Positions 1 through 64,000 of a stretch of 64,000 nucleotides of DNA are shown here, in pieces (positions within the stretch are counted from its first letter, which is position 1; each line of letters begins with the position of its first letter). Source of the DNA: Craspedostauros australis (taxonomy: Eukaryota > Bacillariophyta > Bacillariophyceae > Mastogloiales > Achnanthaceae); the NCBI GenBank assembly GCA_026770025.1, contig JAMXDE010000012.1:620001-684000 (forward strand), in the 5' to 3' direction. The notes below the pieces were generated by a model. The model worked only from the letters and a program-made list of their open reading frames with translations. It had not been told where the DNA came from and ran no database searches. Made by a program: the position numbers and the translations under genes.

Positions 1-267
1 AAGACCCAGGCGAAGAAGAAGCGCCGCGAGCGTTCCGAGGCTGCCAAGAGGGACCCCAGCATCACCAGGAGCCATTCCAGACCGCGTGACCCATCCCAGG
101 TCGGGCTCTTCACAGAGGACGCTGTGAAGGCAGCAAAGAAGCTGGACAAGCAAGCTCAGAAGGGTTGGGTCGGCGGTGCTGGAGAGGGCGACAACCGCAA
201 GGCCGTGCACCTCGTGAAGTGGATGAATACCGGAAAGAAGCGCAATGGCACTCACTACTGCCGCTAA
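1..267 (+). CDS. NOG1: NOG1-type nucleolar GTPase, C-terminal end (partial at window edge)
   Basis: Reading frame 1 is open from the window edge to TAA at 265-267 and gives the last 88 residues of a protein. The tail is basic (KTQAKKKRRERSEAAKRD), then has SHSRPRDPSQVGL, AVKAAKKLDKQAQKG, GEGDNRKAV and a final GKK element. This matches the known order of the NOG1/GTPBP4 tail: an Arg/Ser-rich stretch, a PRD-S-VGL element, a Lys-rich helix with AQKK, a GE(A/G)DR element and a GKR..GK terminus. NOG1 is a nucleolar GTPase of 60S ribosome maturation. The GTPase domain lies outside the window, so the call rests only on the tail. The final residues (GTHYCR) are unusual, since the family normally ends in a basic GK..RR tail. 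Confidence 0.65.
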   Translation, partial: KTQAKKKRRERSEAAKRDPSITRSHSRPRDPSQVGLFTEDAVKAAKKLDKQAQKGWVGGAGEGDNRKAVHLVKWMNTGKKRNGTHYCR

Positions 268-524
268 GTTCCCGACTTTCGCTGACACGTACCAATACTA
301 GTCCGGTAGAGAAAGCACTCTGCTCACTCGTTTCTCACATACAAAACAAGGATACATTTAAAGTCGTCCTTTTGATGTAAGACAGAAATCTGTGCAATAA
401 ACTATTCGGAGTCATATCGTGTACATTATTCCATTTGCAATCCCATTTTGTGATGCTCCAATTAAGTGGCTTTCCAGGGTAGAGGCGAGAAATACACAAT
501 CCTACTGTATAGTATGATGTTCTA
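268..524. other. 3' flank of NOG1 up to the array boundary
   Basis: No gene seen. An AATAAA at 396-401 lies 129 bases after the NOG1 stop and could be its polyadenylation signal. From about 480 the DNA becomes rich in short TATTCTATTGTA-like words, and homology with the units of the tandem array starts at about 525 inside this stretch. Confidence 0.4.
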
Positions 525-701
525 ATGTATTGAGTTCTATTGTAGGGTATTCTATTGTATGATATGTTTGTGTATGGTGAAAATTGTGTGCGTCTGTATG
601 TAGACGGGCAGTGTGATGCTGTGGTATTCATGGTTGCGTACTCGTTCGACAATTGGCTGCAACCGCATCTGCGACTTCAAGTCTAAGCGCAGGAAAGCAA
701 G

Positions 702-2028
702 CTACTGAACCATCATGGCTGGCAGCACCTTGTGCAGAACAGGACTGAACCATTGCTGGACGATGTCCCTCGATCCGTACCATCTCGATTCCGAGGCTTC
801 GGATGCGTCAGATGTGTGTTGATCGTGCTCATGTTGATGCTGATGCTGGTTCTGCAGCATGGAGGTGTGGTACACGTTGTCCAAGGTGATCTGGAGATTG
901 GAACCCTCCAGGTGCGCAAGCGGGACAGGGACGATGCCATCGCCGTCCTGGTGTCCTTGACCAGACAGCAACTTGTACGATTGGTACGCAAGCATGTGAT
1001 CAGCATCTGGCTGTGAGGTGATGGTGTTTGGAGAAGGGATGTGTGCTTGCTGCTGCTCGACGTTCAATGCGGATCCGGCAGCAGACACGTAGAAGAGACG
1101 GTCGTTGAAGAAGGCACCTGGGAAGGTGTCGTGAACGATACGGAGTGCACCGCCGGTGATGTCAACGGAGCCCTTGGGGCATGGGATGTGGGGAGACCCG
1201 AGCGTGACGATTCCCAGGATGCTGTCGATGTCAATCTGCAGATCCTTGCCGTTGGTGTCGTCCATTCCGTATCCGACAGCGGCTCTGTTTGTTGGAAGGA
1301 GGCGAATGGTGAATGGTGAATGATGAACGTGATGATGCATGGAGGGAGAACGCGAGGGGTGATAGTGTGAGTGAAATGAATGGAATAGAGCAGAGTAAAG
1401 CAGAACACTGAAGCATGCACAGGAGCAGTCGCACAGGAGCAAAGCCGCACCAAACTCACCTTGCGAGCCAGCCACCGGCGGAGTGTCCCACCAGGATGAT
1501 CTTGGCGGTCGTGCCTTCCTCGTTGGCGACATCCTGGATTCTCTTGACCTCTTTCGCCACCTTCTGAAGGTACCATCGGTACGCCCACTTGGTTGCTGGT
1601 GCCTTGAAGGTCATGAAGTCGAGATCGCACATGCCGAATGCAATGGTCTGTGCCCAATCATGTCGCTGGAGTGGCAGGACGTGGATGTGATCCATTGCGT
1701 TGGTCATATCGTTGTCGTTGTTGTTGTTGTCGTTGTCGTTGCTCCACCATCCAGCGTCGATGGCTTGCTGTGCGATGTTGGGAACCAGGTCGTCGACGTA
1801 GTCGCTGGCTGCGGTTGCGAAGCCTGGAAGAACGAGGACGTGCGTTTGCTGTGGATTGATGTGAGTTGCCGTGGCGGCTGGTGGCGGTCCTTGTCGTGTG
1901 TGTGTGGTTGATGTTTTTGACGCCGATGGCGTGTTGTGTGTCACCCACGCTTGGCAGTTTGTGATTGAGTTGCACAAACACAGCAGCGTGAGTGTGATGA
2001 GTGCCGTCGTGTTGTTGTATGCTGTCAT
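702..2028 (-). CDS. Plastid-type alpha/beta hydrolase (lipase-like), copy 1
   Basis: Two exons on the minus strand: 2028-1460 and 1284-702, joined across a 175-base intron with a GTGAGT donor and an AACAG acceptor. Together they encode 383 residues. The fold is a Ser hydrolase: VLVLPGF (64-70), nucleophile elbow GHSAGG (181-186, Ser183), TLGSPH (218-222), GDGIVP (304-309, Asp305) and NVYHTS (His329). These three would form the triad, by inference. The N-terminus has a signal peptide (core LTLLCLC) followed by CQA|W, resembling the diatom plastid cleavage site with Trp instead of Phe. An Asn/Asp tract (97-107) is low complexity. Similar PGF...GHSAGGWLAR hydrolases occur in plants and cyanobacteria; the substrate is unknown. 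Copy 1 differs from copies 2 and 3 at Thr12 and Asp166. The ATG at 2028 is chosen because it starts the signal peptide. Confidence 0.75.
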
Positions 2029-4036
2029 TGCGGTTGCTGTTATTGTTGTTGTTGCTGTTTGTTGTTGTTGCGGTTTGTGGAGCGGATGGATTTGTATTTT
2101 GTGAGAGGAAGGTTGATCCGCTTTGTTTTGCTTTGCTTTCCCACAGACAAAACAAGAGGATGGAGAACGTGCCAGCTTGCCGATTCAAGAGCGGCAACCT
2201 CCGCAATCTGTCATACAGGTTCCAGTCATGGCGGAATACATGCGGGTGCAGAGGACACAACGCCTGGAGCAGTCTCAGCCACACTTCCATCCCCAAGCAT
2301 TGGTCTTGTTCGGCACAGGAAATACAGGTGGGTCCACAAGCAGCGAGCACTCGCAAAAGAAACGAAGTTGCAGTGTTGTGTGGTGGTGAAAGTGAGCTTC
2401 ACTGAACGTGTGGAAACATGAACACCGGTTTGTCATGAATTCGTTGCCACGTCCATCCTCGATGGCCAATCAGAAGCCTCTACCAGTCTTCCGTCAACAC
2501 AACTCCAATGGCCTCACACCCAACCACGAACAACACGTTACGAAAGACAACATCCCTTCTCCCCACACAACAAGAACAACAACAATACGAGATGCACAGT
2601 TGGGCGTGCTGGTAGTGAATGACTTATCCTGCTCATTCCAACTGTTAATTGGTTCTCGGAGAAAAGCCCATTAATCCGCAAACATCATCATCATTGCGCT
2701 ACAAGTACTCAAGAGAACAACAACAAGAACAACAAGACAACGGCCCTTCACGACTCAACCAGTTCACATTTTCACCAAACAAGATGGAGCAAACTGGTCG
2801 CAGAGCAACTGCAGAGATGAGGATGGATGGTATGTGTGGTACGCATGGCGAAGATGGTATTGGTTTGCATGATTGGGTCTGTATCACCATGATGATGATG
2901 ATGATCAGAAGCACGCGAGACGTCGCATTGTCGCCAGTCTATCACTGTGCGGGTCTCCGTTCTCGCCTTTGCAGTTGCGGATGCTGCCGCGGTCGCCCGC
3001 CACAACTGTACGCCATACTCGGACTCAAATAGAGAGGTACACAGAGTAGCTGGTCGTCAAGTGTCGCACGATTGGTGACGGTGCTCAAGCTGCTGTTCCC
3101 TGTCAATCCTCCATCATCACGAAAGCTGCTGGACTACTGGGTTGCATGTACAGGCTTCGAACATGTGTAGGTCGTCTGTGTGGATGATGAGACGTGCACA
3201 TCTGTCGGGGTATGAATACCTGTCGAGAGAGAAGAGGAGGAAGGATGGCACGATCAGGAGGATGTCCATGGTTCGGACTTGCAGCGCGCGAGTATCGTGC
3301 TGTTTTGTGTTGCTTGGCGTGACGGCATCCATGGACTGGTATGCATGGTGAGGAGTTTTGCGTTGTCACTCTGCCTTTGCTTGGGCCAAAGTATGTGGTA
3401 TGTGGTATGTGATTTGATTTGGGATTGGGATCACCACACAAGACCAACCCCTCCGGATTCACCGGTGTTGTTGCATCATTGCTCTGGCCTTGTTCGGGCC
3501 TGGTTGAGTGTTTGTGTGTGGGCACCAATTGTTCGCCGCTGGCATGAACTGGTGAATGACGTGTTTCGACAGCCAACCAGATCGCTTCTCCACATTTCGG
3601 GATTGGCAATTGAATTTTGTTGGGAGAAGGGAGACGATAAGTGGGGATTGGTCAAACTGGTGGCGTTGCTGTGAATGGCGATTCTACATAGAGTATTATG
3701 ACGCTAACGCCCACGAACCATACAAATGATGTCACGAACGAATGCAATTCACGTTGTTGCTGTGCCCGTTGTGCCCGTTGTGTTTTTGGCTTGTCGTTCT
3801 TGTCCCTCTGTGCAGTCTTCTCCATTGTGGTTGTGCTCGTGAATGTGCGCAACTGTGCGTTGGTGTGGATTCTTCCGATGTCCATCCTCTCCTCACAAAA
3901 TCAAAAGCAACACAAACACAACAGCCACAACAACAGCAACAACAACCACAACAACAACAACGAAGCAAAAGAGGACAATCAGACTCCACCAAATCAACAA
4001 CACACAACACACACACACAACACACACAATACAATC
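2029..4036. other. Divergent intergenic region of unit 1
   Basis: Two kb between the start codons of the minus-strand hydrolase and the plus-strand lumen protein, so it probably holds both promoters. Open frames here on either strand show no family signature and differ between units, so none is called. It contains a GTT/GTTGTT tract near 2040-2085 that is 36 bases longer overall than in units 2 and 3, and CAA and CA repeats just upstream of 4037. The last differences between units 1 and 2 lie here, at about 3200-3231. Confidence 0.5.
3903..4033 (+). repeat. CAA/CA-rich simple sequence in the 5' leader of the lumen-protein gene
   Basis: Repeated CAACAACAG and CAACAAC words are followed by an (AC)n run, ending directly before the ATG at 4037. 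The same sequence occurs at 18717-18847 and 33531-33661. An upstream in-frame ATG at 3698 would add 113 residues made largely of this low-complexity sequence. Confidence 0.7.
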
Positions 4037-4924
4037 ATGATCATGAACAGCAACAGCAAGCCAACCACATCCAGTGTCAAGCTCTCCCTTTTCCTTGGAC
4101 TCCTCGTCCTCGCAGCACCATGCGCCAACAACCAAGCACAGGCATTCACCACAAGACAGCCAGCATCAGCCAACACCCAGCTCTTCGCCACCATGTTCGA
4201 GTCCGAGCAACCATCGGCATCCCGTTTCGCATTCCTCCAGAACGCCAGACAAGCCATCTCATCCAACGTGCCACAACAATCATTCCAGGATGCAGCCACA
4301 CCTGCCGATCCTCTCTGGAGCACCACCGCCAACGCTGACGCCACACCATCCCTGCCATCAACGTCGACATCCCGACGTGCATGGATGCATTCCATGGCCG
4401 CATTGGCCGTCGCCGCCACATGCACAACGGAACAGAAGCAGCTCAACCTGTCGGACGAGCAACTGGCACAGATCATCATCAGCGACATCGTCAACAAGAA
4501 GTCGCTCGTCACCGCCGATGTCACCAAATCCATCTATGACGAGCAGGCCACCTTCAAGGACGGATCCGACCTTGACGGCAAGTACTACCGCGAGCAATGG
4601 GTCCGCGGCTGCCGCATGCTCTTTGACGCAGCTGAATGCGAGTCGCGACTCATCGAGGACACCCTTTCGGTGACCAAGCACGCCGTGACCTTCCGCTTCG
4701 AGGAGGACTTGACATTCCGCGGTCCATTCTCGCCCAAGTGCTTCCTGAGCGGAACCGTCGTCATGAAGCGCTGCCCAGTGTCCGGACTGATCAAGTCTTA
4801 CGAGGAGATCTGGGACAAGGATGTGTCAAGCATCGTGAAGTCTGCGAAGCTTCAGGGCGGCAACCGCATGACCGACCTCTTCATGGCTCGTCTTCAGTCT
4901 TCGGATGACAGTGTCATGGCATAA
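4037..4924 (+). CDS. Probable thylakoid-lumen SnoaL/NTF2-like protein, copy 1
   Basis: The 295-residue protein starts at ATG 4037, which opens a clear signal peptide (LSLFLGLLVLAAPCA, 16-30). AQA|F follows at 34-37, the diatom plastid cleavage motif. A second targeting element, STSRRAWMHSMAALAVAA (110-127), has twin Arg113-Arg114 before a hydrophobic stretch, as in Tat-type thylakoid-lumen transfer signals. The mature domain (about 135-285) reads like the SnoaL/NTF2-like fold of DUF2358 proteins: LAQIIISDIV, a YDEQATFKD segment, and C-terminal strands with GPFSPKCFLSG and YEEIWD. The biochemical role is unknown. An in-frame ATG at 3698 gives 408 residues but hides the signal peptide behind a repetitive tail, so it is not preferred. 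All three copies encode the same protein. Confidence 0.7.
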   Translation: MIMNSNSKPTTSSVKLSLFLGLLVLAAPCANNQAQAFTTRQPASANTQLFATMFESEQPSASRFAFLQNARQAISSNVPQQSFQDAATPADPLWSTTANADATPSLPSTSTSRRAWMHSMAALAVAATCTTEQKQLNLSDEQLAQIIISDIVNKKSLVTADVTKSIYDEQATFKDGSDLDGKYYREQWVRGCRMLFDAAECESRLIEDTLSVTKHAVTFRFEEDLTFRGPFSPKCFLSGTVVMKRCPVSGLIKSYEEIWDKDVSSIVKSAKLQGGNRMTDLFMARLQSSDDSVMA

Positions 4925-5479
4925 ACCAATGCGCTGCAGCACGACGAGGCTTGTTGTGAATCCTCACGCATCCCCGTGCACATACATTCTCGCACATCTC
5001 CACACGCAATTTTTCACGCAAGGAAGTGAATCTCATCACGACCGAGCACCAACACCAATACAGCAACCATCTACACAGCAACCATACAGCACCCCATACA
5101 CCATAGAACATAGAACATAGAATACAATAGAATACACTCAATAGAATACAATAGAATACAACAAAAAATACAATACACAATCAACCACTCTACAATCATC
5201 ATCTTGTGTTCGCAGAGCGTTGAGCAGTCTACTCTCTGCCATGGTGTCAAAATCACGCCACAAATCGCTTTGTCCTCAATGTGTGCGCGTCTCCATGCGA
5301 TCGTTTCACATCCGTTTTGTTCGAAACCAATGCGTTCCACCGACAGCATACGACCACGTACAACCACACATGCCTTCACGACATTCATTGAACCTGACTT
5401 TGCATCACTCACAATTTCAACCATTGCAATCTCTGCAATGCATCGCAGCAACAAGAAGCAACAAACAACAACAGCCAAG
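4925..5479. other. Spacer between lumen-protein gene and SIT, with ATAGAATACA repeats
   Basis: No gene seen. At 5103-5170 it holds a cluster of short direct repeats built on ATAGAATACA and ATAGAACAT, repeated at 19917-19984 and 34731-34798. These words are the reverse complement of the TATTCTATTGT words at the left edge of the array (about 540-560). Confidence 0.6.
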
Positions 5480-7867
5480 ATGGATCCCATTCAGCTCGTC
5501 AAGTCGGTGTACTCCACCGGACTCTTCATCTTCTCGATCACCATCGTCTGCGGACTCATCTTCAATGAGTAGACCAAGGTCTCGTCCGAGGTCCACCCAG
5601 TGGTCGCCGTCGTCATCATGATCGCCACCCTCGTCTGGCTCAACATGGCGGAGGGAGGACAGGGTTCTCTCGTCGGTCTCCCACCAGTCGACCGCGACCT
5701 CTACGTCGAATCCCACCCAACCAGCCACAAGTGCACCTCCCTCGCCCACAAGGGTGACAACCTCGATCACTACCTCATAGGACGTCAGTTCATGGTCCTC
5801 CTCATGGTCTTCACCATCAACCAGTGCGGTGCCCCGCTCGCCGACGCCGAAGTCTTCGGACTCCCAGACATCATCATCCAGATCTTCCTCGGATCCGGAG
5901 CTGCCATGATCCTCATGGCCGCTCAAGCCGGACAGCTCAACTCCCAAGTCAACGCCTCCCTTTGCATGCTTGACTGCGTCAACAACTTCTTCGCCGTCTT
6001 CACCCTCTATGTCGCCCTCGCCATCGACTTCTCTGGACTTCTGCACTCGTGCTACCTCGTCCAGATGTTCTTCGTCTGGGCCTCCGGCAAGGAAATCGAG
6101 TCGAAGGAACCACCACGTGACGGTGCCCAGAACCTCTTCTACTGGGGCCGCATCCTCATCTCCCTCGCCATCCTGTGCTACGCCATGGTTGGCATCCTCC
6201 TCTTCCTCTTCATGTCCATCGTGGGTATGCTCGAGGGTATGCAGATCGCCTTCTTCGCTGTCGCCAAGCTTCCAAAGGAGGAGCGTGGAGACCACCCAAT
6301 GGCCCGCAAGACCTGCAAGCTCCTCTTCCGCGTGACGGACGCAACCTTCCAGGATTCATGATCGGACGTCAGATCTGCGTGACCATGTGCTTCTTCATCA
6401 TCGCCCGTGTCACCACTCTCGATGTCGAGGTCGGAACTGGCAAGAACATCTTCAGAGTCTCCGATTGTCGAGATGTACATGTGAGTATATGTCGAAATGT
6501 ACGTGTATATGTGCATCGTTCACCCGCTATTCTCTCATACGCACTTGGACGGTATAACTACATTCGTGTCGATAGTATGCTGTGATTCGTCAGAATTACA
6601 GGGGAAACGGAACACACGAAAAGGGGCAAGATTTCTGGAGGAAATTTGCAAATGACGATTTCTGAGAGAATTGGAAGATCGTCCGTCCATCCATCAATGG
6701 TACCAAGAGAATCTCGAGGTACTTCCCAACTAAACCTCAGATGACAATATCATCTGACAGACCACTGCATCACCAATGGAACGTGACATCTGGAGAGCAG
6801 AAGGACACCTACTGACGTCGACAGGATGTCAACATGTCACCACGTCGACATCTGTCTCCGAGTCAGAGCAGGAGGTGAAGATCCGATGACCGAAGGGCAT
6901 CAGCATCATGGATACAGAAGGTGAACTTCAAATGGCGAGTACTCATGGAGTAAGAGCCAGTACTGAATGAACAGAGTGTCGAATACGGAGTACGTATCGA
7001 ACACGGAGTATCTTGCGCGACGAGCACACGATGTTGAGAGAGAGAGAGAGAATACAGAGAAGAGCGAGAGAGCATCTCGCGTACCGACTCATAGTCGGAG
7101 ACTGAATCTACGAAACAGATTGAAGCGCCGAGAGCATCGGGCAAGAGAACGGCGTACACCAAGAGGATTGGAGTAGCCAACTAGTGAAATAGCAAACAGA
7201 AGACTATCAACCAACACCATCTTCCACGATCATAGGTTACCGTGCGCGGAACTTGCCAACATCCGATAGCACCCAGGAATTCTTCAACACTGGACTTCTC
7301 GGAGCCCTCATCACCACCATCATCGCCTCCATCACATGGCAGTTGGTTGCATCCGTCTTCCCAATCGCCTTCCTCTCCAACCCAATCGTCTACATCTTCC
7401 TCCAGTTCTGTCTGTTGTTGGAAGCTACTGGTATCTGCTCCGGAGCCTGGGTTCTTGCTTCCATCCACAAGGCCGTCTCTGGCTTCCAGTTCGATGAGGT
7501 GTGCATTGGCACCCCAGAGGAACGCGCCGCCGGCATGAAGCCAGATCACAAGAGCAACCGCAATCTGCACCTTGGAACCAATGTGCTTGGTGGTGAGGCC
7601 GGTTCCACCGCCGTTCCAAAGGAATACCTCGAGCTCCAGAAGGCTCTGGCCGCACAGACCGAGTCTTACTCCGTCCGTCGCGAGCGCATCCTGTCGAACA
7701 TCAAGGGACTCCGCGAGGAGATCAATTCGTGCAGCAACGACGACGAGGATGCCGCCGTCTTCGAGTCTGCCCTTCGCATGGAGACTGCTTCCATGAACAA
7801 GCTGAACCAGGAGGAGAACGAGAGCTCCGAGGCTGACGCCGATGAGGAGATGGGAGTGCAGAAATAG
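5480..7867 (+). pseudogene. SIT: Silicon transporter (SIT) pseudogene, copy 1
   Basis: The frame starting MDPIQLVKSVYSTG is a diatom silicon transporter, the multi-pass plasma-membrane family that imports silicic acid. Signatures are AEGGQGSLVGLPPVDRDLY (57-75), GRQFMVL (GRQ 101-103), a LEGMQIAFFAVAKLPKEERG segment, and IGRQICVTMCFF. The two EG.Q and two GRQ sites are the proposed silicic-acid-binding positions. It is dead in several ways: TAG at codon 31 where the family has Gln in EEQTKV; a 66-base in-frame loss after CYAM that removes a loop and membrane segment still present in copy 3; a one-base loss after LLFR; and a solo LTR at 6466-7261. The C-terminal part (EERAAGMK, helix, GVQK, TAA-free end at TAG 7865) is otherwise well kept. 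TAG is not a sense codon here, because neighbouring genes end on it. Confidence 0.9.
6466..7261 (+). mobile_element. Solo LTR in SIT copy 1
   Basis: A 796-bp non-coding insertion in SIT beginning TGTCGAGATG and ending TTGCCAACA, flanked by the 6-bp duplication TCCGAT (6460-6465 and 7262-7267). The TGT...ACA ends, the target duplication and the lack of coding sequence fit a solo LTR of an LTR retrotransposon; the Copia or Gypsy side cannot be told. The homologous site in unit 3 is empty. The insertion predates the duplication that made unit 2, which carries the same copy. It includes a GA-repeat tract near 7030-7050. Confidence 0.7.
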
Positions 7868-8295
7868 GCACGTCAACGTATGATATTTCACATGATAATC
7901 TGGCGCAACCACAGTGCGCCGCATCAACACATGGATCACGACTCCGATGGTATGTCTGAGATGTATCGTGAATCTCAGACCATGTACCGCTTTCCTCCAA
8001 GAGATGCAAAGTGCAATCGCATGCCATACATATACCTGCCACAACATATCGCAACACGTCGCAATACATTACGGCGTATGGGCTGGACAGAGGTACCATG
8101 ACCTTGCAACACGAAGCGGCGTTCAGCACAGAACAGCGTACAATCCTCTCATAGTGAAGTAATTGTTGTCCACTGAAAAATAGTCCAGTAACGACTGATT
8201 TATGTCAACGATGGATGTTAAGCATTTGACAGCTACTCATGGAGATTCCATTGACAGGTGGTTGGTTGGTTTTTGTCCAATTTATAGCCATGCTC
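7868..8295. other. Convergent 3' spacer between SIT and the minus-strand ankyrin gene
   Basis: 428 bases between the SIT stop and the stop of the oppositely oriented ankyrin gene. No coding sequence is seen. The first ~115 bases are still homologous to the 3' flank of the unit 3 SIT. Confidence 0.5.
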
Positions 8296-9888
8296 TCATG
8301 AAGCAAGAATGGTCAAGTAGTCGACAACATCAGCGCGGCCCTTTTTAATCGCAATATCCAGCGCAGTCAAGCCACTGCTGGTCTTGATGCTGATGTCTGC
8401 GTTGCACGATTCTACCAAGTACTTGACGACTTCCAATTCACCATTCCCACTTGCCCACCAAAGTGCTGTACTGCCAATCTTGTTTTGAATGTCGATTTCT
8501 GCGTTGCACGATTCCACCAAATACTTCACGACCTCCAATCTACCATTGAAACACGCTTGGTGCATCGCAGTGTTGCCAGACCTTATGGTTTTGATGTTGG
8601 CATTTGCGTTGCAGACTTTCACCAAATACTTCACGATCTCCAATCTACCATTGAAGCACGCTCTGTGCAGTGCAGTGTTGCCAGACCTGTTGGTTTTGAT
8701 GTTGATATCTACCTTGCCTTGTTCAACCAACGACTTCACAACGTCGAGATGACCATCAGCGCTTGCGCGATGGAGTATCGATCGACCATCCTTGCCTTTG
8801 ACGTTCAAATCGACAGTAGGTGCTGCGACCAGATACTTGACAACCTCGAAGTGGCTGTTGCGATATGCCTTGTAGAGTGGAGTCTCGTGCTTGTCGTTCT
8901 TCGCGTTGATATTGGCTTTGCCGGATTCAACCAGCCACTTCACAACATCGAGATGGCCATCGCCACTTGCGAGATGGAGCACGGTGTTGCCATCTTTGTG
9001 TTGGGAGTTGGGATGTATGCTTGGTGTTCCGATGAGATGCTCGACAACATCGAAGTGGCTGTGGCAATATGCCTTGTAGACTGGAGTCTCGCGCTCATGA
9101 TTCTCAGCATTCACGTTGGCTTCGCCTGATTCCAACAAATACTTCACCAACCATTTCACAACATCCAAATGACCGTTTCTACAAGCAATATGGAGCGCGG
9201 TATCGCCGTCATTGTTCTGGACGTCGATGGCCACAGTACGAGCCTCCATCACATACTTCAAAATGTGAAGATGACCCTTCCGACACGCATTGTGGATCGC
9301 AGTATTGCCAAATTCATCTTGGACATTGATTTCCACTCCACATGATCCAACGAAGTACTCCACAACATCCAAGTGTCCATGAAGACACGCGGCATGGAGG
9401 GCATTCTCACCCTTCTCATCTTGCACGAGAGCGCTTGCAGAATGTGACTCGATCAGAGTCTTCACGATGGCCACATGACCCTCGGTACAAGCGTCGTGGA
9501 GTGCCACCTTGCCGGAGTTATCCTGGAGGTTGACATCTGCGGCATGCGATCCGGCCAGGTATTCCACGACATCAAGGTTGCCCTGTGCGCATGCATAGTG
9601 TAGCGCAGTCTCTCCATCCATGGATTTGGCATTGACGTTTGCTCCGCATGATTCCATCAACTGTTTGATCGTTTCAAGTTGGCCGTTGGAGCATGCGAAG
9701 TGGAGTGCAGTCTTGTCGCGGTCATCCTTGATCGTGTCGATGGAGGTTTGTGGGAATGCTGTCTTCCACGCAGTGAGGGTATCCATGTCTCCTTGTTCTG
9801 CGGCGCGTAGGAGATCCTGATGGGTGATGATTGACGGGGATGCATCATCAGAGGTCGACTTGGGCGGAATGAGAGACGGTGAGGTCAT
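8296..9888 (-). CDS. Ankyrin-repeat protein (14 repeats), minus strand, copy 1
   Basis: The first ATG in this frame is at 9888 (MTSPSLIPPKSTSDD); the frame is open further upstream but without ATG. The product is 530 residues: a Ser-rich leader, then HQDLLRAAEQGDMDTL and 14 ankyrin repeats of about 33 residues (consensus DG.TALH.AC..GHLDVVKYLVES..A.VN.Q.) running to the C-terminus, with no other domain. Repeats 6-10 alternate two types, GHLDVVKWLV and ETP(V/L)YKAY..SHF(D/E)VV, so a two-repeat block was duplicated. Repeats 10-13 are very alike (SGNTA.H.ACFNGRLE.VKYLV). Ankyrin repeats bind proteins; the partner is unknown. Its 3' end faces SIT and its 5' end faces the second ankyrin gene. The unit 2 copy appears identical. 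Confidence 0.85.
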   Translation of the reverse strand: MTSPSLIPPKSTSDDASPSIITHQDLLRAAEQGDMDTLTAWKTAFPQTSIDTIKDDRDKTALHFACSNGQLETIKQLMESCGANVNAKSMDGETALHYACAQGNLDVVEYLAGSHAADVNLQDNSGKVALHDACTEGHVAIVKTLIESHSASALVQDEKGENALHAACLHGHLDVVEYFVGSCGVEINVQDEFGNTAIHNACRKGHLHILKYVMEARTVAIDVQNNDGDTALHIACRNGHLDVVKWLVKYLLESGEANVNAENHERETPVYKAYCHSHFDVVEHLIGTPSIHPNSQHKDGNTVLHLASGDGHLDVVKWLVESGKANINAKNDKHETPLYKAYRNSHFEVVKYLVAAPTVDLNVKGKDGRSILHRASADGHLDVVKSLVEQGKVDINIKTNRSGNTALHRACFNGRLEIVKYLVKVCNANANIKTIRSGNTAMHQACFNGRLEVVKYLVESCNAEIDIQNKIGSTALWWASGNGELEVVKYLVESCNADISIKTSSGLTALDIAIKKGRADVVDYLTILAS

Positions 9889-11329
9889 GGATAGTGATGT
9901 CCGGACTTGATGGTTGTGGTTGCGCAATGGTGAGGCGAACAGCGCAACGAGTGGGGGGAGGATGAAGACCACGATGGAGCTGGTGTGTGTCGAAAAGGGA
10001 TGACTTGTTGCTGAGATCAGATCAATGCGACGGGCTTTTTCGATGTGATTGATTGATTGCTTGGATGATCGTAGTCCCTTGATCTCATCTCTGTCTGCTT
10101 TTTATGAAGCGATCATCTTCTGTTTCGTGGTCGTTGGTGGTGGTATCCCGTGCTCCGTTTCACGCAGCGTGCATGGCATTACGTTGATTGTTGTTTCACG
10201 ATGTTTCTCATTTCATATTGCTTCCGCGATGTCGCTGTGATCACCCGATCTACTTTGGCATCAACGTGAACATCAGCTTGAACATTGTCTTGAACGTGAT
10301 CGTGGCCGTGACCGCGGCCGTGGCCAGCCACAGAAGGAGAAAGTTCATCGTGGGCGCAGGTGTCGGAAGTCATCATTGCCCAAACATCTTTGGAACGTGG
10401 AGACGATCGAAGATCCTGCGAGCGTGGTACGACTATGTTGCAAAGAATGAGAGTCAACACGAATCTGGAGAAACCGCTGGTATTACGTGTTGGATCGTGC
10501 CCGCTCTGTGGCGCCGAAATTGGTCACGGCCATCTTCTGCACTGCTGCTGCTGCTGTTGTTGTTGTTGTTCTCATCTGTTTTCCAGGAAGGTACGATGGA
10601 TCGGTTGCGTTCTTGTAGTGCCATGGCGACTGATGCCCCTCCTGAACGTAATTCTCCGCGTGTGCGTGGACGAGAGGAAGAACACGGCGGAAGTGTTCGT
10701 GCTGTGGGATCTCCGGCTGCTGATGCTACTACTTTGGATCTCTCTACTCGTTGGTCGATACTTCTGCTGGTACCACTTCTGCTGATAGCACTTCTACTCG
10801 TATGCACATCATCATCATTGTGTTTGTTGCAGCGTCGTCAGTTCCGTGGCTGGTGGTGCAATGGGGCATCCATGATCGTCATACGAGTGCTCATCTCACA
10901 CCACGCTTTTCCTCACTCTCTGTGTCATTCTTGTTCTCACGATGTTGTTTGTTGTCTTCTTGAGGGAGAAGCTCAGCGAACGCAAATGGCGAACATTTCT
11001 GAGTCAAGGGATCCGCGGATCCCTCCTCACACTCGCACGACTTGTTTGAGTGATGGGACCTCAAGATCGCATTCGAAACACTCACAACGACACAGGCCGC
11101 GCTACGACTCGTGCGCAAAGAGAGAGACAAAGAGAGGACCATGCGACCAAGACAAGACAACAACACACACCATTCCGCCCCATACTCGAGCACACTAACA
11201 ACAGACATCGAGTTGCCACTCATAGCAATACAAGGTATTGAAGACACACGATCGATATCTCTGCTGTAGATAGCTCAGACCACGCACTTCCTTAACAGCC
11301 AATCCAACGCCATCGACCATCCCCTCAAA
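9889..11329. other. Shared upstream region of the two divergent ankyrin genes, unit 1
   Basis: 1.44 kb between two divergent ankyrin genes, a possible bidirectional promoter. Open frames of up to 336 codons exist on both strands, but they overlap each other, rest on CTG/TTG repeats (about 10540-10575), and show no family. A minus-strand 93-codon frame (10460-10179) has a hydrophobic start and a His/Asp-rich tract (GHGRGHGHDHVQ); it is noted but not called. Confidence 0.4.
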
Positions 11330-12169
11330 ATGCCGAATGTCAAAGACCAACAACTCATTGATGCTGCCAGAGCAGGTGACTTGTCGGTGTTGAAGGAATG
11401 GAAGAAGCAGGACGAGACGCAGAACGAAGGAGTTGATGTCAACAAGGTTACAGACTGGGTTGGTTCCACTCCCCTACATGCGGCATGCCGCAACGGCCAG
11501 CTGGAGTGTGTGAAGTACCTCATCAAATCATGTGGGGCGGACGTCAACTGCCAAAACAACCCTGGTGACGCTCCCCTTCATTTCGCATGCGACCGTGGCT
11601 ACCTGGAGTGTGTGAAGTACCTCATCAAATCATGTGAGGCGAACATCAACTGCAAAGACAACCAGCGCAACACTCCCCTTCATCGGGCATGCTCCAACGG
11701 CCACATGGAGTGTGCGGAGTACCTCATCGAATCATGTGGAGCAAACATCAACTGCCAAAACAACAATGGTTCCACTTCCCTTCATTGGGCATGCATGTTC
11801 GGCAAGCTGGACTGTGTCAAGTACCTCATCGAATCATGTGGTGCTAACATCAGCTACAAAGACAACCATGGTGACACCCCCCTTCATTCGGCATGCTTTG
11901 GTGCCCAGTTGGAGTGTATCGAGTACCTCATCGAATCATGTGAGGCGAACATCAACTGCCAAACCAACCATGGTTGGACTCCCCTTCATTACGCATGCAG
12001 TGATGGCTACCTGGAGTGTATCGAGTACATCATTGGATCAGCCAATGCCGATGTCGACATACAAAACAACGGCAACAACACACCCCTCGATTTGCTCGAT
12101 GCAGAAGATTACGCCAAAATCAAGAGATTAATCATTAAGCGTCCCAGCCACCGCAACCCACAACTGTAA
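11330..12169 (+). CDS. Ankyrin-repeat protein (6-7 repeats), plus strand, copy 1
   Basis: ATG at 11330 begins MPNVKDQQLIDAARAGDLSVLKEW, a capping helix pair, followed by six good ankyrin repeats and one degenerate repeat. The consensus is G.TPLH.AC..G.LECVKYLIESC.ANINCQNN, with Cys-rich ends (SC, NC). It stops at TAA 12167 after 279 residues. The same frame continues past the stop for 50 codons as a Gln/Glu/Leu-rich coiled coil, and a BTB-like segment follows in another frame. The gene may therefore be the truncated front of an ankyrin-coil-BTB protein, or the ankyrin part may now stand alone. Its repeats differ from those of the minus-strand neighbour, so the two are not recent duplicates. 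Confidence 0.75.
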   Translation: MPNVKDQQLIDAARAGDLSVLKEWKKQDETQNEGVDVNKVTDWVGSTPLHAACRNGQLECVKYLIKSCGADVNCQNNPGDAPLHFACDRGYLECVKYLIKSCEANINCKDNQRNTPLHRACSNGHMECAEYLIESCGANINCQNNNGSTSLHWACMFGKLDCVKYLIESCGANISYKDNHGDTPLHSACFGAQLECIEYLIESCEANINCQTNHGWTPLHYACSDGYLECIEYIIGSANADVDIQNNGNNTPLDLLDAEDYAKIKRLIIKRPSHRNPQL

Positions 12170-13032
12170 CAACACTTGCAACAAAACGAGCAAGAGATTG
12201 AACCATTGCAACAACAGTTGGAACAGGAGGAGCATTTGCGACAACTATTGCAACAGAAGTTGAAGCTGAAGGAACAAGAGAATGAACAACCACAAGAACA
12301 GTTGAGACAGCAATTGAAGTGAAAGAAGCAAGAGAATGAACACAAACACAGTACCCACAAGAGGACCAACATCAGCACTTGGGAAGACCGGCCCAGATCC
12401 TTTCAACTGAGGACAGGACAGACACGATCTTCTTGTGTGGACAAGGCGATGAACAACAACCAATCAAGGCAAGCTCTGAAGTTCTCATGATCACCGTCCC
12501 ATCCATTGAGACACTGATCGACAAAGGAACCCAACTTCACCGCGCGAATGATGACGCTCACAACGGAACTGAACCCATCCAAACAACCGTCTCTCTTCCC
12601 AACCTTCAACCAAAACACGTCCGATACGTCCACCAATGCATCTACACAGGCGAGATATCCTTCGACAACAACACTCATGACGACAACGCCAATACCGGCG
12701 ACACAAACCAGCCAACTACCACCCTCAATGGACAGGACGATCTGCAACAGCTGATCCTTGTGGCCAACGAGATCGGCTTCTGGCGACTCAAGCTTGTTCT
12801 TGAAGCAGAGTTGGTCCGTAAGCACATCACAAAGGACAACATGATAGATGCGTTGATATTCGCCGATCAACACAACTGCGTGGTGTTGAAGGATGCAGCA
12901 ATGAGAATGGCAGCTGAAAGTGAGAAAGATATGTTCACTCATCCAGATTTCAGCAAGCTGATTCCACACCATCAACTGATGGGAGGCATTCATGTCCTTC
13001 GCAGCGGGGAAATGGTGACCCGATTGAGGTGA
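12170..13032 (+). pseudogene. Coiled-coil and BTB/BACK-like remnant following the ankyrin gene, copy 1
   Basis: Directly after the TAA at 12167 the same frame reads QHLQQNEQEIEPLQQQLEQE and on to TGA at 12320. From about 12335 a second frame, ending at TGA 13030, reads EDRTDTIFLCGQGDEQQPIK, then VRYVHQCIYTGEISF, and DNMIDALIFADQHNCVVLKD. This is the order of a BTB/POZ domain (IYTG strand-helix) and BACK-like helices (IDALIFADQHN..LK) of plant-type BTB adaptors of CUL3 ubiquitin ligases. The first ATG in this frame (12487) would cut off the BTB start, so it is unlikely to be a gene alone. A third frame after 13032 stays open with VVDEDEGAAQMDSYIDRVV. The reading is that one ankyrin-coil-BTB gene has been broken by two stops and a frame change; unseen introns are a less likely alternative. 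Confidence 0.6.
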
Positions 13033-15389
13033 TGATGAGCATGGTGGCATGTCCATTATGGAGTTGCACAAGGTTGTGGATGAAGACGAGGGTGCTGCGC
13101 AGATGGATTCGTACATAGATCGCGTCGTGCGTTCCATCACATCCTCCAGGGTGGCTGAGAGCGACGGCGCTGCCGAGGAAGCGAAATGAGCACCAACGGC
13201 AACAACAGCAGACTGAGGAGCAAGCATGTCATGGAATGAAGAAGATGAATTAGATGAGGAATCAGAGTATTACAAGTAACTACAGTGCAAGCAGGTGATC
13301 AGTGACCCATTCAATGGCACGCCGCACATGCCGAGCCATTCATCAGTGCAACAATTTTGCTTGCATTCAGTGAAAAGACGAAGGTTGATTTGCACGCTGT
13401 GCTCGCTTTGCAATTGCTGTGCTTTGTGTTGTGGATAGTATTATACTGCATACCAGAATCGCCAGAGTGTTATGCTTTTGGTCTGGTTTTGTGACGTCTC
13501 GATCTGATAGGAAGATCCGATTGATGCTGGTGCGATGGTGAACTAGCAAGGAGCACGGAACGTCAGCACAACCGAGCCTTGAGCAGATCCATTGCCAACG
13601 GCTCTGGCTGACGTACGTACATCAACTGATGAAGCATGCGTCCCGTCCACTCGAAATCAAGTCCGATATTCTTGCCTGATGCCACTGCCGCACAGTTTAC
13701 GCAAGCCAATTCTACCACAACCGTCCGGGAAAGCAAAGAGTGCATGGGGAAGATGCGAAACGCAATACATGTCCTCCGAAGGTAGAGCAGGAACATTCAT
13801 TCCAGTCCGCTACATTTCGGGCAGCGCGTTGGAACTTGTGCCGCGGATCTGCTGATGTTTTGATGGCTACAAGCCTTCACAACGCACTGCTGTGCCCGTC
13901 ACTTGAGAGACTTCATTGGGGATGACTCGTCGGACATGTTGTAAGGTACTCATGTCATCGGTTGCCTGATGTTCTCATCTCAGTTGGATGTAGATTGCGG
14001 GGAAGATGTTGGTCATTTTTTGCCAATCCTCTCCTTCATCGTCGCCTGGCATGCAATTACCGCCTCCACAGCAGAACTGGTGCTGGATTCATCGGCGACG
14101 GCAGTCGTTGCTTTCCGAATTCCTGATCTGTGTGTGTGTTTTCCAATCCATGACACTTGATCAAGTGCCGAGTACGAATGCTGGCGTTGGCAACTGTGAG
14201 CTGGCCATGTGGAAGCATCCTCCATCCATGGTTGCTCGACATGCAGGCACGCTTGCAGCGCTTCTCTGCTTCGTGCAGTTGTGTTGTATTCTGCTCTGGA
14301 GCATGTCAAGCAACCGCGGTTGCTGAAGTATTGCCGAGGATCAGCATGCCTGGTTCGTGCTGCGCATCCTCGGGCTTCTTGGATCTGCGACGCCGGTTGC
14401 TGGTCGCAATTTTCAATGTGATCCCAATCATCAATCCTCGTGGTGAAGGAGCCGATATTGATGATACCGCTGACCATGGTGGCATGAGCTGCATCCGCGG
14501 ACCTTCACATCGTGATCATCATGATCGTCGTGACTTCATTCGCGATGATGGAGTCGTCATGAGATTGTTGAATGCGTTGCTGGCATACTTGCAGAAGCAA
14601 TGCTGTGTTCTGCATTTCTCCATCTCTCTGTCTCGCATCACCTTCTCTTGATCATGGCCTTCGCTTGTCGTCACGTCTCGTCATGTCCTGTCATGCTTCA
14701 TCTCTTCTCTTCACTCCACGGATGGATCTCTGTCAACTCGATTGTCATGCGGTCATCATTGGCAACGCCGCGCTTCATCGACGCTCATCAATAGCAGTGG
14801 CACTTCGTTCCACCTTCATCTGCCATCCTCGTCCCACACCACATCACACCACACGACCATGTCCATTCCTCTTCATGCCATCCCCACCGCCGTAACCGTT
14901 GTCTCATCTCATGTCTGCCATTCTGGCGAACAAGAAGAGAAGCCACAATTTTGGTGATCTGCGCGCCATTTTTGTTCTTGTTTGGTTGTATCCAAATGAG
15001 TCCCTAACTTCCATGATCGAAGTTCGTGATCCATTCAGATGGGTCGATAAAGGTATCCACAAAGATCCGTCACAACCATCAAACCGCGTCTCCAACTCCT
15101 CTCTCTCGTGTGCGCATCTCATCCGAGCAACATCATTGAACCACTGGATGAAGCAGGTCCGAAGGCATCCATCAAGCTGAAGTATTCTGCGCTACCAATG
15201 CAGTAAGCGAGGCAGCATCCAGCTTTGAATCAACGGATGCAACGATGGAGTTGAGCATTCCTGTGTGATCGTGGAGTGGACCAAAACGAAATGGTGTCAA
15301 ATCAGGATCTCTGCTGTCCGCATGAGTGCGGTGGACACACCGACTATTCTCATTCGTACTCGCATGGTAATCTATTGTTTGGTGATCTC
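13033..15389. other. Right part of unit 1, no recognisable gene
   Basis: 2.36 kb with many short open frames and no family signature. Two minus-strand frames look slightly coding-like but match nothing I know: 14477-14013 (154 codons, ATG) and about 15350-15190 (ends ALVAQNTSA, no ATG). They are recorded here and not called as genes. The same sequence fills 27847-30203 in unit 2. Confidence 0.4.
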
Positions 15390-15551
15390 ATGTATTGAGT
15401 TCTATTCTATGATATGTTTGTGTATGGTGAAAAATGTGTGCGTCTGTATGTAGACGGGCAGTGTGATGCTGTGGTATTCATGGTTGCGTACTCGTTCGGC
15501 GATTGACTGCAACCGCATCTGCGACTTCAAGTCTAAGCGCAGGAAAGCAAG

Positions 15552-16878
15552 TTACTGAACCATCATGGCTGGCAGCACCTTGTGCAGAACAGGACTGAAC
15601 CATTGCTGGACGATGTCCCTCGATCCGTACCATCTCGATTCCGAGGCTTCGGATGCGTCAGATGTGTGTTGATCGTGCTCATGTTGATGCTGATGCTGGT
15701 TCTGCAGCATGGAGGTGTGGTACACGTTGTCCAAGGTGATCTGGAGATTGGAACCCTCCAGGTGCGCAAGCGGGACAGGGACGATGCCATCGCCGTCCTG
15801 GTGTCCTTGACCAGACAGCAACTTGTACGATTGGTACGCAAGCATGTGATCAGCATCTGGCTGTGAGGTGATGGTGTTTGGAGAAGGGATGTGTGCTTGC
15901 TGCTGCTCGACGTTCAATGCGGATCCGGCAGCAGACACGTAGAAGAGACGGTCGTTGAAGAAGGCACCTGGGAAGGTGTCGTGAACGATACGGAGTGCAC
16001 CGCCGGTGATGTCAACGGAGCCCTTGGGGCATGGGATGTGGGGAGACCCGAGCGTGACGATTCCCAGGATGCTGTCGATGTCAATCTGCAGATCCTTGCC
16101 GTTGGTGTCGTCCATTCCGTATCCGACAGCGGCTCTGTTTGTTGGAAGGAGGCGAATGGTGAATGGTGAATGATGAACGTGATGATGCATGGAGGGAGAA
16201 CGCGAGGGGTGATAGTGTGAGTGAAATGAATGGAGTAGAGCAGAGTAAAGCAGAACACTGAAGCATGCACAGGAGCAGTCGCACAGGAGCAAAGCCGCAC
16301 CAAACTCACCTTGCGAGCCAGCCACCGGCGGAGTGTCCCACCAGGATGATCTTGGCGGTCGTGCCTTCCTCGTTGGCGACATTCTGGATTCTCTTGACCT
16401 CTTTCGCCACCTTCTGAAGGTACCATCGGTACGCCCACTTGGTTGCTGGTGCCTTGAAGGTCATGAAGTCGAGATCGCACATGCCGAATGCAATGGTCTG
16501 TGCCCAATCATGTCGCTGGAGTGGCAGGACGTGGATGTGATCCATTGCGTTGGTCATATCGTTGTCGTTGTTGTTGTTGTCGTTGTCGTTGCTCCACCAT
16601 CCAGCGTCGATGGCTTGCTGTGCGATGTTGGGAACCAGGTCGTCGACGTAGTCGCTGGCTGCGGTTGCGAAGCCTGGAAGAACGAGGACGTGCGTTTGCT
16701 GTGGATTGATGTGAGTTGCCGTGGCGGCTGGTGGCGGTCCTTGTCGTGTGTGTGTGGTTGATGTTTTTGACGCCGATGGCGTGTTGTGTGTCACCCACGC
16801 TTGGCAGTTTGTGATGGAGTTGCACAGACACAGCAGCGTGAGTGCGATGAGTGCCGTCGTGTTGTTGTATGCTGTCAT
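15552..16878 (-). CDS. Plastid-type alpha/beta hydrolase, copy 2
   Basis: Exons 16878-16310 and 16134-15552, with the same intron as copy 1. The 383-residue protein has the GHSAGG elbow (Ser183), GDGIVP (Asp305) and NVYHTS (His329). It carries Ala12 and Asn166, unlike copy 1, and is identical to copy 3. By chance the frame stays open far upstream of the ATG, to 17298; the ATG at 16878 is kept because the signal peptide starts there and copy 1 lacks that upstream extension. Confidence 0.75.
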
Positions 16879-18850
16879 TGCGGTTGTAGTTGTTGTTGTT
16901 GCGGTTTGTGGAGTGGATGGGTTTGTATTTTGTGAGAGGAAGGTCGAGCTGTTTTGTTTTGTTTTGCTTCCCACAGACACCACAGAGAGGATGAAGAAGG
17001 TACCAGCTTGCCGACCCAAGAGCGGCAACCTCCGCAATCTGTCATACAGGTTCCAGTCATGGCGGAATACATGCGGGTGCAGAGAACACAACGCCTGGAG
17101 CAGTCTCAACCACACTTCCATCCCCAAGCATTGGTCTTGTTCGGCACGCAGGAAATAGAGGTGGGACCACAAGCAGCGAGTACCGCAAAACACACGAAGT
17201 TGGGTGTTGTGTGGCGAAAGTGAGCTTCGTGCAAACGTTTGGAAACAGGAACACCGGTTTGTCATGAATTCGTTGCCACGTCCATCCTCGATGGCCAATC
17301 AGAAGCCTCTACCAGTCTTCCGTCAACACAACTCCAATGGCCTCACACCCAACCACGAACAACACGTTACGAAAGACAACATCCCTTCTCCCCACACAAC
17401 AAGAACAACAACAATACGAGATGCACAGTTGGGCGTGCTGGTAGTGAATGACTTATCCTGCCCATTCCAACTGTTAATTGGTTCTCGGAGAAACCCCATA
17501 AATCCGCAAACATCATCATCATTGCGCAATGCGTACCCAAGAGAACAACAAGACAGCAGGTCATTCGCGACTCAACCAGTTCACATTTTCACCACGAAAG
17601 ATGGAGCAAACTGGTTGCAGAGCAACTGAAGAGAGGACGATGGATGGTATGCATGGTATGGATGGCGACGATGGTACTGGTCTGTATGATTGGATCCGTA
17701 TCACCATGATGATGATGATCAGAAGCACGCGAGACGTCGCATTGTCGCCAGTCTATCACTGTGCGGGTCTCCGTTCTCGCCTTTGCAGTTGCGGATGCTG
17801 CCGCGGTCGCCCGCCACAACTGTACGCCATACTCGGACTCAAATAGAGAGGTACACAGAGTAGCTGGTCGTCAAGTGTCGCACGATTGGTGACGGTGCTC
17901 AAGCTGCTGTTCCCTGTCAATCCTCCATCATCACGAAAGCTGCTGGACTACTGGGTTGCATGTACAGGCTTCGAACATGTGTAGGTCGTCTGTGTGGATG
18001 ATGAGACGTGCGCATCTGTCGGAGTATGAATACATGGTGAGAGAGAAGAGGAGGAAGGATGGCACGATCAGGAGGATGTCCATGGTTCGGACTTGCAGCG
18101 CGCGAGTATCGTGCTGTTTTGTGTTGCTTGGCGTGACGGCATCCATGGACTGGTATGCATGGTGAGGAGTTTTGCGTTGTCACTCTGCCTTTGCTTGGGC
18201 CAAAGTATGTGGTATGTGGTATGTGATTTGATTTGGGATTGGGATCACCACACAAGACCAACCCCTCCGGATTCACCGGTGTTGTTGCATCATTGCTCTG
18301 GCCTTGTTCGGGCCTGGTTGAGTGTTTGTGTGTGGGCACCAATTGTTCGCCGCTGGCATGAACTGGTGAATGACGTGTTTCGACAGCCAACCAGATCGCT
18401 TCTCCACATTTCGGGATTGGCAATTGAATTTTGTTGGGAGAAGGGAGACGATAAGTGGGGATTGGTCAAACTGGTGGCGTTGCTGTGAATGGCGATTCTA
18501 CATAGAGTATTATGACGCTAACGCCCACGAACCATACAAATGATGTCACGAACGAATGCAATTCACGTTGTTGCTGTGCCCGTTGTGCCCGTTGTGTTTT
18601 TGGCTTGTCGTTCTTGTCCCTCTGTGCAGTCTTCTCCATTGTGGTTGTGCTCGTGAATGTGCGCAACTGTGCGTTGGTGTGGATTCTTCCGATGTCCATC
18701 CTCTCCTCACAAAATCAAAAGCAACACAAACACAACAGCCACAACAACAGCAACAACAACCACAACAACAACAACGAAGCAAAAGAGGACAATCAGACTC
18801 CACCAAATCAACAACACACAACACACACACACAACACACACAATACAATC
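16879..18850. other. Divergent intergenic region of unit 2
   Basis: Counterpart of the unit 1 region at 2029-4036, but 36 bases shorter in its first part and with scattered base changes up to about 18045. No gene is called. It probably holds the promoters of the hydrolase and the lumen protein. Confidence 0.5.
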
Positions 18851-19738
18851 ATGATCATGAACAGCAACAGCAAGCCAACCACATCCAGTGTCAAGCTCTC
18901 CCTTTTCCTTGGACTCCTCGTCCTCGCAGCACCATGCGCCAACAACCAAGCACAGGCATTCACCACAAGACAGCCAGCATCAGCCAACACCCAGCTCTTC
19001 GCCACCATGTTCGAGTCCGAGCAACCATCGGCATCCCGTTTCGCATTCCTCCAGAACGCCAGACAAGCCATCTCATCCAACGTGCCACAACAATCATTCC
19101 AGGATGCAGCCACACCTGCCGATCCTCTCTGGAGCACCACCGCCAACGCTGACGCCACACCATCCCTGCCATCAACGTCGACATCCCGACGTGCATGGAT
19201 GCATTCCATGGCCGCATTGGCCGTCGCCGCCACATGCACAACGGAACAGAAGCAGCTCAACCTGTCGGACGAGCAACTGGCACAGATCATCATCAGCGAC
19301 ATCGTCAACAAGAAGTCGCTCGTCACCGCCGATGTCACCAAATCCATCTATGACGAGCAGGCCACCTTCAAGGACGGATCCGACCTTGACGGCAAGTACT
19401 ACCGCGAGCAATGGGTCCGCGGCTGCCGCATGCTCTTTGACGCAGCTGAATGCGAGTCGCGACTCATCGAGGACACCCTTTCGGTGACCAAGCACGCCGT
19501 GACCTTCCGCTTCGAGGAGGACTTGACATTCCGCGGTCCATTCTCGCCCAAGTGCTTCCTGAGCGGAACCGTCGTCATGAAGCGCTGCCCAGTGTCCGGA
19601 CTGATCAAGTCTTACGAGGAGATCTGGGACAAGGATGTGTCAAGCATCGTGAAGTCTGCGAAGCTTCAGGGCGGCAACCGCATGACCGACCTCTTCATGG
19701 CTCGTCTTCAGTCTTCGGATGACAGTGTCATGGCATAA
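18851..19738 (+). CDS. Probable thylakoid-lumen SnoaL/NTF2-like protein, copy 2
   Basis: The protein is identical to copy 1: 295 residues, signal peptide with AQA|F site, twin-Arg second signal (SRRAWM, 112-117) and SnoaL-like domain. It lies inside the ~2.8 kb core that is the same in all three units. Confidence 0.7.
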   Translation: MIMNSNSKPTTSSVKLSLFLGLLVLAAPCANNQAQAFTTRQPASANTQLFATMFESEQPSASRFAFLQNARQAISSNVPQQSFQDAATPADPLWSTTANADATPSLPSTSTSRRAWMHSMAALAVAATCTTEQKQLNLSDEQLAQIIISDIVNKKSLVTADVTKSIYDEQATFKDGSDLDGKYYREQWVRGCRMLFDAAECESRLIEDTLSVTKHAVTFRFEEDLTFRGPFSPKCFLSGTVVMKRCPVSGLIKSYEEIWDKDVSSIVKSAKLQGGNRMTDLFMARLQSSDDSVMA

Positions 19739-20293
19739 ACCAATGCGCTGCAGCACGACGAGGCTTGTTGTGAATCCTCACGCATCCCCGTGCACATACA
19801 TTCTCGCACATCTCCACACGCAATTTTTCACGCAAGGAAGTGAATCTCATCACGACCGAGCACCAACACCAATACAGCAACCATCTACACAGCAACCATA
19901 CAGCACCCCATACACCATAGAACATAGAACATAGAATACAATAGAATACACTCAATAGAATACAATAGAATACAACAAAAAATACAATACACAATCAACC
20001 ACTCTACAATCATCATCTTGTGTTCGCAGAGCGTTGAGCAGTCTACTCTCTGCCATGGTGTCAAAATCACGCCACAAATCGCTTTGTCCTCAATGTGTGC
20101 GCGTCTCCATGCGATCGTTTCACATCCGTTTTGTTCGAAACCAATGCGTTCCACCGACAGCATACGACCACGTACAACCACACATGCCTTCACGACATTC
20201 ATTGAACCTGACTTTGCATCACTCACAATTTCAACCATTGCAATCTCTGCAATGCATCGCAGCAACAAGAAGCAACAAACAACAACAGCCAAG
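19739..20293. other. Spacer between lumen-protein gene and SIT, unit 2
   Basis: Identical to 4925-5479. No gene is seen, and the ATAGAATACA-type repeat cluster is at 19917-19984. Confidence 0.6.
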
Positions 20294-22681
20294 ATGGATC
20301 CCATTCAGCTCGTCAAGTCGGTGTACTCCACCGGACTCTTCATCTTCTCGATCACCATCGTCTGCGGACTCATCTTCAATGAGTAGACCAAGGTCTCGTC
20401 CGAGGTCCACCCAGTGGTCGCCGTCGTCATCATGATCGCCACCCTCGTCTGGCTCAACATGGCGGAGGGAGGACAGGGTTCTCTCGTCGGTCTCCCACCA
20501 GTCGACCGCGACCTCTACGTCGAATCCCACCCAACCAGCCACAAGTGCACCTCCCTCGCCCACAAGGGTGACAACCTCGATCACTACCTCATAGGACGTC
20601 AGTTCATGGTCCTCCTCATGGTCTTCACCATCAACCAGTGCGGTGCCCCGCTCGCCGACGCCGAAGTCTTCGGACTCCCAGACATCATCATCCAGATCTT
20701 CCTCGGATCCGGAGCTGCCATGATCCTCATGGCCGCTCAAGCCGGACAGCTCAACTCCCAAGTCAACGCCTCCCTTTGCATGCTTGACTGCGTCAACAAC
20801 TTCTTCGCCGTCTTCACCCTCTATGTCGCCCTCGCCATCGACTTCTCTGGACTTCTGCACTCGTGCTACCTCGTCCAGATGTTCTTCGTCTGGGCCTCCG
20901 GCAAGGAAATCGAGTCGAAGGAACCACCACGTGACGGTGCCCAGAACCTCTTCTACTGGGGCCGCATCCTCATCTCCCTCGCCATCCTGTGCTACGCCAT
21001 GGTCGGCATCCTCCTCTTCCTCTTCATGTCCATCGTGGGTATGCTCGAGGGTATGCAGATCGCCTTCTTCGCTGTCGCCAAGCTTCCAAAGGAGGAGCGT
21101 GGAGACCACCCAATGGCCCGCAAGACCTGCAAGCTCCTCTTCCGCGTGACGGACGCAACCTTCCAGGATTCATGATCGGACGTCAGATCTGCGTGACCAT
21201 GTGCTTCTTCATCATCGCCCGTGTCACCACTCTCGATGTCGAGGTCGGAACTGGCAAGAACATCTTCAGAGTCTCCGATTGTCGAGATGTACATGTGAGT
21301 ATATGTCGAAATGTACGTGTATATGTGCATCGTTCACCCGCTATTCTCTCATACGCACTTGGACGGTATAACTACATTCGTGTCGATAGTATGCTGTGAT
21401 TCGTCAGAATTACAGGGGAAACGGAACACACGAAAAGGGGCAAGATTTCTGGAGGAAATTTGCAAATGACGATTTCTGAGAGAATTGGAAGATCGTCCGT
21501 CCATCCATCAATGGTACCAAGAGAATCTCGAGGTACTTCCCAACTAAACCTCAGATGACAATATCATCTGACAGACCACTGCATCACCAATGGAACGTGA
21601 CATCTGGAGAGCAGAAGGACACCTACTGACGTCGACAGGATGTCAACATGTCACCACGTCGACATCTGTCTCCGAGTCAGAGCAGGAGGTGAAGATCCGA
21701 TGACCGAAGGGCATCAGCATCATGGATACAGAAGGTGAACTTCAAATGGCGAGTACTCATGGAGTAAGAGCCAGTACTGAATGAACAGAGTGTCGAATAC
21801 GGAGTACGTATCGAACACGGAGTATCTTGCGCGACGAGCACACGATGTTGAGAGAGAGAGAGAGAATACAGAGAAGAGCGAGAGAGCATCTCGCGTACCG
21901 ACTCATAGTCGGAGACTGAATCTACGAAACAGATTGAAGCGCCGAGAGCATCGGGCAAGAGAACGGCGTACACCAAGAGGATTGGAGTAGCCAACTAGTG
22001 AAATAGCAAACAGAAGACTATCAACCAACACCATCTTCCACGATCATAGGTTACCGTGCGCGGAACTTGCCAACATCCGATAGCACCCAGGAATTCTTCA
22101 ACACTGGACTTCTCGGAGCCCTCATCACCACCATCATCGCCTCCATCACATGGCAGTTGGTTGCATCCGTCTTCCCAATCGCCTTCCTCTCCAACCCAAT
22201 CGTCTACATCTTCCTCCAGTTCTGTCTGTTGTTGGAAGCTACTGGTATCTGCTCCGGAGCCTGGGTTCTTGCTTCCATCCACAAGGCCGTCTCTGGCTTC
22301 CAGTTCGATGAGGTGTGCATTGGCACCCCAGAGGAACGCGCCGCCGGCATGAAGCCAGATCACAAGAGCAACCGCAATCTGCACCTTGGAACCAATGTGC
22401 TTGGTGGTGAGGCCGGTTCCACCGCCGTTCCAAAGGAATACCTCGAGCTCCAGAAGGCTCTGGCCGCACAGACCGAGTCTTACTCCGTCCGTCGCGAGCG
22501 CATCCTGTCGAACATCAAGGGACTCCGCGAGGAGATCAATTCGTGCAGCAACGACGACGAGGATGCCGCCGTCTTCGAGTCTGCCCTTCGCATGGAGACT
22601 GCTTCCATGAACAAGCTGAACCAGGAGGAGAACGAGAGCTCCGAGGCTGACGCCGATGAGGAGATGGGAGTGCAGAAATAG
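20294..22681 (+). pseudogene. SIT: Silicon transporter (SIT) pseudogene, copy 2
   Basis: Same dead transporter as copy 1, with the TAG at codon 31, the 66-base loss, the one-base loss and the LTR insertion. The one difference noticed is C instead of T at 21003, in the codon after CYAM (GTC for GTT, both Val). AEGGQ, GRQFMVL, EGMQ and GRQICV motifs are all still readable in the fragments. Confidence 0.9.
21280..22075 (+). mobile_element. Solo LTR in SIT copy 2
   Basis: Same insertion as in SIT copy 1, carried along by the unit duplication: 796 bp, TGT...ACA ends, TCCGAT duplication at 21274-21279 and 22076-22081. No difference from copy 1 was noticed. Confidence 0.7.
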
Positions 22682-23109
22682 GCACGTCAACGTATGATAT
22701 TTCACATGATAATCTGGCGCAACCACAGTGCGCCGCATCAACACATGGATCACGACTCCGATGGTATGTCTGAGATGTATCGTGAATCTCAGACCATGTA
22801 CCGCTTTCCTCCAAGAGATGCAAAGTGCAATCGCATGCCATACATATACCTGCCACAACATATCGCAACACGTCGCAATACATTACGGCGTATGGGCTGG
22901 ACAGAGGTACCATGACCTTGCAACACGAAGCGGCGTTCAGCACAGAACAGCGTACAATCCTCTCATAGTGAAGTAATTGTTGTCCACTGAAAAATAGTCC
23001 AGTAACGACTGATTTATGTCAACGATGGATGTTAAGCATTTGACAGCTACTCATGGAGATTCCATTGACAGGTGGTTGGTTGGTTTTTGTCCAATTTATA
23101 GCCATGCTC
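22682..23109. other. Convergent 3' spacer, unit 2
   Basis: Counterpart of 7868-8295 between the SIT stop and the ankyrin gene stop. No gene seen. Confidence 0.5.
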
Positions 23110-24702
23110 TCATGAAGCAAGAATGGTCAAGTAGTCGACAACATCAGCGCGGCCCTTTTTAATCGCAATATCCAGCGCAGTCAAGCCACTGCTGGTCTTG
23201 ATGCTGATGTCTGCGTTGCACGATTCTACCAAGTACTTGACGACTTCCAATTCACCATTCCCACTTGCCCACCAAAGTGCTGTACTGCCAATCTTGTTTT
23301 GAATGTCGATTTCTGCGTTGCACGATTCCACCAAATACTTCACGACCTCCAATCTACCATTGAAACACGCTTGGTGCATCGCAGTGTTGCCAGACCTTAT
23401 GGTTTTGATGTTGGCATTTGCGTTGCAGACTTTCACCAAATACTTCACGATCTCCAATCTACCATTGAAGCACGCTCTGTGCAGTGCAGTGTTGCCAGAC
23501 CTGTTGGTTTTGATGTTGATATCTACCTTGCCTTGTTCAACCAACGACTTCACAACGTCGAGATGACCATCAGCGCTTGCGCGATGGAGTATCGATCGAC
23601 CATCCTTGCCTTTGACGTTCAAATCGACAGTAGGTGCTGCGACCAGATACTTGACAACCTCGAAGTGGCTGTTGCGATATGCCTTGTAGAGTGGAGTCTC
23701 GTGCTTGTCGTTCTTCGCGTTGATATTGGCTTTGCCGGATTCAACCAGCCACTTCACAACATCGAGATGGCCATCGCCACTTGCGAGATGGAGCACGGTG
23801 TTGCCATCTTTGTGTTGGGAGTTGGGATGTATGCTTGGTGTTCCGATGAGATGCTCGACAACATCGAAGTGGCTGTGGCAATATGCCTTGTAGACTGGAG
23901 TCTCGCGCTCATGATTCTCAGCATTCACGTTGGCTTCGCCTGATTCCAACAAATACTTCACCAACCATTTCACAACATCCAAATGACCGTTTCTACAAGC
24001 AATATGGAGCGCGGTATCGCCGTCATTGTTCTGGACGTCGATGGCCACAGTACGAGCCTCCATCACATACTTCAAAATGTGAAGATGACCCTTCCGACAC
24101 GCATTGTGGATCGCAGTATTGCCAAATTCATCTTGGACATTGATTTCCACTCCACATGATCCAACGAAGTACTCCACAACATCCAAGTGTCCATGAAGAC
24201 ACGCGGCATGGAGGGCATTCTCACCCTTCTCATCTTGCACGAGAGCGCTTGCAGAATGTGACTCGATCAGAGTCTTCACGATGGCCACATGACCCTCGGT
24301 ACAAGCGTCGTGGAGTGCCACCTTGCCGGAGTTATCCTGGAGGTTGACATCTGCGGCATGCGATCCGGCCAGGTATTCCACGACATCAAGGTTGCCCTGT
24401 GCGCATGCATAGTGTAGCGCAGTCTCTCCATCCATGGATTTGGCATTGACGTTTGCTCCGCATGATTCCATCAACTGTTTGATCGTTTCAAGTTGGCCGT
24501 TGGAGCATGCGAAGTGGAGTGCAGTCTTGTCGCGGTCATCCTTGATCGTGTCGATGGAGGTTTGTGGGAATGCTGTCTTCCACGCAGTGAGGGTATCCAT
24601 GTCTCCTTGTTCTGCGGCGCGTAGGAGATCCTGATGGGTGATGATTGACGGGGATGCATCATCAGAGGTCGACTTGGGCGGAATGAGAGACGGTGAGGTC
24701 AT
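23110..24702 (-). CDS. Ankyrin-repeat protein (14 repeats), minus strand, copy 2
   Basis: Translation is identical to copy 1: 530 residues from ATG 24702, Ser-rich leader, 14 ankyrin repeats including alternating two-repeat blocks. Same neighbours and orientation as in unit 1. There is no copy in unit 3. Confidence 0.85.
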   Translation of the reverse strand: MTSPSLIPPKSTSDDASPSIITHQDLLRAAEQGDMDTLTAWKTAFPQTSIDTIKDDRDKTALHFACSNGQLETIKQLMESCGANVNAKSMDGETALHYACAQGNLDVVEYLAGSHAADVNLQDNSGKVALHDACTEGHVAIVKTLIESHSASALVQDEKGENALHAACLHGHLDVVEYFVGSCGVEINVQDEFGNTAIHNACRKGHLHILKYVMEARTVAIDVQNNDGDTALHIACRNGHLDVVKWLVKYLLESGEANVNAENHERETPVYKAYCHSHFDVVEHLIGTPSIHPNSQHKDGNTVLHLASGDGHLDVVKWLVESGKANINAKNDKHETPLYKAYRNSHFEVVKYLVAAPTVDLNVKGKDGRSILHRASADGHLDVVKSLVEQGKVDINIKTNRSGNTALHRACFNGRLEIVKYLVKVCNANANIKTIRSGNTAMHQACFNGRLEVVKYLVESCNAEIDIQNKIGSTALWWASGNGELEVVKYLVESCNADISIKTSSGLTALDIAIKKGRADVVDYLTILAS

Positions 24703-26143
24703 GGATAGTGATGTCCGGACTTGATGGTTGTGGTTGCGCAATGGTGAGGCGAACAGCGCAACGAGTGGGGGGAGGATGAAGACCACGATGGAGCTGGTGT
24801 GTGTCGAAAAGGGATGACTTGTTGCTGAGATCAGATCAATGCGACGGGCTTTTTCGATGTGATTGATTGATTGCTTGGATGATCGTAGTCCCTTGATCTC
24901 ATCTCTGTCTGCTTTTTATGAAGCGATCATCTTCTGTTTCGTGGTCGTTGGTGGTGGTATCCCGTGCTCCGTTTCACGCAGCGTGCATGGCATTACGTTG
25001 ATTGTTGTTTCACGATGTTTCTCATTTCATATTGCTTCCGCGATGTCGCTGTGATCACCCGATCTACTTTGGCATCAACGTGAACATCAGCTTGAACATT
25101 GTCTTGAACGTGATCGTGGCCGTGACCGCGGCCGTGGCCAGCCACAGAAGGAGAAAGTTCATCGTGGGCGCAGGTGTCGGAAGTCATCATTGCCCAAACA
25201 TCTTTGGAACGTGGAGACGATCGAAGATCCTGCGAGCGTGGTACGACTATGTTGCAAAGAATGAGAGTCAACACGAATCTGGAGAAACCGCTGGTATTAC
25301 GTGTTGGATCGTGCCCGCTCTGTGGCGCCGAAATTGGTCACGGCCATCTTCTGCACTGCTGCTGCTGCTGTTGTTGTTGTTGTTCTCATCTGTTTTCCAG
25401 GAAGGTACGATGGATCGGTTGCGTTCTTGTAGTGCCATGGCGACTGATGCCCCTCCTGAACGTAATTCTCCGCGTGTGCGTGGACGAGAGGAAGAACACG
25501 GCGGAAGTGTTCGTGCTGTGGGATCTCCGGCTGCTGATGCTACTACTTTGGATCTCTCTACTCGTTGGTCGATACTTCTGCTGGTACCACTTCTGCTGAT
25601 AGCACTTCTACTCGTATGCACATCATCATCATTGTGTTTGTTGCAGCGTCGTCAGTTCCGTGGCTGGTGGTGCAATGGGGCATCCATGATCGTCATACGA
25701 GTGCTCATCTCACACCACGCTTTTCCTCACTCTCTGTGTCATTCTTGTTCTCACGATGTTGTTTGTTGTCTTCTTGAGGGAGAAGCTCAGCGAACGCAAA
25801 TGGCGAACATTTCTGAGTCAAGGGATCCGCGGATCCCTCCTCACACTCGCACGACTTGTTTGAGTGATGGGACCTCAAGATCGCATTCGAAACACTCACA
25901 ACGACACAGGCCGCGCTACGACTCGTGCGCAAAGAGAGAGACAAAGAGAGGACCATGCGACCAAGACAAGACAACAACACACACCATTCCGCCCCATACT
26001 CGAGCACACTAACAACAGACATCGAGTTGCCACTCATAGCAATACAAGGTATTGAAGACACACGATCGATATCTCTGCTGTAGATAGCTCAGACCACGCA
26101 CTTCCTTAACAGCCAATCCAACGCCATCGACCATCCCCTCAAA
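24703..26143. other. Shared upstream region of the two divergent ankyrin genes, unit 2
   Basis: Counterpart of 9889-11329, apparently identical. No gene is called. Confidence 0.4.
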
Positions 26144-26983
26144 ATGCCGAATGTCAAAGACCAACAACTCATTGATGCTGCCAGAGCAGGTGACTTGTCG
26201 GTGTTGAAGGAATGGAAGAAGCAGGACGAGACGCAGAACGAAGGAGTTGATGTCAACAAGGTTACAGACTGGGTTGGTTCCACTCCCCTACATGCGGCAT
26301 GCCGCAACGGCCAGCTGGAGTGTGTGAAGTACCTCATCAAATCATGTGGGGCGGACGTCAACTGCCAAAACAACCCTGGTGACGCTCCCCTTCATTTCGC
26401 ATGCGACCGTGGCTACCTGGAGTGTGTGAAGTACCTCATCAAATCATGTGAGGCGAACATCAACTGCAAAGACAACCAGCGCAACACTCCCCTTCATCGG
26501 GCATGCTCCAACGGCCACATGGAGTGTGCGGAGTACCTCATCGAATCATGTGGAGCAAACATCAACTGCCAAAACAACAATGGTTCCACTTCCCTTCATT
26601 GGGCATGCATGTTCGGCAAGCTGGACTGTGTCAAGTACCTCATCGAATCATGTGGTGCTAACATCAGCTACAAAGACAACCATGGTGACACCCCCCTTCA
26701 TTCGGCATGCTTTGGTGCCCAGTTGGAGTGTATCGAGTACCTCATCGAATCATGTGAGGCGAACATCAACTGCCAAACCAACCATGGTTGGACTCCCCTT
26801 CATTACGCATGCAGTGATGGCTACCTGGAGTGTATCGAGTACATCATTGGATCAGCCAATGCCGATGTCGACATACAAAACAACGGCAACAACACACCCC
26901 TCGATTTGCTCGATGCAGAAGATTACGCCAAAATCAAGAGATTAATCATTAAGCGTCCCAGCCACCGCAACCCACAACTGTAA
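26144..26983 (+). CDS. Ankyrin-repeat protein (6-7 repeats), plus strand, copy 2
   Basis: Translation identical to copy 1 (279 residues, TAA at 26981), followed by the same coiled-coil and BTB remnant. See copy 1 for the domain reading and for the possibility that it is the front part of a broken ankyrin-coil-BTB gene. Confidence 0.75.
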   Translation: MPNVKDQQLIDAARAGDLSVLKEWKKQDETQNEGVDVNKVTDWVGSTPLHAACRNGQLECVKYLIKSCGADVNCQNNPGDAPLHFACDRGYLECVKYLIKSCEANINCKDNQRNTPLHRACSNGHMECAEYLIESCGANINCQNNNGSTSLHWACMFGKLDCVKYLIESCGANISYKDNHGDTPLHSACFGAQLECIEYLIESCEANINCQTNHGWTPLHYACSDGYLECIEYIIGSANADVDIQNNGNNTPLDLLDAEDYAKIKRLIIKRPSHRNPQL

Positions 26984-27846
26984 CAACACTTGCAACAAAA
27001 CGAGCAAGAGATTGAACCATTGCAACAACAGTTGGAACAGGAGGAGCATTTGCGACAACTATTGCAACAGAAGTTGAAGCTGAAGGAACAAGAGAATGAA
27101 CAACCACAAGAACAGTTGAGACAGCAATTGAAGTGAAAGAAGCAAGAGAATGAACACAAACACAGTACCCACAAGAGGACCAACATCAGCACTTGGGAAG
27201 ACCGGCCCAGATCCTTTCAACTGAGGACAGGACAGACACGATCTTCTTGTGTGGACAAGGCGATGAACAACAACCAATCAAGGCAAGCTCTGAAGTTCTC
27301 ATGATCACCGTCCCATCCATTGAGACACTGATCGACAAAGGAACCCAACTTCACCGCGCGAATGATGACGCTCACAACGGAACTGAACCCATCCAAACAA
27401 CCGTCTCTCTTCCCAACCTTCAACCAAAACACGTCCGATACGTCCACCAATGCATCTACACAGGCGAGATATCCTTCGACAACAACACTCATGACGACAA
27501 CGCCAATACCGGCGACACAAACCAGCCAACTACCACCCTCAATGGACAGGACGATCTGCAACAGCTGATCCTTGTGGCCAACGAGATCGGCTTCTGGCGA
27601 CTCAAGCTTGTTCTTGAAGCAGAGTTGGTCCGTAAGCACATCACAAAGGACAACATGATAGATGCGTTGATATTCGCCGATCAACACAACTGCGTGGTGT
27701 TGAAGGATGCAGCAATGAGAATGGCAGCTGAAAGTGAGAAAGATATGTTCACTCATCCAGATTTCAGCAAGCTGATTCCACACCATCAACTGATGGGAGG
27801 CATTCATGTCCTTCGCAGCGGGGAAATGGTGACCCGATTGAGGTGA
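26984..27846 (+). pseudogene. Coiled-coil and BTB/BACK-like remnant, copy 2
   Basis: Same sequence as 12170-13032: 50 codons of Gln/Glu/Leu coiled coil in the ankyrin frame, then the BTB/BACK-like frame. Unit 2 carries the same stops, so the damage predates the duplication. Confidence 0.6.
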
Positions 27847-30203
27847 TGATGAGCATGGTGGCATGTCCATTATGGAGTTGCACAAGGTTGTGGATGAAGA
27901 CGAGGGTGCTGCGCAGATGGATTCGTACATAGATCGCGTCGTGCGTTCCATCACATCCTCCAGGGTGGCTGAGAGCGACGGCGCTGCCGAGGAAGCGAAA
28001 TGAGCACCAACGGCAACAACAGCAGACTGAGGAGCAAGCATGTCATGGAATGAAGAAGATGAATTAGATGAGGAATCAGAGTATTACAAGTAACTACAGT
28101 GCAAGCAGGTGATCAGTGACCCATTCAATGGCACGCCGCACATGCCGAGCCATTCATCAGTGCAACAATTTTGCTTGCATTCAGTGAAAAGACGAAGGTT
28201 GATTTGCACGCTGTGCTCGCTTTGCAATTGCTGTGCTTTGTGTTGTGGATAGTATTATACTGCATACCAGAATCGCCAGAGTGTTATGCTTTTGGTCTGG
28301 TTTTGTGACGTCTCGATCTGATAGGAAGATCCGATTGATGCTGGTGCGATGGTGAACTAGCAAGGAGCACGGAACGTCAGCACAACCGAGCCTTGAGCAG
28401 ATCCATTGCCAACGGCTCTGGCTGACGTACGTACATCAACTGATGAAGCATGCGTCCCGTCCACTCGAAATCAAGTCCGATATTCTTGCCTGATGCCACT
28501 GCCGCACAGTTTACGCAAGCCAATTCTACCACAACCGTCCGGGAAAGCAAAGAGTGCATGGGGAAGATGCGAAACGCAATACATGTCCTCCGAAGGTAGA
28601 GCAGGAACATTCATTCCAGTCCGCTACATTTCGGGCAGCGCGTTGGAACTTGTGCCGCGGATCTGCTGATGTTTTGATGGCTACAAGCCTTCACAACGCA
28701 CTGCTGTGCCCGTCACTTGAGAGACTTCATTGGGGATGACTCGTCGGACATGTTGTAAGGTACTCATGTCATCGGTTGCCTGATGTTCTCATCTCAGTTG
28801 GATGTAGATTGCGGGGAAGATGTTGGTCATTTTTTGCCAATCCTCTCCTTCATCGTCGCCTGGCATGCAATTACCGCCTCCACAGCAGAACTGGTGCTGG
28901 ATTCATCGGCGACGGCAGTCGTTGCTTTCCGAATTCCTGATCTGTGTGTGTGTTTTCCAATCCATGACACTTGATCAAGTGCCGAGTACGAATGCTGGCG
29001 TTGGCAACTGTGAGCTGGCCATGTGGAAGCATCCTCCATCCATGGTTGCTCGACATGCAGGCACGCTTGCAGCGCTTCTCTGCTTCGTGCAGTTGTGTTG
29101 TATTCTGCTCTGGAGCATGTCAAGCAACCGCGGTTGCTGAAGTATTGCCGAGGATCAGCATGCCTGGTTCGTGCTGCGCATCCTCGGGCTTCTTGGATCT
29201 GCGACGCCGGTTGCTGGTCGCAATTTTCAATGTGATCCCAATCATCAATCCTCGTGGTGAAGGAGCCGATATTGATGATACCGCTGACCATGGTGGCATG
29301 AGCTGCATCCGCGGACCTTCACATCGTGATCATCATGATCGTCGTGACTTCATTCGCGATGATGGAGTCGTCATGAGATTGTTGAATGCGTTGCTGGCAT
29401 ACTTGCAGAAGCAATGCTGTGTTCTGCATTTCTCCATCTCTCTGTCTCGCATCACCTTCTCTTGATCATGGCCTTCGCTTGTCGTCACGTCTCGTCATGT
29501 CCTGTCATGCTTCATCTCTTCTCTTCACTCCACGGATGGATCTCTGTCAACTCGATTGTCATGCGGTCATCATTGGCAACGCCGCGCTTCATCGACGCTC
29601 ATCAATAGCAGTGGCACTTCGTTCCACCTTCATCTGCCATCCTCGTCCCACACCACATCACACCACACGACCATGTCCATTCCTCTTCATGCCATCCCCA
29701 CCGCCGTAACCGTTGTCTCATCTCATGTCTGCCATTCTGGCGAACAAGAAGAGAAGCCACAATTTTGGTGATCTGCGCGCCATTTTTGTTCTTGTTTGGT
29801 TGTATCCAAATGAGTCCCTAACTTCCATGATCGAAGTTCGTGATCCATTCAGATGGGTCGATAAAGGTATCCACAAAGATCCGTCACAACCATCAAACCG
29901 CGTCTCCAACTCCTCTCTCTCGTGTGCGCATCTCATCCGAGCAACATCATTGAACCACTGGATGAAGCAGGTCCGAAGGCATCCATCAAGCTGAAGTATT
30001 CTGCGCTACCAATGCAGTAAGCGAGGCAGCATCCAGCTTTGAATCAACGGATGCAACGATGGAGTTGAGCATTCCTGTGTGATCGTGGAGTGGACCAAAA
30101 CGAAATGGTGTCAAATCAGGATCTCTGCTGTCCGCATGAGTGCGGTGGACACACCGACTATTCTCATTCGTACTCGCATGGTAATCTATTGTTTGGTGAT
30201 CTC
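27847..30203. other. Right part of unit 2, no recognisable gene
   Basis: Counterpart of 13033-15389. Only short unassigned frames are seen. It runs into unit 3 with the same junction sequence that joins unit 1 to unit 2. Confidence 0.4.
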
Positions 30204-30365
30204 ATGTATTGAGTTCTATTCTATGATATGTTTGTGTATGGTGAAAAATGTGTGCGTCTGTATGTAGACGGGCAGTGTGATGCTGTGGTATTCATGGTTG
30301 CGTACTCGTTCGGCGATTGACTGCAACCGCATCTGCGACTTCAAGTCTAAGCGCAGGAAAGCAAG

Positions 30366-31692
30366 TTACTGAACCATCATGGCTGGCAGCACCTTGTGCA
30401 GAACAGGACTGAACCATTGCTGGACGATGTCCCTCGATCCGTACCATCTCGATTCCGAGGCTTCGGATGCGTCAGATGTGTGTTGATCGTGCTCATGTTG
30501 ATGCTGATGCTGGTTCTGCAGCATGGAGGTGTGGTACACGTTGTCCAAGGTGATCTGGAGATTGGAACCCTCCAGGTGCGCAAGCGGGACAGGGACGATG
30601 CCATCGCCGTCCTGGTGTCCTTGACCAGACAGCAACTTGTACGATTGGTACGCAAGCATGTGATCAGCATCTGGCTGTGAGGTGATGGTGTTTGGAGAAG
30701 GGATGTGTGCTTGCTGCTGCTCGACGTTCAATGCGGATCCGGCAGCAGACACGTAGAAGAGACGGTCGTTGAAGAAGGCACCTGGGAAGGTGTCGTGAAC
30801 GATACGGAGTGCACCGCCGGTGATGTCAACGGAGCCCTTGGGGCATGGGATGTGGGGAGACCCGAGCGTGACGATTCCCAGGATGCTGTCGATGTCAATC
30901 TGCAGATCCTTGCCGTTGGTGTCGTCCATTCCGTATCCGACAGCGGCTCTGTTTGTTGGAAGGAGGCGAATGGTGAATGGTGAATGATGAACGTGATGAT
31001 GCATGGAGGGAGAACGCGAGGGGTGATAGTGTGAGTGAAATGAATGGAGTAGAGCAGAGTAAAGCAGAACACTGAAGCATGCACAGGAGCAGTCGCACAG
31101 GAGCAAAGCCGCACCAAACTCACCTTGCGAGCCAGCCACCGGCGGAGTGTCCCACCAGGATGATCTTGGCGGTCGTGCCTTCCTCGTTGGCGACATTCTG
31201 GATTCTCTTGACCTCTTTCGCCACCTTCTGAAGGTACCATCGGTACGCCCACTTGGTTGCTGGTGCCTTGAAGGTCATGAAGTCGAGATCGCACATGCCG
31301 AATGCAATGGTCTGTGCCCAATCATGTCGCTGGAGTGGCAGGACGTGGATGTGATCCATTGCGTTGGTCATATCGTTGTCGTTGTTGTTGTTGTCGTTGT
31401 CGTTGCTCCACCATCCAGCGTCGATGGCTTGCTGTGCGATGTTGGGAACCAGGTCGTCGACGTAGTCGCTGGCTGCGGTTGCGAAGCCTGGAAGAACGAG
31501 GACGTGCGTTTGCTGTGGATTGATGTGAGTTGCCGTGGCGGCTGGTGGCGGTCCTTGTCGTGTGTGTGTGGTTGATGTTTTTGACGCCGATGGCGTGTTG
31601 TGTGTCACCCACGCTTGGCAGTTTGTGATGGAGTTGCACAGACACAGCAGCGTGAGTGCGATGAGTGCCGTCGTGTTGTTGTATGCTGTCAT
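30366..31692 (-). CDS. Plastid-type alpha/beta hydrolase, copy 3
   Basis: Exons 31692-31124 and 30948-30366. The product is identical to copy 2 (383 residues; Ser183, Asp305, His329). With copies 1 and 2 it makes three intact genes for this enzyme within 31 kb. Confidence 0.75.
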
Positions 31693-33664
31693 TGCGGTTG
31701 TAGTTGTTGTTGTTGCGGTTTGTGGAGTGGATGGGTTTGTATTTTGTGAGAGGAAGGTCGAGCTGTTTTGTTTTGTTTTGCTTCCCACAGACACCACAGA
31801 GAGGATGAAGAAGGTACCAGCTTGCCGACCCAAGAGCGGCAACCTCCGCAATCTGTCATACAGGTTCCAGTCATGGCGGAATACATGCGGGTGCAGAGAA
31901 CACAACGCCTGGAGCAGTCTCAACCACACTTCCATCCCCAAGCATTGGTCTTGTTCGGCACGCAGGAAATAGAGGTGGGACCACAAGCAGCGAGTACCGC
32001 AAAACACACGAAGTTGGGTGTTGTGTGGCGAAAGTGAGCTTCGTGCAAACGTTTGGAAACAGGAACACCGGTTTGTCATGAATTCGTTGCCACGTCCATC
32101 CTCGATGGCCAATCAGAAGCCTCTACCAGTCTTCCGTCAACACAACTCCAATGGCCTCACACCCAACCACGAACAACACGTTACGAAAGACAACATCCCT
32201 TCTCCCCACACAACAAGAACAACAACAATACGAGATGCACAGTTGGGCGTGCTGGTAGTGAATGACTTATCCTGCCCATTCCAACTGTTAATTGGTTCTC
32301 GGAGAAACCCCATAAATCCGCAAACATCATCATCATTGCGCAATGCGTACCCAAGAGAACAACAAGACAGCAGGTCATTCGCGACTCAACCAGTTCACAT
32401 TTTCACCACGAAAGATGGAGCAAACTGGTTGCAGAGCAACTGAAGAGAGGACGATGGATGGTATGCATGGTATGGATGGCGACGATGGTACTGGTCTGTA
32501 TGATTGGATCCGTATCACCATGATGATGATGATCAGAAGCACGCGAGACGTCGCATTGTCGCCAGTCTATCACTGTGCGGGTCTCCGTTCTCGCCTTTGC
32601 AGTTGCGGATGCTGCCGCGGTCGCCCGCCACAACTGTACGCCATACTCGGACTCAAATAGAGAGGTACACAGAGTAGCTGGTCGTCAAGTGTCGCACGAT
32701 TGGTGACGGTGCTCAAGCTGCTGTTCCCTGTCAATCCTCCATCATCACGAAAGCTGCTGGACTACTGGGTTGCATGTACAGGCTTCGAACATGTGTAGGT
32801 CGTCTGTGTGGATGATGAGACGTGCGCATCTGTCGGAGTATGAATACATGGTGAGAGAGAAGAGGAGGAAGGATGGCACGATCAGGAGGATGTCCATGGT
32901 TCGGACTTGCAGCGCGCGAGTATCGTGCTGTTTTGTGTTGCTTGGCGTGACGGCATCCATGGACTGGTATGCATGGTGAGGAGTTTTGCGTTGTCACTCT
33001 GCCTTTGCTTGGGCCAAAGTATGTGGTATGTGGTATGTGATTTGATTTGGGATTGGGATCACCACACAAGACCAACCCCTCCGGATTCACCGGTGTTGTT
33101 GCATCATTGCTCTGGCCTTGTTCGGGCCTGGTTGAGTGTTTGTGTGTGGGCACCAATTGTTCGCCGCTGGCATGAACTGGTGAATGACGTGTTTCGACAG
33201 CCAACCAGATCGCTTCTCCACATTTCGGGATTGGCAATTGAATTTTGTTGGGAGAAGGGAGACGATAAGTGGGGATTGGTCAAACTGGTGGCGTTGCTGT
33301 GAATGGCGATTCTACATAGAGTATTATGACGCTAACGCCCACGAACCATACAAATGATGTCACGAACGAATGCAATTCACGTTGTTGCTGTGCCCGTTGT
33401 GCCCGTTGTGTTTTTGGCTTGTCGTTCTTGTCCCTCTGTGCAGTCTTCTCCATTGTGGTTGTGCTCGTGAATGTGCGCAACTGTGCGTTGGTGTGGATTC
33501 TTCCGATGTCCATCCTCTCCTCACAAAATCAAAAGCAACACAAACACAACAGCCACAACAACAGCAACAACAACCACAACAACAACAACGAAGCAAAAGA
33601 GGACAATCAGACTCCACCAAATCAACAACACACAACACACACACACAACACACACAATACAATC
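31693..33664. other. Divergent intergenic region of unit 3
   Basis: Identical to 16879-18850 of unit 2. No gene is called. Confidence 0.5.
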
Positions 33665-34552
33665 ATGATCATGAACAGCAACAGCAAGCCAACCACATCC
33701 AGTGTCAAGCTCTCCCTTTTCCTTGGACTCCTCGTCCTCGCAGCACCATGCGCCAACAACCAAGCACAGGCATTCACCACAAGACAGCCAGCATCAGCCA
33801 ACACCCAGCTCTTCGCCACCATGTTCGAGTCCGAGCAACCATCGGCATCCCGTTTCGCATTCCTCCAGAACGCCAGACAAGCCATCTCATCCAACGTGCC
33901 ACAACAATCATTCCAGGATGCAGCCACACCTGCCGATCCTCTCTGGAGCACCACCGCCAACGCTGACGCCACACCATCCCTGCCATCAACGTCGACATCC
34001 CGACGTGCATGGATGCATTCCATGGCCGCATTGGCCGTCGCCGCCACATGCACAACGGAACAGAAGCAGCTCAACCTGTCGGACGAGCAACTGGCACAGA
34101 TCATCATCAGCGACATCGTCAACAAGAAGTCGCTCGTCACCGCCGATGTCACCAAATCCATCTATGACGAGCAGGCCACCTTCAAGGACGGATCCGACCT
34201 TGACGGCAAGTACTACCGCGAGCAATGGGTCCGCGGCTGCCGCATGCTCTTTGACGCAGCTGAATGCGAGTCGCGACTCATCGAGGACACCCTTTCGGTG
34301 ACCAAGCACGCCGTGACCTTCCGCTTCGAGGAGGACTTGACATTCCGCGGTCCATTCTCGCCCAAGTGCTTCCTGAGCGGAACCGTCGTCATGAAGCGCT
34401 GCCCAGTGTCCGGACTGATCAAGTCTTACGAGGAGATCTGGGACAAGGATGTGTCAAGCATCGTGAAGTCTGCGAAGCTTCAGGGCGGCAACCGCATGAC
34501 CGACCTCTTCATGGCTCGTCTTCAGTCTTCGGATGACAGTGTCATGGCATAA
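33665..34552 (+). CDS. Probable thylakoid-lumen SnoaL/NTF2-like protein, copy 3
   Basis: Protein identical to copies 1 and 2 (295 residues, bipartite presequence plus twin-Arg signal, SnoaL-like domain). Intact. Confidence 0.7.
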   Translation: MIMNSNSKPTTSSVKLSLFLGLLVLAAPCANNQAQAFTTRQPASANTQLFATMFESEQPSASRFAFLQNARQAISSNVPQQSFQDAATPADPLWSTTANADATPSLPSTSTSRRAWMHSMAALAVAATCTTEQKQLNLSDEQLAQIIISDIVNKKSLVTADVTKSIYDEQATFKDGSDLDGKYYREQWVRGCRMLFDAAECESRLIEDTLSVTKHAVTFRFEEDLTFRGPFSPKCFLSGTVVMKRCPVSGLIKSYEEIWDKDVSSIVKSAKLQGGNRMTDLFMARLQSSDDSVMA

Positions 34553-35107
34553 ACCAATGCGCTGCAGCACGACGAGGCTTGTTGTGAATCCTCACGCATC
34601 CCCGTGCACATACATTCTCGCACATCTCCACACGCAATTTTTCACGCAAGGAAGTGAATCTCATCACGACCGAGCACCAACACCAATACAGCAACCATCT
34701 ACACAGCAACCATACAGCACCCCATACACCATAGAACATAGAACATAGAATACAATAGAATACACTCAATAGAATACAATAGAATACAACAAAAAATACA
34801 ATACACAATCAACCACTCTACAATCATCATCTTGTGTTCGCAGAGCGTTGAGCAGTCTACTCTCTGCCATGGTGTCAAAATCACGCCACAAATCGCTTTG
34901 TCCTCAATGTGTGCGCGTCTCCATGCGATCGTTTCACATCCGTTTTGTTCGAAACCAATGCGTTCCACCGACAGCATACGACCACGTACAACCACACATG
35001 CCTTCACGACATTCATTGAACCTGACTTTGCATCACTCACAATTTCAACCATTGCAATCTCTGCAATGCATCGCAGCAACAAGAAGCAACAAACAACAAC
35101 AGCCAAG
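34553..35107. other. Spacer between lumen-protein gene and SIT, unit 3
   Basis: Identical to 4925-5479. The ATAGAATACA repeat cluster is at 34731-34798. No gene seen. Confidence 0.6.
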
Positions 35108-36632
35108 ATGGATCCCATTCAGCTCGTCAAGTCGGTGTACTCCACCGGACTCTTCATCTTCTCGATCACCATCGTCTGCGGACTCATCTTCAATGAGTAG
35201 ACCAAGGTCTCGTCCGAGGTCCACCCAGTGGTCGCCGTCGTCATCATGATCGCCACCCTCGTCTGGCTCAACATGGCGGAGGGAGGACAGGGTTCTCTCG
35301 TCGGTCTCCCACCAGTCGACCGCGACCTCTACGTCGAATCCCACCCAACCAGCCACAAGTGCACCTCCCTCGCCCACAAGGGTGACAACCTCGATCACTA
35401 CCTCATAGGACGTCAGTTCATGGTCCTCCTCATGGTCTTCACCATCAACCAGTGCGGTGCCCCGCTCGCCGACGCCGAAGTCTTCGGACTCCCAGACATC
35501 ATCATCCAGATCTTCCTCGGATCCGGAGCTGCCATGATCCTCATGGCCGCTCAAGCCGGACAGCTCAACTCCCAAGTCAACGCCTCCCTTTGCATGCTTG
35601 ACTGCGTCAACAACTTCTTCGCCGTCTTCACCCTCTATGTCGCCCTCGCCATCGAGTTCTCCGGACTTCTGCATTCGTGCTACCTCGTCCAGATGTTCTT
35701 CGTCTGAACCTCCGGCAAGGAAATCGAGTCGAAGGAACCACCACGCGACGGTGCCCAGAACCTCTTCTACTGGGGCCGCATCCTCATCTCCCTCGCCATC
35801 CTGTGCTACGCCATGGCCGTCACCCTGGTCGCCCTCTTCGATGGAAAGACCACCATGTGGGCCGGAGTGCCAAACGGAGTCGCTGTCATCCTCTTCTTCC
35901 TCTTCGTGTCCATCATCGGTATGCTCAAGGGTATGCAGATCGCCTTCTTCGCTGTCGCCAAACTTCCAAAGGAGGATCGTGGAGATCACCCAATGGCCCG
36001 CAAGCCCTGCGAGCTCCTCTTCCGCGGTGACGGACGCAACCTTCCAGGATTCATGATCGGACGTCAGATCTGCGTGACCATGTGCTTCTTCATCATCGCC
36101 CGTGTCACCACTCTCGATGTCGAGATCGGAACCGGCGAGAACATCTTCGGAGTCTCCGACAGCACCCAGGAATTCTTCAACACCGGGCTTCTCGGAGCCC
36201 TCATCACCACCATCATCGCCTCCATCACGTGGCAGCTGGTCGCATCGGTCTTCCCCATCGCCTTCCTTTCCAACCCAATCGTCTACATCTTCCTCCAGTT
36301 CTTTCTGTTGTTGGAACCCACCAGTATTTGCTCTGGAGCTTGGATCCTTGCCTCCGTCCACAAGGCCGTCTCTGGCTTCCAGCTCGATAAGGTGTGCATC
36401 GGCACCCCAGAGGAGCGCGCCGCCGGCATGAAGTCAGACCACAAGAGCAACCACAACCTGCATTTGGGAACCAACGTTCTTGTGATCAAGGCAGGTTCTA
36501 CCGCCGTTCCACGCGAGCACCTCGAGATGCAGAAGGCCTTGGCCGCCCAGCCAGATTCCTTCTCTTCCCGCCGCGAGCGCATCCTGTCCAACATCAAGGG
36601 ACTCCGCGAGGAGATCAATTCGTGCAGCAACG

Positions 36633-37424
36633 TGTCGAGATGTACATGTGAGTATATGTCAAGATGTACGTGTATATGTGCATCGTTCACCCGCTATTCT
36701 CTCATACGCACTTGGACGGTATAACTATACTCGTGTCGATAGTATACTGTGATTCGTCAGAATTACAGGGGAAATGGAACACACGAAAAGGGGCAAGATT
36801 TCTGGAGGAAATTTGCAAATAACGATTTCTGAGAGAATCAGAAGATCGTCCGTCCATGCGTTAATGGTACCAAGAGAATCTCGAGGTACTTCCCAACTAA
36901 ACCTCAGATGACGATATCATCTGACAGACTACTGCATCACCAATGGAACGTGACATCTGGAGAGCAGAAGGACGCCTACTGACGTCGACAGGATGTCAAC
37001 ATGTCACCACGTCGACAGCTGTCTCCAAGTCAGAGCAGGAGGCGAAGATACAATGACTCATGAAGATCACGGATACTGAAGGTGAACTTCAAATGGTAAG
37101 TACTCACGGAGTAGAAGCCAGTACTGAATGAACGGAGTGTCGAATGCGGAGCACGCATCGAACACGGAGTATCGTGTAGCATGAGCACATGATGTTGAGA
37201 GAGAGAGAGAGAGAATACAGAGAGGAGCGAGAGAGGATCTCGCGCACCGACTCATAGTCGGAGACCGAATCTACGAAACAGATTGAAGCACCGAGAGCAT
37301 CGGGCAAGAGAACGGCGTACACCGAGAGCATCGGAGTAGCCAAGTAATGAAATAGCAAACAGACGACTATCAACCAAGACCATCTTCCACGATCGTAGGT
37401 TACCGTGAGCGGAACTTGCCAACA
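36633..37424 (+). mobile_element. Solo LTR (first) in SIT copy 3
   Basis: 792-bp element of the same family as the one at 6466 (TGTCGAGATG...TTGCCAACA), flanked by its own 6-bp duplication GCAACG (36627-36632 and 37425-37430). The site is unoccupied in units 1 and 2, so this is an independent insertion. No coding sequence. Confidence 0.7.
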
Positions 37425-37452
37425 GCAACGACGACGATGATGTAGCCGTCTT

Positions 37453-38269
37453 TGTCAAGATGTACATGTGAGTATATGTCGAGATGTACGTGTATATGTG
37501 CATCGTTCACCCGTTATTCTCTCATACGCAATTGAATGGTACAACTACATTCGTGTCAATAGTATGCTGTGATTTGTCAGAATTACAGTGGAAATGTAAC
37601 ACACGAAAATGAGCAGAATTTCTGGAGGAAATTTGCAATCGACGATTTCTGGGAGAATTAGAAACATCGTCCGTCCATCCATCAATGAAGACGTATGGTA
37701 CCAAGCGAATCTTGAGGTACTTCCCAACTAAACCTCAGATGACGATATCATCTGACAGACCACTGCATCACCAATGGAACGTGACATCTGGAGAGCAGAA
37801 GGACGCCTACTGACGTTGACAGGATGTCATCATGTCACCATGTCGACATCTGTCTCCAAGTCAGAGCAGGAGGCGAAGATCCGATGACCGAAGGGCATCA
37901 AGATCATGGATACGGGAGATGCACTTCAAATGGTAAGTACTCATGGAGTAGGAACCAGTAGTGAATGAACGGAGTGTCGAATGTGGAGTACGCATCGAAC
38001 ACGGAGTATCGTGTAGCACGAAGTACACGATGCTGAGACAGAGAGAGAGAGAGAGAATACAAAGAGTAGCGAGAGAGCATCTCGCACACCGACTCATAGT
38101 CGGAGACCCAATCTACAAGACAAGTCAAACGCGCCGAGAGCATCGGGCAAGAGAACGAGCGTACACCGAGAGGATCGGAGTAGCCAAGTAATGAAATAGC
38201 AAACAGAACGACTATCAACCAACACCGTCATCCACGATCGTAGGCTTCCAATCACAGAACTTGCCAACA
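37453..38269 (+). mobile_element. Solo LTR (second) in SIT copy 3
   Basis: 817-bp element of the same family (TGTCAAGATG...TTGCCAACA), flanked by the 6-bp duplication CGTCTT (37447-37452 and 38270-38275). It is separated from the first by 28 bases of SIT coding sequence. It is more diverged in places than the other two and may be somewhat older. A third independent insertion of the family into SIT. Confidence 0.7.
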
Positions 38270-38499
38270 CGTCTTCGAGTCTGCCCTTCGCATGGAGACT
38301 GCCGCCATGAACAAGCTGAACCAGGACGAGGAGAACGAGAGCTCCGAGGCTGACGCCGATGAGGAGATGGGCGTCCAGAAATAAGCACGCCAATGTATGA
38401 TATTACACATGATAATCTGGCGCAACCACAGTGCGCCGCATCAACACATGGATCACGACACCGATGGTATGTCTGAGATGTATCGTGAATCTCAGACCA

Positions 38500-39226
38500 C
38501 GGCGCCGTTTTCCCCTGAACAAGACAAAGCGCATTCGCCTGCCCTGCTAGTCACAACATAAACTTGCAACCAACATAAGTTGGGATCAAAGTCAAATACA
38601 ACAATGGAATTGTACAGTCCACTGCACAACACCATCAAATAGCAACAACTGATTGGTCTTCCTTCAAATGGTGGACGAAGGGGTTTACTCCGTCCCATGA
38701 ATAGTATTCTAGATTTAACTCTTTAGGCTGTTCTATGTAGGCGACTACATGGAGTCTCTGACCTTGTTGTGTTACTGCGACAAACAATCTATTGACGCAG
38801 CTTACACCGGTCGTTGACCGAAACAATCGGACATTCCACAACACTCAACAGACTATGTATGTATTAACGGACTACATCGAACACTCTATGCATGACGGAC
38901 AAATCGAATTGCGTCCGTCCGGCAATGAGTCGAGCGAGTCCACATGTGCACAATCCGCGCCACAAATCGTGGTGTTCATGAAGAAGGAAGAGGAAGGCGA
39001 CCAAAATGGTGTGCACTGGTGGAAATGGAGGTCAGTCGCAACAAAACCACCCACCAACACACACGAACACACGAACAACACATGCTCAACAGGACTGAGC
39101 GCCAACGACTGAAGCAAAGGCTGCATCGACGATCAGGCATCGAGAATCAAAGGCCAAAGGAGGAAAGGCAAGCAAGGACGTAAACAACTGGAGAAGCAGC
39201 TCGGCAGAGAGTCGACAGAGACGAAA
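38500..39226. other. Single-copy spacer right of the array
   Basis: 727 bases with no recognisable gene. Homology to the array units ends at about 38499 (CTCAGACCA). The right part probably holds the promoter and leader of the gene starting at 39227; the leader is A-rich just before the ATG. Confidence 0.4.
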
Positions 39227-42200
39227 ATGAGGGCATCAAGACGCAGCAAGTCGAGCTCCAACAGCGGCATCCCAGCCGGGCACCAGCAGGAGAACAACCC
39301 GGAGCATCGGGAGTTCCTGATCCGCTCGCTGCGACGCAACGATGTGGACCTGGGCGCCATCATCGAGACCAACCGCAAGCTGCGCGACGCCAAGAAGTCC
39401 GTGGTGGAGTCCTGCGGTGGCGACATCCTGCTGGATATGGGCTGCGGCGATCTGAGGCTGGTGGACGATGAGCTGCTTTCTACGAAGCAGCATTGTCTGT
39501 CGCCGACGCAGAAGCAGATCTGCAGCCACTTCCTGCAGCTGATGAAGCTGCGGCGCAAGCTGGCCAACCGCCTCGCCCGGCGTCTCAACCGAGTCGCGCA
39601 GGCCATGGACGGGACGGACGTCAAGCCACCGCCGGCACCCAAGTACGGGGACCCCAGATTCAGCGTGGACATTGCAGCTGTCAAGAAGGCCATGCTGCGA
39701 TGGAAGACGATGGACGATGCCAGGGCCTGCATTGAGGCCTACCGCACCGTCACGCGCCAGATCTACTCCGCCTCCAGCGTGCCCATCGACACCAAACTCA
39801 CGCACGTGGACAAGTCCCAGGGCTCCACTGCTGCTATAGCGCCAACGCAGGGATCGGATGGAGCTGCCTCTCCCGACAAGCCTCCATCCGCCAACCCAAG
39901 CACCGAAACCAACGAGGCATCTGCCAAGATGCAGGACGGCGCTTCCGAACCTGCAGCTGCTGGCGCAGGCACCGAAGCAGATGCAGACGCCAATTCAAGC
40001 GCACCAGCAACGGCCAAGGCAACCACAACAGCGACAGCCACAACAACCGCCGTAAGCGAGAACGTGTCCGAACCTCCAGCTGTGCCATCCAACCCGACCA
40101 TCCCCAGTCAAGTGGGAGCAGCGTACAAGGCACTCATGGAGTTCTCCGATGCATACCAGATGAAATGGGACCCGGTGACAGGAAAATCCAAGTACCTCAT
40201 CAACGAAACCGAACACGAACCAGATTACACGCAGATCAAGTTCGGTGCGAGCATCGGGGCCGTCCACAACAGCATGAGTCTCAAGGACAAAGAGACCGAG
40301 CACAAGAGCTGGCAGACGGCCTTGCTGGGGAGGATCGTGGATCAGCCCACCTTCGCAGACCTTGGTCTCGAGCATCGCGTGTTCAACTTGGATGAACGCA
40401 GGAAGAGATGCCTTGAAGCAGATGGTGACGATGAAATCGACGTTGACATTGACGTTGCCGTTGCCGTTGAGCAGGATGCAAAGAATTCTCCGCAACCAGA
40501 CACCGAAGCTTCCGCTGACAAGGAAGCAACGGCCATGGATATTGAGATGGGTGACGGCACCGAGGACAAGGAAGACTCGAGCAAGGCAAGCGTTGACGGC
40601 AACGATACCACCGAAAAGGACACCAAGACTGATGGAAAGGCTGGTCCGGAAGACGAGAGCGCACGCATGGAAGTTGACGCTGCGGATCCGTCCAAGCCCG
40701 ATGTTCTCACATCTGATCAGGTACCGTCCAAAGACGAAGCCAAGGAGAGCAAAGAGCAAGTGAAAGAGGAGGAAACCGAAGATCAAGACGAAGACGGACA
40801 GAGAGGCGAGGATGGAAAACCGAAGGCAGAGGTGAACGTCAAAGCTGATGACACCGCGAAGGTTCCCGAAAAGGCCGACGAGAAGGAGGAGGAGGAGGTG
40901 CACGCAATGAAAATCGAAGAACCGAAGAGCACTTCGGACTCTGCAGGCAGTCCGAAAGCAGATGGTGCTGACACGAAGGATGTCGAACCGGCGAATGCCA
41001 CTGACACCGCGTCCGATTCCAAGAAAGACGCCAATCTCACGACCGACTCCAAGGAAGATGCGAGCGCCGATGCCAAGAAACTTGAGGAGGAGAGCAAAGA
41101 TTCCGTCAAGGAGCCAAAGCAGGGCGCAAAGGACGATTCTGATTCTCCAAAACAGAAGAGCAAGGGCGAAGACAAGGACAAGGCCCGGCCGGATGAATCC
41201 GATCAAGAGAAGGACAAGAAAATGGATGCGACAGCTAACGCTGACTCGAAGGCTGATGCTTTTTCCAAGGCCGATGTCACGACCAGTGATTCCATACCTG
41301 CAACTGGAAAACCAGACGCCAAGGATGATGCCGTCGAACCAGCGGATCTTCCCAAAAGTTCTGATTCCGTCAAAAAGGAATCCGAGGACAATGAGATGGA
41401 GGTAGACGCACACGACGTCAAAAGCGATCCGAAAGCAGAAGACAAGGCCCACGAAGAAGACCATGCCAAGACGGCTTCTGCTGCTGCTGACACCAAAGCT
41501 GAGGCTGCCAAAACAGACAACGCAAAGGACGGCGAAGGTATCAAGCCAACCCAGGCGATCAAGGCAGAAGGGGAGAGCCACGAGAGTGATGCTGCCAATA
41601 AGGGTTCTGCACCTGATGAAATGGCAGAGAAGGACACGAAGGAGGCTGATGTCAAGGATTCAGTTTTGAAGAAGGATGACAGCGATCGCCGCAGCAGCAA
41701 GAGCGACCATGAGGACGCAATGGATGTGGACACGGCCAAATCATCCTCAGCAGCAACTCCCGGGCCACCCCCTGCAAAAGCAGCCGCAACAACCACACCA
41801 GCCGAAACAGAAACAGAAGTAAAAACGAAAAAGGAAGAATCAGACACCGAGGCAAAGCAGTCGGAAGAGCAGAAGTCCGAGTCCCAGAAGGATGACACCA
41901 AAAAAGATGTCGACGAGGATGACAAGGAGCAGACCAAGGAGAGCACCAAAATAGACGTCAAGATGGACGACAATGGGGGCGAGGATAACAAGACTGAGAA
42001 AACCAAGGAGCAGGCAGAAACTGGACCCGATGTGAACAACAAGGACGTCGCACACAAGGTAGCCGATGACAGCGAAGCAATCAAGAAAGAGGACAAGGAA
42101 ATCACTGATAAACCCCCTGCCGATCAAGATGCAAAAGACAGCAAGGTGGCAGAATCGAAGGCTGGGTCCAGTGGTGGGAAGGATGATGATGCCGGAGTCG

Positions 42201-44818
42201 ATCTCAAAACAAGCAAGATGGAGACGCCAAAGACAAAGGATGACAAACCGAAGGAGCCAGAAACCAAGAGTAAATCAGCTGGCGATGATGATGGTGCTGA
42301 AACAGGCAATGATGCCACCGGCAAGGATCCAGATGCCAACAGTAGCAAAGGCAGGAGCAGCAGCGATGCTAAATCAACTGAAGACGGGACGAAAGAGACG
42401 CCAGATGAAACGACCACCACCGACGCTGCAGCGGCTGAAGACAACAAGGATGAGGACGCTGTGTCCAAATCAAAGGCAGAAACTCAACAAGCGACGGTGA
42501 AGATAGAGGCGGACAAGAGCGAGAGTGAAGAGAAGAAAACTGCAGACGCCGATATGAAGGTCGAGGAAGCTGATCCATCTCCGAAGCCCGAACCGAAGGG
42601 CGCCGCCGATGACAAGGCCGAAGTGGCGGACTCAAAGCCTGCTGACGATGTGAAAGATGAAGGTGAGAACAAGGATGCCAACGAAGACAGTGGCAACACG
42701 ATTGAAGAGATCAATGATAAGTCCACGAACGATGATGCCGTCAAGGACAGCAAGGACAAGTCCATAAAGACCGCCGAGGCTGATGATGCAAAACAAGATA
42801 TTGACGATACGCAAGCAAAGAAGACACCAGAAGACAAGGCAGAAGCCGATGCGAACGGTGTGGACGACATGGAGGTTGATGCCAAGACTGACTCACACAA
42901 AGAGGAGGAAGACAAGATGGACGAAGATACTGAGAAATTGAAGGAAGATAAAGCCGATAACGAGGAAGGCACGGACAAGGACAAAATCAAGGACGAAAGT
43001 GGGGGTGAGGGTGACGTCAAAGCCGATGTCAAGGTTGAAGCCGCGCCTGACAGTGATGAAAGTGCCAAGAAGCCTGAAGAGGCAGAGAAGAAGGCAGAAG
43101 CCGGAGATGCGGACAATGCGGACGAGAAGATGGAATCAAAAGATGCTGAGAAGGACGAGGCAGTTGCTGAAGATGCACCTGAAGACAAAGCCCAGGACGA
43201 TAAACAAGAGAACAAGGATGATCAAGACAGTGGAGAGAAGGACGATGTCGAGGAGGCTGTAACAGATGGGCAGGGAGACACCAAATCCAAGAATGACGAA
43301 GAGGTCAAGAACAAAGGAGAAGAAAACGAAGAGCAGGCACCAGATCCACCAAAGCGGGTGAAACCAATGAACTTGGCAGCGATCCCATCGTTCTACGAGC
43401 AGGACTTCAAGCGCATCAAGACCATCCACGCTGACCTCATGTCAGCATCGATTCAGGAACATAGGCAACGCAAACTGGCCGAAGTCAGTCACGACTACAA
43501 CAAGGGTAAGTACAGCTGCGCCAGATGGCCAAACCAGACCGGTCAAGGAACCGAGGAGGGTTTGCGTTCCCACACTTGCAAGTGTTGGTGCTGTGTGACA
43601 TGAGTGGACCTGCCGCACGTTGTTTTGCGCTCTGTTGCATTTCTTGACAGGCTGGGGTGCCTGATTCTGCTGCAGGGTTCCCTCGAGCTCCACGAAAATG
43701 CAGGTCGAGGTGTGACTGCATTTCTCTCCTCTACTCCGCAATTGTACAATACAATGCCATTTGCTTCCATCTTCTCACGTAACTGCCGACTATCGTTTGT
43801 GTGCCGTTGCCTATTCCATGCACCAAATACCTCCCTCGACCTCCGTATTCGCATAACACAACCTGTGCGACACCGCATGACTTGCAACACCGTCATGCCG
43901 TACGCCATGCCATGCCATGCCGTAAACTGCCATACCACAGCCTTCCAAATGTCTTCAAGATACCAGGAACGCATCCGTGCGTTGGAGCATCAGATCAACC
44001 TCAACCGTCACGAAAGCCGGGCAAAGTTGACGAAGCTGACCAACGAGTACAACTACCAGGTGACGATGAAGAAGAAGCAATGGTTGCAGGAGAAGAAGAA
44101 GTTCGACATGACACAGGCAAAGAGCGTCTTCCCGACCACGTTCCGACAGAACCCCGTGGGCACGCAAGCCACGGCCAACTTCCGGCGGTTGGGTGGCATA
44201 GCGAATTTGATCGGCACTTGCATGGCAGACATAGTGGACGCGACGACCATGATCACCGAGGGCAACGCCATGCGGCCGCAGAAGTTCCCACCGTTCAAGC
44301 CTCCTCCGGCACCTCCTTCCCTGTCGCCAGGTTCCGGAGAATCGCTGGCGCAGAAGGCAACGCGGTTGGATGAACAGCTGAGACATCAGCATCAGGAATG
44401 CGTGAACCGCCTGAAGCAAAGCGAAGAAGAGAGAAAGCGGGCGTGGAAGAAGATGGTGAAGACCAAGGCGGAATTCGAGATGCAGCCGATCCAGCAAGGG
44501 CGCCGCGGTGCTCGCTTCGACCCGTCGAACTATGTTGTTCAGATGCCAGGCCTCGGAGGTGGTCCGACCAAGGCGGCTTCACCACAACCAGTGGCCGCAC
44601 CCCGGCCACGGGCCCCGGCCTTCTCCACGGCATCGCCAGGTGTCAGCCAATCGAAGTACTCGGCGGCCCGCGTCCGCGCACGAATCTCCCAAGACGGGTG
44701 CGTCGCCCCGGTGTCGGAACCGAAAAAGACGAAGGACGGGCTGTACCAACGACCTGCCGGGAGAACACGCAAGGGAATGCAGTGGGATGCCGTCCGCGGT
44801 ATTTGGGCGCCGGAGTGA
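39227..44818 (+). CDS. Very large Lys/Glu/Asp-rich coiled-coil protein, function unknown
   Basis: Two exons, 39227-43505 and 43941-44818, joined across a 435-base intron (donor GTAAGT at 43506, acceptor ACCACAG before 43941; the phase matches and replaces the in-intron stop). The product is 1718 residues. Residues 1-180 are a folded-looking basic helical domain (HREFLIRSLRRNDVDLGAI, SPTQKQICSHFLQLMKLRRK, SVDIAAVKKAMLRWKTMDDA). Residues of about 200-290 are Ala/Thr-rich. About 400-1390 is one highly charged low-complexity tract of KD, KE, DD and EE words with scattered MEVD. The conserved C-terminal third starts at PKRVKPMNLAAIPSFYEQDF, continues as helices with YQERIRALEHQINLNRHESR, and ends in a tail RPAGRTRKGMQWDAVRGIW, a kind of RP.GR..KG..WD...G.W ending that I recall from other diatom proteins. 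No signal peptide; a nuclear or cytosolic place is plausible. I do not recognise the family. Confidence 0.8.
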
Positions 44819-46351
44819 GGTCGTCGGATCGATCATCGGCATCAGTAGCCGGTTGAAGGGCTCTTTGTTTTGGGGATATAGTATGCTTCAGTACACGTGC
44901 AGAACCGCAGCATGTTGGCATTGCATCCTTGTCCACGAATTTAGTACACTACTTAATATATTACAATACCATACGATTGCGAAACAGCGTGGAGAGAGTA
45001 CTCCGCTCCACTGTGTGGCGATCAAAATGGAGACATGTTGATTGATTGGTTGCTTGATTGTGAATTCTGTGAGTGTGTAGTGCGGCGACCTAGAACATTG
45101 GTGGACGAGTGCCGTGGGTTATGCAGCCGAGCAAAGAGCAGGTAGTTGGGAAGCGCTGGCGCTGATCAGAGCGCCTGGTACCATACTATTATATATCTTT
45201 ATTGTCCTCCATCGTTGGCTCTCTACGTTCCCTTCTATGCTCTACGAACTGCAGGGAGACAAAAGCGTCGCAGAGGAGAACTCTTCGAAGCAAGACACAT
45301 CTGAAACCCGGGTTCCAAATTGTGTCTTGCCATCTCCCGCCACGTTTCGGCCTTCGTTCTTGTTCTGTTCTGTTTTGTTGCCGCGGTTTCCCTCTCTGTG
45401 TGGCGAACAGACGAGGCAAAAGTGCGACAGGCACAAACGAATGGCGAGGATGTCTCGCGAGTCCTGCCTGTGTGTCATTTGCGAGGACGAGAGCGAAAAA
45501 AATCGACGCCAAGAAAAGACACAGCCAACACGAAGCGCACAGGCGCTGATGTTGATGCCTTCGCTCTCCTCTTTTTTGTGTGTGGAGCAGCATCCACGCC
45601 CGCCGTCTCCTTCTCACCAAAAAGGATCACCACAATGCCAGCCCTCTATTAGCGTGCGCAGCAGTGGTAGGCACAAGTACGCTATCTGTAGGCCATCTCT
45701 GTTGTGGCGACAACGAAGACAACAGCAACGCCTCTCTCTTGGCCATCTCATTCCTCTTCACTCGCTGTTCATCTCTCTTCTCTCAGCTCGGCTCGGCTCG
45801 GCTCAACTCAAGTGGAGTGAACTTGACTGAACTTGACTGAACTTGACGCAACCCAAGTCAATAATCCATTCCAGCCCAAGAGAGCCCAAGAGAGCCCAAT
45901 CGAAGCGGCGGAGACGAAGCCAAGACGGAGATTGCCCCTGGCAACTTGCACCGGACATCACACGAATCAGTCAAGCCGAAGGTCGAAGCCGTATCATCAA
46001 TAGCTCCGTTGCACGTACCACAGAGTGCATCCGCACCAACGACGAGCACACTGTGCGCCCATTCTCCCTCTGTCAGGCTCAACGCGTCGTCACGGCAGCA
46101 GCAGAAGTAGCATTTGGCGCGGCTGCAGCCTTTCTTGCCGCCACAAAGGTTCGACAACAACGACCAAGAAGCAGGAGAGGCGAACGGCCAACTGCACGCT
46201 TCGACCATAGGTCATACTCGTAGCCACTCACTCATCGCTCACCCACACCTCAGCAACGACAGACACCAACCGACCATCAACATCCTGCAACGCGAGGGAG
46301 CAGAGAAGAGCGCAACACAGCACAGAACAAAACAGCACGATTTTGAACATC
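44819..46351. other. Intergenic region with short tandem repeats upstream of the SAPS gene
   Basis: 1.5 kb with no recognisable gene. It contains three small tandem repeats listed separately (GCTCG, TGAACTTGAC and AGAGCCCAAG units, 45786-45899). The SAPS leader follows and ends in an A-rich stretch. Confidence 0.45.
45786..45899 (+). repeat. Cluster of three short tandem repeats
   Basis: GCTCG repeated about three and a half times (45786-45804), TGAACTTGAC three times (45818-45847) and AGAGCCCAAG about two and a half times (45873-45899). They lie about 450-570 bases upstream of the SAPS start codon. Confidence 0.8.
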
Positions 46352-49300
46352 ATGTCATTGCTGGACTCGGCAGGTGTCATGTCCACCGACATTTGGTGCA
46401 CCGGGGCCTTCGCCTTCGAGTCGCCTCTCAAGGAGCTGCTGGACTCCGGCAAGTACACGCTGGAGCAGCTGCTGGCGGAGGATGAGCTCCTGCAGGAGCT
46501 GCGCGGGGTTCATCCACATCTCATCGACTACTTCTCGCAACCGGAGGCTGTGGCAGACCTCGTGCGGTACGTCATTCTGGCACCTCAGAACACTCCGCCA
46601 AGGTCGATCGAAGAAGCGATGGGCCTCACGAGCATCGCTCCCGACGCAAACACTGATGATGGCGACGGGAACCAAGAAACGGGACAACCGCAGCAGGCGC
46701 AGGTGGACGCATCGGCAGCAGACGCCGAGAATCACCATGCGGATGGAGACAGAGACGTCGACGTCGACAACACAAACGATGGACAACCCCAGAATGAAAT
46801 CCAAGGCAGCAATGACAACAACGTCAACAACGAAAATGGCAACGGGAATTACGTGTCCGACCAGGAAAAGAATGAGATGCTCTACATCAGGTTCCCCTAC
46901 ATGGCATGCGAGGTCATTTGCTGCGAGATCCAGGGAGTGGTGGACGTGATTGTCGACGGGGCGATCCCGACCGCGGGATCATCTCCAAATGGTCAAGCGG
47001 ATGATCAGCAACCCCGTCCGGATGGCGACGAGAATACAGAGGCAGACGCAAAGGCAGACACAGCTGCAGAAGCGAATGCAAATGCGGAGACAAACACAGA
47101 TGCTGCTGCAACTGCCACTGCGTCCGATGAAGCACAAGCAGATGATACCCAGGCCAAGGATACCACAGACACAGCGGCAACAACAACACCGCCAACAACA
47201 ACAACAACAGAGGCAGAAAATGAAGCATCGGCAGAGCCACATGCCATCCTCGACCTCCTCTTCTCCGTCCTCTACGACTCGGAGCCCGGAGAGATCGACG
47301 ACTACAGGGCCGGGTACTTTGACAAGATCCTCTCCGTTCTCTTCAGGAAACGACCGCAGGCAATGAGCCACTACCTCAATACCGGAGGCGGACGAGGCAG
47401 CGAAGCGCTCATGAATGCCATGTTCAAACATCTCTACTCACACTCCATCATGCAGATAGTCCAACGCCTTTTGCTGCCCCAACCGCCCATGCTCCCCAAC
47501 CCCGAAGTCGACGAGCAGGATGAGAATAAGGACGGCGACGAACTCTACAACGACACCATGGAACAGCAGATGGACATGGACGGCTTCCGAACCTTCCGAT
47601 GCGATTGGTCCGACTCGCCCGTCGCGCTCAAATCTCTCCTGGATTGCCTCGTCACGCCTCCCCCCAAACCGGCTTCCACCGACGCAGAACGCGACCAGAT
47701 CGGAGAGGAGCGGCATCTCAGCCTCTGCCAGAACGCCTCAGAAGTATTGATCACCATCATCCAAAACTCCCCCCTCACATCGCCAATGCTCCACACACTC
47801 ACGACGGATCCCATCCTCGACCAGCTCATGATCACCGCCTCGAAGCTGGACACGGAAGAAGCCGCCTTCAGCCCTCACGACAGCTCCCTCACCTGCACCA
47901 TGAACGTGCTCGAGAGTCTCATCCTGCAGCTCGGAGGCTACGGCTCCGTGGGAACGGTCATATTACCGGAAGTCGACGAGAATGGCGAACCCATCGACAG
48001 CGCCGAGGCGGAAGCCTACGCCCTGTCGCAGAATCAGAGGCTGGACCTGGCCACGTCGGAGACGCTCAGGAAACATCTCCCCAAGATGCTTGACTCGCTG
48101 TCGCAACTCCTCCTCCACAAGTCGGCGGACTCGTGGATGTCGCCCATGCAGTACTCGAAGAACAGAGCGCAGCCTCTCTTGGGGTCTTCCAGATTACGCA
48201 TCGTCCGGTTGCTCGAGTCGCTTGTTTTGTTGGGAGATGCCGATGTCGACTCCGTGCTGTGCAGATCACGGTGCCTGGAAATCTGTCTGGATCTGTTCTG
48301 GAAATTCCAATGGTGCTCCATGCTGCACCAATCCGTCGCCAACCTCCTCGTTCACGTATTCGAAGGTGCCAACGCAAGAGCGGAGCTGCAGGAATACTTC
48401 ATCGTCCAATGCAACCTGCTTGGTCGCTTGATGGATTCCTTCGCATCGCCCGAGACTGATGGCAGCCCGCCGGAAGATGGAGCCATCGGAGATCTCTCCG
48501 CCGCCCTTTTCAACCTGAAGCGCCAAAACTCGGCACCGTCATCATCCGTGGATGGTGAGAGAGGCAGCTCCATGAACGACGATGACGAGGAGGACCACAC
48601 TGGTGATGCCGATATGGAGGACAGCGAACAGCAAAGCAAGGCCGACGATGGTGACAATGACGTCGCGGGCACCGACACGAAGAGAAGCGGCGATTCCGAA
48701 ACGAACGAAGGTGCGGACGACCAAGCTGGCGAGACCGCTGCGTCCGCTGATGCTGAAAATGCCAATATCGACGACGCGGAAAATGGAGACGACGACGCAT
48801 CCAACGGCAACCGTAGCAGCGACGACAACACCAACGCTGAGGATGCGATCCAATCCAACCAAGACTCAACAGAAGATGTGGGAGGGGCGGAGACAGCAGC
48901 AACCGACATGACAACCGATCCGAATGAAGAAGGCGTGCTAGCACAACCACAAGCGCTTGGCGCGGAATTCTCTTCCGAGCAGTCCTTCCGGTTGGGCTAC
49001 ATGGGCCACGTGATCATCATCTGCCAGGCCCTGGTGCACGCCTGTTCGTGCGAGGGAGAAATGCCTGAAGGTTACGATGATCTCGAGGCCGGGATGTACC
49101 CGCCAAATCAAGGCGATCCGGGACCACCCCAAATGAATGGTGATGTCAGCAGCATCCCGATGGAAGGCGCTGCTCCAAGCGTTCAGCCAGACGCCGATGG
49201 CGATAAAACGGAGGGCGCCCAGCCAGGCCAGAATGATCCCGAGAACCCGGGCCTCGAAAACCCAGCAATGGACCTGGTCTTGGTGCAGCTGGTGGAGACG

Positions 49301-50278
49301 CATCCCCTCGCGATCTACTGGCAGGACTTCATCTCCACGACCCTTGCGAATGAAACTGCGATCCAGTCGACGCCCCTTGGAGGCATGAACCTTCTGGGTG
49401 GACCCATGGACGCGATGGACGCGCTGCAGCCACAGAGACCAGGGCTCGCGGATGACGGTGACTACGATGACGATGGTTCCGCACCACCGATGCCACCGCG
49501 CGGCATCATGGCAGATGGCGATGTCATCGACATGGATGACAATGACCTGGACATGGCGGCCAACATGATGATGGGGATGCAGCTGGGTGGCAACGCCGGC
49601 GCCGATGCAGACGCCAGAAATGCAGAGCTGCTTGCAGGCATAGCCCCTCAGGACGAATCGGGACAGCAACCGAGTAACTATGTCTTCGATGATCCTCTCG
49701 GAAGTGGCCGTTTCGCAGCATTCGACGGTGATGCCGGCAGCGGCGACCAACGTGCGGATGCCAACGATGGTGGAGATGACAGCAGTAGCAGCAGCGATGG
49801 CGAGCCGGAGCAGTCCGGTTCGACGCAGAACACCTCGGATGCGATCGGCGCTGTGCTTGATGGTGAAAGCACGGGCGCGAATGAATTCGGTGCGGCCTGT
49901 GAGGATGTGCCCGTTCTGGACCTCTTCGCTGGCAACATGCAAATCACGAACAACAGCACCGACGGAGATGGGGCGCAGCAGGAGTGGGCGAACTTCGCCA
50001 ACTTTGACAACGCTTTCGAGTCATCCACGCCTGAACCGGAGGAAGACCCCGCCTCGGATACCCTGTCGCCATCGGGTCCAGACGAAGGCGACGATGAGCC
50101 AGAGCAACCCAAGATGACGCATTCCTTCTTGCTGGACGAGGACGGAGGCGGAAACGGAGCAGCAATTGGCTCAGACGGCGCGCCTTTTGTTGAAGCAGCT
50201 GCAGAAGCTGACACATCGCAGAATTTGACGGATGATGCTGTCGCTGCTAATGTCCCTGCTGCTTCACCGGCTGAATAG
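46352..50278 (+). CDS. SAPS-domain protein, regulatory subunit of PP6/Sit4-type phosphatase
   Basis: Single exon, 1308 residues, from ATG 46352 (MSLLDSAGVM) to TAG 50276. The SAPS family signature is clear at the N-terminus: FAFESPLKELLDSGKYTLEQLLAEDELLQE (21-50) and the following LIDYFSQPEAVADLVRYVIL. After a 90-residue acidic insert comes RFPYMACEVICCEI (180-193), and after a second, Thr/Ala/Asp-rich insert, ILDLLFSVLY and YFDKILSVLFRKRP. Helical repeats follow to about residue 700, then long acidic disordered stretches; the C-terminus has EWANFANFDNAFE, like the FANFD tail of animal PP6 subunits. In yeast and animals these proteins bind the Sit4/PP6 catalytic subunit and direct it to substrates. 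The two inserts split the SAPS domain, which is unusual. A one-gene transcription unit is likely; AATAAA lies 80 bases after the stop. Confidence 0.85.
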   Translation: MSLLDSAGVMSTDIWCTGAFAFESPLKELLDSGKYTLEQLLAEDELLQELRGVHPHLIDYFSQPEAVADLVRYVILAPQNTPPRSIEEAMGLTSIAPDANTDDGDGNQETGQPQQAQVDASAADAENHHADGDRDVDVDNTNDGQPQNEIQGSNDNNVNNENGNGNYVSDQEKNEMLYIRFPYMACEVICCEIQGVVDVIVDGAIPTAGSSPNGQADDQQPRPDGDENTEADAKADTAAEANANAETNTDAAATATASDEAQADDTQAKDTTDTAATTTPPTTTTTEAENEASAEPHAILDLLFSVLYDSEPGEIDDYRAGYFDKILSVLFRKRPQAMSHYLNTGGGRGSEALMNAMFKHLYSHSIMQIVQRLLLPQPPMLPNPEVDEQDENKDGDELYNDTMEQQMDMDGFRTFRCDWSDSPVALKSLLDCLVTPPPKPASTDAERDQIGEERHLSLCQNASEVLITIIQNSPLTSPMLHTLTTDPILDQLMITASKLDTEEAAFSPHDSSLTCTMNVLESLILQLGGYGSVGTVILPEVDENGEPIDSAEAEAYALSQNQRLDLATSETLRKHLPKMLDSLSQLLLHKSADSWMSPMQYSKNRAQPLLGSSRLRIVRLLESLVLLGDADVDSVLCRSRCLEICLDLFWKFQWCSMLHQSVANLLVHVFEGANARAELQEYFIVQCNLLGRLMDSFASPETDGSPPEDGAIGDLSAALFNLKRQNSAPSSSVDGERGSSMNDDDEEDHTGDADMEDSEQQSKADDGDNDVAGTDTKRSGDSETNEGADDQAGETAASADAENANIDDAENGDDDASNGNRSSDDNTNAEDAIQSNQDSTEDVGGAETAATDMTTDPNEEGVLAQPQALGAEFSSEQSFRLGYMGHVIIICQALVHACSCEGEMPEGYDDLEAGMYPPNQGDPGPPQMNGDVSSIPMEGAAPSVQPDADGDKTEGAQPGQNDPENPGLENPAMDLVLVQLVETHPLAIYWQDFISTTLANETAIQSTPLGGMNLLGGPMDAMDALQPQRPGLADDGDYDDDGSAPPMPPRGIMADGDVIDMDDNDLDMAANMMMGMQLGGNAGADADARNAELLAGIAPQDESGQQPSNYVFDDPLGSGRFAAFDGDAGSGDQRADANDGGDDSSSSSDGEPEQSGSTQNTSDAIGAVLDGESTGANEFGAACEDVPVLDLFAGNMQITNNSTDGDGAQQEWANFANFDNAFESSTPEPEEDPASDTLSPSGPDEGDDEPEQPKMTHSFLLDEDGGGNGAAIGSDGAPFVEAAAEADTSQNLTDDAVAANVPAASPAE

Positions 50279-50357
50279 CTTGAAGGCAAGCAACCCGTCA
50301 CGTTTGCGACCGGTGCCACAAGCAAGCAAATCTAACAAGGCAGTCTATTCTTGCCAC

Positions 50358-50363
50358 AATAAA
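50358..50363 (+). terminator. Probable polyadenylation signal of the SAPS gene
   Basis: AATAAA 80 bases after the stop codon, followed by A-rich sequence (CATAAAAAATCATAAAAC). Confidence 0.5.
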
Positions 50364-51858
50364 CATAAAAAATCATAAAACAAAATCAAAAGACCGCAGG
50401 CAACGAGTACGAGGGCCACCCACATCGGTTTCGACCTCTCTTGGATGTTACATCCCTCTCGAGTGCAGCGACATACCGTGCCATGTGAGGGTACATGGTA
50501 TGGTACGCGTGGCGGTCTTCAGTTGCTGCCTCCGGTGTTGTTGTGGGAGACAACAAACATTCAACCCAGACGTGCACGAACTAGGTTCCATTCAATCGTG
50601 CACATACAAGAATCAAGGAGGACGAATCGTGTTTGAATACGACTCATTGCCAAAATTGCGTTGTCGCAAGAACGGGACGATGATGTCAATCAACGGCGAC
50701 GAAGGAGGTGGTGGAGGTTGTGGTGGTGATGTGCCATCCTCGTACGTGTGCCTTGGAAGAGGAGATATAGTACGATGGTGGAAGTGAAGATAGAAGATGG
50801 GTGGCGCACGGAGGCCAATTCGAGGAGAGGTTGCGAAGAACGAGCACGATGATGAATGCAATCCCGCAGACAAAGAGAGAGAGAGAAAGCGAGAGACGGA
50901 AGAGTGCACACCGAATGTGCTCGGAGACGGTGTTATCGTTCGTGTCACGCATACTCGCAAAACAGGACACGAGTTTAATTCAGTCTCTCCATGGTGTAAT
51001 AGCTCGTAGCACAAGTGATCGGTTTGCAGATTGTTGAAGGCAGGACGATACCACAACATATTGGTCACGTGACAATCATCCGAGTCAGATTCAGTTTGAC
51101 TTGTCATTGTGCTCTGCGACGACCAACTGCTCTGGAAGAAGGAACGTGGAACGAGACGATACATCAGCAACAGCAGGTGGTAGCATTCAGTATCCTTTAC
51201 TGCTTTCCTGATCCTTCTGATGAATATTCTCGTCATGATCGTGTGGTATGGCGTGGCCATGGTGTTTGGGCGGAACCATAGGAGAAGATTCGCAAACTGC
51301 GAGATGGCGTGAATTTGTTGTGTGTGGTTGGTTGTGTGATGTCACATGCACGACTGCGAATCGGGAGACGATTTCCGCGACACGTGGAACCAACAACAAA
51401 CGCCATGATCGGAATCTGCGACCCACACCTGCACACACACCAACACGCGACAACAGAGAAACGGCGCGATCCATCGCATCAATGTCCACACACACACGAG
51501 GAGATGGCCTTCGATCGCTGATGATTCTTCTCGGAAGATTGCGGAGCAGATGCGGAGACGACATCATCCAGAATCCATTGCGATTGAAGAACAAGAAGAA
51601 GAAACAACAATAGATCAGCCTTTGTCGCGGTCCTCAATACTCTCCAATAGAGTTTAGGAAGTAGAATATAGTAATACCAGCAAGATACGGAGAACGTGGA
51701 CGTTGGACGTTGAACGTGGGTGGGTGATCGGGGCAAACAAGCGCCAATCAAGTGCTCCGCCATCCTCGCCTATCACTCTCGCCTATCACTCTCGCACATC
51801 ATCGCTGGACATCACCATTGCATCCGCATCAACCCAATAGCAACCAAGCAGCTCCAGG
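50364..51858. other. Intergenic region, SAPS to PI4K
   Basis: 1.5 kb without a recognisable gene on either strand. Minus-strand frames such as 51260-50613 are composed of simple residues and match no family. The right part should hold the PI4K promoter. Confidence 0.4.
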
Positions 51859-54800
51859 ATGATCGACGTCACGAACTTCCTGATGCGATGGCTGTTTCTG
51901 AGCAACCTGATTCAGAACATCGCTGACATTCAGACGATGCCCCACGATCCCAACCTTCCGTCATCTCCGCAGCCAAGTGCAACCGCAGGCCTTCGGTTGG
52001 ATCCTGTCGAGAGGGAGAAGAAGTGGAGGGATGAGGCTGTCAGCGTCCTTTGCTCCTATCCCGCGGGCACCCAACGCACTCTCGTCCTTGATGCCATGAG
52101 GTCCGCGCAAGTCCACAGTCTCTGCCAGGCCATGGAACGCGCGGATCAGGTCATCAAGCATCATCAGGTAGAACGGGCGGAACAGCAGCAGACACAGCAT
52201 GCGTCGACCAGGCCGTCTAGGAACGCTCCATTGCATGCGCACAACGCCGATGGCGAAAGCCATACTGACATCGATGACGATCACGATGATGATGACTACC
52301 TCGATGCCGATTTCGACATTCTCGATGCCTTTTCCAATAAACAGACACATCGGCAGACCAATTCAGATGGCAGCAATCGCACTCAGGAGAACGGTGCAAA
52401 GCCTTCGTCAACGCCGACGGATGATGAGGATGAGATCCTGGAGATGCAAAAGCGGGCACGGCTGGAGGATGCGCGGCAGACGATACGGACGGTCCGGGAT
52501 TACCTGCCTCAGCTCATATCATCCGTCCTGCGATCGCCTCCCGCCATCGACGCCAATTTGGTAGATCCAATATCCAAGCTACGCAGTCTCATCATTGAAC
52601 GATGTAAGAACGATGCCAACTGGGGCATCGACACTTGTTGGCTGCTCGAGGCGGAAGTCGGAAGAGGGTGGAAGACCATCTTTGAACATCGTCAGCAGAC
52701 TGGCCGGCGGTTGATCATCGTGCTGCCCAAAGAAAAGGCGGCCGTGCTGGAAAAGATCGGACAGGAAAAACGCCACGCGTTTGAATTGTTGCAGGACGCA
52801 GAACAGGCCACGGCCTACGGATACACACCTTCCATGGAATTGGCTGGCGATGCTCATGATTTGCAACACACTGGTCCGCGTCTGCCATCCAGCCTCAGTC
52901 TAAGGCGGTGCAGCCACTTTGGAGACACGATGCACTTCATCGATCGGCTCACCAAGACGTCTTTGGATCTGCGGCGGGTTCCAACGATTCATCGGCATGT
53001 ACGTGCATATGTGCGCGAACTGCCACTTCTGTTACTGTTGCGGTTACTGTTACTGTTGTTGCAATTGTTGAATGCATGATCAAATGAACGCATGATCAAA
53101 TGAACATATGAATACTGCATCCTGTGTGCAACCTTGCAGCAACCGCAACTCGTCGAATGTGTGGATCTCACGATCCATCCATTTCTTCTTTGCTCGTGTC
53201 TGTTTTGCGCCGATTGCCACACACCCATGCTCGCACAATGTATCAGGCATACCTCCAAGATTACATGCGAGAAATCAACAGACGGTTGCGCCGACGAATG
53301 ATCACCAATGGCGATGTCAGCCTCGATGTTGAGGATTGCAGAGGTCCGGATGACTGGCCTTTCACGGAAGATATCACGGAGACCATGCTCAAGTACTCCG
53401 TCCATCTACCGATCGATCCGTCGCAGGGTCCGACATGGCCCGGCGGTTCCAACTCCAACGCTGTTGACACCGGCGTGGTACGCGTGCTCAACATCGTAGT
53501 GGACGAATGCCGGGTGCTGTCATCGCGAGAACGATGTCCATTCCTGGTGCAGGTCGAGGTCGCCGACACCAATTTGCGTGGCGACGATGCACGGCTGTAC
53601 GCCCAGGGCGCGCAAAGCTTGGGAACGACGGTCGAAGAAGCCCTGGGCATTGGCCAGCAGCAGCAACGGCAGCGTGAGTGGCATCCAGAGACGCAACCGC
53701 ACGCAAATGCGTATCAGCATCCGGTCGATCCCCTCGATGGACGCAAACCGATGTACGAAATTCCGGATGAGCTGCTGGCGCAGTCTCCATCGCTGCCATC
53801 GGCATCGTCCACTCTGTACTCCATGTCCTTCAAAGGTGGCGACCGCCCGATGCCAAACTCGCAAGCGGAAACGATCTTCCGAGGCGGTCATCAGAGCGAT
53901 GATGGCGGTGGCTCCTCCTATCCCTACATGCCGAACGAATACAACAGCGGACACTACGGCGCAGGCCCAATGCAGCAGCAACATCACGGGGGATATTATC
54001 CGCAACAGCAGCATCAACCGTTCCATTCAGGCATCAATCAGCCACAAGGGATGCTCCCACAGAATGCGCAGCAACTGCAGCAGCATCCATCCCTGAACGC
54101 CAATGGCGCATTGGTTCCAACTGACGACGATCCAGAAAGGTACGAACACAATCTTTGTGTTGCGTGCTTTGCGGACAATTGCCGCCCGGCCCGCAAGTGT
54201 CATCTGTTCGTGATTTTCTCGTTGAATCCAACCCAATTCGATGTTGTGTTGATGATCGATGACTGATGACCGCGACTGAGCCACACAACTTACTTCTTTA
54301 TTGTTTGCCTTCCACCGCCCTTTTCCCGCTGTGCAGTCCCACGCTATTGACGAGCGATCGATTGTTGGAAATGGTCTTTGGCAAGCCTTGGGATGAGAAA
54401 TGCAGAGAGATCCGCCAAACATCGGCGTACGGCAAGGTGGACGGCTGGCGGTTGGCGTCCTTCATCGTCAAGGCCGGTGAAGACATTCGACGCGAAGCGC
54501 TGGTCATGCAAATCATCACCAAACTCAACGAATGGTTCTCCGACGAAATCGCTCCCGAATTTCGCCCTCACTTGCGGCCCTACACCATCATGTGCGTCGG
54601 CGGCGATGCCGGTCTCGTGGAATGCCTCACCGACGCCAAGAGCATTGATGAGGTCAAGAAGCGGACCGACGGCTTCGACACCTTGCGCGACTTCTTCGAA
54701 CGAGCCTACGGCAAACCAACACAGTCACGCACAACACATCCACCACAGGGTGCTCCGTTCGCTGCCCAGTCGCCCACGCGCTGCACCTTTGAAGAAGCGC

Positions 54801-55330
54801 AAGAAAACTTTCTTCGATCGCTGGTCGGCTACAGCCTGGTGTGCTACATCCTCCAAATCAAGGATCGGCACAACGCCAACATCCTGCTGGACCGCAGCGG
54901 CAACATCATGCACATTGACTTTGGCTACGTACTCGGGGATACTACCAAGATGGGCAAGGTTCCAATTTTCAGTGAAACCGCGCCATTCAAGCTCAGCACC
55001 GAGTTCTGGGATGTCCTCGGCGGATGGGACCTAAACAAAGGTGGTCTCGGGGTCAAGTTCTGCATGATGTTCGAAAAGGCCTACGCTTGCGCTTCGTTGC
55101 ATCGCGAGGAGATTGCCAGTCTGGTCGAAGCCATGATGCTAACGTTGACTGAAAACCCAAGGACGGCAAATGCGATGGCGAATGGAGTGCGACAACGGTT
55201 GAAAATGAAGGGCCCTGCCGGCGGCCAGTTGCAGCAAAAGTTCATCATGGACCTTGTGAATGCTGCACTGACGAACTGGGGCACGACGTCGTATGATTGG
55301 TTGCAAAAGAACATGAATGGATACAGATAG
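51859..55330 (+). CDS. PI4KB: Phosphatidylinositol 4-kinase, beta (type III) class
   Basis: Three exons: 51859-52998, 53247-54139 and 54337-55330, with GTACGT and GTACGA donors and TATCAG and GTGCAG acceptors; the phases fit and give 1008 residues. The enzyme phosphorylates phosphatidylinositol at position 4, mainly at the Golgi in other eukaryotes. Evidence from the catalytic part (about 690-1008): LASFIVKAGEDIRREAL with ATP-binding Lys723, YTIMCVGGDAGLVECL, catalytic loop IKDRHNANILLD (Asp854, Asn859), HIDFGY (Asp872) and FKLSTEFWDVLGG. The middle part has VRVLNIVVDECRVLSSRERCPFLVQVEV, the strand leading into the kinase fold. An insert near 805-827 (TQSRTTHPPQGAPF) precedes FEEAQENFLRSLVGYSLVCY. 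The N-terminal 380 residues are poorly conserved with an acidic DDDHDDDDYLDAD tract. A Gln-rich stretch lies before the last intron. The acceptor of the second exon is the least certain junction. Confidence 0.88.
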
Positions 55331-56072
55331 AAGGAAAGCGAACAAGCGAATGGGCGTGCCAGCAGGCGTACAAGCTTGCGAAGCTATAGATAGCAATATG
55401 TACTTTATCGCACTTGAGAATATGATACACCGCACGTGCGATGTGTTGTTGGAGTTGATTCGGTTTTGGTGTCCTGCGTCTCTACATTATACTCGCAATC
55501 TATAGTACTCCAGCTTTTGGGAGAACAATTGGCACACTGCAGCCGAAGTGCGAGCAACCTAAGCCAAGCACAATCCTGAGTTCACGGTTTGCTCTTTCCG
55601 CTCTTTCCTTGGTGCAAAATGGAAGGAATGCGACCGACCATCAACGATCGGGCCAACCATTCGATCATATTCATTCGCATGAGTTGTGCGTCCGACTATT
55701 CACGATACCTTCAACCCTGTGACTGCACAAGCGTGCCGTTGCCAAAACGGAGAAGGCTGCCTCTCATCGACGACGAAACTCGCGATGGCCAGAACCACGA
55801 TGGCAATAGACTGCTCCATCTCGAGTTCGACGTGCGGACACCGAAGGTCCTGAAGCATCTGTTCGGTCCGCACCGACACAAGTTCAATTCCAACATCCAA
55901 AAGAAGGATGGCGATATCCCAATGTATTGAAACATCCGATGGAATCAAGTCCCTGGAACATACTATACTCGTAATCGTATCCATACTTCGACGATACTCA
56001 ACACGAAGACTCATCCTTTCATAGCAACCCTGGCCTACGAGTATGGCGCATATTGTCTAGTGAGTACTCTAC
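55331..56072. other. Convergent spacer between PI4K and MGDG synthase
   Basis: 742 bases between two stop codons. A 103-codon ATG frame (55619-55930, with KRRRLPLIDDETRDG and HLFGPHRHKF) and an overlapping minus-strand frame are present. Neither matches a known family, so no gene is called. Confidence 0.4.
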
Positions 56073-57828
56073 CTACGAGTACTTCGCCTTCACCAACTCT
56101 TTCTTCGTCGCAAACACAATTTGCGCCAGATCCTTGGCGATGTCCAGTGTCGCCGATGGACGCGCTGCCTCCAATGCCTTGCCGCGCATCGATTCCAGCT
56201 TGACAGGATCCGACAACCACGTCGTGACGGTGTCGGCGATCACGGCCGGGGATTCGCTGTACTTGCCAAATCCTGCATCCTCGACGAACGGCACGTTGCC
56301 TTCCTCCTGTCCCGGTAGGTAGGCGAACAGCATGCAGGGCAATCCGCAGATGGAGGCTTCCGCGATGGTTCCTGGACCTGCCTTGGTGACCAGGGCATCG
56401 GATGCCTTCATCCACTCGTCCATGTTGTTGACGAATCCGCGGACATCAACGCGCACGTTGGAGCCCCATTGCATGCCGTCCAGCGTTTGCTTGGCGTTGG
56501 CGTTGTTGCCGCACACGACGACCATCTGCGACGGCACCGCATCTTCTTCTCCCAACTTCTGTCCCAACGCGTTCGCGATCTTGACGATGCCGCCCATGCC
56601 ATCTCCGCCGCCGACCACCAACACGGTAGGCAATGCGTCATCCAAACCAAGCTTGATGCGCATCTGCTCCTTTTCGGAAACTTCCGTGAATGTTGTGGAT
56701 GTGGATTTGTCCATGATGGTCTTCCTTTTACTGAATAGACTTCGAAAGAATGGAAGATCTTCCGTTTCGCCAACTCGATACAAAGGTTCCGATGATGATG
56801 TGGCAGTTGAGGACCAAAACCCTTCGCGAATAGGCAATCCGTACTGCACGATCTGCTCTGGTGCAAGTTGTCGGCTTTGTGCTTTCTCATTGAGCACATC
56901 CGATGGGACAAAGCATTTATCAACGCTGTGATGTGGACGAGCAGCGCATTGTAGAATGTATGAAAGGATGCATGCATACATGGAAGGATAGGTGAAGAAT
57001 AGGAATGTGAGATTGGCGAGCGAGAACAAATGCAGAAGGATGCGGTTGAAAATGACACACAGTATCACATGAGCATGCCCGCTACCACTGTGTGCATCGC
57101 ACGTACTCGGAATTAAACCACGTCTTGTGGCCGCCACCCAAATCCGTGACAACAGTGACAAAGGGCGTCGTGCGATTCGCAGGATCTCGGGTCTGGCCAT
57201 CGGAATCCAAGCTGGCCAGGATCTTGAGCGGGATATCCTGGCACAACGGATGCACGGAGACTACGAGATCGGCCCGCCGTCCCGTCGAGGACTGGGGTCG
57301 ATCCAAGCACTCGGTGAAGGCATCGAAGCAGAACGTCTCCAACAAGAATTCGTTGAGCTGCAGACCGAATTCGGTCTCGCCGAACTGGAAGAACCAATCC
57401 CAAAGGAAGCTGTATTTGGCCATGATCTTGTAGGCCGGCACGTATGCCGTGTAGGGGAAGAAGGGACCGTACTCGGTGTAGATGTCGACGATGTCGCACT
57501 GGAACTGATCGGGGTAAAGAGTGTTGAGGGCATCTTGGATGGCGTTGGCTGATGCACGGTGGCCGCCGCCGGTGTCGGACATGAGAATTTGGATGGTGTA
57601 GGCGTCGTCTTTTGAATCTTCATCCATGAAGGTTCTGATGTCGGACGGTGCAGCGATGCTGGCCAATGCGAGTGGGCGGCATCTCGTTGTTGGCTGCAAT
57701 GCCAACGTGGATACCTTCGGACGACTTTTGTGTCCTGCTCGTACTTGTGCGAATGCGTCAACGGATGAAGCATGCTGCGTCACCACCAGCACGGGCAGCC
57801 AAAGTGACCATGTTGCAGAAAGTTTCAT
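56073..57828 (-). CDS. MGD1: Monogalactosyldiacylglycerol (MGDG) synthase, plastid
   Basis: Minus strand, exons 57828-57086 and 56925-56073, 531 residues; the 160-base intron has a GTAGCG donor and a CACAG acceptor with matching phase. The enzyme moves galactose from UDP-galactose to diacylglycerol, making the main thylakoid lipid (EC 2.4.1.46). Family motifs: ILMSDTGGGHRASA (81-94), VVSVHPLCQDIPLK, TVVTDLGGGHKTWF, VLVVGGGDGMGG, the UDP-sugar site TKAGPGTIAEASICGLP, and PGQEEGNVPFV. The N-terminus is a signal peptide (WSLWLPVLVV) with VDA|FAQ at 23-27, the diatom plastid motif, so the protein should reach the plastid through four membranes. The ATG at 57828 is chosen because it starts that signal peptide; the frame runs open further upstream. 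It is divergent from the golgin gene. Confidence 0.9.
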
Positions 57829-58840
57829 CTTTCCTTCTTCTTGCGCTCGAAGCGTTGCTGTTTGGGATGGAGGGAGGTGAACGAGGCTGAAGTATGGCAC
57901 TCGTATGGACTCATCCAGACGAAGCCAATTGATGAAACTGCGGAGTTTGCGAGAAGGATAACGTATGAGGATGGTGCAAGTACGATCGCTAGTGCATACG
58001 ACCTGCGACAAGGAAAAGATGACACTGGTCGTACCAATTGCACTGATTGCACCTGTAGTAGCACGTGCGAGCGTGGATTGGTTGGTGCCCCCCGATTGAC
58101 TGGTTTTGTCGCCACACTTTTTCGCCTTTGTTTGCGTCGTCACGATTTGTGGTCGTTTGCGTTGTCACGATTTTGTTCTTCTTTCAAGTGGAAACGTCAG
58201 TCCCGTCGTGGTGACATGGACCCGTGATTAGAAGCTCGACTCGTTTGACCACAGAGTTTCGCTTTTTGGTGTTCGTGGAGAAAGTGACCGCTGTTGTGAC
58301 TTGGGAGATTTCTCAACAGACACAGGTCAACAGCCTCCTCTTCGATCACGGTGGCTCCATCCGGTGTTGTCTTGCACTGTTCTTGTCGTGTTGTTGCTGT
58401 CTCTCTTGTGTTGCGCAAATGCTGAAGGGCCGTAGCCGTACAGTCTACAATAGTATTATAGTTGTACCAGTGTATTCGCAGGTCGAATTGTCTTCATCCT
58501 CTCGCTTGGTGCTGGCCGTCGATTGCCATACCAGAGGAGAGCAAGGAGGATCGGCGACATCCAGACTCCACTCAGGCGAAGCATCCGTCTGCGAACAGAG
58601 GAGATCCGTCGCCCAGCAGAAAGAGGCACACGAACAGTCATCATCCGTCTTCGGATCAGGGTCATCCTTCCACTGTTGGCCATCGTCGCTCAATCAAGTC
58701 GCTCTCTCCAGCGGCCAAGTCGTCGCGTCCCCAAACTCGAGGGTAGTGGGAGATAGACAGCTGCGGAGTCAAGGACTATTCTCGAGCAGAACAGGGTCTC
58801 GCAACTCAAGAGCAACGCAACAAGCACCGCGCCTGCCAAC
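57829..58840. promoter_or_regulatory. Shared divergent upstream region, MGDG synthase and golgin-84
   Basis: One kb between two divergent start codons, so it should contain both promoters. No gene is called; the open frames here are short and show no family. No TATA box could be assigned with confidence. Confidence 0.4.
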
Positions 58841-61800
58841 ATGTCGCGCTGGTTGCAATCCGTCAATACGCTGCTGGAGACGTTGGATGGACAGGCAGAG
58901 CAGGTCCGCGATGAGACGCAGAATGCCCTCTCCGCCCTTTTGACCAACCCGGACGCCAACGCCTCCACAGACGACGACGACGATGAGGACTACATGGATG
59001 TGGATGCTGGTGGCAGCGGCGCGGATGGCTACATCGACGATGACGACGACAACGATGCTAATGAAGACACCGATGATGGTTCGTACTTTGACCAGACATT
59101 TGATGGAGACTTGGAGTACGATGAAGATGCGGATGATGGCGGCAATGATCCAACTGCTGCTGCTGCAGGTGGAGTCGTGCAAAGCGCAATTGAGGATGCC
59201 GGTGTTCAATTTGAAGAGGTCAACGACTACGATGACTACACGGAGGAGGAAGTGCTGGCATCATCCGAGGACGATGAAGAAGAGATCGAAATCGAAATCG
59301 AGGACGACGATGATAATGATGATGGAGAGATTGGCAATGAGGGAGATTTGGATTCCACCCATGCTGGGCAGTACGACAGCGGCGGTCTCAACAACACAGG
59401 CAACTTGGATGATGTCGATGTTGACGACGACGACGATGATGGTGTCAGTTTGCCCATACAAACAAGCCATCATGGAGGTCCAGGAGGTGAAGGCAATGAT
59501 GCCGACACGGTCAGCGATCTCAGCTGTTCGCAGTACGGCGAAGAGCTGCAAGACAACATGCTGGTTGCCGGCGAGTACAGCCACACGACATTCCCTCGCA
59601 TTGACACGAAGGAGGAGCAGAACGATGTGCCGCCCAAAACACCAAACCGACAACTCTCCGACAAGGAACGTCGGCAGGGGGACCAGAATCATCGTCTCAA
59701 TTTGGATCAGCAGGGCCGAGCCTTTCACGACACGACGGAGCCATTGACTGGCGGAGACGAGGGAGAGGCCGAGGCAAAGGCTGGCGCAGGTGCAGACGCC
59801 GGAACGGGAGTGTCATCCCCACCGTTTGGAGACGGCGCCGTCCCAGCAGGTGCCAGCACGTCGGCACCCAACACTGGCGCTCCCGCCCTCCATCAACCCA
59901 CCACGGCCATGCGCGCACGAAGAAGGGCCAGCGGCGCGGAGCTGTCCGCGCGCAGCATGCTGGATGAATCGCCCATCCCACCACGGCGCAGCTTGGACGT
60001 TGACACCCGGTTCCTCGCCTCGTCTTCGTCCGGTGCCATCAATGCCTCGCGGAAGGATTCGCCGGATCATGGAGCAGCAGGAGCGGACAGCATGGACGTC
60101 GTCAACGGCCACAACAGCGGCGACTTCGGTGACGGCTCCAGAAAGTCAAGGTCCGGTCATACCTCCCGAGCGGGAACGTCGGGCGGAGGCGACAATGAGC
60201 AACCGCCGAAGCCCCCGACCAGGCAACCCAGCCATCCGCGTTCGACGGAGAATGCCAGCGCGGTGCATTCCACCAACGACCACGGGCGGCCAACCGATGC
60301 CATGCCAGCGAATCTGACACCGGCCACGACGCCTGCGAAGACAGCCAAGGGCACAGTCGCGGCTGAATCGCAGGTGCGCGTGTCGCCCATGCCATCGGCG
60401 TCCAAGAAGAACAGGAAGAAAGCGCCCGTGCAAAGACCCAAAGCAACAAGTGAAGATGCCAGCAGCAAGAAACAAGGCAGTCCGTCGCAACTGCCAAAGC
60501 AATCGCAGCAACCAAGCAACCCGCAGCTGCAAAAGCAACGCCAGGAGATACAGCACTGGCAGCAAAAGGCGCAGGCCATGCAGGAAAAGTACAAAAAGGC
60601 ACAGGCCGAACTCAAGCAAGCCCAGGCGAAGAACAAGCAGGCGGAGAAGCAGCTCAAGCTCGTCGAAGTCCGTTTGGAGACCTCCAACGCCGAGATCGAA
60701 GCGCAGCAGAAGGAATTGCAGAGCGCGGCAGAGAGACTGGAACGCGACCGTCAGCGCACGCAAGACGAGCGCGATGATCTGCTCGATGAGCAGGAGGAGG
60801 AGCTGGAACGACTGACTACCAACCACGCGCAGGAGATGGATCAGCAGAAGAAAAAGTATGAACAGCAAATCGCGGCCCTGCAAAAGCAGGTGAACTTGGA
60901 AGAAGCCAAGCGCAAGCAGGAGGGCGGAGATTGGACGAAGGAACTGCAAGATGCTCTGGACCGTGAACGCGACGCGCTCAAGCAACTTTACGAGGTGAAG
61001 GGGGAGCGCGCCAGCCTGCAGGTCCAACTGAAGGAGTTCCAAACCAAGACGACATCCTTGCAGACCAAACTCAGCGCTTCCACGGATTCCGCGAACCTCG
61101 TGGCCCAAAGGGAGCATGAGTTGGACGAAAAGCTGGAGGCGACCATTTCGCTTCACGCGAAGCAGATGAAGCAACGGCAAGCACGAGAGGCGGAGCTGGA
61201 GCAGACCATCTTTCAGCTCGGCGCAGCTCTCACGGCCGCCAAGCAGGAGACAGCATCCGGTGGCAACGCTGCGGGTTCTGCTCTTGCCGCTGTCTCCGGA
61301 AGCAATGGTGGCGATCCGGATGCGATGGCACTGGCCGCAGTCCAAGCGCAGGCCGCAAGACTGTCCCAAGAGGTCAAAGACGGACGTGCAAACTTTGAGC
61401 GGCTGACGGATGAGCTGGAAACGACGAAGGGCAGCCTGATGACGGAAACGCATCGCAGAGAGGCGCTGCAGAAAGAGCTTGAGGACATCTCCAACGAACG
61501 GCGACAAGATGAATCCGCTGCCCTTGCGAGGCAGAGGGAACAAGAAGAGAAGGTTTCGTGGTTGGAGGCAACAGTCGCGAAGCTGCAGCTGCGGCAGGAA
61601 ACCGACACCATCAACAGCCTGGGAACACGATCGTCGACCGCCAACACGACGGTTTCGGACGCGCGTTACCAGAAGATGGCAGCCGAGCTTGATCTGTCGC
61701 GCCAAGAAGTTTCAAAGCTCTCGGAGCAGCTCGTGCGTCATCAGGGCAAAGCCAAGGCGACGGCATCAGAAAACTTCGCGTTGAAAGACAGGCTGCAAGC

Positions 61801-62275
61801 CGCGACCGCCAGAGCCGAAAGCGCGGAGAAGTCGCTCATCACCTTCCAATCGCCATCCAGCAACAACGGACTGTCCGGGTCACTCACAACACGTCGCATG
61901 TACGAGGTTGAAGGAGGCGGCGTTGGATTCACCGAGCCATCTGCAACGCGCCGTCGCGTCAAGGGCGGAGCGAGGATGCGGCACGGTTCCAACAACGTGC
62001 GCTCCATACGATCCGCGCTCAAGATCGGGTCTTCGCAACGAGGAGCCAACAACGCCGATTGCGTATCGACCACCGTTGATGCCATCGATGCCTGGACGAT
62101 CGACACGGGCGCCATCCTGCGACAAGAACCGCTGGCTCGATTCGCCTTCATCGTTTACATTTCCATCTTGCATCTTTGGTCCTTCGCATTGGTCATCTTC
62201 CACACAGCCGAAGCCCCGCACGGTGATTTCGGATCGATGGGGAGCAATCCGCGCAACTGGAGGAATCATGGGTAG
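58841..62275 (+). CDS. Golgin-84 (GOLGA5)-like tail-anchored Golgi coiled-coil protein
   Basis: Single exon, 1144 residues from ATG 58841. The start MSRWLQSVNTLLETLDGQAE resembles golgin-84 N-termini (W-L..VN.LLE.LD). Residues of about 45-200 are very acidic (DDDDDEDYMDVD). About 280-560 is Ser/Pro/Gly-rich and disordered. About 565-1010 is a long coiled coil (QEIQHWQQKAQAMQEKYKKA onward) with a Gly/Ala break near 805-830. The C-terminus has RSALKIGSSQRG, an acidic VDAIDAWTIDTGAIL segment, LARFA and one membrane helix FAFIVYISILHLWSFALVIF (1101-1120), with 24 residues beyond it. This order, and LHLW inside the helix, is that of golgin-84, which tethers vesicles at the Golgi rim and binds Rab1. 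The coiled coil alone would not prove it; the two ends do. Confidence 0.82.
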   Translation: MSRWLQSVNTLLETLDGQAEQVRDETQNALSALLTNPDANASTDDDDDEDYMDVDAGGSGADGYIDDDDDNDANEDTDDGSYFDQTFDGDLEYDEDADDGGNDPTAAAAGGVVQSAIEDAGVQFEEVNDYDDYTEEEVLASSEDDEEEIEIEIEDDDDNDDGEIGNEGDLDSTHAGQYDSGGLNNTGNLDDVDVDDDDDDGVSLPIQTSHHGGPGGEGNDADTVSDLSCSQYGEELQDNMLVAGEYSHTTFPRIDTKEEQNDVPPKTPNRQLSDKERRQGDQNHRLNLDQQGRAFHDTTEPLTGGDEGEAEAKAGAGADAGTGVSSPPFGDGAVPAGASTSAPNTGAPALHQPTTAMRARRRASGAELSARSMLDESPIPPRRSLDVDTRFLASSSSGAINASRKDSPDHGAAGADSMDVVNGHNSGDFGDGSRKSRSGHTSRAGTSGGGDNEQPPKPPTRQPSHPRSTENASAVHSTNDHGRPTDAMPANLTPATTPAKTAKGTVAAESQVRVSPMPSASKKNRKKAPVQRPKATSEDASSKKQGSPSQLPKQSQQPSNPQLQKQRQEIQHWQQKAQAMQEKYKKAQAELKQAQAKNKQAEKQLKLVEVRLETSNAEIEAQQKELQSAAERLERDRQRTQDERDDLLDEQEEELERLTTNHAQEMDQQKKKYEQQIAALQKQVNLEEAKRKQEGGDWTKELQDALDRERDALKQLYEVKGERASLQVQLKEFQTKTTSLQTKLSASTDSANLVAQREHELDEKLEATISLHAKQMKQRQAREAELEQTIFQLGAALTAAKQETASGGNAAGSALAAVSGSNGGDPDAMALAAVQAQAARLSQEVKDGRANFERLTDELETTKGSLMTETHRREALQKELEDISNERRQDESAALARQREQEEKVSWLEATVAKLQLRQETDTINSLGTRSSTANTTVSDARYQKMAAELDLSRQEVSKLSEQLVRHQGKAKATASENFALKDRLQAATARAESAEKSLITFQSPSSNNGLSGSLTTRRMYEVEGGGVGFTEPSATRRRVKGGARMRHGSNNVRSIRSALKIGSSQRGANNADCVSTTVDAIDAWTIDTGAILRQEPLARFAFIVYISILHLWSFALVIFHTAEAPHGDFGSMGSNPRNWRNHG

Positions 62276-62298
62276 AGTACGAGTACGAGTACGAGTAG
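62275..62298 (+). repeat. GAGTAC hexamer repeat at the golgin stop codon
   Basis: Four copies of GAGTA(C/G) in direct succession, starting with the last base of the stop codon. Short and probably neutral. Confidence 0.75.
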
Positions 62299-64000
62299 GC
62301 GTACGAGCGTGTCATCTGAATGCTCAACTATTAGAGTGTTTCGTCACAAATCTCCAGGCGAACTTCTCTACTATGCTACCTACGACTATGCTGCACTGTG
62401 CTATTGCACTGCGCCGCACGATGCAGTGTTCTCTCCCTGGTCATGTTGGAGCTATCAGAGATAGAATGCATGGCCTGAGCCTTCTGATGCAACCTGGTGC
62501 TCCAACCAGTTGGTTGTCCTGTGCTTCAGTCGTATCCTGCTCGCACGAGTTTTCGTACGCGCGTCAGCAGGAGACGGAAGATGCCAAGGGCATCATTTTT
62601 TGGTTGTCCGCAACCTCTCCCCTCCGATCAGCCTCCAAACCAAGGAATCCACACAAACACAACTTGTGCAGACGCCTTTTGCATACGATACCGACCATTT
62701 GCGCCGCATTGACGCATTTCAGAGCAGCTCCCACCACTCGACGATGTCCACACTCAAGGGGGAGGAGGACTATTATCCCCAGCGATATCAGCTGCAACAA
62801 CCTCAACGTTGCATGTGCCGCATGCACGAATACTCTCTGTAGAGTACTCCAACAGAACGGGCACAACCTCTCTCGTGCACAGCGGAGTGAAGAGGAGTGA
62901 TGTGATGCGATGCGAGAATGCTCATCAATCAACGAGAGCAGTTTAGCATCTGTCGCAGAACATTGCGTTCAGCCGTGGACACACATGAGCTGGTCTCGAT
63001 CGTGTATACAGTGCCACGATGTTCCACTCGAGTGAGCTTCCGAGCGCAGCGTGTACAGCACGATCGTGCCCGGCTCCACGCAAACGTTCATGCAGAAGTC
63101 TCTTTTCCAACACTGCCTCCGAGTCCATGCAACCATCAAGCGATGGAGTGATGGATTGATGGAACAACGAAGTATGGTAAGGCTGCCAGAGCTATTCTAT
63201 TCAACATTGCTCGCACCATAATAGAATCGTGCACAAGAGACAGGTCGTGCTCAAGTGACAGATCTGCTTCAAATGTTGGCACAGAGACCATCCGCTCCCC
63301 TGTTACGATGCACAATACCCATCGACGGACAAGAATGGTCCAGAACCTACTCGTGGTCAATTTGTGGTCAGATTTATTGTCTGGTGTTTCCTCCCAATTT
63401 GTCTCGTTTGTTCGTTCCATCTCATTTGTCTTCACCTGAACATCGAAAAACTACTTACAGCGTTGCCTCTCTCCCTATCTACCATCATCTGCGACGCTCG
63501 CCATCAACACCAACATCATCGTCACTCTCGCTTTCACCAACGAGCGCAACCAAACAATGTCAAACTTCTTGGCAATTGCATTATTGCATGTTACATTTCG
63601 TATCTCCGTCTCTGATGAATCCTTCATGATCCTGGTGAGGTCAGTTGTCAATCGCTCAATCCCCGCCTGAGCTCAAGATGAGATGCATATCATCTCCTTC
63701 ATGAGATATATGGTCGAGGGATTCAGATTTATGGTTCCTTCGTGAGGACCATGCCAGGCCGCTGATCTTTGGGGTGACGATGGAGATGCGATACACTCAA
63801 CTGGGAGATGAAACGGCGAAATGGTGAAGCCATCAAGCTGCGAAGGTGAGAGCGATGATACAAGATATTACGCCTTGGTCTGATGACAATTGCATCTGAT
63901 CTGAGGGGTGCGATTGTCTTCATGTCTGCGGTAGGTTGTGGTAGGTTTGCAACGCCAAAGGTTGCAGGAGTGCAATCGCGAGAGAGCTTATCTGCGATGT
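62276..64000. other. Right end of the window, no gene seen
   Basis: 1.7 kb without a recognisable gene. Open frames of up to about 124 codons on both strands overlap and have no family features. A gene entering from the right edge cannot be excluded. Confidence 0.4.

Follow-up and report, generated by a model that had tools for sequence, protein, structure and literature searches.

Diatoms take up silicic acid by means of silicon transporters (SITs), whose genes are often duplicated and lost (PMC10700740). In Phaeodactylum tricornutum, PtSIT2-1 and PtSIT2-2 are a local duplication described as 100% identical in nucleotide sequence over the coding region; the two genes are expressed, lie 2.3 kb apart, were verified by PCR and have a Ty1/copia-like element nearby (PMC2758714). 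Duplicated SIT genes with identical copies were also described from Synedra (SuSIT1/SuSIT2 and SaSIT-TD/SaSIT-TRI), where gene conversion was proposed; the authors of that 2018 study wrote that they knew of no non-crossover gene conversion in diatom genomes (PMC6114903). In Nitzschia putrida, SIT genes have recently expanded in tandem on contig 000000F, and the account of that genome gives no evidence that pseudogenes had formed in it (PMC9054022). The locus described here, in a window of 64,000 nucleotides from Craspedostauros australis, also carries SIT genes in tandem.

Structure of the array

Self-comparison by blastn and by identity at fixed offsets gave the order D1, spacer S, a hybrid D block, S again and D2.

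550..7982, + strand: D1, the first block copy (L1, 550-3224; M, 3225-6027; R1, from 6028)
3225..6027, + strand: core M, identical in the three blocks (also 18039-20841 and 32853-35655)
7983..15399, no strand: spacer S, separating D1 from the following block and containing ankyrin-repeat genes (second copy 22797-30213)
15400..22796, + strand: hybrid middle block (unit 2), with a unit-3-like L2, core M and a unit-1-like R1
30214..38499, + strand: D2, the last block (L2, M up to 35655, R2)

It had been described as an array of three 14.8-kb units beginning at 525. By blastn, similarity begins near 550, and unit 3 is incomplete: it stops at 38499 (equivalent to 7982), beyond which decayed similarity reaches ~38600/8068; the weak similarity of D1 past 7982 likewise runs on to ~8068. 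The DNA 3' of D2 has no repeat partner anywhere in the window. No similarity was found between 8400-9000 and 38900-39700, and that between 1-548 and 14851-15398 was no higher than in shuffles. The proposed period of exactly 14,814 bp was confirmed, as 6028-20841 and 20842-35655 (14,814 bp each) are the same at this offset except for one base, 6190/21004. Runs of exact identity of at least 60 bp cover 2892-3197, 3225-6189, 6191-20841 and 20933-21002 at the offset of 14,814, and 2892-3197, 3225-6027 (2803 bp) and 6119-6188 at the offset of 29,628.

Apart from the SIT genes, the blocks and the spacer carry the following genes.

702..2028, - strand: hydrolase-like gene with a GHSAGGW motif, also in units 2 and 3 (probable intron at ~1274-1459, placed by eye; frames of units 1 and 2)
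4037..4924, + strand: intact ORF of 295 aa in core M, identical in the three units
8296..9972, - strand: ankyrin-repeat ORF of 558 aa in S (copy 23110-24786; Ank_2, E 6e-148)
11330..12169, + strand: ankyrin-repeat ORF of 279 aa in S (copy 26144-26983; Ank_2, E 2e-83; 102-bp tandem repeat)

For the hydrolase-like gene, one of three ORFs tried gave Pfam matches, all below the cut-offs (PGAP1, E 7e-4; Lipase_3, E 0.005; Abhydrolase_6, E 0.05). The N-terminus of the 295-aa core ORF appears to resemble a diatom plastid presequence. This ORF matched no family in NCBIfam and one PDB entry at E 0.87, which was taken as chance, and a single-sequence structure model from residue 48 was unusable (mean pLDDT 32). 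A family search with the longer core ORF at 3698-4921 returned nothing above the cut-off and eight weak matches (E 0.0025 or worse) over residues 15-150. A tRNA scan and Rfam at gathering scores found nothing, a search of a plasmid collection with 38600-52000 as the only query gave no match, and a 41-base pattern from the core had 0 matches in viral contigs.

The middle block switches once between its neighbors

The first-pass annotation had read unit 2 as the left of unit 3 joined to the right of unit 1 and had proposed that the three units be aligned base by base and the informative sites listed in order. When this was done, a single switch was seen, with no alternation. All unit-1-specific columns of the three-way alignment lie in 401-3224 and all unit-3-specific columns in 6028-8100, which bears out the claim that units 2 and 3 agree on the left and differ only on the right; the one unit-2-specific column is at 6190. 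The raw event counts (168, 441 and 1, respectively) are inflated by the unalignable 400-549 and by a stretch with ~800-bp inserts at differing places. When only well-aligned substitutions were counted, there were 95 on the left (557-3224), 22 on the right (6028-6454) and 1 exception. Sites beyond 6464 were left out as separate evidence; units 1 and 2 are the same there, so that any difference belongs to unit 3. Unit 2 is unit-3-like at every alignable site left of 3225 and, except for the base at 6190/21004, unit-1-like throughout right of 6027. Units 1 and 2 had been said to differ only on the left apart from one base at 6189/21003; the pattern stood, and the base is at 6190/21004. It adjoins a 66-bp length difference. 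With the gap placed by the aligner, unit 2 stands alone at this base; with the gap moved 3 bases rightward, units 2 and 3 share a C (35818). The base is ambiguous, either a new mutation or the sole unit-3-like site right of M.

As expected of an unequal crossover, unit 2 changes once from the left part of the right-hand unit to the right part of the left-hand unit, and the switch falls within the longest stretch identical between D1 and D2 (3225-6027). The latter supports a crossover because homologous exchange would be favored in such a stretch. We considered whether the three blocks might have come from duplication of a whole segment, with no crossover between two blocks, and whether gene conversion later mixed the ends of unit 2. 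Conversion does appear to have been active here (0/2803 differences between units 1 and 3 in M and 8/1416 in 550-1965, against 82/887 in 1966-2891). However, this history requires long tracts that end on either side of M without alternation, and it must also keep the period at exactly 14,814 bp across S and the two junctions. One crossover is simpler, and we judge this alternative very unlikely.

Core M is identical within diverged blocks

A shared core of about 2.8 kb had been described at about 3232-6025; it exists, with limits at 3225 and 6027. The longest difference-free run between units 1 and 3, the 2803 bp of M, is far over the maximum of 821 reached when 117 differences were shuffled 10,000 times among 5876 sites, so the identity of M is not a matter of chance. 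On either side of M, the divergence between units 1 and 3 is 9% of sites in 1966-2891, 5% (22/437) in 6028-6464 and 13% in the 3' part of the SIT gene. Few differences were found in 550-1965, and 2892-3197 has 0/306, followed by 5 differences in the next 27 bp up to M. Within DNA that has no assigned gene, 79/824 sites differ in 2029-2891 compared to 0/1028 inside M (Fisher p 2e-29, for stretches picked after the profile was seen).

Simple inheritance is an unlikely source of this identity, since the SIT coding DNA to the right has a dS of ~0.44 and 2029-2891 differs at nearly a tenth of its sites. Nor would the crossover explain why units 1 and 3, neither of which took part in forming unit 2, are identical in M, and an extra step such as gene conversion would be needed. 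M is a bounded tract of identity, noncoding DNA included, within diverged paralogous DNA, as expected of ectopic gene conversion, and it was probably homogenized in this way, before or separately from the crossover. The picture is not a clean one; the second identical stretch, 2892-3197, lies left of M and blurs the left border of the tract. Strong constraint might instead have maintained an ancestral identity in M without conversion, and M does contain the 295-aa ORF, which is intact, as well as the 5' portion of the SIT gene. Against this, the 1028 bp of M that have no assigned gene are also unchanged, in contrast to 2029-2891, and the SIT part within M has a stop codon. We consider constraint a highly improbable explanation.

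The SIT genes are broken in all three blocks

The SIT genes and the insertions within them are as follows.

5480..7867, + strand: unit 1 copy of the SIT gene (in unit 2 at 20294-22681; piece 5573-6358 matches PF03842 at E 6e-119)
35108..38384, + strand: unit 3 copy of the SIT gene (piece 35813-36721 matches PF03842 at E 2e-115)
6466..7261, + strand: first insertion, a TG...CA element of 796 bp (copy 21280-22075; target duplication TCCGAT, 6 bp; uninterrupted counterpart in unit 3 at 36152)
36633..37424, + strand: second insertion, same element family, 792 bp (target duplication GCAACG; uninterrupted counterparts in units 1 and 2 at 7727 and 22541)
37453..38269, + strand: third insertion, same element family, 817 bp (target duplication CGTCTT)

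Both SIT pieces belong to PF03842 (398 and 386.8 bits; cut-off 26.8), and none of the three copies has an intact reading frame. The presence of such a gene in every D block gives the DNA a diatom appearance. A TAG stop at codon 31 is common to all three. Relative to unit 3, the copies in units 1 and 2 both lack 66 bp at one place and 1 bp at another, and they carry the 796-bp insertion; the unit 3 copy has a second in-frame stop, TGA at 35705-35707, and is interrupted by two insertions of ~800 bp. Poor sequencing is not favored as a source of these frame errors. Base quality looks good because two conserved downstream genes, the only two examined, appear unbroken: the catalytic region of a PI4-kinase aligns in one frame to a PDB relative, and the frame of an MGDG-synthase-like gene, judged by eye, continues with one probable intron. 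Used as a protein query, a SIT piece had no relative among viral contigs, and the search of bacterial and archaeal genomes yielded 3 loci from 48 candidate stretches, none of them the present locus.

Between units 1 and 3, the 3' part of the gene (159 codons) has a dN of 0.069 and a dS of 0.442 (dN/dS ~0.16). The third-position excess of this part is missing from 6189-6464, where the 16 differences comprise 9 at first, 2 at second and 5 at third codon positions; relaxed constraint would fit there.

The three insertions have TG...CA ends and 6-bp target-site duplications, as expected of solo long terminal repeats, and they have uninterrupted counterparts. The insertion at 36633 differs from the copy at 6466 at 56/790 sites, and that at 37453 differs from the other two at 79/796 and 78/792. 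In self-comparison, the window showed no full-length element in which two such repeats flank retrotransposon genes. We also considered that the insertions might be introns ("introners"), as GTGAGT near the left end and AG near the right end were noted by eye, but by a hand count made for these splice sites only, the bases left over break the frame in unit 1.

It is possible, if rather doubtful, that conversion passed a SIT nonsense allele to a long-separate paralog. Two genes formerly under purifying selection would then have been disabled together, and the tract would afterwards have become an exchange point that multiplied the dead genes and their neighbors. If so, this would be a natural example of gene loss in diatoms driven by conversion. 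Copy number would still be changing; inner blocks would always be L2-M-R1, and the reciprocal deletion would be L1-M-R2 without S.

Origin of the array

In gene clusters, unequal crossover, or non-allelic homologous recombination, yields a hybrid inner copy while the outer copies retain the outermost flanks. The account that we favor, with moderate confidence, is that unit 2 arose by unequal crossover inside M, after conversion between the D1 and D2 of an old duplication. An old duplication, probably in the nuclear genome, would have given D1 and D2 with S and its ankyrin-repeat genes between them, each ancestral block carrying a SIT gene together with the hydrolase-like gene and the small intact ORF. 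Later ectopic gene conversion would have made the central 2.8 kb identical and the SIT nonsense codon common to D1 and D2. A recent crossover within M, between D2 of one chromatid and D1 of another, would then have produced L1-M-R1-S-L2-M-R1-S-L2-M-R2, with a single L1-M-R2, lacking S, as the reciprocal product. We infer both events and their order from an assembly that we take to be correct. Against this account, the base at 6190/21004 is unexplained, and the identity of M requires an extra event.

With one difference in 14,814 bp, the duplication event would be recent. If the Phaeodactylum mutation rate of 4.77e-10 (PMC6604790) applies, its age is ~7e4 generations (95% range 2e3-4e5). Such near-perfect identity is also expected of an assembly loop walked twice.

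It had been claimed that one unequal crossover must give unit 2. The sites are ordered as that predicts, but "must" is too strong, since a looped assembly walk gives the same string. The genome may hold only D1-S-D2, with M entered from L2 and left into R1 so that M-R1-S-L2 was walked twice, or two haplotypes may have been joined. The same letters would come from two passes round the loop of a graph that has a single M node, with L1 and L2 leading into it and R1 and R2 leading out; M, the longest D1/D2 identity, is the likeliest tangle, and the repeated segment is all but uniform. False duplications are common, and were put at 4-16% of sequence in older assemblies of three vertebrates (PMC9516828). 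However, if long reads were used, an M of 2.8 kb should be spanned without difficulty, and many reads would conflict with a false L2-M-R1 join. There are no gap letters, N being absent from the window, and the copies do differ at one base, though a heterozygous site could explain that. The PCR-confirmed tandem pair of identical SIT genes in P. tricornutum (PMC2758714) indicates that such arrays occur. An artefact is the less likely origin, though a real possibility. If the assembly is wrong, the locus illustrates how exactly a crossover can be mimicked by a repeat loop.

Comparison with known systems

Tandem and identical diatom SIT genes are already published, and the modest interest of this locus lies in the conversion mosaic and in the nonsense codon common to all copies. 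The pair in P. tricornutum is alike in being a local SIT duplication with a mobile element near it. It differs in that those two genes are expressed and close together, whereas the three SIT genes here are broken and spaced at ~14.8 kb, and the middle block is a hybrid (PMC2758714). The recent tandem expansion in N. putrida is a likeness, but the SIT genes here are broken, in contrast to the description of that genome (PMC9054022). Because the Synedra genes are wholly identical, recent duplication and conversion are hard to separate there (PMC6114903); an identical tract inside diverged copies, as found here, is a better case for non-crossover conversion. If the assembly is right, a single sequence would preserve two steps of turnover, the first a conversion involving diverged paralogs and the second one unequal crossover within the tract so converted. 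The mechanism is ordinary, the same as in gene clusters generally and a common enough route by which gene copies multiply; only the locus is new.

Layout of the repeated blocks

The first-pass annotation had described a three-unit array with a 14.8-kb period. Unit 3 is not a third unit of that length: its similarity to the other units ends at 38499 (7982 in unit 1), which makes the order, as read from the sequence, D1 - S - hybrid D - S - D2, where D spans ~7.4-8.3 kb and S ~7.4 kb.

550-7982, D1 (unit 1)
7983-15399, spacer S
15400-22796, hybrid D (unit 2)
22797-30213, copy of S
30214-38499, D2 (unit 3)

Past 38499, decayed similarity runs on for ~100 bp (score 46; the highest of 200 shuffles reached 36), and left of ~550 no similarity exceeded the shuffles. 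The decay on the right side suggests that D1 and D2 represent an old duplication. S holds two ankyrin-repeat ORFs; these genes are made of ~102-105-bp DNA repeats, at 11461-12040 and 8482-8717.

Origin of the middle unit

The units were compared by self-blastn, exact offset comparison and three-way alignment. Exact comparison at an offset of 14,814 shows a single mismatch between 6028-20841 and 20842-35655; units 1 and 3 are fully identical across 3225-6027, the core M. Within the well-aligned parts only, 95 substitution sites (557-3224) set unit 1 apart from units 2 and 3, 22 (6028-6454) set unit 3 apart from units 1 and 2, and a single site (6190/21004) sets unit 2 apart. Larger three-way event counts (168, 441 and 1) take in the unalignable flank and a stretch with differently placed inserts; over all alignment columns the same order is kept, with unit-1 columns at 401-3224 and unit-3 columns at 6028-8100. 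The order of sites in unit 2 agrees with the earlier proposal that it is a recombinant of the outer two, its left being unit 3-like and its right unit 1-like; alternating sites, which would have refuted the proposal, are absent, and one base is ambiguous. That base, 6190/21004, is ambiguous because a 3-base shift of the adjoining 66-bp gap makes it unit-3-like.

A crossover within M is the most likely origin of unit 2. Since M is identical in both blocks, D2 of one chromatid could pair with D1 of another and cross over in M, which would yield the printed order; the reciprocal product would be a single block with the left of D1 and the right of D2 (L1-M-R2), lacking S. The one difference within the repeated 14,814 bp would correspond to ~71,000 generations (range 1,800 to 394,000) at a rate borrowed from another species, P. 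tricornutum (4.77e-10 per site and generation; PMC6604790). An assembly loop passed through twice would also print identical letters, and the repeated segment is almost perfectly identical, false duplications being known as frequent (PMC9516828). Such an artefact is nevertheless the less likely reading: M is short for long reads, if these were used, the window contains no gap, the two 14,814-bp copies differ at one base, and identical tandem silicon transporter (SIT) genes were verified by PCR in P. tricornutum (PMC2758714).

Mosaic divergence of D1 and D2

The shared core of the first-pass annotation is indeed identical between units 1 and 3 (0/2803 bp), but it is not just shared, since the blocks diverge outside it. 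The part of M without an assigned gene differs at 0/1028 bp versus 79/824 in 2029-2891 (Fisher p 2e-29, for stretches picked after the profile was inspected). Differences number 0/306 at 2892-3197, 5/27 at 3198-3224 and 8/1416 at 550-1965; the divergence is a mosaic, a pattern that repeated ectopic conversion would yield. Right of M, 62 substitutions separate the SIT parts at 7262-7738 and 36155-36631, with 38 falling on third codon positions (dN 0.069, dS 0.442), so the SIT genes of units 1 and 3 seem to have long diverged under selection. Because the crossover making unit 2 does not alter units 1 and 3, it cannot alone explain their identity in M; conversion of M probably preceded the crossover or acted separately via unit 2.

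Silicon transporter genes

Each D carries one SIT gene (PF03842; unit-1 piece 398 bits, unit-3 piece 386.8 bits). The gene is broken in every unit, and a TAG at codon 31 is common to all. In units 1 and 2 it is 66 bp and 1 bp short relative to unit 3 and carries one 796-bp insertion; in unit 3 it has a further stop codon (TGA, 35705-35707) as well as two insertions. One SIT motif is EGMQ in unit 1 (6233-6244) and in the bacterial-record matches L001 and L002, and KGMQ in unit 3 (35927-35938).

6466-7261, same orientation as SIT, insertion
36633-37424, same orientation as SIT, insertion
37453-38269, same orientation as SIT, insertion

The three insertions form one family, differ by 7-10% from each other, start with TGTC and end with CAACA. 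Every insertion is flanked by a 6-bp target duplication of its own, and the other block holds the uninterrupted counterpart. By these sequence features the insertions resemble solo LTRs, and no internal region was seen. Counted in SIT coding sequence, the three sites cluster within ~0.5 kb, the other two lying 472 and 494 bp past the first.

Genomic context and bacterial relatives

Eukaryotic-type genes lie downstream (PI4-kinase, MGDG-synthase-like, SAPS-like), and SIT with such neighbours we take to indicate diatom DNA. SIT relatives were found in bacterial records too.

39227-43603, downstream 1458-aa ORF, no Pfam match
58841-62275, downstream 1144-aa ORF, weak coiled-coil-type Pfam matches only, below cut-off
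L001:1186-2874, 562-aa SIT ORF, best segment 56% identical to the query, 3.4-kb contig filed as Clostridia MAG
L002:9890-11407, intact 505-aa ORF, SIT query relative, 48% identity in the best segment, 65.9-kb contig of the bacterium Wenzhouxiangella sp. XN79A

For L001, algal contamination of the Clostridia bin seems more likely. Another bacterial match (45%) lies in a Wenzhouxiangellaceae MAG (L003). A literature search for SIT and Wenzhouxiangella together found nothing.

Comparison with known SIT loci

Diatom SIT genes undergo frequent duplication and loss (PMC10700740), and adjacent or tandem SIT genes have been described in P. tricornutum (PMC2758714), Synedra (PMC6114903) and N. putrida (PMC9054022). 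For the identical Synedra genes, gene conversion was proposed by authors who stated that they were aware of no diatom case (PMC6114903); PMC9266582 cites frequent mitotic recombination for P. tricornutum. Unequal crossover is a textbook mechanism, and this locus, if real, would be a clear new example.
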